Positions 1-64,000 of a stretch of 64,000 nucleotides of DNA are shown here, piece by piece. Position 1 is the stretch's first letter; every line of letters starts with the position of its first letter. Source of the stretch: Vulcanisaeta distributa JCM 11216 (GTDB taxonomy: Archaea > Thermoproteota > Thermoprotei > Thermoproteales > Thermocladiaceae); contig NZ_BBBI01000006.1 of assembly GCF_001315985.1 (NCBI RefSeq), positions 1-64,000 of the forward strand. Direction: 5' to 3'. The notes beneath the pieces are model-generated. The model ran no database searches. It was not told where the DNA came from and saw only the letters and a list, made by a program, of their open reading frames with translations. A program made the translations under genes and the position numbers.

Positions 1-2
1 CA

Positions 3-149
3 AACAAAAACCAACAACCAAAAATAAAAACCTATCGACAAGACAATAAAAACACAACCACACATGGCCTCTCAAAATCCCACACCAACACACAAACCAC
101 ACTAATCATCAACAATCAACAACTCTATGCCCACGCTGGGATTTCATAA
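3..149 (+). CDS. Possible C-terminal end of an unidentified gene (partial)
   Basis: An open frame enters from the left edge and ends at TAA 147-149, encoding about 48 residues rich in Asn, Thr, Gln and Lys. The plus strand here is A/C-rich and almost free of G, like the 3' half of cas4 further on, which is the only support for coding. No motif is recognised. It may equally be non-coding low-complexity sequence. Confidence 0.22.
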   Translation, partial: NKNQQPKIKTYRQDNKNTTTHGLSKSHTNTQTTLIINNQQLYAHAGIS

Positions 150-228
150 TTCCAGGTGCGTTAATGCGTCAACGTGTAATGGCGGATTAGAATCATTGGC
201 AACTTCGGTATTGGTTTATTTCTGTTTC

Positions 229-291
229 TCAATTAATTGATATGTATTTCACAATTAAGAATAAATTACATAAATAAGTTTGAGAAAACAT
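229..291 (+). promoter_or_regulatory. Promoter region of the csa1-cas1-cas2-cas4 operon
   Basis: A perfect 12-bp palindrome, TCAATTAATTGA, lies at 229-240. An A/T-rich TATA-like stretch (ACATAAATAA, about 268-277) follows about 20 nt before the ATG at 292. That spacing suits a leaderless archaeal transcript. Reading the palindrome as a regulator site (for example for Csa3) is inference. Confidence 0.4.
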
Positions 292-1089
292 ATGGTACTG
301 CCCAGGTGGGTTTGGGACTACATTAAAACCACGATGGAGAACGGGTCATACGCAGAAATCAGAGGCTGGGTTAGAGACGCAGTTGTCCCAAGGCATTCCA
401 TTAGGCCAACGGTATCTGAGGTATCATCACCATGCCCAACAAAGCGCGATGCATATCTAAGGCGCGTCGCTAAGATACCAATAGAGGACAGCGAAAGCCT
501 AAGACTCGGCAGGTTAGTACATGAGGTATTCCTAACACCATTCAGAGAGTCAATACCATTCTCACAACTCGACGCTAAATTCGAAAGCATAATCAACGAG
601 TACGGAGATCTAGGCATCAAGTACAGGACCCAACTATACGAGGTCTATATAAAGGCCGTGACCATGGCCCTCAACACCCGTGAGGAGGGAATACCAATCA
701 GCGTTGAACCAGCAATACCAGGGGGGGCGCCAATCGGTCTCTCCGACATTATTAAGCCCGACATACTCGTGGGCTTCATACCCGTGGAAATAGTGACATC
801 ATCACCAACGGAAGAATTAACTAATAGGAAGGACATAGCCGTCACAGCATACGCACTAGCCATAGAGGCTTGGATCGGCCACCCAGTGGACATAGGCGTA
901 GTACTTCATATAAGCATTAACGGAAAGCCAAGACTCACCTGGAGGGTTGTCAAGATAGACGATGCACTAAGGAAGATGTTCCTCGACATGAGAGATACCG
1001 TGGCTAGAATAATCGAGCATGGTGACGACCCAGGACCCGCTAGCTCCTGCCCAAGGACCTGCCCATTCTATGGTGTCTGCCATGGCTAA
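292..1089 (+). CDS. csa1: Csa1, Cas4-like nuclease of type I-A adaptation
   Basis: Cas4-family exonuclease that in type I-A systems works with Cas1, Cas2 and Cas4 to process new spacers. About 265 residues, the usual Csa1 length. Seen in sequence: an N-terminal cysteine in SSPCPTKRD (about residue 48), a GRLVHEVFL segment with the Cas4-type histidine, a PDILVG...PVEIVTS nuclease core, and a C-terminal CPRTCPFYGVC cluster expected to bind Fe-S with the first cysteine. I chose ATG 292 because a TATA-like element lies about 20 nt upstream. A TTG at 280 is an alternative start. The frame is intact. It overlaps cas1 by 8 nt, so the adaptation genes are probably co-translated. Confidence 0.85.
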   Translation: MVLPRWVWDYIKTTMENGSYAEIRGWVRDAVVPRHSIRPTVSEVSSPCPTKRDAYLRRVAKIPIEDSESLRLGRLVHEVFLTPFRESIPFSQLDAKFESIINEYGDLGIKYRTQLYEVYIKAVTMALNTREEGIPISVEPAIPGGAPIGLSDIIKPDILVGFIPVEIVTSSPTEELTNRKDIAVTAYALAIEAWIGHPVDIGVVLHISINGKPRLTWRVVKIDDALRKMFLDMRDTVARIIEHGDDPGPASSCPRTCPFYGVCHG

Positions 1090-2082
1090 CGAAGTATTCA
1101 TAACAGAACCAGGTACAAGAATCATAGCAAGGAAAGGCACAATAATAATAGTGGGCAGGAATGGCAACAAACAGGTACTACCACCAAACACGGAGGAGGT
1201 AATAATCGCAACATCAAAAGCCTCAATATCCACAAAGGCAATAAGAATACTCGCCACAAAAGGCACAAACCTAGTAATCCTAAACCCACTTGGGGGGGAC
1301 CCCGCGGCCATTATTACGCCACCCATCATAAACAAAACCGTTATAACCAGGATAAGGCAATACGAACTATTCCTAAACAACGAAACAAGACTTGAACTAG
1401 CACGCAGAATCATCGCATGCAAGATCGAGAACCAGGCAAGGCTTGTCAGGTACTTCGCCAAAAGCCGCAGGGAACCCTCATTAAACGACATAGCCTACTC
1501 AATATCATCAATGGCAACACAACTAATGTCCATAGAAACCAATAAGCTAAACCCAGAAGTCATCGAAAGCATCGAGGCCAAGGCAGCCAATGCGTACTGG
1601 GACGTCGTAACATCATTACTACCCAACTGGCTTGGGTTCCACGGCAGGAACCCCCCCGAGGGCACAGACCTCATGAACCTAGCCCTAAACTACGGCTACG
1701 GAATACTCTACTCAACAATGGAAAAGTACCTAATAATGGCCGGGCTAGACCCATACCTAGCATACTCCATACAATAAAGAGCGGAAAACCATCACTTGTC
1801 TTCGACATAGTCGAGATCTTCAGGCCAGTAGCCGTGGATAAGCCACTAATAACGGAGATAAGCGATATCAAGCTAAACACCGTAAACGGCTTCCTAGACT
1901 ACGACTCAAGAAGAGCCGTGGCCCGAGTAATACTAAATAACCTAAACAGGGACTACATAAACCCAAAAACCAACAGAAAGACACCACTAACAGAGATAAT
2001 GAAACACGAGACCTGGCACCTAGCCTCAATAATCAGGGAAGGCAACGTGAAGGACTACGAATGCTTCACCTGGGTGTTCTAA
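1082..2082 (+). CDS. cas1: Cas1 integrase (one frameshift in this sequence)
   Basis: CRISPR spacer integrase. The N-terminal beta domain carries GTRIIARKG and the alpha domain carries EAKAANAYW with the first metal-binding Glu. The conserved NLALNYGYGILYS helix follows. The frame breaks near 1767 (TACTCC where TACCTCC would restore it). Downstream, the +1 frame continues as LHTIKSGKPSLVFDIVEIF, which contains the catalytic His and acidic residue. As written, the first segment would lack those residues and be inactive. The restored protein is about 333 residues, normal for Cas1. Starts at ATG 1082 inside the end of csa1. cas2 begins directly after its stop. Confidence 0.9.
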
Positions 2083-2358
2083 ATGTATGTAATCGTCTCA
2101 TACGACGTAAGCAACGATAAGAGGAGACTCGAAATAATGAACAAACTAAAGGCAATGGGCTACATAAGAGCACAAAGAAGCCTATACATAGCCAGAGGCG
2201 GCAGCGCCCTAGCCAAGGACACGGCAAGAGCACTAACTAGACTCATGGACAAGGAAGACTCCGTAATAATACTAATAATTGACACACAAACACTAAACAA
2301 CGCAATAAAACTAGGCACCGCAAACCTAGCAATACCAAACGAACCAACGGTGATATGA
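2083..2358 (+). CDS. cas2: Cas2 endoribonuclease fold protein
   Basis: 91-residue Cas2, the structural partner of Cas1 in spacer integration. The diagnostic N-terminus MYVIVSYDVS gives the beta1 strand ending in the conserved Asp. A ferredoxin-like pattern follows, with the helix around RLEIMNKLKAMGY and the strand SLYIARG. The ATG directly abuts the cas1 stop, and the gene overlaps cas4 by 4 nt, indicating a tightly coupled operon. The frame is intact and the length is typical. Confidence 0.92.
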   Translation: MYVIVSYDVSNDKRRLEIMNKLKAMGYIRAQRSLYIARGGSALAKDTARALTRLMDKEDSVIILIIDTQTLNNAIKLGTANLAIPNEPTVI

Positions 2359-2931
2359 TGGACTACATACCAATAAGCATGGTGAAGGAATACACGTACT
2401 GCCCAAGGCAGGCATACCTAAAACTAATGATAATGAAAGAACCACCCACAGAATCCATGAAATACGCAAAACAAACAACAAATACAGAAAACATAACCAA
2501 AGCCATAAAACAACAGGGAATACAGGGAGAAATAAAACTAGAAGTACCAGTAAAGTCCACAAGCCTCGGCATAGTGGGCAGGGTAGACGCCATAGCAATA
2601 AACGGAAACAGGGCAACCATAATAGAAACAAAACTAAACATAGGAAACAAAAAGAAACTACACACAAAAATACAACCACATACTAGCCCAAACAATAGCA
2701 TACACAATAGCCGTAGAAGAAACAATGAAAGTCACCGTAGACAAAATAATAATCATAAACCAAGAAAAACAAACAACAATAACCATAAAACCCACACCAA
2801 ACCTAAAAACATGGATAAAAAGAACAATCCAAGAAATGAAAAAACACATACAAAACCAAGAACCACCACCAAAAACAACAAACAAAGCAAAATGCAAAAC
2901 CTGCTACTACAAAAACATATGCCCACCATAA
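2355..2931 (+). CDS. cas4: Cas4 exonuclease (one frameshift in this sequence)
   Basis: RecB-like Fe-S exonuclease of the adaptation module. Seen: an N-terminal YTYCPRQAYLK cysteine motif, the core GRVDAIAI...ATIIETK (PD-(D/E)XK type), and after a frame change a C-terminal CKTCYYKNIC cluster. The frame breaks near 2664-2670 in a run of five A; four A would give HTKYNHILAQTIAYTIA and continue to the stop at 2931. About 192 residues when restored. The 3' half is strikingly A/C-rich with few G or T on the coding strand, unlike the interference genes. The gene ends a few bases before array 1. Confidence 0.85.
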
Positions 2932-2936
2932 ACCAC

Positions 2937-3876
2937 AACCCTATTCTCTTTAGAGAATATCTTGCAATTGCTACTGAGGCAAGGCCCACAGGACTTCATG
3001 CATCTAGGACCCTTCTATTCTCTTTAGAGAATATCCGTTACCTCACCGTAGAACTTAACCCTTAGCGGTGAGCCACACCTTCTATTCTCTTTAGAGAATA
3101 TCAACGTACTCTTTGCCAGGAGGATGCATCCAATACTTAGGGCTCCTTCTATTCTCTTTAGAGAATATCTGGGTCCACTATCTTGTGGTGCCTCCTTGCT
3201 TCATCCTCTATGAACCTTCTATTCTCTTTAGAGAATTTCGCTTCATTGCATACAGGGTGGCTAAGTCACTAAACATGCCGTTCCCTTCTATTCTCTTTAG
3301 AGAATTTCACGATGCTCGTCATCAACATGAGACAGCAAGGAAATAAAACAACCTTCTATTCTCTTTAGAGAATTTCACATTGTCCAACCCGTCAATGCAA
3401 AAGGATTAGGAGACCACGACGCCCTTCTATTCTCTTTAGAGAATTTCCGTACGTCCTAATTAATCTTCTAACGAATTCTGACATTGTCACGCGTTCCTTC
3501 TATTCTCTTTAGAGAATTTCTGATTGTGTTGCTAATCGTTTTAGCAACCGTCGTAGTCATAACACCTTCTATTCTCTTTAGAGAATTTCGGAAGTTTATT
3601 AAGTACTCACTTCCACGGTTGATTGCTGTGCAATCATCCTTCTATTCTCTTTAGAGAATTTCTTTCACGGAGAGAAATGCTTATAAACTAGTTAGTCTAT
3701 GTTATAGACCCTTCTATTCTCTTTAGAGAATTTCGTAATTACTATAATAATTAGTGTTTATGCCTGGGTCTATCGGCATCCTTCTATTCTCTTTAGAGAA
3801 TTTCCCACTTGTTGTTGTTGATATTGAACCACTTGATGGAACATACTTATTCCTTCTATTCTCTTTAGAGAATTTC
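2937..3876 (-). CRISPR. CRISPR array 1, 14 repeats, leader on the right
   Basis: Fourteen 25-bp repeats with 13 spacers of 42-49 bp. The repeat contains the near-palindrome ATTCTCTAAAGAGAAT and, in crRNA orientation (minus strand), ends in ATAGAAGG. Repeat starts on the plus strand: 2937, 3011, 3078, 3145, 3215, 3284, 3352, 3423, 3496, 3565, 3638, 3710, 3780, 3852. The four leftmost copies read GAATATC in place of GAATTTC on the plus strand, and the first is further degenerate at its outer end, marking the old trailer end. The conserved leader starts right after 3876. The repeat is the same as in array 2, so both arrays should feed one Cas6 and one effector. Confidence 0.98.
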
Positions 3877-4135
3877 TGAGACGTTACTATTTAAGCTTAC
3901 TTATAAGCCTTTCTTCACACAATACTTATAACTATCGGAACATGCATACCCACGAACATGCATGGTGCGTGCCTGTTCCCACGGTATACCTTATAAGCTC
4001 GTCAATGTTCTGTTGTTTGCGTTCTATTTCACATAAACAAGCCTGTTCCCACGATAAATGACACCGTGATTTAATAATGAACAACCCTGGTTTAGCCTTG
4101 CGTTCAATTTCTAAACAACGCCAGTGTTCCAATGA
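3877..4135 (-). promoter_or_regulatory. Leader of CRISPR array 1
   Basis: The 44 bp next to the first repeat (3877-3920) match the reverse complement of the array 2 leader at 43 of 44 positions. A shared 14-mer (ATGTTCGTGGGTAT on the minus strand) sits 70-83 bp from the repeat in both leaders. Three spaced copies of a TTCCCACG/GTTCC-type motif lie at about 3972, 4042 and 4124. A CTTATAA box about 25 bp before the first repeat should be the array promoter. No gene is seen here. Confidence 0.88.
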
Positions 4136-4147
4136 CCCTATTAATGA

Positions 4148-4963
4148 CTAGGCCTGCGACTCCTCACGCGGAGCCTTTGCCACACCCACGAGCATAAGGC
4201 CTAGAGGCTTCAACCCGTAGTAATGGGCCTTACCCCCCCTCTTCTCATAACCTATCAACCCCCCCTTCCTAATGAGCTTCACGAGAATCCTCTGAACCGT
4301 GGCCATGGACACACAACCCCCCCGGGCTTCTTACAATCCCTATTGAGTTCGCCATGTATATCCTTAGCCCTATGCATGCCACTGCCTATTAGCTTGAGGA
4401 CCCTGTACTCATCATACGTTAAATCGGCTAACCGAGGCACAACAGGCCAGGGAATAACCCTCTCCTCAACATTCCTAAACAAGGCCCTAACCGACGGACT
4501 CTCCTCCTCAAGCATAACAAAGACACTATCCACAGCGACGCCCACGTAACGACCAACCGAGGACAAGGCCAACGCCAAAAACATCAAAGCAACACTAAGC
4601 CACCTAAAACCACCAGCCATACCAATAATGACCCTACACGGCGCATAACCCTCAACCAACGACCTAAGACCAGCCACACTATTGGCAACCCCCCATCCCT
4701 AGGATCAAGCCAAACATCAACAACCTCAACCCCCCCACTATCCAACTCATTAACAAACCTACGAAGAACCTCCATAGCCTCAGTAGGCTGCCTCCTACCA
4801 CCCCCCCTAAGCACCTCCTCAGGCACAACCCTAGGCTCACTATTAACCAGAAAAACCACATCACCACCCCACAGGCCCAGCCCTAACCAACGCCTGCTTC
4901 GCATTACCCCGGATAAAAACCAACACTAACAACCACACACTTCCTAACATTCAACTTCTCCAT
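4148..4963 (-). CDS. csa3: Csa3, CARF-winged-helix regulator (several frameshifts in this sequence)
   Basis: Transcriptional regulator of type I-A cas genes and arrays; the family's CARF domain binds cyclic oligoadenylates. Reconstructed from several frames: start MEKLNVRKCVVVSVGFYPGN at ATG 4963, a CARF-type VVFLVNSEPR strand, a GMAGGFRWLSVALMFLALA ligand-binding helix, the linker LADLTYDEYRVLKLIGSGM, then a wHTH with MATVQRILVKLIRKGGLIGY and a wing. Frame changes fall near 4910, 4870, 4690 (six C, where seven or four fit) and 4320 (seven C, where eight or five fit), all at or beside G/C runs. Divergent from the interference operon with 63 bp between start codons. Confidence 0.8.
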
Positions 4964-4987
4964 AAATTGAGCAGAATAGCGCAATTA

Positions 4988-5026
4988 AGTATATAAAACT
5001 GCCTCAGCAGTTCAGTTAGTGAAAAT
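4988..5026. promoter_or_regulatory. Shared csa3/csa5 promoter with a 16-bp palindrome
   Basis: A TATA box (TATATAAA, 4990-4997) lies about 30 nt before the csa5 ATG and, read on the other strand, about 30 nt before the csa3 ATG. A perfect inverted repeat AACTGC-CTCA-GCAGTT occupies 4997-5012. That puts it just downstream of the TATA box for csa5 and upstream of it for csa3. The position suits an operator controlling the interference operon; Csa3 is the obvious candidate ligand, by inference from family behaviour. Confidence 0.6.
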
Positions 5027-5437
5027 ATGAGTCAACAATCAGTTTCCCAAGAGACTAGGGATTATGTGAAAGACGCTGCCGATATTGTGAGGATTGTTAT
5101 ACACCGTGAACAAGCATACGATATTCTTGATGAACTAGCTAACAACCCTAAACTCGAGACCCTAATCGACGCATTATCTAAAATCTCCAGGCTAGTGACC
5201 AAGACTCTGAACGACCTTAATGACCTTAAGAATAAGGTGAATAGAGATGATTGTAGGAGTGTGATAACAAATGTCATGGGTGGATTACAATGGTGGTTTA
5301 AGAGACAGGATGAATTGTACAATTATCTTAAAAATATTAAGGACGTACGTATTGAAATTAAGCGCTTTGCGGCATATGCATTAGCACCAGATAATAACGT
5401 GGTTAAGATTAGTGAGTGTGAAGAAAGTATGAGGTGA
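5027..5437 (+). CDS. csa5: Csa5, small subunit of the type I-A Cascade
   Basis: 136-residue helical protein in the position and size of Csa5 (Cas11), the small subunit that lines the non-target strand in the type I-A surveillance complex. Assignment rests mainly on gene order (first gene before cas7) and an all-helical, charged sequence with a WWFKRQDELYNYLK segment. It is the first gene of the interference operon, with a TATA box about 30 nt upstream of its ATG. The frame is intact and its stop overlaps a possible GTG for cas7. Confidence 0.75.
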   Translation: MSQQSVSQETRDYVKDAADIVRIVIHREQAYDILDELANNPKLETLIDALSKISRLVTKTLNDLNDLKNKVNRDDCRSVITNVMGGLQWWFKRQDELYNYLKNIKDVRIEIKRFAAYALAPDNNVVKISECEESMR

Positions 5438-5442
5438 TAACC

Positions 5443-6482
5443 ATGGCATACCCACCTTACGTTAAGGTTACTGGTAGATTTACGGTGGAGGTTTCAGCCC
5501 TAACTGGATCGGGCAATATTGGTAATTATAATCAGGTTGCTACTGCTAAGATAGTTGTTCCAAATGGTAGTACATATAGGGTTTATGATAGTGTACCCAT
5601 AATCACGGGAAACGCCCTTAAGCATTGGCATGCCGTTTATCTTGCTCAAGAATACGTGAAATTGAAAGGTTCATTATTAAATATTCTATGCAAGCATGGG
5701 GTTGGATTAAGAGGATATAAATATACTGTAAATCAAATGGACTCTGGTTCTCTTGCATCCGCTGATAGTGAACAAGATGCCATAATTGACCTTTGTAATG
5801 ACTTACATGGGTTTTTAATACCTGATAAGCAGCTTAAGAGGGATTCACTTATTGAGGTTAGTCATGCCATACCCGTGTTAGCTATCGATAATGTTGAAAA
5901 TGTCGTCAAGTTTGCAGTTCAACATAATAGGGTTGTTCCTAAGCAAGTCACAAAAGGAGAGGGCGAAGGTATGATGGTGTTTAAGCAAGAATATGTGTCA
6001 GGACCTTTATATGCTTCGCCATGAGTATGGACCTTGGGTGGGTTTTGAGACCTAGGTATGAGGGTGATGGCAGTATTATAAGCAAATTACCTAATAATGC
6101 GAATGTAGATGAAGAGAGAAAGAGGAGGGCTAGGGCGTCAATATTGGCAGTTTTAAACATGTTAATGGGCAGTGGCTCTAAGCAGGCACGCTCATTGCCT
6201 ATAAGTGACTTAAAGGAGTTGATCATAGCAGTTTCCGATGCACCAATACCTAACCTGGTGCATGGTGCTTACCCTGACTATGTTAAGCAGTCGATCACCG
6301 TATTAGAGACCTACGCATCTATCGTAAGTGAAGCTCACGTATACGTTCATTGCTATGGAATAAGCGAGTGTAAGTCCTTTACCGCGTTCAAGAATATGTC
6401 CGTGAAGGTTCACGATAATCTTAAAGACCTGTTTGATGAGGTTATTAAGGAGGTTGAGGATATGATTGCGAAATACAAGTAG
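5443..6482 (+). CDS. cas7: Cas7 (Csa2) backbone subunit (one frameshift in this sequence)
   Basis: RAMP-fold backbone protein that coats the crRNA spacer. N-terminal motif ALTGSGNIGNYNQV and the following AKIVVPNG strand are typical of Csa2, and SVPIITGNALKHWHA matches the family's RNA-binding segment. The frame breaks near 6015: GCTTCGCC, where GCTTTCGCC would give LYAFAMSMDLGW and continue to the stop at 6482. Restored length about 347 residues. ATG 5443 was chosen; GTG 5434, overlapping the csa5 stop, would add three residues. Confidence 0.88.
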
Positions 6483-6491
6483 GCGGTTTTG

Positions 6492-7251
6492 ATGAAGGTT
6501 CTACTTGTTAAAATAATGCCTATATACTCCATAAGGATACCCGAAACCTACCAAGTCGCCGTTTCTTACCCATTAATTCCACCATCAACCCTAATAGGCT
6601 CCATATCCTACGCATTCTCTGTATTAGGCTATTGCGGTAAGTCGGGGGGGCAGGTATGGCGTGACCGCGTTAAAGAATGTCTCGATTTTACGAGGAAGCA
6701 CGTCCTTAAGGCGCGCGATACATCGATAATAGAGGATGGGCTACCCATAGTTAAGTGGAGTTTGGTGTTACGTGTGATTAGGGGTGTGCTTGAGGAAAAT
6801 AGGATGCCGGCAAATATTGAGGAGTTTAAGGGGGTTCTTAGATGCGATGATTAGGGAATTCGCGTTATCACACTCAAGAACCGTATTGATAATACCTAGA
6901 GATGATGATTCCATTGACTTATTAAAACGTGCATCATGGCTTATGGGTAGGTTTGGCAATAGTGAGTCTTGGGCATCCACGATTTCAGTAACCGTTACTA
7001 ACGCGGAAAGGTGCAATGATAGGAATGTTAATGTAATTGTTAAGTATGACCAAAACCGTATCAGTGGCGGGTTCACGGTAGTCAAGGCCACTGATGAAGT
7101 GGGTAATGAATCCACGTTCGCATTACCCATCATATCTGGTAGCAGGGGGGGTGATGTTTATTACCCATCAATGATGAGCTATGGCGGCGATACACTATGT
7201 GCTAGGCTTAATGGCGTGAATATAGTATTTCCTGGCGGTGATGATTGGTGA
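6492..7251 (+). CDS. cas5: Cas5, type I-A (one frameshift in this sequence)
   Basis: Cas5 caps the crRNA 5' handle in the Cascade complex. The N-terminus shows the family pattern MPIYSIRIPETYQVAVSYPL and PPSTLIGSISYAF. The frame breaks near 6830-6840 in a run of five G; four G give EEFKGFLDAMIREF and then continue through LSHSRTVLIIPRDD to the stop at 7251. Restored length about 252 residues. The stop TGA overlaps the GTG start of cas3', indicating translational coupling. Confidence 0.82.
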
Positions 7252-9196
7252 ATGCCAATTTCGAAGAGTTGATTAGGGACTTCATAATTGAGTGGTGCGC
7301 AACAAAGCGTGATAGGAGTAAGTGTACGGTGAATGAAGAGTACCTAAAGAGACAGGCCAAGCTGCTGAGGACATTTATAATGAATTAAACAGCGCCGATA
7401 GGGGCAAATTAGTGATTCTTAAGGCGCCGACGGGCAGTGGTAAGACGGAGATCCTGGCCTCCGTATTCCTAATGCAGTGGCGTATGAAGGATTGGTTTGC
7501 GGGTAGGCTTTACTGGGTTGAGCCGATGCACGCATTGCTTAGGCAGATGAGGGATAGGCTGGAAATCTACGCTAAATTGGTTAATAAATCGTTGAAGATC
7601 GGTGAGGATCATGGAGAGGTAATTAATAAGACGTTTCTATACACGGCACCGATAACCTTAACTACCGTAGATACGCTGATCTATGGTTATGTAGCCAGGA
7701 GGGTTCAAACCTGGAGAGAGCGTGGGGTTGAGACGGGTAGGTATACATTACCCGCTGGGTTAATAATGAATTCGTTGGTGATATTTGATGAGGCGCATTT
7801 AATACAGGATGAGGCATTCCTGGGGGGGTCTAGGGTGCTTGCCAGGGTTATTTGTAGCATTGTTAAGGCTGGTGGGTTAGTTATCTTCGCCACCGCGACA
7901 TTACCAAAGTCCATTAAGAAAGAATTCACTGAATTATGCAGTGATGATAGTATAAGGGAAATAACGATTAATGGACCTATGCGTCAAGTAACCGTTAACA
8001 TAGTGGATTCATTACTAATCGAGAATATAGATACGATACCGTGCAACGACTTCTCAATAGTGATACTAAATACTGTGGATAGGGCTCGCAATGCGTATGA
8101 GAGGTTAAGAGAGAGGTGTGATAAGAATAATGAGGGTAAAGTTGCCCTCATACACTCATTAATGACGAGAAGTGATAGAGAGGAGGTGTACAGGAGAATA
8201 AGTAATGCTGAGAATCTACGCAATAGTGAAAAAGGCACGGGCTTCATACTGGTTGGAACCCAGGCCGTTGAGGTAGGCATAGATTTCTCCTTCAATAGGT
8301 TATACACGGAATCATCGCCAATGGATAGCTTAATCCAGAGAATAGGCAGAGTAGGTAGGAGAGGCGTAAAAGGCGAGGCCACGATTTTTACGCAACTTGA
8401 AAGCCCAGCGCCTTACAATGACGAGATAATCAAAGTGACTCACAATCAAATCAATAGGCTAAAAACAATTGATTTTAGTGACGTTAATGCCGTATCGAAC
8501 TTATTAGATAGCGTGTACACAAGTGACTTAGTCGAGAAAATATCCAGCAGAGGCGATGAACTTTTCCATAAATCTATGGACTATTTAGAAAACCTACACC
8601 TCTTCGCCTATCCTCCTGATGAGGAAGCATACGAATTCCTGATAAGGCCATCCTACTATGTAGAGGTTGTTATACTTGATGTTGATAAGCTAATACATTA
8701 TGACAGTGATATGAGCGTAGATAAGGCCCTAGCACAATTAATGAATGGCGGCTGCGTACGTTATGAAACAAGAAATAATAAAGTAAGGATATTATGTAGC
8801 GAGGACACTGTACACATGAACATGTTTAAACTATCAATCTCTGAGTTACGTGAGGGACCGCTTAATAAATATCAAAGTTTAGTAAGTAATTTAGGAAATG
8901 CTACCTCCCCCCCGGGCATATACCTACTAACATTCAACAGGGATGAAAAAGCCACTGATCTTATTAATAAGGCTGAGGAGAGGAATATGCATATTGACTT
9001 TTTTATATTCGAAAACATTAATAAAAACGATGAAGTAAATTACTTATTATGGAATCCACCACCATTAATAGCAATACTTAGTGAAGTTGATAATCTGCAA
9101 ATATATCAACATTATACGGGATTAAACACCGAGCTACTTAAACCAAGCCAACAAGCCACAACTAAGAAAAAAGGCGGAAAGGGCCGTAAGAGGTGA
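7248..9196 (+). CDS. cas3': Cas3' helicase (one frameshift near the N-terminus)
   Basis: Superfamily 2 helicase that unwinds target DNA in type I-A interference; the HD nuclease is a separate gene here. Motifs in order: Walker A APTGSGKTE, DEAH in IFDEAHLIQDEAF, FATATLP, TQAVEVGIDF, and motif VI QRIGRVGRRG. The N-terminal ~40 residues, from GTG 7248, lie in another frame that joins near 7360 (a 1-nt change makes AEDIYNELNSADRGKLVILK). About 650 residues restored. The C-terminus is Lys/Gly-rich. Confidence 0.9.
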
Positions 9197-9203
9197 TGAT
9201 TTA

Positions 9204-10016
9204 ATGAGCATCTGCTACTCATACAATAAGGAGAGATACGAAGATCATATAAAGGCAGCTGTGCAGTCTGGAGAATCATTAAGCCTTACTATGGGAAGGT
9301 ATTGGATAGAGTATTAGGTAAGCTAGAATTTGACCCAATAGCCGTAGCCTGGCTATTCATGACATTGGAAAACTCACAGACGCGTATGGGAATAGTCGCA
9401 GAAACTTTAGGCACGAAATATTTAGCGGCTATGCCATGTACAAAATTCTCGAGAAAGCACCTGAGGATGTGAGAATGGTTCTATCATTAGCTGTAACTCT
9501 TCATCATGAAAACATCCTAATGGGAGTATACGTGGGCGAACTAGGTGAGAGGTACCTAACGATAAGTAACATCAAAAGAACCCTTAATGCATTTGGGAAT
9601 AAACTCAAACCCAATTGCGACGTTAAGCAGACGTTCAATGAATTACTAAAGAACTTCCTAACAAGAGAAGGACTCGTAAATGATGAACTTACTAATGACG
9701 TTATGGGGGGGTTTATAAACCATTGGTTAAATAATGGTATTAAAATTGATGACATCATATATTCCATTAAAGATATGATTGCGTGGGCAAGTGTGGGGGG
9801 CCTTTAGAGGATCTGCTCATACGTAGAGCCAAGGTGGCCTCAGTACTTCATTTAATAACGTTAGCGGATTCCATAGCCGCTAATACACTTAGGGGTGGAA
9901 GTAAGGAGGATGAGGGTAATTGGATAGTTGAAAGAGTATCTAGAGGCGCTGAACCAGTAAGTATCGATGAGATTAAGAATACAATCAACAAGGTGATAGG
10001 CAATGCCCCCCCTTGA
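9204..10016 (+). CDS. cas3'': Cas3'' HD nuclease (three frameshifts in this sequence)
   Basis: Stand-alone HD-family metal-dependent nuclease that cuts the displaced strand with Cas3'. From ATG 9204: MSICYSYNKERYEDHIKAA supplies the first His. A frame change near 9270 leads to YYGKVLDRVLGKLEFDP, and another near 9360 restores the HD motif HDIGKLTDAYGNS. Further ligands are seen in FRHEIFSGYAM and TLHHENILMG. A third break at 9783-9800 (six G; seven or four keep the frame) leads to PLEDLLIRRAKVASVLHL and the stop at 10016. Restored length about 270 residues. Overlaps cas8a by 14 nt. Confidence 0.8.
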
Positions 10017-11097
10017 ACTCTACACACCAGGGCATAACCTAGTCACGGACTCGTTGATTATGCATGGCATGGTTAGGTACTTGGTTTGGGCAGGGGGGGC
10101 TAGGCATGGATCCGTGGAGAGGATTGGTGAGAGATTCAAAATAATCATCGATGATGAAATAGACGAGGATAAAGCAAAAAGAACGCTTAAAACATTGCAA
10201 GAACTGAGTAACGCTACTATTGAAAGAGAAGAGCCTATTGGATTAATCATTAAAAAGATTTGGGCATCCAACGTCAATTCGACTAAACAGAACCTTAGGA
10301 GTTGGTTCGATTCATTACAAAGCGCAATTAAGGAATTTAAGACAATAAAAATTTATGCAGATATAGATCATGCAGTAAGCAGCAATGAGGGTAGAAGATC
10401 ATCTAAAGTAAATTCAACGGTATATCTACCATTAGGCCCCATTTATGGTAAATACCTCAGTAAGGATTACGTAGTCAAGGAAAATGTACAATACATGGTG
10501 TGTCCTACATGTTTCCTACTTGCTAACATGGGCCTTGCTTACGGGGTATTCATATTAAGGATTAATAAAGGCAATAGAATTAGTTCAATAATGGTATCCC
10601 TAGTTCCATCAATTAAGGCTGATTTAATCGATATTATGCTAGTGCAGAGAGCGTTTGAATATAAATATAATGAATTTAATTTAGATATTCCAATTCTTGC
10701 AGTACCATTAATAGCGTTATCTTTCGGAGAAACCCTCTATGCATTTGAGAATATGGATGCATTAATATGGGTTTATGAAAAAAGTGGAAACTTCATGAGA
10801 ATACCGAATTATATCCAGGTTAATATAGAGGGATTACTAAAGACGGTATCAGGTATTAAGTACTATATACCACAGTGGCCGAAAATTCTAAACGAATGCT
10901 TCCTTAAAAACGAAGATGGACCAACTATTCTTGCTAAATTGAACGAAGCTGTAATTAATAACGTAATAAAGGAACATATATATGACATTGCTAGAGAAAT
11001 TATAGGTCTATTAAATGTGAAAAAAGATGAGAAAAATGTATGTAGACCTTATCTTAGTGTAGCACAAAACTTAGTTAATGCATTATTAGAAACATAG
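10003..11097 (+). CDS. cas8a: Cas8a large subunit (Csa4-like)
   Basis: Large subunit of the type I-A complex, expected to take part in PAM recognition. 364 residues with an intact frame. The N-terminus LELYTPGHNLVTDSLIMHGM is the signature of the Csa4/Cas8a2 group, and a VCPTCFLLANMGLAYG segment with two cysteines lies near residue 168. Position between cas3'' and cas6 is the standard I-A order. The coding sequence is A/T-richer than the genes after it. A short TTTTT run follows the stop and may end transcription. Confidence 0.78.
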   Translation: MPPLELYTPGHNLVTDSLIMHGMVRYLVWAGGARHGSVERIGERFKIIIDDEIDEDKAKRTLKTLQELSNATIEREEPIGLIIKKIWASNVNSTKQNLRSWFDSLQSAIKEFKTIKIYADIDHAVSSNEGRRSSKVNSTVYLPLGPIYGKYLSKDYVVKENVQYMVCPTCFLLANMGLAYGVFILRINKGNRISSIMVSLVPSIKADLIDIMLVQRAFEYKYNEFNLDIPILAVPLIALSFGETLYAFENMDALIWVYEKSGNFMRIPNYIQVNIEGLLKTVSGIKYYIPQWPKILNECFLKNEDGPTILAKLNEAVINNVIKEHIYDIAREIIGLLNVKKDEKNVCRPYLSVAQNLVNALLET

Positions 11098-11163
11098 TTT
11101 TTAACCATATGGAGAACATTTTTATGTGCCTGAAGCATTTATTAACAGGTATAGTATAATTGC

Positions 11164-12015
11164 GTGGTGATTGGTTTACTTATTAAGGTTGCTTTTACCG
11201 TTGATTGGGAGGTTACGTTTAATACGTGGTGTGGTCGTTTTGTTAATCGCTTGGTTAGTGAGGTATTAAGTGGTGCGGGTTTTAATATTCCTCATACCGC
11301 TAGAGAGAAGCCGTTCACGGTATCTCCAATACTTAACATTAAAGGCAATGTAGTTAGTAGGCTTATACCTGGTGAGCCCTATAATGTTAGGGTTTCCCTA
11401 ATATGTTCTGAGGTTGATTGCTCTATTGTACCTAGCTTATTTGTTAAGGGTGAACTTAGGTTAAGTAATGGTGAGGCCATTAAGGTAATTAGCACCGAGG
11501 TTAATGAAGCCAAGCTGGAGATGCGTGATCATGATGACTACAGGGCTGTTTTTCGTTGGCGTGTTAGGTTTTGGCCTACTTCGTTTATTTTTAGGAGTCA
11601 TTATGTTGCTTGGCCTAGTCCTTCTAGGTTTTTGTCTTCGGCTGCTTCTACGCTTGTTAGGGTTTTGAGGGGGGGTGGTGATTTGTTGGTTAGTAGGGGG
11701 GGTGGTGAGCCGTTAATTGGCATTATTAATGATGCCGATTTTAAGGGTTTTGTTAGGGATTTAGCCTTTAACACGGAGGTTCTCGACATGAGGGTTAGGA
11801 AAGTTGATCTTAACCTTGGTAGGGGGGGTAGGAGGGTGCCTGCCTTTGAGGGTTTTGCTGAGTATGTCACGTACACGGATAGGCCCGGCTTGTTTAGGCT
11901 TCTTCTTGATGTGGTTAATGCCTATGGTGTGGGTAAGAATAGGGCCTTGGGCCTCGGTTATGTGGTTGCCGATATCGTGGATACGAAACGCCTATCGAGG
12001 GTCAATAAACGGTGA
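11164..12015 (+). CDS. cas6: Cas6 crRNA-processing endoribonuclease
   Basis: RAMP-fold RNase that cuts pre-crRNA within the repeat, leaving an 8-nt 5' tag (here expected to be AUAGAAGG). 283 residues. Seen: N-terminal strand-rich region, and the C-terminal Gly-rich loop VGKNRALGLGYV typical of Cas6. GTG 11164 starts the frame. The last 450 bp of coding strand are strongly G/T-rich, unlike cas8a upstream. It lies 60-70 bp downstream of cas8a and may have its own promoter. The stop is only a few bases from the array 2 leader modules. Confidence 0.85.
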   Translation: MVIGLLIKVAFTVDWEVTFNTWCGRFVNRLVSEVLSGAGFNIPHTAREKPFTVSPILNIKGNVVSRLIPGEPYNVRVSLICSEVDCSIVPSLFVKGELRLSNGEAIKVISTEVNEAKLEMRDHDDYRAVFRWRVRFWPTSFIFRSHYVAWPSPSRFLSSAASTLVRVLRGGGDLLVSRGGGEPLIGIINDADFKGFVRDLAFNTEVLDMRVRKVDLNLGRGGRRVPAFEGFAEYVTYTDRPGLFRLLLDVVNAYGVGKNRALGLGYVVADIVDTKRLSRVNKR

Positions 12016-12265
12016 CCGTAGGAACACCTGCGTTTATGTGGGATTGATTGTGGTGTGGGAGGTGGTTATTGGTGGTGTGGTTGGGTCGTGGGGAACAGGT
12101 ATGTTCATGTGGGATTGATTGTAATTGTTAGAACGTGAATTACCGTCGTTGGGTAGTTCGTGGGAACAAGTGCGTATCGTAGATGTTCGTGGGTATACCT
12201 CTTCCAATGATGGGCAGACCCGTGTGAAGAAAGGCTTATAAGAAAGCTTAAATAGTAACGTCTCA
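12016..12265 (+). promoter_or_regulatory. Leader of CRISPR array 2
   Basis: Contains three spaced CGTGGGAACAGG-type modules at about 12017, 12087 and 12159. The first two are each followed by a direct repeat, ATGTGGGATTGATTG. The 14-mer ATGTTCGTGGGTAT is at 12183-12196, and 12222-12265 is almost identical to the array 1 leader in inverted orientation. A CTTATAA box at 12235-12241 is 25 bp before the first repeat and is the likely array promoter. No gene is seen. Confidence 0.88.
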
Positions 12266-13653
12266 GAAATTCTCTAAAGAGAATAGAAGGAATAATTAAT
12301 GATGGAAAAAAACCAACAAACAGGGCCAAGGCCAAACCACTCCGAAATTCTCTAAAGAGAATAGAAGGAGTCTACGAAATAAGCCATACTAATCACTCTC
12401 GGGATAACAATAACGCGAAATTCTCTAAAGAGAATAGAAGGACTACGACTTCAATGCACCAATCAACGCTATTAGTATGATTATGAGAAATTCTCTAAAG
12501 AGAATAGAAGGATTAATCGAGAAGGTTATTCCCTTCTGATACCCAGGAGTATTTGTAAGAAATTCTCTAAAGAGAATAGAAGGGTATGTCCCTCTCCGGG
12601 TCCTTACTGATGTTCCTCCTCTCGAGGAGGGAAATTCTCTAAAGAGAATAGAAGGACTCGTTACAAAACTATTTGATTACATAGACAACGAGAGAAAGGT
12701 CTGAAATTCTCTAAAGAGAATAGAAGGCTTACCACCAATGACCTTCTTAGCCCTGAAGGTATCCTTGCAGGCATTGAAATTCTCTAAAGAGAATAGAAGG
12801 GTAGAGCTTCTCATGAATCGCAATTGGTATTAGTATTATTGAGGGGGGGAGAAATTCTCTAAAGAGAATAGAAGGAGGTAGTTTAGTATTGAGTCGTTAT
12901 TGTTCCCAGTGATTTTACCCAAGAAATTCTCTAAAGAGAATAGAAGGTTTACGTCATTAATGCGTTGCTTAACCACTTTCCTAAAGCGGATTAAGAAATT
13001 CTCTAAAGAGAATAGAAGGCATTGAGAATATCAACATTGGAAAGAAAGTATTTAAGAAAGTTGGAAATTCTCTAAAGAGAATAGAAGGAGTTAGATAGTA
13101 ATTGCCGTTGCTGTCAGCTTCATAAATGAGTGCGAAATTCTCTAAAGAGAATAGAAGGCGTACACGGTAACTTCTTATGGGCAAAGTATTTTAATAAGTA
13201 CGAAATTCTCTAAAGAGAATAGAAGGGTTAGGCTTCATGATGAGTACCCAGTCGTGATTACACGTGTAATGAAATTCTCTAAAGAGAATAGAAGGGCTGG
13301 GACGGGAAAGACGACCCTAGCAGAACTCGTAGCTAAGTACCTCGGGAAATTCTCTAAAGAGAATAGAAGGACTACCACATTGGTAGTGGGGGGGGCGGGC
13401 CCGGGATTTCAATTGAGAAATTCTCTAAAGAGAATAGAAGGCAGTATGAACAAGGCGTACATAAGCAACGTAAGTGTCCAACCAGTCATGAAATTCTCTA
13501 AAGAGAATAGAAGGTCTCCCTCGTTGTGTAGCCAACCCCCGTGCCGAATACGAACCTGAAATTCTCTAAAGAGAATAGAAGGTCGCAGTCGCTATCGCAG
13601 TTGAATATCGAGTTGGAGGAGCAATACGGAAATTCTCTAAAGAGAATAGAAGG
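12266..13653 (+). CRISPR. CRISPR array 2, 20 repeats, leader on the left
   Basis: Twenty perfect 25-bp repeats (begin GAAATTCTC, end ATAGAAGG) with 19 spacers of 43-53 bp. Repeat starts: 12266, 12344, 12417, 12487, 12559, 12631, 12703, 12776, 12851, 12923, 12995, 13064, 13134, 13202, 13271, 13346, 13417, 13490, 13558, 13629. The repeat contains an inverted repeat ATTCTCT-AA-AGAGAAT. No degenerate copies are seen, even at the trailer end. Several spacers have open frames, one encoding a P-loop (13296-13345). Confidence 0.99.
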
Positions 13654-14157
13654 ATGAGGTGGTTGTGGATTATGCTGTCTCATGCATTTTCTGCTTGCTT
13701 ATGGAGAGGGGGGATTGACGTTAATGAGGTGTTGCTTGATGCCTTGGGTATGAAGGATCTTAGTGAGAGTTCTAGGGAGAGGATGAGACTCGCTGAGGTT
13801 TACCTAAGGGAGTGTGAGGAGTATCTCGCTAAGGGTGATGCTGTTCAGGCGTCGGAGAAAGCGTATAGAGCGGCTGAGGAGGTTGTTAAGGCGCTTGCTG
13901 AGAGGTTTAGGACGCCGGAGTATCAAAGGGCCTTGGAGGAGGGTAGGTGGCACACGTACTTGCTTAGTATGGCTAGTAAGACCTTGGCGAAGAGCCTAGG
14001 TGATTGGGTGGTTGATGGTTGGAATGCTGCGTATGATCTTCATGTGTGGGGGGGTTTTCATGAGGGTAAACTTACGGTGGATTATGTGAGGGTTGGTGTG
14101 AATAGGGTTAAGGCGATGTTCAGTGAAGCTAGGAAATTATTTGAAGAGAGTCGTTAA
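13654..14157 (+). CDS. PaREP1 family protein
   Basis: Helical protein of the PaREP1 family, which is expanded in Thermoproteales and has no established function. The recognisable part starts around DVNEVLLDALGMKDL and includes AEVYLRECEEYLAKGDAVQA and YRAAEEVVKALAERF, the family core. The longest frame (167 residues) begins at an ATG directly after the last CRISPR repeat; the first ~20 residues do not look like the family, so the true start is probably near 13710-13730. A second family member lies at 52127-52615. Confidence 0.75.
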   Translation: MRWLWIMLSHAFSACLWRGGIDVNEVLLDALGMKDLSESSRERMRLAEVYLRECEEYLAKGDAVQASEKAYRAAEEVVKALAERFRTPEYQRALEEGRWHTYLLSMASKTLAKSLGDWVVDGWNAAYDLHVWGGFHEGKLTVDYVRVGVNRVKAMFSEARKLFEESR

Positions 14158-14463
14158 ATTATGGTTAATCATATACCGGTATTGAACCTATGCCCGGGAA
14201 GTAAGGGTTTTTAAGGCTTTGTAATGGAGAAATGAGACCATAGGTTATCAAGGTAGTTTGTTAAGACAGTGCTTGTTTAATTGCTATGATGAATTGTCAT
14301 GACTATAACGTAGTAAGTACGGACGTGCATTGATAATACTATCGCGATGTTGTGGGTGATTATCGTTCAATCCTCTGTTTAATCCTTTATATACTTCTGC
14401 TTAATTGCTGTATTTGGTGGGGGGGTGGAATTAATTTTTATACCTGGTTGTGTTTAGTTTTTG
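14158..14463. other. Gene-free interval between PaREP1 and an orphan gene
   Basis: About 305 bp with no convincing open frame. A/T-rich, with a G7 run near 14420 and a TATA-like TTTTTATA at about 14435-14442, placed correctly to start transcription just before the ATG at 14464. I see no repeat, tRNA or clear small RNA in it. Confidence 0.5.
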
Positions 14464-14968
14464 ATGGGTAGGTCGAGGTTTGTTGTTGCCTTTGGTGATT
14501 TCATTATTGAGGCTCCGATTGGTAGGAGGCAGGCTGGGGGGGCTTTGTTGAGTTTGTTGAGGGTTTTGTATGTTGATTACTTGGGTGCTTATCGTAATTA
14601 CCGTGGTGTTGTCCTTAATGTTGGTAGGTTTGTCCGTAGGTTGGCCCTTGGGATTGTTAGGGATTTTGGTATTGAGTGTGGTGAGGGTGCGGCGTTTCGT
14701 GATCCCTGTCTCATTATTTATGATGTTGGCTTGGACGTACCGCCCATGGTCTTTGGGGGGGGTGGGTGGTGATGCTTCCTTTGAGGATGTTCTGCGTGAG
14801 GTTCTTAGGAGGGGGGGTTTTATTGATGTTGTTGGTGATTTGCATGTGGGGGGGGTGACTTACGTGTATAGGGATGGTGGTAGGTTGAGGGTTGGTGATG
14901 ATTATTTTAGGGTCGTTGTTAATGGGCCTGGTGACATATACATTGAGTATGGGGGCTCTGGTGAGTAA
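14464..14968 (+). CDS. Unidentified protein (one frameshift in this sequence)
   Basis: I do not recognise this gene. The first frame encodes about 100 residues (RFVVAFGDFIIEAPIGRRQA, then GVVLNVGRFVRRLALGI). The frame breaks at a run of eight G near 14755-14762, and the shifted frame continues DASFEDVLREVLRRGGFIDV to the stop at 14968. Seven G would join the two parts to about 168 residues. The coding strand is very G/T-rich, as in cas6 and the PaREP2 gene. A TATA-like element about 25 nt before the ATG supports the start. It is convergent with the membrane-protein gene that follows. Confidence 0.45.
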
Positions 14969-14974
14969 TATGAA

Positions 14975-15520
14975 TTAGTTTGTATTGGCTGTTCTTAAAG
15001 TCTCTGGTGCTTTGATGGGCTGGTATCCTCGTGCCTTGTTTAGGTGTTGCTGGAGTCCCGTGGCTGTTAATGCTAGTCCTGTTGCTGTTATTATGCTACC
15101 TGCTGTGCTTGACCAGGTGAGCATTAGGGGTGTGCCTAGGGATGTTGTGATTATTCCCATGTTTAGCATGGCTGTTGTGCTTAGTCCGTGGTTTGTCATG
15201 GTGTGTATTAATGCGTATGTTGATAGTATTGTGAGTATTAGTGTGATTAGTGTGATGATTGGTCCTAGGATTGTTATGTGATATATACTTAGTCCCATGA
15301 GTATTCCAGGTGGTGCGCCAATGGCGATTGCGGTGATTGGTAGGGCTGTTTTTGCGTGGTCCTTATTTCTTGTGGCCCTGATCATTAGGGGGGGTCCCGT
15401 GGTTAGGTAGATTAAGCCAATGGTTATGAGGCCTAGATCGGTATTGACGTATGAAGAAGGCATTATTGCGTGGTTAATCACTGAGTATAGGCCGATAGAG
15501 CCCAGGGCGATGAGTGCCAC
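14975..15520 (-). CDS. Multi-pass membrane protein of unknown function
   Basis: 181 residues with about five hydrophobic segments (for example LGLITIGLIYLTTGPPLMI, TALPITAIAIGAPPGILMG, ITILGPIITLITLILTILST). No conserved motif is recognised. The start is GTG 15520; the upstream in-frame sequence (KISQALIAVG) looks coding but lacks an ATG, so the true start may be lost or non-standard. The coding strand is A/C-rich, the mirror image of the G/T-rich gene it converges with. Confidence 0.5.
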   Translation of the reverse strand: MALIALGSIGLYSVINHAIMPSSYVNTDLGLITIGLIYLTTGPPLMIRATRNKDHAKTALPITAIAIGAPPGILMGLSIYHITILGPIITLITLILTILSTYALIHTMTNHGLSTTAMLNMGIITTSLGTPLMLTWSSTAGSIITATGLALTATGLQQHLNKARGYQPIKAPETLRTANTN

Positions 15521-15671
15521 GCCAACCGCGATTAGTGCCTGGCTAATCTTGTGATTATTCTTTGATTGTCATGATTCATACATGAATTATTATTACTTTT
15601 GTCTAAAAGCATTACTAATGTCGTGAGCGTAAGGCTTATTAGCGTCGTCATGATTATGAATGCGCATGTGC

Positions 15672-15827
15672 ATGGCTGCGAATGGGCTTGTTAAGAGGTT
15701 TGGCGGTATCCCTGCCTTGAATGGTGTTGGTTTTGAAGTAGAGTGCGGTGAGGCCGTAGCTCTGCTTGGCCCTAGTGGTGCTGGTAAGTCGACAATGCTT
15801 AGGTCTGCGGTTTTGGGGAGGGGCTGA
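15672..15827 (+). pseudogene. N-terminal fragment of an ABC transporter ATPase
   Basis: A 51-codon frame from ATG 15672 to TGA 15825-15827 encodes [19 protein letters not shown] followed by a Walker A motif [14 protein letters not shown]. This is the first ~50 residues of an ABC ATPase (V-K-x-F-G...A-L..V-F start, then P-loop). No Q-loop, signature motif or Walker B follows in any frame before the SDR gene. It is a relic, or the end of a rearranged gene, rather than a working transporter component. Confidence 0.7.
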
Positions 15828-15878
15828 GGAATGCGGGCTTGGCCTGTGAATATGTTGTTGGAGGTTAGTTGTGTTTAG

Positions 15879-16686
15879 TTACGCGGAGAGGAAGCCTCCG
15901 TCGACTGGTATTGCGGCTCCATGCACGTAACTCGCCATGTCCGAGGCGAGGAATAGCGCTACCCTGGCGACCTCGTCTGGATCGCCAAGTCTCTTGAGTG
16001 GTACCCTCATGAAGTATTCAATGCCGGTCCTTATTACGTCAATCCTCAACTTCAGTATGGCCTCCTGCCTTAGTCTCTGGACGCCTGGTGTGTTTATTCC
16101 GCCGGCGATTATCACGTTTATCCTGAAGCCCTTCGGCCCGTATTCCTTGGCGAGGGCCCTGGTGAGTGCTATTATGCCCATCTTGCTCATGTCGTAGTGC
16201 ACCAGGTTCCTTGCGAAGGGTAGTATTGACTCTATGGATCCAATGTTTATTATTACGCCGCCCCCCCTATCACCCCCCCTGCCCCCTTATCATGCCCTGG
16301 CACATGTAGAAGACTGACTTCAGGTTCACGGCAAGCGTCCTCTCCAGGGCCTCCTCATCAACCTCTAGGAAATCCACGAATTCGTAAATGCCCGCGTTAT
16401 TAACGAGAATGTCAGGTTCCCTACCCTTAATGGAGTCCCATAGGGCGTCTATCTCCTTCTTCCTGGATAGGTCGACGCGGTAGGTACTAACGTCAACGCC
16501 AAACCTACTCCTGATCTCATTAGCCACGTCATTAAGCCCGGCCTCATTTACGTCAACGAGGTATAGGGACGCCCCTGCCTCGGCGAACCTAAGTGCCATG
16601 GCCCTACCCATCCCAGAGGCTGCACCAGTTATGAGGGCCCTCCTTCCCCCCCTGAGTGATATTAACTCGTTGATTGGCTTGCTCAT
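15879..16686 (-). CDS. Short-chain dehydrogenase/reductase (one frameshift in this sequence)
   Basis: NAD(P)-dependent SDR of classical length. Motifs: cofactor loop TGAASGMG, structural NNAG in DILVNNAGIYEF, and the catalytic Tyr-Lys pair in HYDMSKMG. The C-terminus VHGAAIPVDGGFLSA is typical. The frame breaks at 16255-16290 among several C runs (CCCCCCC, CCCCCCC, CCCCC). ATG 16686 starts MSKPINELISLRGG; the extra Gly in LRGGRRALITG, where the family has one Gly, shows an over-long C7 run on the plus strand. Substrate cannot be inferred. Confidence 0.82.
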
Positions 16687-16819
16687 GCCGCCAACGTCAC
16701 CATCACGGTACTTATTAAACCTTAGCCCAGGGAAGGCAATACTACTTATACATGCGTAGATTTTCACTGTTGTGATTAAATTTATTAACTAAGACCTAAA
16801 ATTAATGCTTGCATATACC

Positions 16820-17792
16820 ATGTGGATTGCTATACTTTCATCAAGTGAGATAGGGAGGGATAGCCCCCCCTTGGTGTCAAGAGGCTGAGCATGAACCTGG
16901 TATTTTGGCGTGACAAGTCGGGAAGAGTTAATGCGCTGCTTGATGACTGCCCGCACAGGCATGCCAAACTCTCACTGGGTAAGGTAGTTAATGGCAATAT
17001 TCAATGCCCGTACCACGGCTTCGAATTCGACGGCTCTGGGAGGGCTGTTAAGGTCCCTGCCCTGGGCAGCTCATCCGAAATACCGAAGTACCTAAGGGCA
17101 TTTTCCATCCCAGTGTATGAGGCCCACGGCATTATCTGGCTTTGGTACGGCAGTGGGGGGGACCGAGTAAGCCGCCGAGGTTCTTCGACGATTTAGACGG
17201 GCTAAGTGCGTACTCTGAGTATAGTGAGGTGTGGGGTGTGTCCCTGCCGAGGGCCGTTGAGAATCAGCTTGATGTGTTTCACCTGCCCTTCGTTCATTAT
17301 AACACCATTGGTAGGGGTGGTAAGACCCTGGTTCACGGTCCACTGGTCAAGGTCCTTGATGATTACTCCTTCATTATTTACCCATTCAATGAGGTCGATA
17401 GAGGACAAAAACCACTGAGGAGTAGTCAAATAAACGCCAGTGGGTTGAGGAATTACCTCTGGTTCATATACCGAATGTTTGGGAGAATTACATATCCAGG
17501 AACATGAGTTATAGCCTTCTTCGCACCCATTGACTCGGGTAGTACTAGGATCTACGTAAGGCTTTACATGAGGGTGACCGGCGTCAGGGCGATGGATAGG
17601 GCAATAACCAAGTTGCTGATGCCCTTTAACATCTACGTACTTCATCAAGACCGCAGGGTAGTACTCACGCAACCCAATGATATTACCCACGACAAGTTAA
17701 TTCATGCAGATTACCCAATAGCGCTGTATAGGAGGATGTACCTAAGGGACAAGGAACTAAACAAGTTATTGAATGGCGCAGTGACGCCTTAG
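16820..17792 (+). CDS. Rieske non-haem iron oxygenase, alpha subunit (three frameshifts)
   Basis: Ring-hydroxylating-type oxygenase. The Rieske [2Fe-2S] site is complete: CPHRHAKLS and CPYHGFEFDGSG. The mononuclear iron site is seen as ENQLDVFHLPFVH (N-x2-D-x2-H-x4-H pattern). Frames change at a C7 run near 16866, at a G7 run near 17155 and near 17505. About 320 residues restored, from ATG 16820 (MWIAILSSSEIGRDS). Resembles the PaO/vanillate-demethylase-like branch by length; the substrate is unknown. No reductase or ferredoxin gene is adjacent. Confidence 0.8.
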
Positions 17793-17817
17793 CATGAATT
17801 AAGCCATTACGAAATAC

Positions 17818-17866
17818 CCTTATAAACTTCTGGGGGGGCAGAAGTTACTTCCGGGGGGGGTGGAAG
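17818..17866 (+). promoter_or_regulatory. Promoter with two successive G-centred inverted repeats
   Basis: A TATA box (CTTATAAAC, about 17817-17825) is followed by CTTCTG-GGGGG-CAGAAG and then CTTCC-GGGGGGGGT-GGAAG, the second covering the GTG start at 17860. Both are inverted repeats with G-run centres. The centres are probably inflated in length. They may be operator sites or RNA hairpins; function is inferred only from position. Confidence 0.4.
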
Positions 17867-18960
17867 TGCTCTTTGATTTACGGCCAAAGTATACCAAGTA
17901 TGATCTCTTCGATAGGGAGGTTGAGCTTAGCAGGGTTATTGAGTATGTCGGTAGGTTGGGTTTACCCATTACCCTGGTTCTTGGTTTTCGTAGGGTCGGT
18001 AAGTCCTCCTTAATACTCGTAGCTATCAGGGAACTGGGTCTACCATCGATATATATCGACTTAAGGAAGTTTGAGGAGAGGCAGTACCTGTCATATAGGG
18101 ACTTCGTCCTTGAGATTCAACGTGAGGTTAACAATCTCACCAGTAGATTTCCTGGGTTGATCGACTTCCTTAGGAACATAAGTGGCGTTAGTATTATGGG
18201 TAATCAAGTCCTCTTCTCCTGGAAGGGCAGTGGCAGGGTTTCCCTTGCCTCATTACTTGATGCCTTAAATGATTGGGCTAGTAATGGCGTTGTTATTGTG
18301 TTCGACGAGGCCCAGGAGCTTGTTAAGGCGAGGGGGGGCTTCAACGTATTGCCAGTCCTTGCCTATGCATACGATAATTTGAGGAGGATTAGGTTCATAG
18401 TAAGTGGCTCAAAAATGGGGCTCCTCTATAGGTTCCTTAGGATTAGGGATCCTGAGTCGCCACTCTTTGGTCGGGCGATGGGCGTTGTGGAGTTATCGCC
18501 TTTCACCAGGGACCAGGTTGCTGAATTCCTGAGGCGGGGGGGTTTCGAGGAGTTGGGTATTGAGTTTAGGGATTTCGATGCTGTGTATGAGAGGCTTGGC
18601 GGCATCCCAGGTTGGCTCACGTACTTTGGCCTTAGGTACTATGAATATAGGGACCTAAATAAGGCGATTAATGAGACCGTGAGCTACGCGATAGCGTTGA
18701 TAAGGCAGGAATTCAATAACTTCCTAACCGATAAGGTGGCTGCGAGGGATAGGTACTTGACGATAATGAGGATCGTGGCGAGGGAATGCGCGGGTTGGAG
18801 TGAGATTAAGAATGGGCTTGAGGTGGAGCTCGGCATGGAGATTAGCGACTCAAGGATAAGCGAGTACTTAAGGCAATTACTTGATTCAGCCTGGATAGTC
18901 AAGGTGGACAATAAGTACTGCCCAGCCGAGCCACTGATAGGTGCGGCATTCAGAACCTAA
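17860..18960 (+). CDS. Archaeal AAA-type ATPase
   Basis: 366 residues, intact. A member of the archaeal ATPase family (STAND-like P-loop NTPases) common in Thermoproteota. Seen: FDREVELSRVIEYVGRLGLP at the start, Walker A GFRRVGKSSL, Walker B VVIVFDEAQELVK, sensor-like RFIVSGSKMGLLYR, then a GGIPGWLTYF segment and a C-terminal winged-helix-like region (MRIVARECAGWSEIKNGL, SDSRISEYLRQLLDSAWI). The start GTG 17860 follows a TATA box at leaderless distance. The cellular role of this family is not established; proposals include defence and chaperone-like sensing. Confidence 0.8.
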   Translation: MEVLFDLRPKYTKYDLFDREVELSRVIEYVGRLGLPITLVLGFRRVGKSSLILVAIRELGLPSIYIDLRKFEERQYLSYRDFVLEIQREVNNLTSRFPGLIDFLRNISGVSIMGNQVLFSWKGSGRVSLASLLDALNDWASNGVVIVFDEAQELVKARGGFNVLPVLAYAYDNLRRIRFIVSGSKMGLLYRFLRIRDPESPLFGRAMGVVELSPFTRDQVAEFLRRGGFEELGIEFRDFDAVYERLGGIPGWLTYFGLRYYEYRDLNKAINETVSYAIALIRQEFNNFLTDKVAARDRYLTIMRIVARECAGWSEIKNGLEVELGMEISDSRISEYLRQLLDSAWIVKVDNKYCPAEPLIGAAFRT

Positions 18961-19009
18961 AGATTAGGTAGGTAAGAGCTAAAAAATAAATAAATGATGG
19001 AAATAATAA

Positions 19010-19392
19010 GTGACCGAGTCAGCCATGGGCGTATTCAGCGTCAAAGCGCGCATTTGGAACGTTAGGGAACCAGCGAGGTCAACCACGGTTGACCTACTCG
19101 TGGATACAGGCTCAACGTACACCGTAATACCCAGCAGGATACTCGAGGATTTAGGCATCAAGCCACTAGGACGGTTAGGCCTAGGCTGGCTGACGGTAGG
19201 ATTATTGAGAGACCATTGGGTGAGGTGGGCATTGAGATTGATGGATTCACGGCATCAGCAACGCCAGCCATCTTCGGTGACGAGGGCATATACCTACTTG
19301 GTTCAGTAACCATGGAACAACTCGGCCTGACACCAGACCCCCCCATTGAAAAGAGGCTAAAACCCACCGAGGCATTACTAATGACCACGTGA
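19010..19392 (+). CDS. Retropepsin-like aspartic protease (one frameshift)
   Basis: Small clan AA aspartic protease. Active-site motif LLVDTGSTYTVIPSRIL (D-T-G-S) is clear near residue 30. The frame breaks near 19175-19185; the shifted frame continues RLADGRIIERPLGEVGIEID then GFTASATPAIFGDEGIYLLG, which supplies the second half of the fold, ending at TGA 19390. Restored length about 127 residues, normal for the single-domain family that works as a homodimer. Start GTG 19010, or ATG 19025. A small reading frame overlaps its stop codon. Confidence 0.7.
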
Positions 19393-19594
19393 CAGGCGGA
19401 GATCTAAGACAATCGACGGAATAATCGAGAGAAACATTGACGAAGCAATGATCAAGCACCTGAACAAAAAGGCAACAACAATCGTAACCCTCATCAAGAA
19501 AAACGACACGGAAATCCCCAACACACAGAAAAACCAGGCTAAAGACAAAACCAGCAGCATGAACAAACGTGGTGGGGGGGCCGCCGGGATTTGA
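19389..19594 (+). CDS. Small overlapping protein, unidentified (one frameshift)
   Basis: GTG 19389 overlaps the protease stop (GTGA). The first 11 codons (TGGDLRQSTE) end at TAA; a 1-nt insertion there opens a frame IIERNIDEAMIKHLNKKAT to the TGA inside the tRNA-Pro gene. About 68 residues, Lys/Asn/Thr-rich. It might be a small partner of the protease, for example an antitoxin-like protein. The run into the tRNA and the needed frameshift make this weak. Confidence 0.28.
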
Positions 19595-19722
19595 ACCCGG
19601 GATCACTCGGGCATACCCCCCCGCCACCACCGGTTTCAAGCAATGTCCCGGTGGTGGACATCCAAGCCGAGCTTTAGGTGCGATGTCCGCATATCCTAGC
19701 CAGGCTAGACTACGGCCCCCCC
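19573..19722 (-). tRNA. tRNA-Pro (UGG) with two introns
   Basis: Acceptor GGGGCCG pairs with CGGCCCC; the D-arm is GTCTAGCCTGGCTAGGAT and the T-arm CCGGG-TTCAAAT-CCCGG. The anticodon stem is CTCGG...CCGAG with loop CUUGGAC, giving anticodon UGG. Two introns interrupt it: about 20 nt near position 26/27 (starting TGCGGACATCG) and about 50 nt at the canonical 37/38 site (starting TGTCCACCACC). Discriminator A and an encoded CCA follow. Both acceptor strands show seven G/C where four suffice, so the run lengths are suspect. Upstream on the minus strand is a TATA-like GCTTAAAAAC. Confidence 0.85.
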
Positions 19723-19795
19723 GCTCTTCATAAACTTAATGTAGTTTTTAAGCTTTTACTGATGATTCGCTTTATGGATAAGGGGGGGTGATGCT

Positions 19796-19930
19796 TTGTC
19801 CTTTACGATAACGTATCTTCTTTCTGCTATTATCTATTATGTTAATATATTGACTATTGTGTTCTTAACAGTGACGTTCCTAAGCTATATGGTGCGTTTT
19901 TACTTTCTATTTGGCTTAAAATCAACTTAG
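19796..19930 (+). CDS. Possible 44-residue single-pass membrane protein
   Basis: TTG 19796 opens a frame of 44 codons: SFTITYLLSAIIYYVNILT, then a hydrophobic stretch IVFLTVTFLSYMVRFYFLF, ending at TAG 19928. It is preceded by a G-rich GGGGGGGTGAT that could act as a ribosome binding site. No family is recognised and the size is small, so confidence is low. Confidence 0.3.
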   Translation: MSFTITYLLSAIIYYVNILTIVFLTVTFLSYMVRFYFLFGLKST

Positions 19931-19977
19931 CCATGATGAAAGTGCCTTATTAATCGAGTTAAGAATTAAGTCCGTGG

Positions 19978-21587
19978 ATGATTAATGCGGTCTTTGATAG
20001 GATTAGGGTTTGCCGGGGGGGTGTGAGGATTAGGGGGGGTAGAAGGCGTTTGACATGTGGTGGTGAAGTTGATGAGGTTACGAGAAGTGAGGTATTGAAT
20101 TTAGTTGGGAAGTTTCTTAGAAGGGTTGAGAAGTATAGGGATGTTTTGCTAGGTAATGAGAGGACTCCATTCGATATGTATATTGATGAGTTGGAAAACT
20201 TTATCGGTTATTTGAGATCGAGGTTAAGTGAAGTTAATAATCCGGGACAGCTTGATAATGCGGAGAGGACTATTATTGAGCTTAGGAAGGCTTTACTTAC
20301 CGTTTCCAGCACAATGTTAAGGCTTCTGAGGAGGGTTAGGAAAAGGTGGCTTATGAGGGGAAGGCTTGAGCTTGAGGAGTTGATAATTAAGTTAGTGAAG
20401 AGCGAAGTAACTGTATTAGTTAATGGTGAATTAAATAAAGAGGAGGAAGGCTTTTCTATTTATTTATATGCTGGGCATCTAATAGTCGTAGTTGAGAAAT
20501 TTCCTAGGAACCGTGGTATAACCGTGAGACTAATGCTTACTAATATCAGGGTATTCACGTTATATCGCCAAGGCTGTTTGACAATAATGTATTAAGAGCC
20601 ATGCAATATGGGTTGTTATTGACGGATGGTACTGTTGATAGGGATGGATACTCTGAAATGAGCACGACCCACCTTTGGCAAGGCATTATATGGCCATTGA
20701 TATTTCCGGGCAAAAATAGTATATATGTGAAGAGTATTAATATAAATGATGGGGGCATAACCATTACGTGGTTCTTGACATCCATTGATTATAAGTTTAA
20801 GGGTAGGAGTGTTGTTGATGTTAAGCGTGGTTTTGTTGGGGGGGAGGTTGTTGGTTTTGATGATTGGTTGTTTTTGTGGTTTTTGTTGTTTGCTGTGTTT
20901 GGTGATGGTAATGTCGATGTTCAGGATGAGTATGATGTGAGGGAGATTCGGTTGTTCATGGGTGGTGGTAAGTACGTGATGTGGGGGGGGCCGATTATTG
21001 AGAGGTTGAGGGGGGGGTTGGGTTTTAGGGGGGGTGGTGAGTATGGGGTGGGGAGTGGGTTGTTAGGGTTAGGTCTTCGAGGGCTGCTAAGTTGGCTAGG
21101 GAGTGGGTGGGTGATCCCGTGTTTGGGGGGGGTTATTATTGGGGGGGGATTTGGCTCGATTGAGCGATGCTGTTAAGCTTAGGCAATTGATTGGGTTGGC
21201 TGGCGTGGGTTATAGGCCGAAGGGTAGGTCCTCCGTGATTATTGGCAGTGTGAAAATGACGGTGAGAGTTCGTGACGGTTATGTAGAGTTAGTGGCCGTC
21301 CGCAAGGATGGAGCCGAAATCGCGAGGGTTTTGGAGAGTCTTAGGGCCCTGGGGGGGATTATTGCGAGTGTTACTCCGTGGGGGGGTGGTGGCATGAGCG
21401 CGTGCGTGTAAGGCAGGGTGAGGTGATGAGGCATGATTGGGTTAGGGCCGTGGTATGTGGAAAACTGACTGAGATGCTGAGGGAGGCCGTGGGTAATGGT
21501 GATGATGGGAGATCGCGAAGTATTAATGTCGCCATGGCTAGGCTTGGCTGCCAAACCACTACTGAGGACTTGGTGGGAACTCGGTAG
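19978..21587 (+). CDS. PaREP2 family protein (several frameshifts)
   Basis: Member of the PaREP2 repeat family of Thermoproteales, of unknown function. Typical blocks: IYLYAGHLIVVVEKF and MLTNIRVFTLYR in the first frame, then LLLTDGTVDRDGYSEMSTTH, HLWQGIIWPLIFPGK and ITITWFLTSIDYKFKG in the second. The third frame gives AVKLRQLIGLAGVGYRPKG and the last EVMRHDWVRAVVCGKL. Frames change near 20565, 21130-21175 and 21370-21400, the last two at G7 runs. The coding strand is strongly G/T-rich. It could be a decaying copy, since this family often is, or a single gene split by run-length errors. Confidence 0.65.
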
Positions 21588-21604
21588 GTGAATAGGTTTT
21601 ATAA

Positions 21605-21736
21605 TTAATCATTGCCACCCTTGTTCTCGGTCTGGCCCTTCCCTTCCTTTTGCTTTAGTATTTCCACCCATGTTAGGAAGCAGTCGGTGATGGTGTTCCC
21701 AGTCCACCTTTGTTCCTTTTCACCACCCATGCCCAT
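21605..21736 (-). CDS. Small protein coupled to dienelactone hydrolase
   Basis: Its ATG overlaps the stop of the hydrolase gene (TGATG), so re-initiating ribosomes could translate it. It encodes 43 residues: MGMGGEKEQRWTGNTITDCF, LTWVEILKQKE, and a polar tail. No known family is recognised. Support is the stop-start overlap and a clean frame. It could be a C-terminal extension of the hydrolase separated by an indel, but the hydrolase already ends at its normal place. Confidence 0.4.
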   Translation of the reverse strand: MGMGGEKEQRWTGNTITDCFLTWVEILKQKEGKGQTENKGGND

Positions 21737-22529
21737 CAACCCAGGTACTTCCTGAAGAAGTTAACCGTCCTTTCCCAGGCGTCTTTCGCGGCCGTCTCAT
21801 TGTATACTGGCCCGCCCTCGGTGGCGAAGGCGTGGTACGTGCCTGGGTAGAAGGCCATCTCGAACCTTGGTTTGTGGGTTAGTACGGCCTTTATTAGGTC
21901 TGGTATTCCCTGGTTTATGGCTGGGTCCTCGCTGGCGTAAATAGCCAGTATTGCCCCCCCTTGATCTTGGCTATGTCGTTTAAATTCTTCGGGTTCCTAC
22001 CGTAGTAAATCACCGATGCGTCAAGGGGGGGCACCCTAGTCGATGCCTCAAAGGCCAGGCCGCCGCCCATGCAAAAGCCTATTATGCCCACTCTCTCCAC
22101 CTTGTACGTACTCTTTACGTAGTTGTACGTGTCCACTATGTCCCTGACCATCCTCTCCTCAGTGGCTTCCCTATTAACGACTAGTTCCTGCACTATCTCC
22201 CTCTCTGTCGGCGATAACGAGCTCATTAACTCACTGATTGCCTTTGGATCAGCCCTCCTCTCCGGCGGTAGGGACCAAAACCTCCTCATTACGCCTGCGA
22301 TGTTTTGCTCAGTAAATACGTCAGCCCTCCTAGAGTATAGGTTTGGTGCGATGGCCAGGTAGCCAAGGCCTGCCAGTCTCCTGGCTATATTCCTTATGAA
22401 TTCCGTGATGCCGAATATCTCGTGTATTACAATCACGGCTGACCTATACGTCGTGTCCGGCGTTACCTGGAAGGCTGTTAATTCGCTACCGTCGCTCGCC
22501 CTATACCTTGTGTACTCCTCCCTCGGCAT
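21736..22529 (-). CDS. Dienelactone hydrolase family protein (one frameshift)
   Basis: Alpha/beta hydrolase of the dienelactone hydrolase type. Catalytic triad seen: Cys in GIIGFCMGGGLAFEA, Asp in AIYASEDPAINQG, His in PGTYHAFATEG. N-terminal DGSELTAFQVTP and IVIHEIFGITEFI fit the family. The frame breaks at a C7 run at 21954-21960; five C restores KGAILAIYASED. About 263 residues restored. The start MPREEYTRYR (22529) is conservative; upstream sequence (KSDNENLIRQQAKPKD) is open and might be translated from an ATG near 22603 if a base is missing. A TATA-like element lies near 22625. Confidence 0.82.
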
Positions 22530-22673
22530 GTCCTTAGGCTTTGCCTGCTGTCTTATTAGGTTTTCGTTATCGGATTTCCGAGACGCATTGCTTGTTATTT
22601 CCCATGCTTCTTTAGAGATAATTTTTTAAGTGCCTGCGGTACTCGTTCCCCCCCAGTTCTTGAGGTTTTGAGT

Positions 22674-24617
22674 ATGGCATCCTTAAAGGAGGAGATGGAG
22701 AAGAAGATTATGGAGATCCTACCGCCCGAAGCCAAGTTTTCTAGGGTGGACTTTGAGGGGGGGCCTAACGTAATTATTTACGTGATGAACCCAAGGTACG
22801 TGATGGAGCACAGCGAGTACATAAAGACCCTGGCTAAGGAGTTGAAGAAGTACATAATCATTAGGGGGGGTGATCCGAAGGTTAGGATTAGGGAGGTTGA
22901 TAAGTTGAAGAGGGCCATAACGGATATGGTAACTAAGAGCGTGGGCTCAAACATAATCGATGATATTGTGGTTGACGAACCGACCGGTGAGGTCTATGTA
23001 TACCTGAAGAAGCCCGTTAGGGAGAGGAGTAAGTTGGAGAAGGAGATACTGGCTGAGACTGGCTGGAAGCCCTGGATAATACCCACGGCCCTAGAAATGG
23101 GCGCTGGACTGCCTAGGTCGGATATAGATGCCGTTAAGCAGATACAATTGGCCACGGCAAAGGATAGGCTCGAGTTCCTTAGGAGGCTTGGAATGAGGAT
23201 TCATAGGGAGCCCATTTACAGGGATGCCAGGATAACAGTTACCGGCCTAGGCGCTCAGATGGAGGTTGGTAGGAGCGCCATACTCATAAGGACGAAGGAA
23301 AGCTCAATACTCCTGGACTGCGGCGTTAAGCCATCAAGCTCGGGAGATGAGGCACCATTACTTGATGAACTAGACCTGGACACCCTAGACGCCGTAGTCA
23401 TAACCCACGCGCACATGGACCACATCGGCTATGTACCATACCTATTCAAGTATGGCTATAAGGGCCCGGTCTACATGACGGAGCCGACCAAGTACCTAAT
23501 GGAGGTGCTACTCACTGACTATATTGAGCAGGCGGAGTCTGAGGGTAGGGTTCCACCGTATAGTAGGCAGGACCTTGCCCAAGCCCTCTACCACACGATA
23601 ACCCTTAACTACGCTGATCACCCAACGGACATATCACCGGACACGAAGTTGATGCTCTTCGACGCGGGTCATGAGGTTGGCTCAGCCGTGGTGCACCTAC
23701 ACATTGGTAATGGCCTTTACAACATCATCTACACGGGAGACATGAAGTACGGACCAACGAGGCTCCTGAACCCAGCCCATAATAAGTTCAAGAGGGCTGA
23801 GTTGCTCATTATGGAGAGTACCTACGGTGGCAAGGAGGATATTCAACCGCCAAGGCAGGAAAGTGAGCAAAGGCTTGTTGATTTGGTTAAGCACACCGTT
23901 GAGCATGAGGGTAAGGTTTTGATACCCGTGTTCAGCACGGGTAGGGCCCAGGAAATACTCCTGGTGCTTAATGAAGCCATTAACAATAAGCAGTTACCCA
24001 AGATCCAATCTACGTCGATGGGATGGTGCTGGAAACACTAAACGTACACCTAATGTTCCCCGACTACCTGAATAGGACCCTCAGGGAGATGATATACGAC
24101 GGCATAAACCATTCCTGAGTGAGTACGTTAAGCCAATCGAGAGGGCCAGGGACCCTGAGAAGCGTAAGGAGCAGGTCATGGAGATACTCCAGGGACCACC
24201 AGCAGTCATACTGGCCCCCCACACGGCATGCTCAATGGAGGACCAATAATGGACTACTTCGTGCACGCTGCCGAGGATGAGAGGAACATGTTATTGTTTG
24301 TCTCGTACCAGGCCGAGAACACGATTGGTAGGAGGATTCAGCAGGGCGAGAGGAAGTTGACTGTTAGGTATTACTCGGATAGGGTGACGCTTGATGTTAA
24401 GATGAAGGTTGAGTCGATACCGGGCTTCTCGGGGGGGCACAGTGATAGGAGACAGTTGATTAATTACGCTAGGAACATGGAGCCGAAGCCTCATAAGATA
24501 ATGCTTGTCCACGGCGAACCAAGCAAGATAATGAACCTAGCCCTAACCCTGGAGCTCCAGTTGAAGATACCAACAATATTCATGAATAATGGGGGGGAGA
24601 CCATTAGGCTCGTTTAG
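22674..24617 (+). CDS. aCPSF1, archaeal beta-CASP ribonuclease with KH domains (frameshifts)
   Basis: Archaeal cleavage-and-polyadenylation-factor homologue, the 3'-end-forming and transcription-terminating endonuclease. N-terminal KH region with AKFSRVDFEGGPNVIIYV, then metallo-beta-lactamase motif THAHMDHIGYVPY, DAGHEVGSAVVHL, YTGDMKYGPTRLL, and beta-CASP motifs MESTYGG, IPVFSTGRAQEIL, HGMLNGGPIMDYF and FSGGHSDRRQL. Frames change near 24003, 24110 and 24213 (six C; four fit). Extra residues at G7 runs (FEGGP for FEGP, FSGGHSD for FSGHSD) show length inflation. Essential in archaea, so the breaks are probably sequence errors. About 640 residues. Confidence 0.9.
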
Positions 24618-26503
24618 ACCCTTTTCTTCCATAAACTATGGACATAACCATTGCCAATAAAATGATGATGATCATAGTAAGTATTAGTATTATAACCACG
24701 GGTTTTTGTGACGGGATATAATTAACTGCCGTAATTACATACATAGCGGCTGACCAGGTTAGTGGCGATGTCGTCTGTAATGGGTAGCCAAGCCTTGGGT
24801 CAATGGCCTCGGGCAATAGGCCATGCTGTGAATGCTCAACGCACCATGCTAATATATTGTGCACGCCCGTGTAGTTTCCAAGGTCCTCGTAGTACATGGC
24901 CAGGAATAACGTGGTTATCAACCAGGGTGGGTCTGGCGCCGTACTGTCGTAAAGGCTTGAATCGTAGTGGTAATCATCGCCGGGGGGGAACCTCGCTAAC
25001 CCTCCATTAACCGTTAATACATGCGTTATTGTTTCGACAGTGCTTAATGCCTCAGTGCTACGTGGGTTCATTAGTCCCATGGCTATGGGTAGAATCGCTG
25101 ACGAGTCAGGTATTCCATTGGGTACGTACGTGACTTGAGAGCCATTGCTCGTGTAAACAACGGTGCTTGTAATGGCCTGCGAGTAGAACTTGCCGGTGTA
25201 GAAGTATCTCTGTATCGTGGCGTTTAATTCATCGGCCGCCCTGAGTATCTCCGTGTTGTTGAGACCCAATGCCCTGTATATCTGTGCTGAGGCGTATAGG
25301 CCTAGGTCATCAATTGCCTGGGTCCAGAAGTTGTAGGCGTAGTTGCTCTCCCAAATGCTTAGGTCCTTGGGTATTAAGCCATCATTATCCTCAATACTCC
25401 TCAACTCCCAACTTAGGGACTTGTTGATGCAGGGTAGCACCGCCAGTAGGAATGACTTATTGTGGGTATACTCATAGAATTGCCAAACACCTATTTGGAA
25501 TAGACCAACACTATCATACTCAGGTATGCCAAATGAGGTATCCGGCTCCCCGCTCCAGAAGTCATAGCGTGTATACCAAGTGCCACTTGGGTTTTGCGCG
25601 CTGCACATCCACAGCCAGTACTTCATTGCCGGTCCATAATAACCGGCGGCCTGAAGCGCCATTGCCGCGAATGATGAGTCCCTAACCCAGGTGTAGAAGT
25701 ATACGGGCTCCGGTGATGCGACAAATCCCCCCAGTGACTGGGTTCTGATCATCCATCAGCAGGAGGAGACTCAAGTAATACTCAGTAAGCAATGCACCGC
25801 TCAACCTAGGTTTTCTAGCTAATCCAAGCCAATTGCTAACCTCATTATTATTAATGCTAGCTAATTCATTAATTGGAATAATCGTCCCACTGCCGAGATT
25901 GAGCACTATGTATGTGTAATTACCATGGATACTAAGTACCGTCCAATAGCCCACACCCCCCCTTACTGTGATCCCGCAATTCGAGTAAATGCTGAGGGGA
26001 AATGGTGACTTAACCATAACATAAGTATCATTAATTGTCTCATAAACGTATGACCCAGGTAAGAAAACCTCAATCGTCAATGGCTCATTGGACTCACCTA
26101 TCATGGCTATCGCCGTGTAATTTGGCGGTGTGAATATTGATACTTCGCCATTGCTACCTTTTATAATGACCGTGTTATTAAGCGCAAGATACGCCTCGCT
26201 GGTATTTCCTAAGCCCATAATCGTGACGTTGATATTAAGTAACCCATACTTTCCGTAAAATACCTGAAGGATTGATGGTGGCCTTGAGGATTCACCATTT
26301 AGTATTGGCTTTGGTATTGGATAGCCTGTGGATATGTATATGCTCAGGTTTTTCCAATTACTTAGTAATAGGTATGCCGGCGATGATGCATTTACCGGCA
26401 TCTGTATGGTGACTTGATGCTGAGTTAATGATAACGTGATTATTAATATACCAATTATTAATAATACAAGCCCAATAACTAGAAAAATAACTCTTTTGCT
26501 CAT
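24604..26503 (-). CDS. Membrane-anchored GH15 glucoamylase-like glycosidase (one frameshift)
   Basis: Glycoside hydrolase family 15 enzyme for alpha-glucan or oligosaccharide breakdown outside the cell. N-terminal membrane segment VIFLVIGLVLLIIGILIITL, a beta-rich domain with many N-x-S/T sites, then the (alpha/alpha)6 domain with YFYTWVRDSSFAAMA. The likely acid Glu is in IWESNYAYNFWTQA and the base Glu in LLPEAIDPRLGYP, followed by PLTWSAAMYV. A C-terminal membrane helix (VVIILILTMIIIILLAMVM) anchors it. The frame breaks near 25740-25755, beside GATGGATGATC. Convergent with aCPSF1, with a 14-bp tail overlap. Confidence 0.85.
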
Positions 26504-26614
26504 TGATCATTAATTTCATGGGTCCTTTAATGCTTTATCCCGAACTAACATTCAATTAAGCAACCTAAGATATTACTTTAATGCCGAAGATCTAAGATAC
26601 ATTGTGGAGGTACT

Positions 26615-27451
26615 ATGTTGATGTACATACTCGGTATTATACTTGCCATAGCCGCGTCATTTACCTGGGCAGTTTCACCAATACTCTACAGGGTAGGCGC
26701 AACGGATAGTGCGCTCGATGACTTAATATCAAACTCGCTAGGTGCCTTCACGCTAGCAGTACCATTCGTACTACTTAAACCATCACTAAATGGCGGCGCC
26801 TGGCTTTACGGTACCCTCTTCGCGGTGCTTGGGCCTGTCTTCGGCACCTACGTATTCCTGATCTCGTTAAGGTATGCCGATGTTGGTATTGCAAACGTGA
26901 TTTCCTACGCCTACGTAGTCCTACTCCCAATAATATTACTCGTGATTAGCCCATCATACCTGGCATACGCGTGGCCCGCCGCGCTAATAATGATCGGTCT
27001 CTACCTAATAATGGGCTCCGGCAAAGGCACTCTTTACGGGTACTTCATGGCGCTGCTCTCAGCCATACTCTACGCCTTCTCCTTCCTAGCCCTATATAAG
27101 GCCTATGAGTACACAAGTCCCTGGGGGGGCATAATATTCATTAGGGGGGGCATCGCCCTAATGATAGGCGCATTAATACTGAAGATTGTGGTTGAGGGCT
27201 TTAGGTTTAAAGTTAGTGGTAAGGTCTTCCTCGCTGGGTTAATTAGTTACGGTGTTGGAGGTCCCCCCCTCTATGTCTTGTCCGTGGATTACGCGGGAAT
27301 CGCCGTACCAACGTTAATAACGGCATTGTCGCCCGTGATTACCGAGGTACTGGCAATAGTTAAGCTTAAAGAGAGACTGAACCTAAGATCGGCGCTAGGT
27401 TTCATAGCCGTAATAATAGGCATAATAGTGGCATCTCTAATCGGCATTTAG
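26615..27451 (+). CDS. EamA/DMT family transporter
   Basis: 278 residues with ten hydrophobic segments in two homologous halves, the EamA drug/metabolite transporter layout. First half starts ILGIILAIAASFTWAVSPIL; the second starts GYFMALLSAILYAFSFLALY and ends LGFIAVIIGIIVASLIG. Frame intact; three G/C7 runs occur in frame and may add Gly or Pro residues. Substrate unknown. The start is an ATG within TTGATG at about 26615-26621. Standalone gene. Confidence 0.78.
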   Translation: MLMYILGIILAIAASFTWAVSPILYRVGATDSALDDLISNSLGAFTLAVPFVLLKPSLNGGAWLYGTLFAVLGPVFGTYVFLISLRYADVGIANVISYAYVVLLPIILLVISPSYLAYAWPAALIMIGLYLIMGSGKGTLYGYFMALLSAILYAFSFLALYKAYEYTSPWGGIIFIRGGIALMIGALILKIVVEGFRFKVSGKVFLAGLISYGVGGPPLYVLSVDYAGIAVPTLITALSPVITEVLAIVKLKERLNLRSALGFIAVIIGIIVASLIGI

Positions 27452-27477
27452 ATTTAAAATCTGAGCACAATTATTTA

Positions 27478-27540
27478 CTCGGTGATGATGGGTCGATGAT
27501 ATGGATGACCGGTGATTTAGGAAGAGACGAGCTGAAATAT
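27478..27540 (+). ncRNA. Candidate C/D box sRNA
   Basis: In the gene-free interval after the EamA gene. A C box GTGATGA (27482-27488) and a D box CTGA (27532-27535), with an internal C'-like GTGATTT 13 nt before the D box. A TATA-like TTTAAAAT lies about 25 nt upstream. The D' box is not convincing and no target was checked. Confidence 0.33.
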
Positions 27541-27618
27541 CTATATACATGAATTAAAAATACAAAGACAAAGGAAAGATAGGTAAATGTTTTGACAAGA
27601 ACAGGATTAGGCAGCGAA

Positions 27619-28137
27619 TCAGGGCAGTACCATGCCGGCCGCGCCTGCAAAGGCTAGTACGAAGAATGCGAAACCATCGATTATGGAAATTATGCCAGCC
27701 ACCTTGCCTATTAATGGCATATTAAGGTAGTGGGCTATAGATAGTAATATCGTTATTATTGGAAGCAGGCCTATGGCGAGCGAGAGCGTGACGGCGCCCA
27801 TCCTAATGAGTTCCGCTGTTATCAATGCAAAGAATAATCCCGTGAACCATAATGCATGATTCATGGCCATCAAGTTCTTACCCATGATTAGACCTATACC
27901 TAACATCCATAACAGCAATACAAGGGCTGCGGCAACGGTAGCGCCAAAAATGTCGCCCTCCATAATCACAAAAGCCATGGCTATGGTCTCCATTAGTGCA
28001 CCTGAGAGAAGCACAATACCGAAGTCCCGAGGTTCGTTCTTACCCACCCCCCCCATATTAACGAAGCCTATTACAAGGAGCATTACGGCGGCTTCCCAGA
28101 ACAACGTATTAAGTGCTGTTTGTGCTATAGAGACCAT
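27619..28137 (-). CDS. Six-helix membrane protein, possibly AmiS/UreI-like channel
   Basis: 172 residues, about six transmembrane segments (LNTLFWEAAVMLLVIGFVNM, VAAALVLLLWMLGIGLIMG, HALWFTGLFFALITAELI, LSLAIGLLPIITILLSIA). The size, helix count and the C-terminal pattern MPLIGKVAGIISIIDGFAFF recall the AmiS/UreI urea-amide channel family. It could instead belong to another small channel family. Divergent from the acyl-CoA ligase gene; the intergenic region is very A/T-rich. Frame intact. Confidence 0.45.
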   Translation of the reverse strand: MVSIAQTALNTLFWEAAVMLLVIGFVNMGGVGKNEPRDFGIVLLSGALMETIAMAFVIMEGDIFGATVAAALVLLLWMLGIGLIMGKNLMAMNHALWFTGLFFALITAELIRMGAVTLSLAIGLLPIITILLSIAHYLNMPLIGKVAGIISIIDGFAFFVLAFAGAAGMVLP

Positions 28138-28267
28138 ATCACATTAGTCGTATTTGGCTTATTTTTAAATATTACCTTATTTTTACATAAATAAAATGAT
28201 AATTAATAAAATATATCATTAAGGAAAAACTTATAAAACTATATGATTACTGTATACTAGTGAGCAT

Positions 28268-30021
28268 ATGAATGGCTCAACCTTCGACGAGTTCTTAAGG
28301 CAAAGAAGTATGCTCCTAAATGCGGGTAGCTATGAGGAGGCTAAGGCGAACTTCCGGTGGCCACCGCCTGGTGAGTTTAACTGGGCTGTGGATTACTTTG
28401 ATAAGTACCTTGCCGAGACCGCCACCAATCCTGCCCTCGTATACATAAATGATGAGTTATTCAGGACTGGTGACTCTAGGGTCTTCAGTTATCCTGAGCT
28501 TAGGGCCAGGTCTAATAAGTTAGCCAATGCACTCAGTGATTTGGGTATTGGCCGTGGGGACGTCGTCATGGTAATGCTCAATAACAGGCCTGAACTCTTT
28601 GAAACATTCCTGGCACTAATGAAGATGGGTGCGGTGATAGCGCCAGCCACTACGTTGCTGTTACCGGCGGACATTGAGGATAGGGCTGCGAGGGCGCACT
28701 TCAAGGCCATAATCGCTGATCCTGAGGTCGTCAGCAGAATCAATCAAATTAGGGATAGGCTTGAGAAGCTTGGTGTTAAGTACTTCATAACCCTCGGTAA
28801 GCCAGGACCTGGCTGGCTCGATTATTATGAATTAACAAGTGGTAAGTCTGAGAACTTCCAGGGAGTTAGGACTAAAACCAATGAGTTATTACTGGTTTAT
28901 TTCACGTCAGGTACAACGGCAAAGCCGAAGATGGTAATGCACACCCACTCAAGCTACCCAATTGGTCACCTAACAACCATGTACTGGGTGGGCGCCAAAC
29001 CTGGCTATAGGCACATGAACATCTCAAGCCCCCCCGGCTGGGCCAAGTGGGCTTGGTCAACATTCTTCGCCGCGTTTAACGCGGGCGCGACCACCGTTGT
29101 CTATGATTATAGCGGCAGGTTCAGCGCGGCGAACCACTTAAAGGTCCTCGAGAATTACGGCGTTGATACGCTGTGCGCACCGCCAACTGTTTGGCGTATG
29201 ATAATACTTGAGGACTTAACGAAGTATAACCTCGAGAAGATAAAGAGCTTCGTGAGCGCCGGTGAGCCCCCTGAATCCAGAGGTCATTGAACGTGTTTAC
29301 AAAGCCACGGGTAAGTACATACGTGATGGATACGGGCAGACGGAGACCACGCTCATGGTTGGTAACTTCCCAGGCATGAGGATTAAGCCTGGCTCAATGG
29401 GTAAGCCAGCCCCCGGCTACGACGTGGTCCTCGTTGATGAGGATGGGAATCCCGTGGGCACTAATAAGGATGGCCACATAACCGTTAAGACAAGCCCGAG
29501 GCCCATTGGCTTAATGGTTGGTTATGATGATAAGAATAAGAATAAGGAGGTGTTTAGGCTCGGTCTTTACTTCACGGGTGATGTCGCCTTCATGGATGAG
29601 GAAGGCTACCTATACTTCGTTGGCCGTGCAGACGACGTATTCAAGTCAAGCGACTATAGGATTAGCCCATTCGAACTGGAAAGTGACTTATTGAAGCACC
29701 CAGCCGTTGCTGAGGCTGCGTGGTCCCAAGCCCAGACCCAATAAGGGGCTTCATACCAAAGGCATACATAGTGTTAAAGCCCGGCTACACACCGAGTAGG
29801 GACTTGGCCCATGACATCTTTAAGTTCATTAGGCTTAACATAGCGCCGTATAAGAGGCCTAGGGCCATTGAGTTCGTGCCTGAGCTGCCTAAGACCATTA
29901 GTGGCAAGATTAGGCGTGTTGAGCTTAGGGGCCTTGAACGTGAGAAGAGGAACAAGGGCATTAGGGTGAGCATGAGTACTTTGAGGACGACTTCCCAGAC
30001 ATAAGGCAGTTGAAGGTATAA
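28268..30021 (+). CDS. AMP-forming acyl-CoA synthetase (three frameshifts)
   Basis: ANL-superfamily ligase activating a carboxylic acid to its CoA ester, resembling acetyl-/medium-chain acyl-CoA synthetases. Motifs: P-loop [18 protein letters not shown]5 YGQTETT, A7 [21 protein letters not shown]8 [18 protein letters not shown]10 [10 protein letters not shown]. Frames change at 29268 (five C; four fit), near 29724 (GCTGCGTGGTCC, one base short) and near 29965, after which [18 protein letters not shown] ends at 30021. [11 protein letters not shown] has one Pro too many for the family, at a C7 run. About 583 residues. Likely feeds the acyl-CoA dehydrogenases and thiolase in this window. Confidence 0.87.
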
Positions 30022-30085
30022 TACACATAAAGTTCCCTTAAAATGGCTTTTAAATAAATTCATTATTTATTTTCCTTGAAGCAAA

Positions 30086-30971
30086 ATGTCCAGTGGAGTA
30101 AGGAGGATTAGCCTTGGTATTGACTGGCTTGATTACGCGATGCTTGGTGGGGGGGTGCCGAGGGGTAATTGGCTACTCATTACTGGCGAGCCCGGCGTTG
30201 GGAAGTCAATACTCACAATACAGGCTGCTGGGGGGGCCAATGTGGATGCCATGCCCGTCGTCTACGTCAGCACGGAGACCAGGTTCTTCGATGTTGTTAG
30301 GCAGGCTAGGCAATTCAACATTGACCTAAGCGATGCGGTCAGCCTTGCCGATGTATTGGCTGGTAAGGTCAAGGATGTTAAGACGAACCTAGTCGTCATC
30401 GACCTCTTTGGGTTGGCTAGGGAGTACAGGGAGTTGCTTAGGGCAGGTGAGGAAGAAGAGGGTAAATCCAAGGCTAGGTCACCATTGAGTATGGAGGTTG
30501 TGATGGCCAGTATCGAGAGGGCTTACGAGGTACTCGGCGTGAGTGAGGAGGGTAAGGTGACGAAGGATGTCCTAGTCATCATCGACTCCCTGGCCCCCGA
30601 TGTGGGCCCATGCGCCGGCGATGGCTAGGCTCATCACTTATCGACTTAGGCAGAGGCTCTACCGCTCGAATGTTACTGTGATTATGACTAACCAATTCGC
30701 ACCAACCACAGGCATGACCTTCGGCTTCGGGGGGGCTGAGCACATTGCGGACGCAATAATACACATGTGGATTGAACAGCCTGAGAAGAAGAAGGAAATT
30801 GAGAGGTGGCTCATTATCAAGAAGGCCAGGCTGACGAATCATTACAGGAAGGCCATGAAGTACGAGATTGAGCCCGGCAGGGGATTAACACTTATAGAGC
30901 CGGGGATTGATGAGTTAAAGAAGTGGTTTGATGAGTATGCAAAGGAACGGGAGCCAAACGGAGATGAATGA
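30086..30971 (+). CDS. KaiC/RAD55-like RecA-superfamily ATPase (one frameshift)
   Basis: Single-domain KaiC-type ATPase of unknown archaeal function. Seen: IDWLDYAMLGGGVPRGNWLL, Walker A GEPGVGKSIL, Walker B-like NLVVIDLFGLAREY and VLVIIDSLAP, and VTVIMTNQFAPTTG. The frame breaks at 30591-30600 in a run of five C; four C give DSLAPMWAHAPAMARLITY and continue to the stop. About 295 residues. Preceded by a TTTAAATAA TATA-like box. Overlaps the next gene by 8 nt, suggesting the pair works together. Confidence 0.78.
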
Positions 30972-31439
30972 TTGTAACTCTCGAATAATTAGGGCCATGG
31001 AGGAATTTCTATGGATCCTGCAGTCGGTGGTGATAGGGGGGGGATGTAATAAACGAACTTATGAAGTGCGGTGATACCGCTAAGCCGTACTTAAATGTTG
31101 TCGATGGCGACGAACCAGGTAATACCATATCAGCCGCAGTATCGTATTATCAATACGTTAAGTTAGCCAGAGGCGAATTACGTATCGATGGGGGATTATC
31201 TAGTGGGCATTGATGGAGATCTTACGAGGCCGGACATTACGTACTCACTCATTGTTGATAATATGACCCGCGCATTGAAGGCTCAGGACTACGTAACCGC
31301 GGGTTTTCTAGCTGATCTGGCGTTCATTGCTAGGTCGTACATACTATGCGTAAGTAATAATGGTAAAGGTAATTGTGATTGGATTAGGAGGGCATTTAAT
31401 GCGAGGGTTTTGATACTTAGGAGATTTAGCAATTATTGA
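30964..31439 (+). CDS. Unidentified protein coupled to the KaiC-like ATPase (two frameshifts)
   Basis: ATG 30964 lies inside the end of the KaiC-like gene (ATGAATGA). Reconstructed in three frames: NSRIIRAMEEFLWILQSVV; then after a G8 run at 31036-31043, VINELMKCGDTAKPYLNVVD and YYQYVKLARGELRIDG; then after a G5 run at 31190, YLVGIDGDLTRPDITYSLIV to the stop. In both places four G restores the frame. About 157 residues, mostly helical by appearance, with no recognised family. Confidence 0.5.
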
Positions 31440-31836
31440 CTGGCCTGAATTTATAGCCGTAGTTTATCAGGCCGTATGTGCCATCCATCTTAACCATCCT
31501 AAACACAACCTCAACATCAATGCCGGGACTCAGCTTCTCAGGGTTCATGCAATCCACTATCTGACCAACAACCTTAACACCGCCAAGATCCACCATGCCT
31601 ATTATCAGAGGCTTCATCTTCTCAAACTCAACAGGCACCGAGTAGAGCACCGTGAAGTTTACGAGCTTGCCCGTGCTCGGCAATGGGTATGGCTTAAACT
31701 CCCTGGAACCGCACTCACACACAGCCCTCGGTGGGAAGTACACTCGGCCGCACTTAACGCATTGGACACCCTCGAGCCTGTAGTACTGGGGCATCCTTCT
31801 CCAGTACCTTGGTATGGATAGTCTCTGGTCAACCAT
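31426..31836 (-). CDS. DUF35 Zn-ribbon/OB-fold protein
   Basis: 136 residues. Zinc ribbon CVKCGRVYFPPRAVCECG followed by an OB-fold (TGKLVNFTVLYSVP...GGVKVVGQIVDC). Such proteins form a complex with an archaeal thiolase and HMG-CoA synthase and help channel acetoacetyl-CoA in the mevalonate pathway. Its ATG is 1 nt after the thiolase stop, supporting that role. HMG-CoA synthase is not seen next to it in this window. Its tail overlaps the convergent unidentified gene by 14 bp. Confidence 0.85.
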   Translation of the reverse strand: MVDQRLSIPRYWRRMPQYYRLEGVQCVKCGRVYFPPRAVCECGSREFKPYPLPSTGKLVNFTVLYSVPVEFEKMKPLIIGMVDLGGVKVVGQIVDCMNPEKLSPGIDVEVVFRMVKMDGTYGLINYGYKFRPVNNC

Positions 31837-31837
31837 G

Positions 31838-33014
31838 TCAGCTCACCCTCCTGAGGATTATCGATGTTGATACCAAGTCAAAACCGGCCATATCCTGAAC
31901 AATACCTAACTCAGCCCTACCCAGTGACTCAAAGGGCTTCACATTCATTAGCTCCATAACCATTAACGCCAATTCATACATACCCGAGGCACCCCCCCTG
32001 GAAATCCCATTGACTTAAGCCCACCACCTGCATTAACGACTAACTTATTACCCGCGTCTAAGGCGCCCGTGGATAGAAGCCTCGGTGTCTCACCAGGCCT
32101 CACGAGACCCATGGATTCCAACGCCAGCATGCCGAGTATGCTGTATGTATCATGAACCTCCACAAGCTTTACATCACTAGTCGTTGCATGAGCCATCCTG
32201 AGCGCCATGTTAGTGGCATCCCTAACCGAGTATAGCTCAGTCAATGAATCCCTCTGGCCCATGTATGTCCCATATGCCCCCCCAACACCAATACCATCAA
32301 CCCTTATTACTGCGTCGTTCTTTAACGGCTTGTTACATAACACGACAGCGGCCGACCCATCCACAGCCGGTGCAACGTCGTAAAGCCTCAATGGGTCGGC
32401 AACGACCTCCGACTCAAGTACGTCCTTAAGCGACGCCTGTTTCTTCATGTATGCGAGTGGGTTCTTACTACCTCTCTCGTGCATCTTTATTGGCCATATT
32501 GCCAAGTCCTCATAGTCGTAACCATACTTAATCATGTATTCCTTCATGGCCATGGCTGCCTGAGCCGCCGGCGTCACACCGAAGAAGCTTCATACTCGTA
32601 ATCGGTTATCGTGGCCAATGCCTTGTTTAGCTTTACGTTTATCACGTCGTGCATTTTCTCAACGCCGACAACAGCGACGCAGTCGTAAATACCAGCCCTA
32701 ACCATGTTATAGGCCTCTAAGAACGCTATGCCGCTTGACCCATCACCACTCTCAATCCTAATGGCTGGTATCCTCCTAAGTCCAATATAATCCGTCAGGT
32801 AAGCCCCCCCAAGGACACTCTGGTCCTGAAGCACCTCGGAGAAGGCATTGGCAACGTATATTGCACCCAGGTTAGCATTACCGACCTGGTCAAGGACCTT
32901 TAGGAATGCGTCGGCGAATAACTCCTTCAATCCCTTCTCATAATGCCTACCGCCAGGTACCAGGGAGTGGGCCACGACATATACTTCTGTCGTATTAAAC
33001 ACCAGCAGTTGCCA
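31838..33014 (-). CDS. Acetyl-CoA acetyltransferase, archaeal thiolase (frameshifts)
   Basis: Archaeal SCP2-type thiolase that condenses acetyl-CoA to acetoacetyl-CoA. Seen: RHYEKGLKELFADAF, YVANAFSEVLQDQ, SGIAFLEAYNMVRAG, VEVHDTYSILGMLALE with the catalytic His, and ANKxxVNAGGGLKSMGFPGG-like C-terminal motif (KLVVNAGGGLKSMGFPGG). Frames change near 33003 (an extra T), 32575 and 31990 (C7). I chose ATG 33014, which gives MATAGVNTTEVYVVAHSLV after removing one T. The C-terminus DLVSTSIILRRVS ends at 31838. About 390 residues; divergent from HMG-CoA reductase. Confidence 0.82.
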
Positions 33015-33057
33015 TAAATGTGAAGTTTTTAAATATTCCCTGAATATAGCCATTATA
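33015..33057. promoter_or_regulatory. Divergent promoter between thiolase and HMG-CoA reductase
   Basis: 43 bp separate the two ATGs. TTTTTAAATATT (about 33026-33037) lies about 25-30 nt before the HMG-CoA reductase ATG, the right distance for a leaderless transcript. GAATATAG (33044-33051) is about 30 nt before the thiolase ATG on the other strand. Joint control of two mevalonate-pathway genes is an inference from this compact layout. Confidence 0.5.
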
Positions 33058-34316
33058 ATGGTTGAGGAGGTAAGCCTTGAGGATGTATTCGCAAAGATTG
33101 ATGAAGGTAAATTGAAACTTCACGAACTAGACAAGGTCCTCGGAGACTCAAACAAGGCAACAGAAATTAGGAGGAAATACATAGAAAGCAAGGTCGGTGC
33201 GAGGCTTGAGAACGTCGGTAAGACCGTAATAGACTTCAACACCGTCGTTGGTAGAAACATTGAAAATACAATAGGCGCCGCCCAAATACCCATAGGTGTT
33301 GCCGGGCCGTTACGCATAATCGGCGATTATGCTAATGGCCTTTACTACATACCATTAGCAACAACGGAGGGGGCACTCGTTGCCTCAGTAAATAGGGGTG
33401 CCAAAGTAATTACTGAAGCCGGTGGCGCAAGGAGTAAGGTTATTAATGATGGTATGACCAGGGCCCCCCCCGTAATAGCCGTACCAAGCGTCATTGACGC
33501 TGTCGAGCTCGTTAACTGGGTTAATGAACACTTCAATGAGGTGAAGAGCGTGGCCGAGTCAACCAGTAGGCACGCGAAGTTAGTAAGCATTCAACCATTC
33601 ATTGTTGGTAATAATGTATGGCTTAGGTTTAAGTTCACGACTGGGGGGGATGCAATGGGCATGAACATGGTTACAATAGCCACTGACAAAGCCGTTAAGT
33701 ACATACTCAGCAACTTCCCAAGGGCTCGGTTAGTCGCCCTCAGCGGCAATATGTGCGTGGATAAGAAGGCTAATGCCGTGAATTTCCTGCTTGGTAGGGG
33801 TAAGACCGTGATTAGCGAGGCCGTAATACCAAGGAGTACCCTTGAGAAGTGGGGCGTCACTGCGGAGGACGTGGCCGAGGTCAATAATAGGAAGAACCTG
33901 CTTGGTTCGGCGCTGGCTCACTCATACGGCTTCAACGCCCACTTCGCTAATATAATCGCGGCCATATTCATAGCCACCGGTCAAGATGCTGCCCAAGCCG
34001 TTGAGTCAAGCATGGGTATTACCTGGATGGAACCCCCCCTCGACAATGGTGACCTCTACGTATCAGTCACACTGCCTAGTCTCGAGGTTGGCACCGTCGG
34101 TGGCGGCACCGGGTTACCAACACAGAGAGAAATGCTTCAAATGCTCGGTGTTTATGGCTCAGGGAACCCACCCGGTACCAATGCCTGAAGTTCGCAGAGA
34201 TAGTAGCGGCAGCGGTACTCGCCGGCGAGGTTAACCTAGTCCTTGCCCTGGCTAGAGATGAGTTGGCGAGGGCGCATGAGATGTTGGGCAGGGCTGGCAA
34301 GAGAGATAGTACGTGA
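33058..34316 (+). CDS. hmgA: HMG-CoA reductase (one frameshift near the C-terminus)
   Basis: Class I HMG-CoA reductase making mevalonate for archaeal lipids. Seen: ENTIGAAQIPIGVAGPL, catalytic Glu in TTEGALVASVNRG, GMTRAPPVIAVPS, TTGGDAMGMNMV, catalytic Asp region in HGxxNxAN (AHFANIIAAIFIATGQDAAQ) and VTLPSLEVGTVGGGTGLPTQ. Two motifs carry one extra residue at C8/G7 runs (family: TRAPV and TGDAMGMN). The frame breaks near 34188 (GCCTGAAG, one C short); then KFAEIVAAAVLAGEVNLVLA and the normal C-terminal helix to 34316. About 418 residues. Confidence 0.93.
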
Positions 34317-34433
34317 TTTTCTTAAATTATAAATATGTTTATCTACATATTCATACGTACTCTCTATAGCACATAAATTGAAGTGATAAGGCTTATAAAG
34401 AGTTGCGCTAACATTTTTGTGGGGGGGATTAGT

Positions 34434-34844
34434 TTGGTAATTTATGTTTCTCCCGATAAGAAGGTCGTTGAGAAGACACTTCAAACAGAGCTTAAGCGGA
34501 TAATGCTTAGCGAGTTAATAGATGGTGAGGTAATAATTGGCGCCGCAATCATTGACTCAAACGGTATTCCACTTATTTATCACATCCCAAACACCCTCAC
34601 CGTTAAATCCCTTAAAAACCTCCTCTCCCTCATAGAGTTCGTTGATCATACCGCTAAAATCAATGATGACCTCCTCGGTCCCTATCAATACCTCATAATC
34701 CGCTACTCAAACTTCAAAATTGCCTTCTTCGAGATGGGGGGGTCCAAGGGCTGGTTGATGGTTTTCGTAAACCCTGTTTGGCACGTCGAGAACGTGATGT
34801 CAAAGATTAAGCAGTTCATGCTTAAGGTTCAAAGGATGATTTAA
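34434..34844 (+). CDS. Possible roadblock/LC7-like regulatory protein
   Basis: About 137 residues from TTG 34434, chosen because a TATA box (GCTTATAAA, 34391-34399) is 35-40 nt upstream and a G-rich stretch precedes it. A GTG at 34383 would place the start upstream of that TATA box. GEVIIGAAIIDSNGIPLIYH resembles the roadblock/LC7 beta-hairpin pattern; the rest (KIAFFEMGGSKGWLMVFV) fits a profilin-like fold. The assignment is tentative. Frame intact. Confidence 0.45.
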   Translation: MVIYVSPDKKVVEKTLQTELKRIMLSELIDGEVIIGAAIIDSNGIPLIYHIPNTLTVKSLKNLLSLIEFVDHTAKINDDLLGPYQYLIIRYSNFKIAFFEMGGSKGWLMVFVNPVWHVENVMSKIKQFMLKVQRMI

Positions 34845-34913
34845 AATCGATAGGCAATTTGGTAAAAATTGCCGCTTCAAATATATTAGGTTATTCACCC
34901 ATTCCTAGATTTG

Positions 34914-35531
34914 ATGTCGAAGGTAACAGGTACTGTAAAAATTCCTGAAATGGAGATTAAAGAGAGTGTCGAGTTGCCATCGTCCGGCACGGCTATAATA
35001 GTTGTCGATATGCAGAATGACTTCGTAAAACCAAACGGTAAACTATACGTACCGACAGCGCAAGCCACAGTACCTGCGATAAGGAAGCTGCTTATGAAGG
35101 CCAGGGATGCCAATGTACCCATAATATACACCCAGGACTGGCACTTCAAGAATGACCCAGAGTTTAGGATTTGGGGGGGTGAGCACTGTGTAATGGATAC
35201 GTGGGGGGGTGCCGAGATAGTTGATGAGCTTAAGCCCATGCCTAGTGACATAGTAATAAGGAAGCGTAGGTATGATGCATTCTTCGGCACGGATCTTGAC
35301 TACGTGCTTAGGCATGTTGTTCATGCGACTAACCTCGTGATAGTGGGTACCGTAGCCAACATATGCGTACTGCACACTGCGGGTAGCGCCGCACTTAATT
35401 GGTACAACGTTGTCGTACCAATTGATGGGATCTCCGCACTAAATGAGTTTGATTACTACGCGGCCCTTAGGCAAATATCATTCTTGTACAAAGGTACGCT
35501 TACTAAGGTTGATGGGGTAAAATTCACGTAG
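34914..35531 (+). CDS. Isochorismatase-family cysteine hydrolase (nicotinamidase-like)
   Basis: 205 residues. Catalytic Asp in AIIVVDMQNDFVKPNG, metal-binding QDWHFKNDPEF, Lys in IRKRRYDAFFGTDLD, and nucleophile Cys in VGTVANICVLHTAGSA. WGGEHCVMDTWGGAEIVDEL has two extra Gly relative to the nicotinamidase pattern WxEHCVxGTxGAE, both at G7 runs. Probably hydrolyses nicotinamide or a related amide, but the family is broad. Single gene with an A/T-rich upstream region. Confidence 0.82.
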   Translation: MSKVTGTVKIPEMEIKESVELPSSGTAIIVVDMQNDFVKPNGKLYVPTAQATVPAIRKLLMKARDANVPIIYTQDWHFKNDPEFRIWGGEHCVMDTWGGAEIVDELKPMPSDIVIRKRRYDAFFGTDLDYVLRHVVHATNLVIVGTVANICVLHTAGSAALNWYNVVVPIDGISALNEFDYYAALRQISFLYKGTLTKVDGVKFT

Positions 35532-35632
35532 TAAATCTTCTTATGGTATATTTATGTAGAAATAGTATTAAGTATAGTATGTCCTAATGCTTCACTACCT
35601 TGTGGTGGGACATTTAAAAATACCGCTTTTAA

Positions 35633-36652
35633 GTGTGTACAGTGAGTAATCATAGTCGTATTGGTAATATAGATTGGCGTAGGGATGCCCTATTTATTGT
35701 ATTATCCATTGTTACAATAATAATTACAATAGTGATACTATTGGAATCAGGCCTTGCTAAGGCTAGGTATGAGCCGCCTAAGTATCCATTTTATCTCATT
35801 ATTTCTGAGTTTGTTTTCCTTGCGCAGATATCACTCATTGGCGTAAGACTTAGTATAATATTTAATAGGGGCATGAGGTTTAAAATAAATACGGCCGATT
35901 TAATTAAGGTAGTGGCGGCTCAGGTATATATGTCGCTATTAATACCTGGCTTCTACATCGGTGGTGAGGTTATCACGATTACGTACCTAACGTATAAGGG
36001 CCTTCCAACTGCCAGGGTTACTGAGGGTATCGTACTTAGGTATACAGTAGACACAATAACGCTTACGTTAATGATACTCATATTCTACCTATTTAGCCTG
36101 ACTACGGTTCCCTTTATCGCGTTTGTAATGGCGGTAGTACTCTTTGTGGTGTATATGGTATTGTTCATATCAATAGTAAGCGCCAGGTTAGGTAGGTACA
36201 TTGAGCGTATGTTTAGGTTTATTAGTTCCAGGGTTAATATCGCTAGGAACTTTATTGTAGCGAATGAGAATGAGACTTACGGTGTTAGCTTCACAGCAAT
36301 TGATTACCTCGTGCTTTTTATTCTATCCGCCACCCAGTGGTTGTTATCCGGCCTAAATGTTACGTTGATTTTTTACGCCTTGGGCGTCAATACGAATTTC
36401 ATCATTGGTGTGTTAATTATGCTATCGTATACTGTCCTCACATACATATCACTATTACCTGGGTCAGCAGGCATTGGTGAACTTGCGAATCTATACATAC
36501 TCAACAATCTCGGTTTAAGTAATTATTACCTGGCTTATGATGTCTGGTTTAGGATCATAACTTACATAATACCATTAATAATTCTCATGCCGTTATTCCT
36601 AGGTATAACTAGGAGATTAACTATAAACATTAGTCATAGGAACCTCCAGTAG
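35633..36652 (+). CDS. Flippase-like integral membrane protein (UPF0104 family)
   Basis: 339 residues, about eight transmembrane helices (FIVLSIVTIIITIVILLE, FIAFVMAVVLFVVYMVLFIS, LIMLSYTVLTYISLLP). SLLPGSAGIGELANLYIL matches the family's P-G-x-x-G-x-x-E motif. The family includes lysylphosphatidylglycerol-synthase membrane regions and putative lipid or glycan flippases. GTG 35633 is used; GTG 35642 is closer to the expected position after the TTTAAAAATA box. Ends inside the last codons of the convergent helicase gene. Confidence 0.7.
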   Translation: MCTVSNHSRIGNIDWRRDALFIVLSIVTIIITIVILLESGLAKARYEPPKYPFYLIISEFVFLAQISLIGVRLSIIFNRGMRFKINTADLIKVVAAQVYMSLLIPGFYIGGEVITITYLTYKGLPTARVTEGIVLRYTVDTITLTLMILIFYLFSLTTVPFIAFVMAVVLFVVYMVLFISIVSARLGRYIERMFRFISSRVNIARNFIVANENETYGVSFTAIDYLVLFILSATQWLLSGLNVTLIFYALGVNTNFIIGVLIMLSYTVLTYISLLPGSAGIGELANLYILNNLGLSNYYLAYDVWFRIITYIIPLIILMPLFLGITRRLTINISHRNLQ

Positions 36653-38937
36653 GTAGCTCTGAAACACTTGATGATACCCCCCCCTTCAGTATTGCATCAA
36701 TAACCTTAATTGCGTTTTTCCTGGATAGGTAGTGGTTATCATTACCACAGTAGGGTGAGTACACGCATTTGGGGGGGCAACCATCAGTGCATGTACAATG
36801 CGTAAGTACACTAAGCGAGATTTTAAGGACTTCATCAATCCTCTTAATAATCATCCTGGCAGTGCCTGAACCGCCTGGGTATGAGTCGTAGATTATTATG
36901 TGCCCAGTTGGGTATGAGATACCGCCTAGGTCCGTGGGCCCCGCCCCCCCAATCACGTTCTCACCAACCATAATCATTACATGCTCAGCCGCGTGATAGG
37001 CCCTACCCCCCCTCTCAACAACATCAACATTCTCAAACGGGCTGAAGGTTATGAACGGCGCATAAATAACAACACCTTTTGTCCTAAATTCATACGTAAA
37101 CGGCTCACCGAACTCCCTCTTCTCAACAACCTCGCCACTGCCGAATCTCTTAACCACGTAACCATGAACAACCTCCTTAATTGTTAACCTAACGTATTGA
37201 TAGGGCACGGATTTTATGAAACCCTCCTCAAGGATCTCGTCAATCCTAGGTTCAGAGCTATATAGCGCTGTTGTGTAAAAGTCGTAATCACCTTGTAGTT
37301 TCCTAACGTATGCTGTCCTGCTACTTAGGTCAAGTTTATAGACCTCGTAAACCCTACCGCCATGTAGGTAAATGGCGCCATCATGAAGCTCCCTCAATGC
37401 CATAGGCAGCTCCCTATGGCCAATGACCCTCTTACCCTCAACAATCTTAATAACCTCGCCAACACCCCTAATACCATGTATTGCCCTAACAACCTCACGG
37501 CCTTTGTCACTCACGACGTAGTAATTACCCCCTAACCTCGACTAAGCCATCATTAACTAATGACTTAAGTATTTCCTCGCAGTACATATCCACGGAACCA
37601 CTCCTCACGGGCCTCTCGTAAGCCATCAACAGGCAGTGTCTCCTGGCTATCTCGTCATTTCTCCATTCAACGTACAAATCCTCAGGCCTCCTCATGTAGA
37701 ATTCACGTGGATTCGAACTATAGTAGGTACTCATTGGGTCATCCCCCAAGGACCTGAATCACATAGGCCCTTTGACCCTCCTACCAACTACCACTCCTCT
37801 GCAGGTACTTCGAGTAGCTGGGCGGTATTGTGGCCATGACCGCAACATCAACATCACCAACATCAATACCCATCTCAAGCGTCGGCGTGGTTAGGAGCAC
37901 TAGGTACCTGCCCTCCCTAAACCCATCCTCAACCTCATGCCTCTCCTCAATCGTGAGCCCAGCCCTATGAACCCCTAACCCTATCGCCAAACCCAGCCCT
38001 ATCAACAAACCTCTTAATCAACTCAACAAACCTATGACTATCAGCAAAGACAAGGCACTTCATATCCCTCCTAACACACACCCTAGCCAACTCAGCCGCC
38101 TCGGCAAGCCTACCCCCCCTACTTATTGGGCTAACTAGGACATGCCTAACCAAGCCCCCCCTCCTACCCTCGGGACCTCTGATCAGCCTAACATCATCGA
38201 CGCCAAGCAATTCCCTGGCAAAATCAATTGGGTTTCCAACAGTGGCCGTGGAAACGACGAATTGGTAACCTCTCATGAACCTTCTCATCCTCTTAAGGAC
38301 ATAATGGACGTGAGCGCCAAAGACCCCCCCATTATAGACGTGGAAGTCGTCCAACACGATTACCCTGTAATTACGGAGTAAATCCCTGAACTTACTGACG
38401 TGGGTTAATGCTTCACTAACCATGTCAGGGTTTGTGATGAGTATGTCAGGTGGTGAGGAGTATATCCGAGACCTAATATCACTGGGTGTGTCACCGTCAT
38501 ACGGCATTACGGACACGTTGATCGCCGTGAAGTACCTCTGCATCCTGAGTAGTTGGTCCCTGGCGAGGGCCTTTGTTGGGTACATAATTATTGCCTTAAC
38601 ACCCTCCTTATTGATCATCGTTATTAATGGCAGTAGGAATGCCTCGGTCTTACCAACGCCGGTACCGGCCATTATAACCACATTATTCCCATTAATAATT
38701 GATTGATAGGCCTCCCATTGAAAGTCAAAGAGCTTATCAATCCCAAGCCCCCCTCAACCTACTTATCAATTCCCTTGGTAGTTTCAAGCTGTCGATTGAT
38801 GGCCCGTAACTCGGCTCTGAGGGTTTGTCCTCATGTACGTAGAGGATCATTCTAGCTCTATCGCTACCTAGCTCGCCTATGAATTCATCCTCAAGCATGT
38901 ACTTGGCCACTGTGAGCCTATCGCCCCCCCTAATCAT
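36630..38937 (-). CDS. DEAD/DEAH helicase with DUF1998-like C-terminus (several frameshifts)
   Basis: Superfamily 2 DNA helicase of the MrfA/Hrq1-like group. N-terminus from ATG 38937. Motifs: Walker A MAGTGVGKTEAFLLP, PTKALARDQLLRM, ITNPDMVSEAL, DDFHVYNGGVFGAHVHY in place of DEAH, STATVGNP, TPTLEMGIDVGDVD and QRSG at motif VI. The C-terminus holds THCTCTDGCPPKCVYSPYCG, a four-cysteine site whose family form is CxxGCPxC; the extra Pro is at a C7 run. Frames change near 38745, 37990, 37790-37740 and 37525. About 765 residues. Probably DNA repair. Confidence 0.78.
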
Positions 38938-38959
38938 TGCACTAAGTGCACTATGTACC

Positions 38960-39838
38960 TTAGTAATTAATAACTTTGGGTGGGTTTAACCGCATATACC
39001 TAATCTCATCAACCGCCTTAAGCCTCAGTACCTTTGGTTCGATCACCGTAAACTTATCCCAACGCCTAATAATGGGCCTCAACCTATTACCACACCTGGG
39101 GGGGCACTTCCTCATCTCACCCTCAGTCTCAAAATCGATATAGCAATTAATACATCTGAAGACATTTATCGCCCTGTAATCATCGAAATCCAGCGATACG
39201 AGGCTTGGCACCTCCGTAATTACAACACCATCAACCACATCCTGCAACTCCTCAATAACCTCCCTCCTAAACAATGAATTATCAAGCATCATCAGGAATT
39301 CCTTACTACCATAAACAATCCTAAACCTATCCCTGACACGTAATAGCCAATCTCTATCAATAACTCCATCCTTAATAATAACGCCATAAGCCCTAATGGA
39401 CTGTTGATACGGCCTATCAGGACTCACAACCACGTAATTCACGGAGTCATCACTAACACTCTGATTAATACGAACAACATCAATTAAGTCACTATTGATA
39501 CTTATGAAATCATCAACTAATACGCCATCAGCACCGCCAGCCAACGAAGCCCTAATGAAATCACTGACTGGGTCAGGCATCGCCGAACCATAAATAAAGA
39601 CCCTAAGGCCAACCCTTTTGGCCCACGCAACTGCGCTGGCCAACGATATTAACTGCCTAAGCCTACCCAATAACTGCCTAAGAACATCACCATTAACATT
39701 ACTCAACTCAACTATGGGCTCAGGCGGTGCTACCGGCGTGGCATCCCTAACATACTTAACAACTTCCAAACCCTCAAATAACCAGGAGCCGGCGAACATG
39801 CACCAGGGCAGTCCGCACCACTTAATGAGTATCCTCAC
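38960..39838 (-). CDS. Zinc-ribbon protein of unknown function next to the helicase
   Basis: 292 residues, intact. The C-terminal zinc ribbon FRCINCYIDFETEGEMRK then CPPRCGNRLRP; with the C7 run shortened to four it reads CPRCGNRLRP, a normal CxxC knuckle like that of Sir2-type proteins. The rest (FIYGSAMPDPVSDFIRASLA, VSPDRPYQQSIRAYGVIIKD) suggests a Rossmann-like alpha/beta domain, possibly Sir2-related, but the GAGxS motif is absent. 22 nt upstream of the helicase on the same strand, so they probably form one transcription unit. Confidence 0.5.
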   Translation of the reverse strand: MRILIKWCGLPWCMFAGSWLFEGLEVVKYVRDATPVAPPEPIVELSNVNGDVLRQLLGRLRQLISLASAVAWAKRVGLRVFIYGSAMPDPVSDFIRASLAGGADGVLVDDFISINSDLIDVVRINQSVSDDSVNYVVVSPDRPYQQSIRAYGVIIKDGVIDRDWLLRVRDRFRIVYGSKEFLMMLDNSLFRREVIEELQDVVDGVVITEVPSLVSLDFDDYRAINVFRCINCYIDFETEGEMRKCPPRCGNRLRPIIRRWDKFTVIEPKVLRLKAVDEIRYMRLNPPKVINY

Positions 39839-39890
39839 ATGACGAAGTTAGCACCACACCATTATTAACCTTGCTATTAACATTACGGCA

Positions 39891-41318
39891 TTAACCCAGG
39901 GACTTAATCAATGAAACCGCGTAATCAATCACCTGCCTTAACCTATCCTCCGAGAATGCCTCCGCGTAAATCCTAATGATAGGCTCGGTGCCGCTACCCC
40001 TAATTAGGACCCAGGAACCATCGTTAAAGACGACCTTAACACCATCAATGGTTATTACCTGCCTAACACTACCCAGTTCATGAAGTCTATCAATGATTAC
40101 CTCCCTATTCCTGCTCACGAATTCCTTACCATCACTAAACGGTACATCAACTCTCCTATAGAATGACCTGCCGTACTCCCTAATTATCCCGTCGAATACA
40201 TCAACCAGGTTACCATACTCAGAGGCTATCGCCGTTAATAGCGCCGCCGTGTATATGCCATCCTTGTCAGGCACGTGCCACGAATAGGCCAAACCACTAC
40301 TCTCCTCACCAGCAACCTCAGCGTCACCATTAATTAAGTGCTTAACTGAGTGCTTGAAGCCAACGGGAACCTCGTAAACCCTAACCCCCCCATACTTACC
40401 AGCTATCAAATCAACAATGTGAGTCGTAGACACAGCCTTAACAACGCCCTTCTTAACAACCCCCCCTCTCCTCATTAAGTGCTCAAGTACAATTGTTATC
40501 ACGTTATTTGGGCTTAAGTAACCATGCGAGGGGTCAATAGCGGCAATCCTATCTGCATCACAATCATGCGCAATACCAATATCATAACCCTTACTCATGA
40601 CCTCCTGGACCGTGTCATAAATATTCTCGGGCTCTGGATTAGGATTTCTACCACCAAAGCCTGGGTCGTAGCTATTATGAACCTCAACAACATCCATACC
40701 CAACTCCCTAAGTACCTTAGACGTATAGTTAATGGCCGTACCAAATAGGGGGGGATCAACAATAACCCTCAACCTGCTCCTCGGTTTAAACATCTCAAGT
40801 ACATCACTAATCACGTGGTCCACGTAATGATAACCCGGATCAACTAATTGAGGCTTCGTAATCCTAATACTCGACACAGATCTATCAATATCCCGCCACT
40901 CCTGGTCATATAGCCTCTCTATTCCATTCGTATCTTCATCAGGAACCGGCGAACCCTTACTCGTTATTACCTTGAAGCCGTTGTACATTGGTGGGTTGTG
41001 ACTAGCCGTGATCTGAATTGCGAGGTCAAAACCAAAGCGAGCATTGTACCAGGCAATCACGGGGGGGGTTGGCGTGGGTCTCTCGGTAACTACCGCGTCA
41101 ATCCCATGCTCAACAGCCACGCTGGCAACCACATTCGCATAATCCATTGATTTCCTCCTAACATCATAACCAATTAACAACTTCCTTAATCCATACCTGC
41201 GTGACCAATAGCGAAAGGTGGACTCAGCAAGTATGGCTACAAGTCTCTCGTTAAAATCCCTATCAATTACACCACGTACTCCATCAGTACCAAAGTGAAA
41301 CGATACTTCTTTACCCAC
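39891..41318 (-). CDS. Phosphomannomutase/phosphoglucomutase
   Basis: 475 residues, intact. Alpha-D-phosphohexomutase interconverting hexose 1- and 6-phosphates for glycan and sugar metabolism. Active-site Ser in ITASHNPPMYNGFKV, metal loop DCDADRIAAID, sugar-binding GEESSGLAY, and phosphate-binding RGSGTEPIIRIYAE. PTPTPPVIAWYN and VDPPLFGTA have one extra Pro relative to family patterns, at G/C8 and C7 runs. The start FHFGTDGVRG region is typical. Confidence 0.9.
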   Translation of the reverse strand: MGKEVSFHFGTDGVRGVIDRDFNERLVAILAESTFRYWSRRYGLRKLLIGYDVRRKSMDYANVVASVAVEHGIDAVVTERPTPTPPVIAWYNARFGFDLAIQITASHNPPMYNGFKVITSKGSPVPDEDTNGIERLYDQEWRDIDRSVSSIRITKPQLVDPGYHYVDHVISDVLEMFKPRSRLRVIVDPPLFGTAINYTSKVLRELGMDVVEVHNSYDPGFGGRNPNPEPENIYDTVQEVMSKGYDIGIAHDCDADRIAAIDPSHGYLSPNNVITIVLEHLMRRGGVVKKGVVKAVSTTHIVDLIAGKYGGVRVYEVPVGFKHSVKHLINGDAEVAGEESSGLAYSWHVPDKDGIYTAALLTAIASEYGNLVDVFDGIIREYGRSFYRRVDVPFSDGKEFVSRNREVIIDRLHELGSVRQVITIDGVKVVFNDGSWVLIRGSGTEPIIRIYAEAFSEDRLRQVIDYAVSLIKSLG

Positions 41319-41370
41319 TTATGCAGTTGGGATAGTTAATTCTTTAAAGATTAGCGTCGCCCATTGATTA

Positions 41371-42217
41371 ATGTCTGCGTCAAGGCCGATGGTGGGTACA
41401 AAGGCGTACCACCTAATGGCTGGCCCTGGTGATGTGGCGCCATACGTTTTGACACCAGGCGACCCTGACAGGGTACCCAGGATTGCCAAGTACTGGGACT
41501 CCGCCCGTGCCGTGGCAACGCACAGAGAGTACGTAACCTACACGGGAACTTACAAGGGCGCCCCCAATATCGGCGGTATCCACCGGTATCGGCGGACCGG
41601 CGGCGGCAATAGCCATTGAGGAATTACTCACCCTCGGCGCAAACACCTTCATTAGGGTTGGCACGACTGGGGGGGCACTACACGAGTGGATTAGGGTTGG
41701 TGATGTCATTATTAACACAGGCGCCGTTAGGTTTGACGGAGCGAGTAACGCCTACGCAATGCCCGAGTACCCTGCGGTGGCCAGTTACGACGTGGTCTTG
41801 GCCCTTATAACGGCCGCAGAAATGCTCGGCGTTAAATATCACGTTGGGTTAACGGCATCGACAGCAGACTTCTATGTAGGCCAGGGCAGACCGGGATTCA
41901 GGGATTACCAACCACCCTGGTCAAGGGATCTCGTTAATACGTTATCCTCGATGAACGTACTCAACTTTGAGATGGAGGCTGCAACGATTTACACAATAGC
42001 CAATGTACATGGGGGGGCAAGGGCTGGGGGGGGTATCATGGCGGTCATAGCCAATAGGAAGACTAATGAATTTGCGCCGGACGCCGGAGTCGAGGATGCG
42101 ATTAAGGTAGCCAATGAAGCCGTTAGAATACTTTATGAGTGGGACGCGATAAAGGCTAACATGGGGGGGCTTAGGTACTTAACAATGAATGTAATTAGGG
42201 ATTGGTTAAAGAGGTGA
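41371..42217 (+). CDS. Nucleoside (uridine-type) phosphorylase (one frameshift)
   Basis: NP-1 family phosphorylase. Seen: YVLTPGDPDRVPRIAKYWDS, REYVTYTGTYKG, then after a frame change TGIGGPAAAIAIEELLTLGA, FIRVGTTGGAL, LNFEMEAATIYTIANVHG and IMAVIANRK. The break is at 41560-41564 (five C; four gives APISAVSTGIGGP). The family form is RVGTTGAL, so the G7 run adds one Gly. About 281 residues. Probably salvages uridine or purine nucleosides. Confidence 0.87.
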
Positions 42218-42230
42218 TGAGACCGTGGTT

Positions 42231-43636
42231 TTATTTCTCACGTAATAACGATGTGTAAACGCCAATGAAACTTAGCACAGCTGATATTACCAGTACTACC
42301 CTTAATCCCGTAATGAATGATTGATACACCGTAATATTACCCATCATTATGCCCGTGAATAAGTAAAGACTTGCGTACCTACCCAGGTAACTAACCAGTA
42401 TCGCGCTGGCCACGGTAATACTCAGTAACTGGCCCATAAAGCGCATTGTGCCTAAAACGCCGGAGGCAACTCCGTACTTATCAGGGGGGTGACGGAGCCC
42501 ATTACCGAGTTTGTGTTTGGTGCTGAGAAGAAGCCGAAGCCTATCCCCAGGATCATTAGGGAGACGGCTATATAAATGGCGTATTTAATGTTCAGTAGTA
42601 GGAGCATTACGAAGCTAGGCCTATCAAGCCCATGCCTAATGCCGCTATCTCCCTAGAGCCATACCTGTCAGAGAGTTTACCGCTGACTGGCGATAATGCA
42701 GCCATGAATACAGGCTCCGAGACCAGGATCAACCCAGCAATGAATGGGTTATAGCCAAGGACGACCTGTAGGTATAGTGAGAATAGGAATGGTACCGAGT
42801 ACGTACTAATATAATTAAGCAGTGCGGTTACGTTTCCAGCCATAAACGAAACATTTCGGGTGAATAGATTGAGGTCGAGCATTGGGTTTACGACCCTTCT
42901 CTCAATCACTATGAATGCCGCAAGGGATGCAACGCCAATAATTAGTAGGTATATGTAGTATAACCACCCACTTACTGCTGACAATATTAGGTACATAACA
43001 ATGGATAAAATAGCCAAGGTGAAGGTAAGGGCACCCAGGTAATCAACCCTCACAGTACGCCTGGGTAGTTCAATACCCTCCATCGAGAACCAGGATATTA
43101 CCAGGCCAATCACTGTTAATATTGTCGTTATTACTAGGACAAACCTCCAGCCAAGGAACTGGTTATTAATCCGCCAAAGAATGGAGCCGAGGTTAAGCTA
43201 GGTAAACCGCCATCGCGTTTATGCCAAGGGCGAATCCACGCTCGCCCTCGGGAAATACCTGGCTTACAATGGCTGCGGAGCCCGGCGATAGTATTGATGA
43301 ACCGAAACCCATCATTAACGATGCGATTATTAATACGTAAATGTTGGGCGCTGCTGAGCCAAGTATTGAGCCTATTAGGAATAGTATGAAGCCTATGCGA
43401 AACATCCTGACCCTACCGTAGATGTCGCTTAACCTGCCGAGGGTTATCATTAGTGTTGGTAATGGTATTAGGTATATTATTGGTACGTAAATCAAAACAT
43501 CCAATGGCGCATGGAAGTACTTACCCAATACTGGCGTTATGAAGGAAAGCACTGTTGAGTTATATGGCGTTTGAAAGGCGGCCAGGGATGTCGTAAATAA
43601 TATCAACCTTTTCCTACCACTGCTTAATTTTATCAC
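42231..43636 (-). CDS. MFS transporter, DHA2-like (frameshifts)
   Basis: Major facilitator. N-terminal half: FQTPYNSTVLSFITPVLGKY and loop 2-3 motif LGRLSDIYGRVRMF, then GFGSSILSPGSAAIVSQVFP. Central part: DYLGALTFTLAILSIVMYLI and LSPVSGKLSDRYGSREIAA. C-terminal part: MGQLLSITVASAILVSYLG to 42231. Frames change near 43190, 42610 and 42490. About 465 residues, 14 helices expected. A related transporter lies at 50620-52063. Substrate unknown. Confidence 0.78.
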
Positions 43637-43669
43637 GTTAATTCATTTTTCAATATCGGATTAAAAGCA

Positions 43670-44341
<672 letters not shown>

Positions 44342-44385
44342 TTAAAATCCTAATAACTCTTAACCCTTCTCAATAACTTAGTCCA

Positions 44386-44771
44386 TTATTGGGGAAACTC
44401 CATACTTAGGTTCTTTGATAATGAGACCTTCATAGCCTTAAAACCAAGTCTCAACCTTACACCCTCAAGCACATCAAGTGAGAATGAATCATCAACAGCC
44501 CCCCATTAAGCGGCTCAACCTTAAGCGTGAGTATCCATCCATTGTAGGACTCGGCTAAGTTACGCTCTATGTAAAATGGCACACCATCAACCCTACCAAC
44601 CTCGATATAATCACTACCAACAATGAAATCACTAGCCCTATATATCTGTGGCTCCGTTGGTGAGCAACAGCCGTGCCCAAGGATTATGATAATATCACCG
44701 TATTTCTCCTTCATATTCCTAATCAACTCCTTAACATCATCCCCCCCAAACTCGACATCAACATTCAACAC
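44386..44771 (-). CDS. DUF779 family protein (one frameshift)
   Basis: Small protein family usually encoded beside aldehyde dehydrogenases, as here. Seen: ILGHGCCSPTEPQIYRASDF, DYIEVGRVDGVPFYIE, YNGWILTLKVEPLNG. The frame breaks at a run of six C (44499-44504); four C restores NGAVDDSFSLDVLEGVRLRL and the stop at 44386. About 127 residues restored. Function unknown; possibly an ALDH regulator or accessory protein. Confidence 0.8.
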
Positions 44772-44897
44772 ATTCCCACATTAGTAGCTTCGGCTTAAAA
44801 ACTTTACTGATCATTTAATGGGTAGTATTATAAAATTTATTCAATAAATAAATGAAAATATAAAATAAGTATTTTATAATTTAAAACGAGACACCGA

Positions 44898-46439
44898 TCA
44901 TAACCTATCTATTTTCATCACAGTCCTCCAGTGCGGCCTATCGAGGCTGCCCGTGGTATCGACATACACCTGCTTAATCTCTAGGAACTCCTCAAGGCCG
45001 TAGAGACCCAATTCACGTCCAATACCGGACTGCTTGTATCCGCCCCAGATGCCCTCTGTTGGTTGTGTATAGGCATCGTTGATCCACACAGTACCCGCCT
45101 GGAGCTTTCTGGCCACCCTGAGGGCTTTTGCTGGGTCCTTGGTGAATATGGATGCCGTGAGTCCGTAAATCACGTTATTAGCTATCTCGATAGCCTCCTG
45201 CTCTGTTCTAAATGGTATGACCGCAATGACCGGCCCAAATATCTCCTCCTGCGCGAGCCTGCTCTTTGGATCGACATCATCAAAGATCACTGGGCTTACG
45301 AAGTATCCCTTGTCATAGATGCCACCGCTTAGTTTACCTCCATCAAGCGCCACCTTAAATCCAGCCTTCTTGCCAAAGTCTATGTAACCGAGTACCTTCT
45401 CCTCCTGAGCCTTGGACACCAGTGGTCCCATGTCCGTGTTATCATCAAGTGGATAACCAATGACAAGGCCCTTGGCGACCTCGGCCAACCTATTGACAAG
45501 CTTCTCATGAACACTCTCATGAACAAGGACCCTACTAATCGCACCACAGGCCTGCCCAGTATTCCTAAGGCCGCCAAACACAATCGCCCTAACGGCCTCC
45601 TCAATATTAGCATCATCAAACACAATACCTGGGTTCTTACCACCGAGCTCAAGCCCAATCCTCTTAATGCCAGCCGCCGCCTGCTGCATTATTAATTTAC
45701 CCGTCGTAGTCTCGCCCGTGAAGCTGACATAGTCAATCTTTGGATGCCTAACTAATTCATTCCCAACCGTGGCTCCAGGCCCATAGATCACATTAACAAC
45801 ACCCTTGGGAAGACCAGCCTTAGCCAATGCCCTATAAATCTCCATAGCACTCATTGGAGTGTAACTGGCTGGTTTCCAAACAACGGTACAACCCGCGGCC
45901 AAGGCAGGCGCTATCTTCCTAGCCGCTTGGGTCATTGGGAAGTTCCACGGCGATACGGCAGCGACAACTCCAACGGGTTCCTTAAATATTAGCGATACAT
46001 TACCATTACTGAGAACAATGGAGTCACCATAGACCTTATCTGCAAGGCCTGCGTAGAATTCGAAGATTTCGGCTGAGGCAAGCACGTGAGCCCTGGCCTG
46101 CCTAATTGGCATTCCATTCTCAAGGGCTACCGTGACCGCAATCCTATCGACCTCCTCCCTAATTATCTCAGCGGTCTTGTATAGGACCCTGACCCTCTGT
46201 CTATAGTTCGTGACCCAACCATACTTATCCTTATCAAATACCTCCCTAGCCAGGTCAACAGCCCTGTTGAGGTCGTCTGTGGAGGCCTCCTCAATTATGG
46301 CAATTGTTTGGTCAAACCTGGCAGGGTTTTCCCTGGTGAATGTCCTGCCCTTGCTTGAGGGTACTTCCTCACCGTCTATAAATAACTTAACCTTTACTGG
46401 TATTTCAATGGTAAACTTCCCATAGGATACCGTAGACAT
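44898..46439 (-). CDS. NAD(P)-dependent aldehyde dehydrogenase
   Basis: 513 residues, intact and free of long G/C runs. Seen: SPWNFPMTQAARKIAPALAA, FTGETTTGKLIMQQAA, general base Glu in IGLELGGKNPGIV, nucleophile Cys in RNTGQACGAISRVLV, and EEIFGPVIAVIPF. Oxidises an aldehyde to the acid; in Thermoproteota members act on glyceraldehyde, semialdehydes or acetaldehyde. The DUF779 neighbour suggests acetaldehyde-type substrates, by inference. Downstream of a very A/T-rich intergenic region. Confidence 0.92.
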   Translation of the reverse strand: MSTVSYGKFTIEIPVKVKLFIDGEEVPSSKGRTFTRENPARFDQTIAIIEEASTDDLNRAVDLAREVFDKDKYGWVTNYRQRVRVLYKTAEIIREEVDRIAVTVALENGMPIRQARAHVLASAEIFEFYAGLADKVYGDSIVLSNGNVSLIFKEPVGVVAAVSPWNFPMTQAARKIAPALAAGCTVVWKPASYTPMSAMEIYRALAKAGLPKGVVNVIYGPGATVGNELVRHPKIDYVSFTGETTTGKLIMQQAAAGIKRIGLELGGKNPGIVFDDANIEEAVRAIVFGGLRNTGQACGAISRVLVHESVHEKLVNRLAEVAKGLVIGYPLDDNTDMGPLVSKAQEEKVLGYIDFGKKAGFKVALDGGKLSGGIYDKGYFVSPVIFDDVDPKSRLAQEEIFGPVIAVIPFRTEQEAIEIANNVIYGLTASIFTKDPAKALRVARKLQAGTVWINDAYTQPTEGIWGGYKQSGIGRELGLYGLEEFLEIKQVYVDTTGSLDRPHWRTVMKIDRL

Positions 46440-46559
46440 CAGGATAATTAATAAGGCTTAAATTAATAAATATTGCCTTTTATGCCTATTATTTAATGAT
46501 ATAATGATTTTATATATAATATTTATCAAAATTAAGGCCTAAATTAAATAATTAATTCA

Positions 46560-46895
46560 TTATTTTACGTAATTGCATTCAATAATATTCTCTGAAGATA
46601 CTAGTGTATAGTAATTGAACAATGTATCAGCTGGGTTTTTCGATACTAAAATCATGACTTCTTCGGAACTGTTCGCTAGATTTATGAGAAAGTGCACCAA
46701 ATATTCATCATTACCCCTATAGATTCTTGCAGTTACGTTTCTGTAATTACCTGTGGAAAGCACGTTGTTAATTACGTAGTTAATTAATTGACCCACGCCA
46801 TCGCATCCATTACCTATCATAAGCATTACCTGATTAGGGTCCAGGTCTGATGCCCTCCTATACTCATTACCGTGATAAACCCACACTAGGGACAT
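46560..46895 (-). CDS. Unidentified small protein
   Basis: 111 residues, intact. SLVWVYHGNEYRRASDLDPN, MLMIGNGCDGVGQLINYVIN, VHFLINLANSSEEVMILVSK. The charged, mixed alpha/beta look suggests a soluble protein. No family recognised. 31 bp downstream of the next unidentified gene on the same strand, so the two may be cotranscribed. Confidence 0.5.
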   Translation of the reverse strand: MSLVWVYHGNEYRRASDLDPNQVMLMIGNGCDGVGQLINYVINNVLSTGNYRNVTARIYRGNDEYLVHFLINLANSSEEVMILVSKNPADTLFNYYTLVSSENIIECNYVK

Positions 46896-46926
46896 TGGCT
46901 AGCCATATAATGTGAAGAATAAATGT

Positions 46927-47880
46927 TTAACGGGCATTGATCATGAAAGTAAGGGCGCTGTTGATCAATGAGTGTTTGCTCACTACGCTCTGTGATTTTC
47001 TCATCAATGAATTTGCCCTGGGCCACTTAAGGAATATCATATAATCAAAATCATTAGGAACCAGGACAAAGCCGGAATCCATTATGTATTGCCTATTTAT
47101 TATTTTATTAAATGTTTCCACGTGAGCCTCGTAATGCGTATACTTATGAACAAGCACTGCGTAATCAACACCATCCATTAAATAACCCTCTAATGCCGAT
47201 AAGCCCCTATGAACCGTCTTATTTGGGTCAAGCACTCTATGGGCAATTGAATAATGATTGTCCGTTACCACGAGGATATCTATCGGGTGTCTAAATACTA
47301 TGGTACTCATCATACCAATGGACTTAACATTAATACCGACATGAATAATCTTTCCGCTTAAGTAATAATTAAATTTCCTAATCATTGAGGCTACAGACCG
47401 CGTTAAATCATCATAAGGTTCCTCAACAACCTCCTTAGTATGCGGCACCTTCATAATTAATGGACTTGGATAAATAACTTCGCCATCATTAATTAATGAA
47501 TAATCATCGCCATCACAGACCAAGCTTAAATCAAGTTGGTCGGCCGCTGTCATCATAAATGGTATTTCCACATATCCATTACCCACCTGAGTCGCTATTT
47601 CATTATCTAGAAGCTCGTGAATCACTGAATCGACCTCAGATGACCAATCAGTGAGTATCACAGTACCTATTGGCAAGACCTCTGCCTGTACACCCTCTAT
47701 GAAGCCATACCTAAGCCATCGGCAAAACACTACCTTAGTGCTTGCATTTAATTTCGGTATTTTGACGAGTAACTTTCTTAAATAATTGGTACTTTCATGA
47801 TATGGAGTAATTAATTGATTGGGTTCCTTTATCGATTTGCTTACTTTGTCAAACGACATTATCAAGCCACGGAAAGCCAA
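46927..47880 (-). CDS. Unidentified protein, 317 residues
   Basis: Intact. ASTKVVFCRWLRYGFIEGVQ, VEIPFMMTAADQLDLSLVCD, IIHVGINVKSIGMMSTIVFR, VLVHKYTHYEAHVETFNKII. The middle part shows alternating strands and helices with a conserved-looking HPIDILVVTDNHY. I do not recognise the family. Preceded by another A/T-rich gap holding a candidate small RNA on the opposite strand. Confidence 0.55.
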   Translation of the reverse strand: MAFRGLIMSFDKVSKSIKEPNQLITPYHESTNYLRKLLVKIPKLNASTKVVFCRWLRYGFIEGVQAEVLPIGTVILTDWSSEVDSVIHELLDNEIATQVGNGYVEIPFMMTAADQLDLSLVCDGDDYSLINDGEVIYPSPLIMKVPHTKEVVEEPYDDLTRSVASMIRKFNYYLSGKIIHVGINVKSIGMMSTIVFRHPIDILVVTDNHYSIAHRVLDPNKTVHRGLSALEGYLMDGVDYAVLVHKYTHYEAHVETFNKIINRQYIMDSGFVLVPNDFDYMIFLKWPRANSLMRKSQSVVSKHSLINSALTFMINAR

Positions 47881-47911
47881 AAGAGCTAATAAACCTTTCC
47901 CTTAAACAGTT

Positions 47912-47968
47912 ACTTAATGATGATGGCTAAGTCAATGACTGATGATTAATTATGAGCCAGCTGATGAT
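47912..47968 (+). ncRNA. Candidate C/D box sRNA
   Basis: C box ATGATGA (47917-47923), D' CTGA (47939-47942), C'-like ATGATTA (47942-47948) and D box CTGA (47961-47964). The inter-box spacers are 15 and 12 nt, close to the archaeal norm. CTAATAAACC about 25 nt upstream could be a TATA box. The D' and C' boxes touch, which is unusual. The guide regions would be the 10-12 nt before each D box; targets not checked. Confidence 0.4.
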
Positions 47969-48887
47969 CAGGGGCGAGAAGACCCAATCACAGTTCATAT
48001 AAGTCCTGGTTCATCATCAATAGAGACCCAAACATTAAACTAAAAATTTTTAATGCATTATTAAGGCCTGTGTTACTAACAAGGGCGTTAGATGGTGTTC
48101 CACGTAGGATAGTAAGTCTCAACCCATCAATAACCGAGTTCCTATTCATAATAGGCGCAGGTAATAGGGTAGTTGGCACTGACGTTTGGAGTTACAGACC
48201 CAGGGAGCTATGAAGACTGCCAAGATTGGGTCATTCATATCGGCCGATATCGAGACAATAAAGAAGTTAAATCCCGACCTAGTAATACTCTCATACCCGG
48301 TCCAAAGGCAGATGGTTGAGCCATTAAGTAGTATTGCTCCCGTACTTGCAGTTCCAATGCCCGTGAATTTAAACGCCGTTATGAGCTCCTTTGAAATGGT
48401 GGGTAAATTGCTTGACCTGGATGATGAAGCGCAGAGAGCAATGGGCGTATACATGGACCTACTGAGGTACTCCATCGATGTGGAGAACGTAATGGTTGTT
48501 CTATCCCTAGGTGATTACGTAATACCCTGTGAGGCATCATACATAGCATCAGCGCTCAACAGGGTTGGTATTAAGTATGTTAATGGCCTTAAGTGTGTTG
48601 AGCTTATCACGAATAGGGATGGCGTTTTAAGTATGATTAATAGGGTTAACCCACAACTGGTGATTTATGAGGGAAAAACCAAGGATTATAGACCGCAGGA
48701 AACGAATTGGATAAATAAACCAACGATACATACGCCAAACGATGTCCTCGCACACTTTGGACCGAGTCTTCCACTTGACATACAACTGCTAATTAATGCC
48801 ATCAAAAACGGAGAGAAATTCGTAAAGAACGCCTCAAGCATCACAAGACCGAGCCTCAGTGATCCCTGGTACAAGCCCTACCTATGA
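47952..48887 (+). CDS. ABC-type cobalamin/iron-siderophore binding protein-like (frameshifts)
   Basis: BtuF/FepB-type periplasmic-binding fold. Seen: VPRRIVSLNPSITEFLFIIG, GNRVVGTDVWSYRP, then after a 1-nt break near 48207, AMKTAKIGSFISADIETIKK, LNPDLVILSYPVQRQMVEP, HTPNDVLAHFGPSLPLDIQL. The start is unclear: ATG 47952 reads only 16 codons before a stop, and the family part begins near 48030 in another frame. No signal peptide or lipoprotein motif is seen, and no permease or ATPase gene is adjacent, so it may be a cytoplasmic or orphan relative. Confidence 0.6.
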
Positions 48888-49285
48888 CCCATTGCCACGT
48901 ATCTTCTTAATACTTGGCCTAACATAGTTTTTCCAAACCTCACCAGCCACCTTCTTGCCCATCTTCGTTAAGTCATAGTAAATGCCCCCCCTACCACGCC
49001 TCTCAGGATTACGCTGCTTAACCTTTAACCAGGGCTTAACTGACGATGTTACCTTACCCTTAAGCGAACCCCCCCTAAACTCCTGAAGTAGGCCTAATTG
49101 AACCAGGTGTTGAACGGCCCTCTCAACCTCATCCTCAGGCACTATCGGTCTCCAACCAGCCGCCCCCCCAAGAAGCCTCCTGGCCAGTAGCAGGGTGTGT
49201 CTGGGCCGTAGTGATATATATGGGCCAATATCTTCTTCTCTAGATCCGTGAGTTGGTTTACTATGGCGTCTACATCGTACGGCAT
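48882..49285 (-). CDS. Probable winged-helix protein (one frameshift)
   Basis: From ATG 49285: PYDVDAIVNQLTDLEKKILA, YHYGPDTPCYWPGGFLG; after a C7 run at 49165-49171 (five C fits) AAGWRPIVPEDEVERAVQHL, VQLGLLQEFRGGSLKG, RGGIYYDLTKMGKKVAGEVW. About 134 residues. The pattern of helices plus a basic wing suggests a DNA- or RNA-binding winged helix, but no named family is certain. Overlaps the tail of the convergent binding-protein gene by 6 bp. Confidence 0.5.
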
Positions 49286-49331
49286 TATAGGTATTAAGAC
49301 TTAATGCCTAGTTTAAATCAATAACTCGGGA

Positions 49332-50535
49332 TTACCTATACCTCCTCCATGTACCCTTTATGACCCAGACGGGCTCCTCCTCATGGAATGGCTCCATACC
49401 CTCAAACCTCATCTCAGCGAGAACCTTCTCATTAACGTCAACGCCAAGGCCAGGCCTGTTGGGCACCCTGTAATAACCATCCTCAAGCTTAATGGAATTA
49501 TTAATGATATCCCTCTTCCACTGGGGGCCAAAATTCGTAGAAGCTCTCCTGAATCAGCAGGTTATATGTACTCGCATCAAACTGTAGAGTCGCTGCATGC
49601 TGCACAGGGCCGAAGGCATTGTGTGGCGCTAGCTCGACTCCGTACGCCTCCGTTAAGGCCTTGATCCTGCTCATACCCGTGAAGCCCAGGGCATTGGTTA
49701 TGTCAGGTTGAAGAACATCCACTAAACCCCCCCTCTCCAGAAGCTGTAGCGCCTCCTCAACGCTGATTATCCTCTCACCAACCGCAATTCGAACGCTAGG
49801 TGCTACAGCCTTTATCTTCGCGAGGCCCTCAAAGTTCAGGTCAGGGTGTACCGGCTCCTCAATGAACAATGGGTCGAACTGCTCCATGGCCTTAACCATC
49901 TTAACGGCCGTATTTATGTTAAAGCGGCCATGAGTCTCTATCAATATATCCACGTACTTACCCACAGCCTCCCTAACAGCCCTAACCCTCTCCACAGCCT
50001 CCTCAAGCCCCCCCTCCTCATCCATTTGATCGAAATACGGCCCGAATGGGTCGAACTTCATCGCCTTAAATCCCATGGACACAACCTCCTTAGCCCTCCT
50101 TGCGAAGTCGTCAGGTGTTACGCAGTCGCTATACCAACCATTTGCGTAAGCCCTAATCTTCTCATTAACAAGGCCGCCAAGGAATTGATATATGGGTGCG
50201 CCGAGGTACTTACCCAGTAGGTCGTGTAGTGCTATGTCGATGGCACTATACGCCGTAGCCGCCTCAAACGAGCGACTAATGTAGAACTCGTGCTTATACC
50301 ACTCCTTGAATAGGTACTCAATCCTGAATGGGTCCTTACCAATAATAAACCTCCTAACCTCCTCAATGGCTTTAACGACCTGGTTAACCCTGAGAGTGGG
50401 CACGGCCTCCCCATAACCAACCTGCCCATCACTCGTGACGACCCTAACTATTATCGAGACCGAGGCCCATGGTGATGCCTTAGCCGTGGCAAGGTCACTG
50501 ACTGGGTATATTTCTACGTCCTTAATAGTTGTCAT
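49332..50535 (-). CDS. gad: D-gluconate/D-galactonate dehydratase (one frameshift)
   Basis: Enolase-superfamily sugar-acid dehydratase of the archaeal Entner-Doudoroff pathway. Strong similarity in pattern to Sulfolobus gluconate/galactonate dehydratase: VGYGEAVPTLRVNQVVKAIE, YANGWYSDCVTPDDFA, MGFKAMKFDPFGPY, LIETHGRFN, FIEEPVHPD, AVGERIISVEEA, LQPDITNALGFTG and APHNAFGPVQ. The frame breaks at 49521-49525 (five G; four gives FWPQWKRDIINNSI) and ends EEEPVWVIKGTWRRYR. Extra Gly at DEEGGLEEA and LERGGLVD reflect C7 runs. About 400 residues. Confidence 0.9.
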
Positions 50536-50619
50536 ACAATTCCGATAATGCGCTCATTTTTAAGTTTGGACTTTGCAGTATAAAGTTTAAAGGGGGGGCT
50601 TGAGGCAACGATGTAATTA

Positions 50620-52063
50620 ATGGATAGGACACAATTCATAGTCTTAGTGTTGCTAACCTTGGCGACGTTCATGACTGCGTTGGATAGCACAATCGTTGTC
50701 CTGGCATTACCTGTAATGCTAACCGCGCTACATAGCGACTTGTCCACGCTAGTTTGGGTAATACTAATCTACATACTCGCCGTCACAATATTCTCAACAC
50801 AGTTGGGAAAGCTCGGCGACCTAAAGGGCAGGGCTAAAATGTTTAATATCGGCATGATACTCTTCGGTATAGGCAGCGCGTTATGCGGCTTATCGACAAG
50901 CGCCATGGAGCTTATTGGATTTAGGACAATACAGGCGCTTGGTGGGTCATTAATGACCAGCAACACCATGGCCATAGCCAGTGATTACTTTAGACCAGAG
51001 GAGAGGGGGTTTCGTGTTTGGTACAACGTCGATGGGTTGGAACCTGGGCGCGGTGGCTGGTATATTGGCTGGCGGTATTATAACCACGTTCATTGGTTGG
51101 AGGTGGATATTCTACATAAACGTGCCAATAGCCATATTTAGCTTCATAATTGGCTTAATGTACCTAAGGGATAGGGGGGGTGTTAGGGTTAAGCAGGACT
51201 TTGACATATACGGTGCAGTAACCCTCGGGTTATCCCTCGGCCTCCTATCAATGGCTGGGATAACCTACGCCGCGTTGGTTATAACAATGCCGTGGGTTTA
51301 ATGACGCTATTGGGGCTAGTTCTATTTGCCATATTCATCTACATAGAGACCAGGGCGAAGTCACCATTAATAAGCCTAAGGCTCTTCAGGATCAAAATGT
51401 TCACGCTATCAAGCTTCTCCTACTTCTTCCAGTACATGGCCAACAACGCAATACTATTCCTGCTAATAATGTACTTACAGGGAGTCAGGGGGGGACTAAA
51501 CCCGTTCTACGCGTCCATATGGCTAGTCCCCGGCTACCTACTAGGCTCAATAGCAGCGACCCTCGGTGGTAGGTTAGCGGATAAGTCTGACGCCAGGGTG
51601 ATAGCGTCGATAGGCCTCACGCTTCAGGCCGTGGCTACATACTGTATGACACGTTACTAACGTTGACAACGCCGTTCTACTACATAACAATAATCGCATC
51701 AATAAGTGGCATTGGGGGGGCTGGCATGTTCTTCGCGGCCAATGGTAAGATGGTGATGCTGGACGTCCCAAGGGACATGTATGGGATAGCCTCCGGCACG
51801 AACAGGACGATTGGTAATATAGGCATACTGCTCAGTTTCATAATAGCCATCGTGGTCTCCTCAATGGCGATACCGAGGAGTGTCGCCTTCCAAATATTCG
51901 TGGGATCATCAACACTAACACCAAGCCTAATGCTACCCTTCGTAAATAGCCTACACATGGCCTTCAGGGCATCCCTAGCCCTAATAGCGTGGCAATAGCA
52001 ACGTCCTGGAGCAGGACAAGGGTACCAATGACACAGCAAAGAAGGATAGTGAATAAACCGTAA
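50620..52063 (+). CDS. MFS transporter, DHA2-like (frameshifts)
   Basis: Major facilitator related to the one at 42231-43636. Seen: FMTALDSTIVVLALPVMLTA, QLGKLGDLKGRAKMFNIGMI, FRTIQALGGSLMTSNTMAIA, FGTTSMGWNLGAVAGILAGG, GGRLADKSDARVIASIGLTL, GIASGTNRTIGNIGILLSFI. Frames change near 51010, 51290, 51655 and 51990, the last continuing to TAA 52063. About 480 residues, with 12-14 helices. TATA-like GTATAAAGTTTAAAG precedes it. Substrate unknown. Confidence 0.78.
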
Positions 52064-52126
52064 CACCATGAGTATTCCATAATCATTGATGATTAAGCAT
52101 TTTTAAGCGAGGACAAGCACAACCTT

Positions 52127-52615
52127 ATGTTGGAGCAATTACCCAAGCCCTGGTTCGACCTCAATAAGTACAGGGAGGTCAGGTTAAGGGAGGCGATGTA
52201 CGAAGCCGAACTCGCCGAGTCCTTCCTAAACCAGGGACTCATAAGGAATGCCACCGGCAAGGCATTCCAGACCTGGAAGGCCCTAGTGGCGGCATATGCC
52301 GTGGATAAAATAAATGAGTTAAGGAAGTTATTCCCAGGCACAAAGAAATTAAGGGGGGGACTCAGGGCGAGGGTTGAAAAGGCCTATTGGATCGTAGCCG
52401 TCATGCCGACGACGGTACTGAAACCCGTGGCTCAGGTAATAGGCGGTGACGTTGACGTATACACAAACATGGCGCTATGGCTACATGAGTACCAATACAA
52501 TGGGCCAGATAAACAGGGCATACTAAGTCCATACCCAGATGATGAGTCTGCAGCTAGGGATATAAGGACATTGATAAGTAAGACTAGGGAACTCACGAAG
52601 AAGACCATTCAATAA
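52127..52615 (+). CDS. PaREP1 family protein
   Basis: 162 residues, intact. LPKPWFDLNKYREVRLREAM, AELAESFLNQGLIRNATGKA and FQTWKALVAAYAVDKINELR are the family core. Function unknown; the family is expanded in Thermoproteales. It lies just upstream of tRNA-Thr. Divergent in sequence from the copy after CRISPR array 2, so not a recent duplicate of it. Confidence 0.8.
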   Translation: MLEQLPKPWFDLNKYREVRLREAMYEAELAESFLNQGLIRNATGKAFQTWKALVAAYAVDKINELRKLFPGTKKLRGGLRARVEKAYWIVAVMPTTVLKPVAQVIGGDVDVYTNMALWLHEYQYNGPDKQGILSPYPDDESAARDIRTLISKTRELTKKTIQ

Positions 52616-52657
52616 CCATCACAAAAAGCTTAAAATTCCTCAGGAAAACACATCCCC

Positions 52658-52759
52658 GCCCCGGTAGCTCAGCCCGGTCGGAGCGCCCTGGGGGGGCGAA
52701 AGCCCCGTGCAAGCCTTGTAAGCGGGAGGTCCCGGGTTCGAATCCCGGCCGGGGGGGCT
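52658..52759 (+). tRNA. tRNA-Thr (UGU) with a non-canonical intron
   Basis: Acceptor GCCCCGG pairs with CCGGGGC if the G7 run is really four. D-arm GCTCAGCCCGGTCGGAGC, T-arm CCGGG-TTCGAAT-CCCGG. Removing a ~21-nt intron (24 nt as written, beginning TGGGG and ending GTGCAA) joins CCC to GC, making the stem CCCGC/GCGGG around loop CUUGUAA: anticodon UGU. The intron sits between positions 29 and 30, in the anticodon stem. Discriminator T is followed by encoded CCA. A TATA-like GCTTAAAATT lies about 25-30 nt upstream. Confidence 0.88.
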
Positions 52760-52801
52760 CCAACAGAGTTATCAACCACGTTTTATAAATACCTGGAAAT
52801 A

Positions 52802-53629
52802 TCATTCTATTGATATTTCTCCTGCCGTGTCTATTCCGCACTTTATTACGTCCATCTTCGTGTTCATTAGGCATATGAGCTGTCTCATGGTTAATGGGCC
52901 TAACGCCTCGATCTTTCCCATCTCGGTCTCACTCAATCCATATTCCTGGATAACCTCCTTTAGGTCCTCCCTCGTTACGTAGTCGGGCAGCGTTATTGCT
53001 CCTAACCTCAGTATGTCGAATAGCGGTGTGTCGACTTTCGATATTAGGTTAACCACGTCAGGGAGTAGCGTTATTACTATCCTGGTTGATGGTAATGCCT
53101 GCATGTTATTCCTGAGCGCGTGTATTGCGTTTATGAAGTCCATGGCCCTTGAATCATCCTGACTGAGTAGGCCCTCGTCAATCCCAATCACCAGTGGCGA
53201 CATGCCCAGTAACCCCCCCACTGCATCATTTAGTAGCTTCAGGGTTTCCATGGGCCTTAATTTGGCGCTTTCAAGGACTTCGTCAATGCCTGCCTTGGCG
53301 AATGCCCTGAGCAAACCCTTAGCACCTATCCTTCTCAGCCTTTCCTGAATTTCCTGTATCTTGCGTATGTTGTCTGTAAATACCGTGTATACAATGGCCG
53401 ATAAGTCCCTATCTCTAACCTCGGTCATGTCTGCGTACATGAAGACTCCGTCAACCATGCCCTCGAGACTAAGCAGGAGCGTCGTCTTCCCAGCGCCTGC
53501 CCTGCCTATTATCGTGATTAATTGGTAATCCTCATGAACCATACTCAGTACTTTATCCCGGGCAGCCCTCCACGAAGGCCCAAGAAGCCTCACACCGGAG
53601 CTCCTACTGGGTACTAGGAGTCTCTGCAT
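52802..53629 (-). CDS. P-loop ATPase of the archaeal STAND/AAA type
   Basis: 275 residues, intact. Walker A IIGRAGAGKTTLLLSL, Walker B-like PLVIGIDEGLLSQDD, sensor STRIVITLLPD, and a C-terminal helical part LPDYVTREDLKEVIQEYGLS with MRQLICLM. No effector domain is attached. It overlaps the next gene upstream (53604-54128) by 26 bp, so the two are a translationally linked pair. Its role is unknown. Confidence 0.7.
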   Translation of the reverse strand: MQRLLVPSRSSGVRLLGPSWRAARDKVLSMVHEDYQLITIIGRAGAGKTTLLLSLEGMVDGVFMYADMTEVRDRDLSAIVYTVFTDNIRKIQEIQERLRRIGAKGLLRAFAKAGIDEVLESAKLRPMETLKLLNDAVGGLLGMSPLVIGIDEGLLSQDDSRAMDFINAIHALRNNMQALPSTRIVITLLPDVVNLISKVDTPLFDILRLGAITLPDYVTREDLKEVIQEYGLSETEMGKIEALGPLTMRQLICLMNTKMDVIKCGIDTAGEISIE

Positions 53630-54128
53630 CGCTCACCACCTTTATCAAGCCATAGTATGAGGAACCAATTTTCAACCTGCGGGAACCACCATGCGCGAAC
53701 ACGAACCTACCCCCCCTATGAAACCTTATGGCCTTGATCAATAGTTCCTCGGCCTCCTTAGTCGTCGCGTTTAACCTACCCTCTATGTACTTAATAACAT
53801 CACCAATATCCGCATAGCCAGACAGTGGATTCGCCAACTTCCTAGTGCCCTCAATAACCAGCGTCAGTGGATCAACATCCTCCCTAGGCGTTAATAGGTT
53901 ATTCACCCTACTCATCATTTCCCTATCCGTCAATATCACGCTCCTACCCTGGCCACTCCTGACTACCCTGGCCTTACCAGTATTCACCAGGTACTGAACA
54001 ACACCCTCTGGGTCCCTAACCCACTTGCCCAGGGTGCTCGTGTACGTGGCATACGCAACCCTAATGCCATCAACGTCCTCCTTACCAAGCACAACACCAA
54101 CTACGTAAGCCAGGTCAACCCTATCCAC
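53604..54128 (-). CDS. Unidentified protein paired with the ATPase
   Basis: 174 residues, intact. DLAYVVGVVLGKEDVDGIRV, ATYTSTLGKWVRDPEGVVQY, LVNTGKARVVRSGQGRSVIL (a winged-helix-like segment), YADIGDVIKYIEGRLNATTK. The pattern suggests an HTH-type DNA-binding protein fused to a helical domain. First gene of the two-gene unit; ATG 54128 follows an A/T-rich stretch with TTATAATAAG. Confidence 0.5.
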   Translation of the reverse strand: MDRVDLAYVVGVVLGKEDVDGIRVAYATYTSTLGKWVRDPEGVVQYLVNTGKARVVRSGQGRSVILTDREMMSRVNNLLTPREDVDPLTLVIEGTRKLANPLSGYADIGDVIKYIEGRLNATTKEAEELLIKAIRFHRGGRFVFAHGGSRRLKIGSSYYGLIKVVSDAETPSTQ

Positions 54129-54209
54129 GTTATCTTTAATGGTTACGGAAATAAATTACGCTATGCCTTATAATAAGTATTATTACGTAGGTAATACATG
54201 AATATAATA

Positions 54210-54795
54210 CTAAACGGCGTTGATGGACCTTAGGAAATCGAGCACAAGCTTCACGAACTCCCTGGGCCTATCCAAATAGGCTGGGTGACCGGCGTCATTG
54301 ATGACCTCAACCCTAAAGCCAGCCCTCCTCATGGCCTCCATGTTCTCCCTACCCGAGACCCTGTCATTACTACCCCCAAATGCCCATTACAGGTACCTTA
54401 ATCCTGGACAGGTTAATGCTTGGCACCCTGACAGGCCCAACCACAATACCCGCGGTTGCCGGGTAATTGAGTGCCAAGTACCTAAGGACCGTCTCACCAC
54501 CTAAACTGGCCCCCCCAATAAGTATGGGGTTCTCAATGTTTAAGGCCTTAACGATTGCGTAGAGATGGTTGGCGTAGTCATCATCATTCCTCGGCATGAA
54601 GTGGTCGCTCCTCGATTTAGGGCCATACGGCATATCAATTGCATATATTTTAAGACCTTCGAAGTTATTGCCGCAGCAATTAATCCAATCATCAGCGCTG
54701 AAGCTGAATCCGTGGACCATGACCATGGGTTTACCCTCACCATGCACCAAATACCTCACCGACCTTCCATTCACTGTTATCCGGTTCTCGCTCAC
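54210..54795 (-). CDS. Alpha/beta hydrolase (one frameshift)
   Basis: Serine hydrolase of the alpha/beta fold. Oxyanion region PMVMVHGFSFSADDW, nucleophile elbow GGASLGGETVLRY (family G-x-S-x-G-G; one Gly extra at a C7 run), then after a break at 54371-54375 (five C; four gives MGIWGSNDRVSG), Asp in SNDRVS and His in NDAGHPAYLDRPREF. About 195 residues, somewhat short: the lid domain is minimal. Substrate unknown. Confidence 0.78.
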
Positions 54796-54929
54796 GAACT
54801 AAGCATAGGTCAACCTTTTATTTTGCTTTCCCAGGCATTAGCTATGATGCGTTATTCCATTACTATGTAATTCCTGGTTAAGGTGGTCATAAGGTTTTTA
54901 AGTAAGTTCTTTGTCTACGTTAATTCGCA

Positions 54930-55213
54930 ATGAGGTTTTGTCCCAGATGTGGGGGGGTTTGATGGTTCCCGTGAAGAGGGAGGGGGGGAAGGTTTACCTC
55001 AGGTGTCAGAGGTGTGGTTATGAGGAAGAGATGAAGAGTAGTGATGCCAAGTCCTACGTTGATAAGAAGAGTGTTGAGAAGAAGGGCGCGGTTATTGTGG
55101 AGAGTTATGAGGAGAAGGAGCCTGGCGAGGAGGAGAAGGAGCTTAAGGAGGACTACGTTAAGCAGCTCCTTGATAATCTTTACGAGACTGAGAGTGAGCA
55201 GGAGGAGGATTAG
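54930..55213 (+). CDS. RPA12/TFS-like N-terminal zinc-ribbon protein (one frameshift)
   Basis: Starts MRFCPRCGG, then after a G7 run (54951-54957; five fits) LMVPVKREGGKVYLRCQRCG. This is the N-terminal zinc ribbon of the RNA polymerase subunit M/transcription factor S family. The C-terminal TFIIS-type ribbon is missing; instead there is a strongly acidic/lysine-rich tail (VESYEEKEPGEEEKELKEDY). About 94 residues. It may bind RNA polymerase without cleavage activity. TATA-like GTTTTTAAGTAAG is upstream. Confidence 0.75.
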
Positions 55214-55251
55214 GGTTAAATAAAATGTAGCGCTATAGCTGCAATTCAGTG

Positions 55252-56223
55252 ATGAGGTATACCGTAGTTGACCTATTCGCGGGTGCTGGAGGATTTAGTA
55301 GGGGATTTAGAGATGCAGGCTTTGACGTAGCCCTTGGTGCCGAGATTGATGTTAATGCTGCACGAACGTATAGTTTTAACTTCCCGGAGGCTGTGATGCT
55401 CGTTGATGATGTTAGGAATGTTAGGGGGGGTGAGGATATTATTAAGTACATTGGTGGTAGGCCTGACGTGGTAATTGGCGGTAGTCCTTGCGAGGCATTT
55501 ACTGAGACTAATCCAAGGAGGGCTGAGGACCCACTTGATAGGCTTTATGTTGATGAACTTGGTAGGCTGACCCTCGAATTCATTAGGCTCGTTGGTGAGT
55601 TGAGGCCTAGGGTCTTTGTTCTTGAGAATGTGGTTCACATAATGGATGGCCCATTGAGGGATGCCTTAATCAATGAGTTCGCCAGGGTTGGCTATGAGGA
55701 GATTTACTTCAATGTGCTTCATGCTGAGGATTATGGAACGCCGAGTGTTAGGCGTAGGGTCTTCATTAGTAATATACCATAAGGCCTGAGAGGGTGGGTG
55801 GGGGGGTGTTGACCGTGTGGGATGCCATTGGTGATTTACCCGAACCCGGTGACCCTAGGATACCTAATCATGAGTATGTGACCGTTAGTGATAGGAAAAT
55901 TAAGGGCATAGCAAGCTTGGCTGGGATGATGCCCTTTATAGGTTCAGGGGGGGCGCCACAGGGTCGTTTAGGAACTTCGTGAGGCTTAATCCATGGAAGC
56001 CCGCGCCAACGGTCATGGGTAGTGTGCGTTTTGTGCATCCATTCGAGGATAGGGTATTGACGGTTAGGGAACAGGCTAGGCTTATGGGCTTTCCCGACAA
56101 TCACGTGTTCTTTGGGCCGAAAGACTCTCAATTTAACCAAATTGGCGAGGCCGTACACCGCCATTAGCCCGTGCAATAGCAGGGGGGGTTGTCTTTAAAT
56201 ACCTAGAGAAGGCTAGTTCTTAG
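55252..56223 (+). CDS. DNA (cytosine-5-)-methyltransferase (frameshifts)
   Basis: C5 cytosine methyltransferase. Motif I VVDLFAGAGGFSRGF, motif IV GGSPCEAFTETNPRR with catalytic Cys, motif VI VFVLENV, motif VIII TPSVRRRVFI, motif IX-X EQARLMGFPDNHVFF and NQIGEAVPP. Frames change near 55783, at a G7 run (55948-55954, five fits) and near 56155, after which PLARAIAGGVVFKYLEKAS ends at 56223. About 323 residues, with a short target-recognition region. No restriction endonuclease gene is seen nearby. GTG 55249 is an alternative start. Confidence 0.88.
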
Positions 56224-56333
56224 GTTAGTGATTTATTTTTGTCAATAAGTCAATATTTCTTATACCTGCTTTTATTTTATTTAAATAATTATTAGAAATA
56301 TAAACGTTATAAGGGTAAAGTATTAATACATTG

Positions 56334-57570
56334 ATGAAGCAATACTTACCAATGAAGGTTACGGTCTCAATAATAAAGGCCGACATAGGTGGCTTACCAG
56401 GACATGCGTGGGTACATCCCAAGATACTTGAATTTGCTGCTGAAAGACTGAGGGAGGAGCAGAGGAGCGGCTTGCTTATTGATTACTTTGTTTATAATGT
56501 CGGTGATGACATGTCACTACTTATGACACACACTAAGGGTGAGAATAACCCGGACATCCATGGCCTTGCCTGGTCAATATTCAAGGAGGCCACGGAGAAC
56601 ATTGCAAAGAAGGTTAAGCTTTATGGCGCTGGTCAGGACCTGCTTAAGGATACATTCAGCGGGAACATTAGGGGGGGATTAGGCCCACAGGTTGCTGAGA
56701 TGGAGTTTGAGGAGAGACCCAGTGAACCGCTTGTGGTGTTTGCCGCGGATAAGACGGAGCCCGGAGCCTTCAACTTACCATTCTATAGGATATTCGCCGA
56801 CCCGTTCAACACGGCCGGCCTAGTCATAGACCCGGCAATGCACCAGGGGGGGTTTAGGTTTGAGATACTGGATGTATATGAGGGTAAGGTCTACCTGCTT
56901 GACGCTCCTGAGAATAGTTACGACATACTCGGCCTAATAGGCACACCGGGCAGGTACATAATAAGGAGGATTTACAGGAAGTCTGACCTGGTGCAGGCCT
57001 CGGTGACGAGTGTTGAGAGGCTGAACTTAATCGCCGGCCGCTATGTTGGTAAGGACGACCCGGTGGCCATAGTCAGGGCTCAGCATGGCTTACCAGCGGT
57101 TGGTGAGGTACTCGAGGCCTTTGCCTACCCACACCTGGTTGAGGGTTGGATGAGGGGGGGTAGCCATGTTGGTCCATTAATGCCCGCAAAGATGGTGAGT
57201 ATTGATCAGGAGAGGAAGATAGCCCTTGGCCCAAAGATGACTAGGTTCGATGGACCACCAAAGGTCATAGCCCTCGGCTTCCAGCTGCATGATGGTTACC
57301 TGGAGGGCCCCCGTGGACTTATTTGATGACCCAGCCTTTGACTATAGTAGGCAGTTGGCTGCTCAGATAACGGATTACATAAGGAGGATGGGGCCTGTAA
57401 TGCCGCATAGACTGCCGCCTGAGGAGATGGAGTACACGACATTACCACAAATACTCTCGAAGCTTAAGCCAATACCAGTCGATGAGTATGAGAAGAATAG
57501 ACTTCAGTACATTCAATTCGTAACATCGCAGACAAGCGGTCAAGAGACCACGGGCCCAAGCCATGATTAA
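56334..57570 (+). CDS. fbp: Fructose-1,6-bisphosphate aldolase/phosphatase (one frameshift)
   Basis: Bifunctional gluconeogenic enzyme making fructose 6-phosphate from triose phosphates. Seen: SIIKADIGGLPGHAWVHP, FVYNVGDDMSLLMTHTKGE, HGLAW, GAGQDLLKDTFSGNIRG, QVAEMEFEERPSEPLVVF, KTEPGAFNLPFYRIFADPFN and GPKMTRFDGPPKVIALGFQ. The family forms NIRGxGP, MHxGF and MRGSH each have one extra Gly here, at G7 runs. The frame breaks at 57309-57313 (five C; four gives LEGPVDLFDDPAFD). ATG 56352 is also plausible, since most members start MKVTVS. About 412 residues. Confidence 0.93.
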
Positions 57571-57602
57571 AGTACTTAGTTACTAAGGGGGGGATTTAAA
57601 AT

Positions 57603-58626
57603 TCACGAGAGATTATTCCTAAGGACCCTAAGGGCGTTTTCAAAGGCTATCTTCCTAATGTCGCTATCGCTCATTCCATACTCAGCCAATTTATTTAGGA
57701 ATTTCGCGATCTCGCCAATGTTAGTTAAGTCCTCGGGGGGTTTTCTCGATTCCCAGGAAGTCCGTCCCAATGGCTATTATGTCAGGCCCAAACCTCTCGC
57801 GTATATAAAGTACATGCCTAACCAGCGAATCCGTGTTTGGCCTTGGCCCTATCGTTGATGGTATCATCGTTACACCAATCACGCCATGATTCCTGACGAG
57901 GAGTTCCAGCACTTCATCATCGATATTCCTCAGGTGCTTATGAACACCCTGGACATTCGCGTGGCTAATTACGACGGGCTTCTTGGAAGTATTTAATACA
58001 TCGATCATGGTATTACGGCTGGCGTGGCTCAAGTCGATTATTATGCCGAGTTCGTTGGCCAATTTGACTAATTCTTCACCGTCTGCCGTTAATCCGTAGT
58101 CCTTCCTCGTGAAGCATGATGCGCCGTACCTATTGTCAAAGTTCCAGGTAATGCCCAAGGCCCTAACGCCGAGTCTGTGAAGCAGTAATAAGTCGTATAT
58201 GTCATCAAGCACGTCAGCACCCTCAAGAGAGATTAAGAGCCCTATTAGGTCGCTATTCATCACCTGCTCAATGTCGGAATAATTCTCAATGATCCTAAGC
58301 CTATTACCGAATCTCTTTGCCAGTATTAGGTAGATCTTGATCATTTCAAGGCCTATTAACTTGGATGCCGCTGGTGTGTAGGACTTTATTGAACGTGTTC
58401 CGTAGCCTGAGGATATCCTTTCGCCAATCATTGGGTTATACGTATCATGTATTGGGAACACGGCGCTGAAGACCACCTTAACATTCCCTCTAATGAGCTT
58501 AGGTATGTCCGATTGCCTGTCGGGCACGTCAACATCAAAGTCCTGAAATTCCTCCTCGAGTCTCCCTGAGCCCATTAGGTGATACGCTATGTCTTCATGT
58601 AAGTCAATAATTGGGTAATTAACCAT
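57603..58626 (-). CDS. Membrane-dipeptidase family (M19) peptidase (one frameshift)
   Basis: Zinc dipeptidase. Metal ligands: HxD in IIDLHEDIAYHL, Glu in LLISLEGADVLDD, His in IIIDLSHASRNTM and His in PVVISHANVQG; GTDFLGI is near the C-terminus. The frame breaks at a run of six G (57735-57740); the shifted frame reads EDLTNIGEIAKFLNKLAEYG to the stop at 57603. About 341 residues. No signal peptide, so probably cytoplasmic dipeptide turnover. Confidence 0.85.
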
Positions 58627-58661
58627 GACTTTAGTATTAATGCAATGACCCTAATTAAGTA

Positions 58662-59814
58662 TTATCTAAACTTTACGGAGATTCTGTATTGCTCAATCAC
58701 GTCCTTAGCCCTTTCCCTCCTTTCATTATGCTCCTTCATGAACTCCCTAATCCTCTCGAAGAGCATTGCCTTACACTCACCACATAGTAACTTCCCAGCC
58801 TTGCAATCCTCATGGATCCTCTTAACCTTCTCATCGCTGTCCTGGAACAATAGGTGGTACTTATAGACAACGCAGTTGTCTGGGTCACCACCATACTTAC
58901 GCTGGAGCTCCGCCGTTGGTTGTCCGCCGGTTAAGGCATTCATTATCTTTCTCCTAACGTCCTTCTCGCTGTCGGTTACGTAAATTGCCGAGTCCGGGTT
59001 TGAGGCGCTCATCTTATCCTCACCTGTTAATCCAGGTATGAACTTGCTATATATCGTGGATGGCTTTGGGTATCCCAACTCATCAGCTATGTCCCTGGCG
59101 AGCCTGAAGTATGGGTCTTGGTCAATGGCCGTTGGTATCAGTACAGGCGCTTGCTCACCATATAGCTCGGTGGGTAGGAAGGCGACTGATATCTCCAGTG
59201 TTGGGAAGAAGGCCGCGCCTACGTTGGTTGAGTCCGTGAAGCCAAAGGTATGCTTCACGGTTGACAACGTTAATTTCTTACCCACCTAACGGCTATCTTG
59301 TATAGGTACTTAATGTCCTCACTATCAATAATTATGTGCAGCTTATCTGGCGTGAAACCCAGGGCTATTAGGTCCAGGGCGTTTTCGTAGGCATACTTAT
59401 TCGTTTGCTCCAGGGTGTACCCCTCCTTAACTAGGAATTTCTCGTCATCCGTTAGCTCGAAGAAGTAATCAACATTGAACTTATCCACAAACCACTTACT
59501 GAGCATCCAGGGAACCAGGTGGCCAATGTGCAGATCAGCGCTGGGTCCTCTGCCGTTATACAGCGCCCACCTTAGGCCGCTCCTCTGCCGATTTAGTATT
59601 GACTGTAGGTCCTATGTGCGTAGAAGAACCCTCTTCTTATTAGGTAGTGAACCTCACCCGTTAATTCCCGCAGCGTGTTTATCTCGTTTTCCGTTATTAA
59701 TTGAACACCGAATTCACGGGCGAGCCTCATGTAGTCTACCTTACCCTTTACCTCCCAGGGCGTTACTGTGAACTCATTCGCCAGATAATAACCACCGTAC
59801 CCATAGAGAATTTA
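58662..59814 (-). CDS. trpS: Tryptophanyl-tRNA synthetase (frameshifts)
   Basis: Class I aminoacyl-tRNA synthetase, archaeal TrpRS. HIGH-type motif GRGPSADLHIGHLVPW, DDEKFLVKEGYTLEQTNKYA, AIDQDPYFRLARDIADELGY and KMSAS in LTGEDKMSASNPDSAIYVTD. C-terminal GGDPDNCVVYKYHLLF. Frames change near 59795, 59600 and 59285. I chose ATG 59814: a TATA-like TTATATTTAC is just upstream, and one added base gives MGTGGYYLANEFTVTPWEV. About 384 residues. Essential, so the breaks are probably sequence errors. Confidence 0.87.
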
Positions 59815-59834
59815 GTAAATATAAGCATTATTGG

Positions 59835-60287
59835 TTATTTAACCTCAGAAGTCCCTACGTGGTGACGCAACTTAACCACAACACCCCTGCCAACACTCAA
59901 CACCTCATCCTTAGAGAGCAGTAGCCTACCAACACCGAGGAACTCGCCATCCTCTGAGTAAATGGCTACCTCATCGCCGGGAACGGCATTCCTAATGTCA
60001 ATGACGAACCTAGCCATGACGCTCCTGCCCTGCTTCACGAATGGAGCGGCTTCCCTACTCACGATAACCACCTTATCGATTAACCGCGCACCCTCTAATG
60101 TCGGTAATGGACGGCCATCGCTAGCCCTAATCGTGAAGATAAGCTCATCACCCAGGTAAATTCTCCTTAAACCACCCGTCCTGCTAACCTCAATCTTAAA
60201 CTCACCACTTAATTTCTTTAGTATACTAGGTCCATAAATGTACGACAATACTCCCCCCCTGATTATGTCCCTAGTTAATTGATCCAT
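59835..60287 (-). CDS. PUA-domain RNA-binding protein
   Basis: 150 residues, intact. The C-terminal ~75 residues form a PUA domain: VSREAAPFVKQGRSVMARFV, VPGDEVAIYSEDGEFLGVGR. The N-terminal part (DIIRGGVLSYIYGPSILKKL) resembles the domain preceding PUA in archaeosine tRNA-guanine transglycosylase relatives. Likely tRNA or rRNA modification accessory. Upstream of TrpRS on the same strand with a 20-bp gap, so probably cotranscribed. Confidence 0.75.
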   Translation of the reverse strand: MDQLTRDIIRGGVLSYIYGPSILKKLSGEFKIEVSRTGGLRRIYLGDELIFTIRASDGRPLPTLEGARLIDKVVIVSREAAPFVKQGRSVMARFVIDIRNAVPGDEVAIYSEDGEFLGVGRLLLSKDEVLSVGRGVVVKLRHHVGTSEVK

Positions 60288-60338
60288 CCCTCCACACTTA
60301 AAGTAATGACTTAATTTTAAGGCTTAAGCATTGTCGCT

Positions 60339-60995
60339 GTGAGTTGGTATAACGATTTCGTAAGTAGATTAATACAGTGCAGGGCATGCCCAAGGCTAGT
60401 GAGTTATAGGGAGAGTGTTAAGCCACTGCCGAGGTTTATGGATGATAATTACTGGAGGAGACCGGTACCGCCATGGGGTGACCTGGGTAATGCTAGGATA
60501 ATGATCGTTGGGTTAGCGCCGGCTGCGCATGGTGGTAATAGGACTGGGCGTATGTTCACTGGGGGGGATAGCAGTGCTCAATTCCTGTTTAGGGCCTTAT
60601 ACGAGGCTGGCTTGTCTAATAAGCCCTATAGTATTTCCAGGGATGATGGTGTTGCTGTTAGGTGCGTGTACATAACGTCAGTCGTTAAGTGCGCACCGCC
60701 AGACAACAGGCCAAATAATGAGGAGATTCACACCTGCGTGAACAATTGGTTTAGGTATGAACTTGTTCGTGTCATGCCGAGGGCGATAATTGCCCTTGGA
60801 CACATAGCGTTTCTCGGCATTAAACTGGCCCTTGGTATTAGGGCTGAGTTTAGGCATGGTGGTTACATTGATTTTAATGGAGTTAGGATATTCATGAGTT
60901 ATCACCCAAGCCCAAGGAATACTAATACTGGTAGGTTGAGGATTGAGGATTTAGTGAGTATTTTGAGGATGGCCATGGAACACGCAGGTTGTTGA
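60339..60995 (+). CDS. Uracil-DNA glycosylase, family 5 (UDGb)
   Basis: 218 residues, intact from GTG 60339. Removes uracil and other deaminated bases from DNA, important at high temperature. Fe-S cysteines begin with CRACPRLVSYRE; motif 1 GLAPAAHGGNRTGRMFTGGD (family FTGD, one Gly extra at a G7 run); VVKCAPPDNRP; and SYHPSPRNTNTGR. The SYHPSPR(N/Q) motif near the C-terminus is diagnostic. Its stop directly abuts the stop of the convergent acyl-CoA dehydrogenase gene. Confidence 0.92.
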   Translation: MSWYNDFVSRLIQCRACPRLVSYRESVKPLPRFMDDNYWRRPVPPWGDLGNARIMIVGLAPAAHGGNRTGRMFTGGDSSAQFLFRALYEAGLSNKPYSISRDDGVAVRCVYITSVVKCAPPDNRPNNEEIHTCVNNWFRYELVRVMPRAIIALGHIAFLGIKLALGIRAEFRHGGYIDFNGVRIFMSYHPSPRNTNTGRLRIEDLVSILRMAMEHAGC

Positions 60996-62166
60996 TCAGC
61001 CTAGGTATTTACTTAACCACTTGTAAATAACCATCCTCTGGACCTCGTTTGTGCCCTCGCCAATCTCCATAAGCTTGGCGTCCCTGTAAATCCTGTTCAG
61101 CTTACTATTGCTCCAAACGCCATAGGCCCCCGGTTAATTGTACGGCCCTCCTAATCACATCCATGCCCAGGAGCACAGCCGTTAACTTAGCCATTGATGC
61201 GTGTGCGTAATAGTCCTCGTACTTACGGTCAAGGCGCAGCGCCGCATCGTATACGGTGGACCTAATGGTCTCTATATAAGCCATCATATCAGCCAATTGG
61301 AACTGAATCCACTCCAACTCACTTAGTGGCTGATCAAACGCCCTCCTATTCCTAACCCACTCAAGGGCTTCCGTGAGCGCTGTCTCAGCGAGGCCTAGGG
61401 TCACGGAGGCCACGGCAATTCTGCCCAGGTTCAGCGCCTCCATGGCTATTTTGAACCCCCCCTCATTAACCTTACCAACAACATCATCATCACCAACTAC
61501 GCAGTCATTAAATGTCAATTCGGATGTGCCCGTGCCTCTTATGCCCATGACGTGTATTGGGCTTGCCTCAATGCACTTATTCCTCCTTACTAGGAATGCC
61601 GTTATTGCCCTATGCCTGGCCTCCTTGGGCCCCGTCCTCGCGAACACTATGTATACATCGGCATAAAGCCCCCCCTGGGTAATCCACATCTTCTTCCCAT
61701 TGATTACCCACTCACCACCTCCTCTCAGCCCTTGTTTCTATGGCGGCAGCATCGCTGCCGCAACAAGGCTCACTGAGCGCAAATGAACCTATTAATTCAC
61801 CCCCCCTAGCCAGCTTAGGAGCTAATTCCTCCTTCATTTGCTTATTGCCATACGTATAGAACGCGTCCGTTACCAGGAACCCCCCCTGCACCTCAGTTAA
61901 TATTCCCATTGATCCACTATACCTCGATATAACCTCAATAGACAATGCTGTGCCCAGAACATCCATTCCATAACCACCATACTCCCTCGCAATATTGGGG
62001 CCAATACGCCATTCTTACCCAACTCCCTAATTACCTCGCGTGGGTAGTAATTCTCCCTATCTATTTTGTCAGCAACAGGCTCTATAAACCTCCTACTCAA
62101 CTCATCAACTAACTCAACGAACTTCTCGTGATCCTTCGTCAATGATGGGTGCCTTATCGGTATCAT
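60996..62166 (-). CDS. Acyl-CoA dehydrogenase 1 (frameshifts)
   Basis: FAD-dependent acyl-CoA dehydrogenase of fatty- or branched-acid oxidation. Seen: FALSEPCCGSDAAAIETRAE, VINGKKMWITQGG, FNDCVVGDDDVVGKVNEGGF, IAVASVTLGLAETALTEALE, RRAFDQPLSELEWIQFQLAD. The end reads YRDAKLMEIGEGTNEVQRMV. Frames change near 62000, 61720 and 61130. The catalytic base is expected in the C-terminal EGTNEVQ region but its identity was not checked. ATG 62166 overlaps the stop of the paralogue upstream by 4 nt (ATGA). About 390 residues. Confidence 0.87.
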
Positions 62167-63341
62167 AATTCTACCTCCGGTAGCCCCCCCCTTGTTAATA
62201 TTCTATGAATTACTATTTTCTGAACCTCATTCGTACCCTCGGCAATCTCGAGGACCTTGGCATCCCTGTAAGCCCTCTCGGAGAAGCTCTCCTTTGAGTA
62301 TCCGAAGCCACCGAGTATTTGAACGCCATCCCTCGCTATTTCAACGGCCATTTGTGCCGTGTATAGCTTGGCAATTGAGGCGTAGAGTACGAATGATGGG
62401 TCCTTATTATCATAAAGCCAGGCAGCCTTGTAAGTCACCGTCCTGCCAATCTCAAGCTTCGTCTTTATATCAGCTAACTGGAATTGAATCCACTCCCAAT
62501 CAATAAGCGGCTTACCAAATGCCGTCCTTGTCTTGGCCCACTCAAGGGCCTCATCAAGCACTCCCTGGGAAAGCCCAAGGGCTACCGCAGAAATGCCTAT
62601 CCTGGCTAGGTCCAGCGTGACCATGGCTATTTTGAACCCCCCCTCATTAACCTTACCAACAACATCATCATCACCAACCACACAATCATTGAACTTAACC
62701 TCAGCCTCGCCAGCACCCCCCCTCATACCCATCATCTCCAACTTACTAACCTCAACGCAATCACTTCTTCTCACGAGGAATGCCGTTACTGCCCTATGCC
62801 TGGCCTCCTTGGCCCCCCCGTCCTCGCGAAGAGTAGGTAAACGTCTGCATAGGCTCCCTGCGTTATCCAAATCTTTCTACCGTTTATTACCCACTCACCA
62901 CCCCCCCTCCTCTCAGCCCTAGTCTCGATAGCCGCGGCATCACTACCACAACAAGGCTCGGTGAGTGCGTACGATGCTACCCACTCACCGCTGGCTATCT
63001 TCGGCAGTACCTCCTCCCTCTGTTTGTTACTACCATACTTGAGCAACGCGTATACTATGTTATCATTTACTATCTCTGTTATGAAACCTAGGGTTGGGCT
63101 GTATCGACTCAACTCCTCAACAACCACAACACTACCCCTAAGGTCAATGCCTGGTCCACCGTATTCAGGCGGTGCAGATGGTGTTAGGAAGCCCTGCTTA
63201 GCAAGTTCCTTATTAGGTCCCTTGGATAGTAGTCCTCAAGATCCATTTTTCTGGCTAGGGGGGGACTATGTATCTCTCGGCAAACTCCTTGACACTGTTT
63301 CTAATGAGCTGGTGTTCCTCTGTAAGGAAGGGATCTGGCAT
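62163..63341 (-). CDS. Acyl-CoA dehydrogenase 2 (frameshifts)
   Basis: Paralogue of the downstream gene. From ATG 63341: MPDPFLTEEHQLIRNSVKEF, then after a G7 run on the plus strand (63258-63264) ARKMDLEDYYPRDLIR, FLTPSAPPEYGGPGIDLRGS, ALTEPCCGSDAAAIETRAER, then after a C7 run near 62813-62819 AKEARHRAVTAFLVRRSD, FNDCVVGDDDVVGKVNEGGF, FGYSKESFSERAYRDAKVLE, IAEGTNEVQKIVIHRIL. A 57-bp stretch is identical in DNA to gene 1. Likely acts with the acyl-CoA synthetase and thiolase elsewhere in the window. Confidence 0.87.
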
Positions 63342-63377
63342 ATAACTAAATAAAATCATTATATTAATAAGTATTAC

Positions 63378-63902
63378 TCATGTTAGTACTTTCTTAATCA
63401 AAAATATTATTAGTAATACTATGATTAATGAGATAGTGAATAACGAGAAATACCAGGCAAATATTAACGTAAATAAACCTGGATTAATACCGGCCTCCTT
63501 AATCATTGGGTTAATTACATTGAATACCGGCGAGTTGACGAGAACCCTCTCCATAATGTATGATAAATATATTATCAACAGGGATAACAATAGGGAATAG
63601 GGCTCAAGGGCTCCAACTAGTAGTAGATATAATACTATACTTATTATCAGTATAATCGTGTAATTTATTAAGAATGTAGATGGTATTAGAAAGCCCATGA
63701 CTATTAATAATGACGCATTGATTATGAAAATGTAATTACTATATGTGGGTTTATATGATATGATTATCATGGAGACCATGTTTATAATAATACCAAGAAG
63801 CGCCATGTCAGTATATTGCGTTAGTATCAACTCAAGTATTAGCCATACAACACCAACCAACATGTATAAGACGTAATTACTTAACTTGATCATAATAATC
63901 AC
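63378..63902 (-). CDS. Hydrophobic membrane protein of unknown function
   Basis: 174 residues, intact, about five to six transmembrane helices (YVLYMLVGVVWLILELILTQ, ALLGIIINMVSMIIISYK, IFIINASLLIVMGFLIP, TIILIISIVLYLLLVGALEP, LFTISLIIVLLIIFLIKK). Rich in Ile and Leu with A/T-rich codons. No family recognised. It might be a small permease or a structural membrane protein. Confidence 0.5.
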   Translation of the reverse strand: MIIMIKLSNYVLYMLVGVVWLILELILTQYTDMALLGIIINMVSMIIISYKPTYSNYIFIINASLLIVMGFLIPSTFLINYTIILIISIVLYLLLVGALEPYSLLLSLLIIYLSYIMERVLVNSPVFNVINPMIKEAGINPGLFTLIFAWYFSLFTISLIIVLLIIFLIKKVLT

Positions 63903-63910
63903 TGTTAAAA

Positions 63911-64000
63911 CTATTGATTGATTATATCGAAATTTAATAAGATAACTTTATTTCTACCACCAATATTATTAAGAACCTTATTCAATTCCTCAGTAAGTGG
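63911..64000 (-). CDS. C-terminal end of an unidentified gene (partial)
   Basis: An open frame enters from the right edge on the minus strand and ends at TAG (63911-63913). The 29 visible residues include PLTEELNKVLNNIGGRNKVI and end in FDIINQ. Too little is visible to identify it. Confidence 0.4.
   Translation of the reverse strand, partial: PLTEELNKVLNNIGGRNKVILLNFDIINQ

Follow-up and report, generated by a model that had tools for sequence, protein, structure and literature searches.

The runs of seven or eight G or C that are scattered through this stretch of DNA (64,000 nucleotides, hereafter the window) are, with a probability of about 97%, false: we read them as a systematic over-call of G/C runs of four or more bases that was carried through to the assembly. 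The window belongs to a Vulcanisaeta assembly of 65 contigs and 2,422,819 bases (G000). An initial annotation had described G/C runs of exactly seven, sometimes eight, throughout, and counting bore this out: the window held 1,278 G/C runs of three, 63 of four, 18 of five, 9 of six, 121 of seven, 15 of eight and none longer. A/T runs in the same window fell off in the ordinary way (215, 77, 8, 1 and 0 at lengths four through eight). A first-order Markov model of the window predicted ~9 sevens (4.5 C and 4.5 G), with sevens rarer than sixes; the tabulation that had been proposed as a check thus put sevens far above expectation, and they were scarce in unaffected relatives. The pattern extended beyond the window. 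Across 544 kb of the assembly (the window plus 24 other stretches), G/C runs of four through eight numbered 598, 192, 61, 1,045 and 115, with none longer, and the whole assembly contained 2,522 + 2,281 = 4,803 exact G/C sevens in 2.42 Mb.

The window was aligned to three single-contig genomes (G014, G016 and G017, the last being the published complete V. souniana genome) and to the unaffected JCM 16159 draft (G019), leaving out runs with poorly aligned flanks. At least one relative could be compared at 100 of the 136 runs of seven or eight. For the sevens, the relative had four bases in 131 of 140 comparisons (five in 7, three in 1 and one in 1), and for the eights it had five in 7 of 10 (four in 2 and eleven in 1), in agreement with the proposal that the true length is four, or five for some of the eights. 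The extra bases are thus absent from independently sequenced close relatives.

When the length in the relatives was taken as the true one, the change was confined by length and by base. Against the three single-contig genomes, 630 of 638 true threes were unchanged and 0 read seven. Among 85 true fours in the same comparison, 49 read seven, 24 stayed at four, 5 read five, 2 six and 2 eight, and 3 were shorter; the 7 true fives became seven (3), eight (3) or six (1). Adding the JCM 16159 draft, with 11 runs left out because the relatives conflicted, gave 140 true fours, of which 84 read seven, 37 stayed at four, 11 read five, 2 six and 2 eight, and 4 were shorter. It also added one true three that reads seven (at 56671, a three in that draft only) and one unchanged true five. 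Nearly all A/T runs of 4 to 6 had the same length as in the relatives. The remark that some fours are untouched therefore held, and of the examples given for it the one that aligned, at 44391, is a four in G016 too, the runs at 15815 and 15820 being without an aligned counterpart.

Three-base insertions told the same story. The window carried 100 relative to G014 (12 in the reverse direction), 99 relative to G016 (18 reverse) and 114 relative to the JCM 16159 draft (12 reverse), and 74, 70 and 89 of these, respectively, lay inside G/C runs of at least seven. Three control genome pairs yielded 12, 19 and 24 such insertions, none of them in G/C runs of at least seven. For single-base indels, a candidate second class of error, the counts in the window were no higher than those between unaffected genomes. 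The suggestion of a +3 change stood insofar as three bases is the commonest jump, but a strict +3 rule was rejected, given that true fives and sixes yield seven or eight; it follows that not every seven was originally a four.

A gain of three bases, the commonest change, usually leaves the reading frame intact and adds a single Gly or Pro to a conserved motif. All eleven protein motifs singled out in the initial annotation could be aligned, and at each of them the relatives free of the genome-wide peak were three bases shorter, except that the JCM 16159 draft was four shorter at 56671 (Table 1). The V. distributa JCM 11217 draft (G015, accession BBBJ) is itself affected, having the same genome-wide peak and an inflated 23S rRNA, and was the only aligned relative to share some of the extra bases. 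It was three bases shorter at seven motifs (33643, 35203, 36771, 41669, 56671, 57154 and 60561) and matched the window at 24431, 33464 and 56846; at 39098 it was shorter by one base. At the uracil-DNA glycosylase (UDG) site, JCM 11217 has an interrupted GGAG and is short, while the window, with an unbroken run, has seven; since no bases are added where the run is interrupted, the process responds to the run as written, irrespective of the codon. Inflation requires an unbroken run in the genome concerned, yet some unbroken runs escape. A plasmid search with the FBP aldolase/phosphatase gene returned no match.

Table 1. Positions in the window of inflated and spared G/C runs, with the corresponding state in aligned relatives (G015 is itself affected).
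Feature	Position	Strand	Run or state in relatives
121 G/C sevens and 15 eights, scattered, with 63 fours (run count)	1..64000	.	
G7, aCPSF1-like gene, FSGGHSD	24431..24437	+	G4 in G014, G019; three shorter in G016, G017; seven in G015
C8, HMG-CoA reductase-like gene, TRAPPV	33464..33471	+	C5 in G019; three shorter in G014, G016, G017; eight in G015
G7, HMG-CoA reductase-like gene, TGGDAMGMN	33643..33649	+	three shorter in G014, G016, G017, G019, G015
G7, nicotinamidase-like gene, TWGGAE	35203..35209	+	G4 in G014, G016, G017, G019, G015
Run behind GCPPKC, helicase-like gene	36771..36777	-	three shorter in 5/5 aligned relatives
Run behind CPPRCG	39098..39104	-	three shorter in G014, G016, G017, G019; one shorter in G015
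G7, phosphorylase-like, TTGGAL	41669..41675	+	three shorter in 5/5 aligned relatives
G4 run left at four (run count and alignment)	44391..44394	.	four in G016 too
tRNA gene with intron; acceptor C4 (52659-52662) versus G7 (52751-52757)	52659..52757	+	
tRNA intron hairpin; G7 (52690-52696) versus C4 (52703-52706)	within 52659..52757	+	
G7, FBP aldolase/phosphatase, NIRGGLGP	56671..56677	+	three shorter in G014, G016, G015; four shorter in G019
G7, FBP aldolase/phosphatase, MHQGGF	56846..56852	+	three shorter in G014, G016, G019; seven in G015
G7, FBP aldolase/phosphatase, MRGGSH	57154..57160	+	G4 in G014, G016, G019, G015
G7, UDGb-like gene, FTGGD	60561..60567	+	three shorter in G014, G016, G019, G015

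Structural RNAs were affected like protein genes. Seven G had been noted opposite four C both in the acceptor stem of a tRNA and in the hairpin of its intron, and relatives without the peak indeed proved to be three bases shorter. The acceptor run (52751) is G4 in G014 and the JCM 16159 draft, and the hairpin run (52690) is G4 in G016 and the JCM 16159 draft; both are seven in the affected JCM 11217 draft. The G014 intron has a different sequence at the hairpin run and is three bases shorter in total. ARAGORN found no tRNA anywhere in the window and none at the corresponding place in JCM 11217. In the unaffected JCM 16159, G014 and JCM 14467 it placed a tRNA-??? at that locus.

The 3' part of the JCM 11217 23S rRNA differed from that of G014 by 11 mismatches in 2,233 columns, and 142 of its 143 gapped bases lay in homopolymers, a small portion of this alignment extending outside the rRNA. 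Of the true fours there, 26 read seven, 1 eight, 8 five and 1 three, and 12 kept their length; true fives read seven or eight in 15 cases (3 unchanged, 1 at six), as did 5 true sixes. A 195-base stretch opening contig 1 of the assembly under study, partly 23S end and partly flank, had 23 of 24 gapped bases in runs and a single mismatch over 196 columns. In this assembly and in a third affected genome (G011) the Rfam archaeal 23S model gave zero matches, and in JCM 11217 only fragments. Across the three classes compared (23S rRNA, tRNA and protein genes), inflation was blind to coding or structural constraint, and post-processing that protects reading frames was ruled out because rRNA runs are inflated too.

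The same excess recurred in two other public assemblies. Ten other Vulcanisaeta genomes had 0 to 5 exact sevens each, and one draft, JCM 11217, had 3,857. In a survey of 25 genomes of the family, sevens numbered in the thousands in three: the assembly under study, JCM 11217 (2,031 + 1,826) and G011, which belongs to another genus (4,190 + 3,768); the maximum among the remaining 22 was 63 + 56. The same three of 45 genomes, from two genera, stood out in the order, where the rest had at most 144 + 166, and in a draw of 398 genomes from the phylum, which did not include G011, this assembly and JCM 11217 stood alone, the next highest having 185 + 155. The excess of sevens over sixes was confirmed by histogram in stretches of the three affected assemblies, the other surveyed genomes being represented by counts of sevens. 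G/C runs of at least seven were absent from twelve 20-kb stretches of the three single-contig relatives. A point against the artefact model is that two other JCM drafts, JCM 14467 and JCM 16159, had no peak in the stretches examined, and JCM 16159 had only 1 + 2 sevens genome-wide. Estimated completeness was 68, 67 and 47% for the three affected assemblies, and reached down to 54 and 63% among unaffected members of the genus.

Within the sampled stretches of the assembly, 1,642 runs had a length of four or seven, 1,044 of them (64%) being sevens, and the base had no effect (578 of 904 for G and 467 of 739 for C, the two tallies differing by one edge run). Inflation was predicted by none of the flanking bases from -12 to +12 (24 tests, lowest P = 0.023); since these 24 positions gave no signal over 1,642 runs, a motif or methylation was rejected as the cause. 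Local GC content was likewise rejected as the determinant of a run's state, its trend being weak (P = 0.14). The rate of inflation varied slightly among stretches of the assembly (P = 0.010, chi-square test), and the artefact model leaves the cause unexplained. It likewise leaves unexplained a mild site concordance between the window and JCM 11217: the states were seven in both at 33 runs, seven and four at 9, four and seven at 5, and four in both at 6 (P = 0.056, Fisher's exact test).

That concordance, together with the fact that the three affected genomes come from one archaeal family, could point to modified bases or a sequence motif of these archaea interfering with base calling in part of the G/C runs. 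The uninformative flanks argue against this reading, as do the ten other genomes of the genus with hardly any sevens, and we regard it as very improbable. A genuine expansion of G4 and C4 runs, usually by three and retained because the frame survives, is more improbable still, to the point of being negligible. It would account for the preservation of frame by the commonest change and for the involvement of three species. However, the 23S rRNA is inflated at 47 runs in one draft, two tRNA stems are changed on a single side each, Vulcanisaeta genomes assembled as single contigs show no expansion, and the change tracks the run actually present in a genome, not the codon; all of this speaks against it. 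The initial annotation had considered an assembly or base-calling artefact the simplest reading, and this view is supported by the finding that relatives free of the genome-wide peak lack the extra residues.

Some indirect evidence bears on the platform. Accession BBBJ adjoins BBBK, under which V. souniana JCM 11219 has a draft made on the Ion Torrent PGM (PMC9872577). In this accession series, PGM reads are documented only for that neighbour of JCM 11217. Three JCM Bacillus drafts of 2014 were built from PGM reads, with Newbler 2.8 as the assembler (PMC3961732). From the neighbouring accession, the PGM is the likely platform of the present assembly. As in the PGM flow-call errors described in the sections of PMC3623719 compared here, the errors are length errors tied to homopolymers, substitutions are much rarer and false indels enter assemblies. 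In those sections and the corresponding ones of PMC4719071, however, short runs are over-called and long runs are increasingly under-called, and errors tend to be worst at A or T flows, whereas in the present assembly G and C homopolymers from four bases upward are called too long, typically by two or three, and A/T homopolymers correctly. The inflation also resembles the high-frequency indel errors outlined in the same portion of PMC3623719, which are mostly run-specific and occur at high frequency in reads; those, by contrast, arise about once per thousand bases with no base or length class, while the present inflation reaches most G/C runs from four bases upward. Given that the ordinary homopolymer profile, as far as these sections give it, is not the one seen here, the inflation is not ordinary PGM error. 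A literature search for this particular error found none among the matches listed, and we make no claim that it is undescribed.

Within the artefact reading, we would place the fault in base calling with odds of about four in five, and in the consensus step with odds of one in five. An error of assembly rather than of the reads, arising for example in a Newbler flow-space consensus, is therefore unlikely, albeit the most serious of the alternatives. The bimodal lengths (of the 140 true fours, 37 at four, 84 at seven and 13 at five or six) could come from a consensus rule, and a common pipeline is possible. On the other hand, it is not obvious why a rule applied to reads already called would leave A/T runs alone, and averaged flow values would yield more fives and sixes than were found.

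If base calling is at fault, flow-based PGM data with a wrong conversion of signal to length for G and/or C would be the most likely source, such that a true four would be reported as seven and a five or six as seven or eight, with A/T runs and lengths of three or less called correctly. A batch-wide calibration fault would fit this pattern. The vendor's software recalibrates homopolymer runs of four or more, and this step may be to blame, which would explain the threshold. We infer that a single miscalibrated nucleotide, read from both strands, could make the strands disagree and so leave the consensus at four or seven nearly at random. On balance, we lean slightly toward the fuller account, in which a threshold-like, G/C-specific over-call lying outside the PGM profiles compared stems from a batch-wide calibration fault and touches at least three public species-representative genomes, perhaps more of the deposit series.

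Three public archaeal genomes thus contain 3,857, 4,803 and 7,958 exact G/C sevens, nearly all of them presumably false. The false bases put Gly or Pro into conserved motifs and degrade the modelling of tRNAs and rRNAs; since the frame usually survives, an intact-looking gene gives no warning. An excess of sevens over sixes in the run-length histogram offers a quick screen for further affected genomes, and users of these three merit an alert, as motif variants and tRNA or rRNA oddities in affected assemblies could mislead. The odd protein and tRNA features that arise from inflated runs are sequence error and not real biology.

The excess of runs of exactly seven G or C bases, read as false homopolymer length, also appeared in G011 (loci L121 and L122), a genome from a different genus of the family. 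This assembly, whose completeness is estimated at 47%, carries 7,958 exact sevens in ~1.9 Mb, the highest density. The draft of JCM 16159 (G019; L032 and L127 to L130) has an estimated completeness of 63% and lacks the peak at seven; its low completeness must therefore have a different cause.

Both affected Vulcanisaeta drafts, G000 (the source of the window) and G015 (JCM 11217), have a contig that begins with the 3' part of a 23S rRNA gene.

Locations of the features discussed
Feature	Sequence	Position
23S rRNA gene, 3' part	L166, G000 contig 1	1-189
23S rRNA gene, 3' part	L162, G015 contig 10	at start
Putative tRNA-Thr gene, with intron	window	52659-52757
Candidate CRISPR-Cas cluster	window	280-12000

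The intron-containing tRNA gene is a putative tRNA-Thr, as assigned in the initial annotation; ARAGORN calls it tRNA-??? in unaffected relatives. Judging from open reading frame translations, the genes near the beginning of the window look like a CRISPR-Cas cluster.
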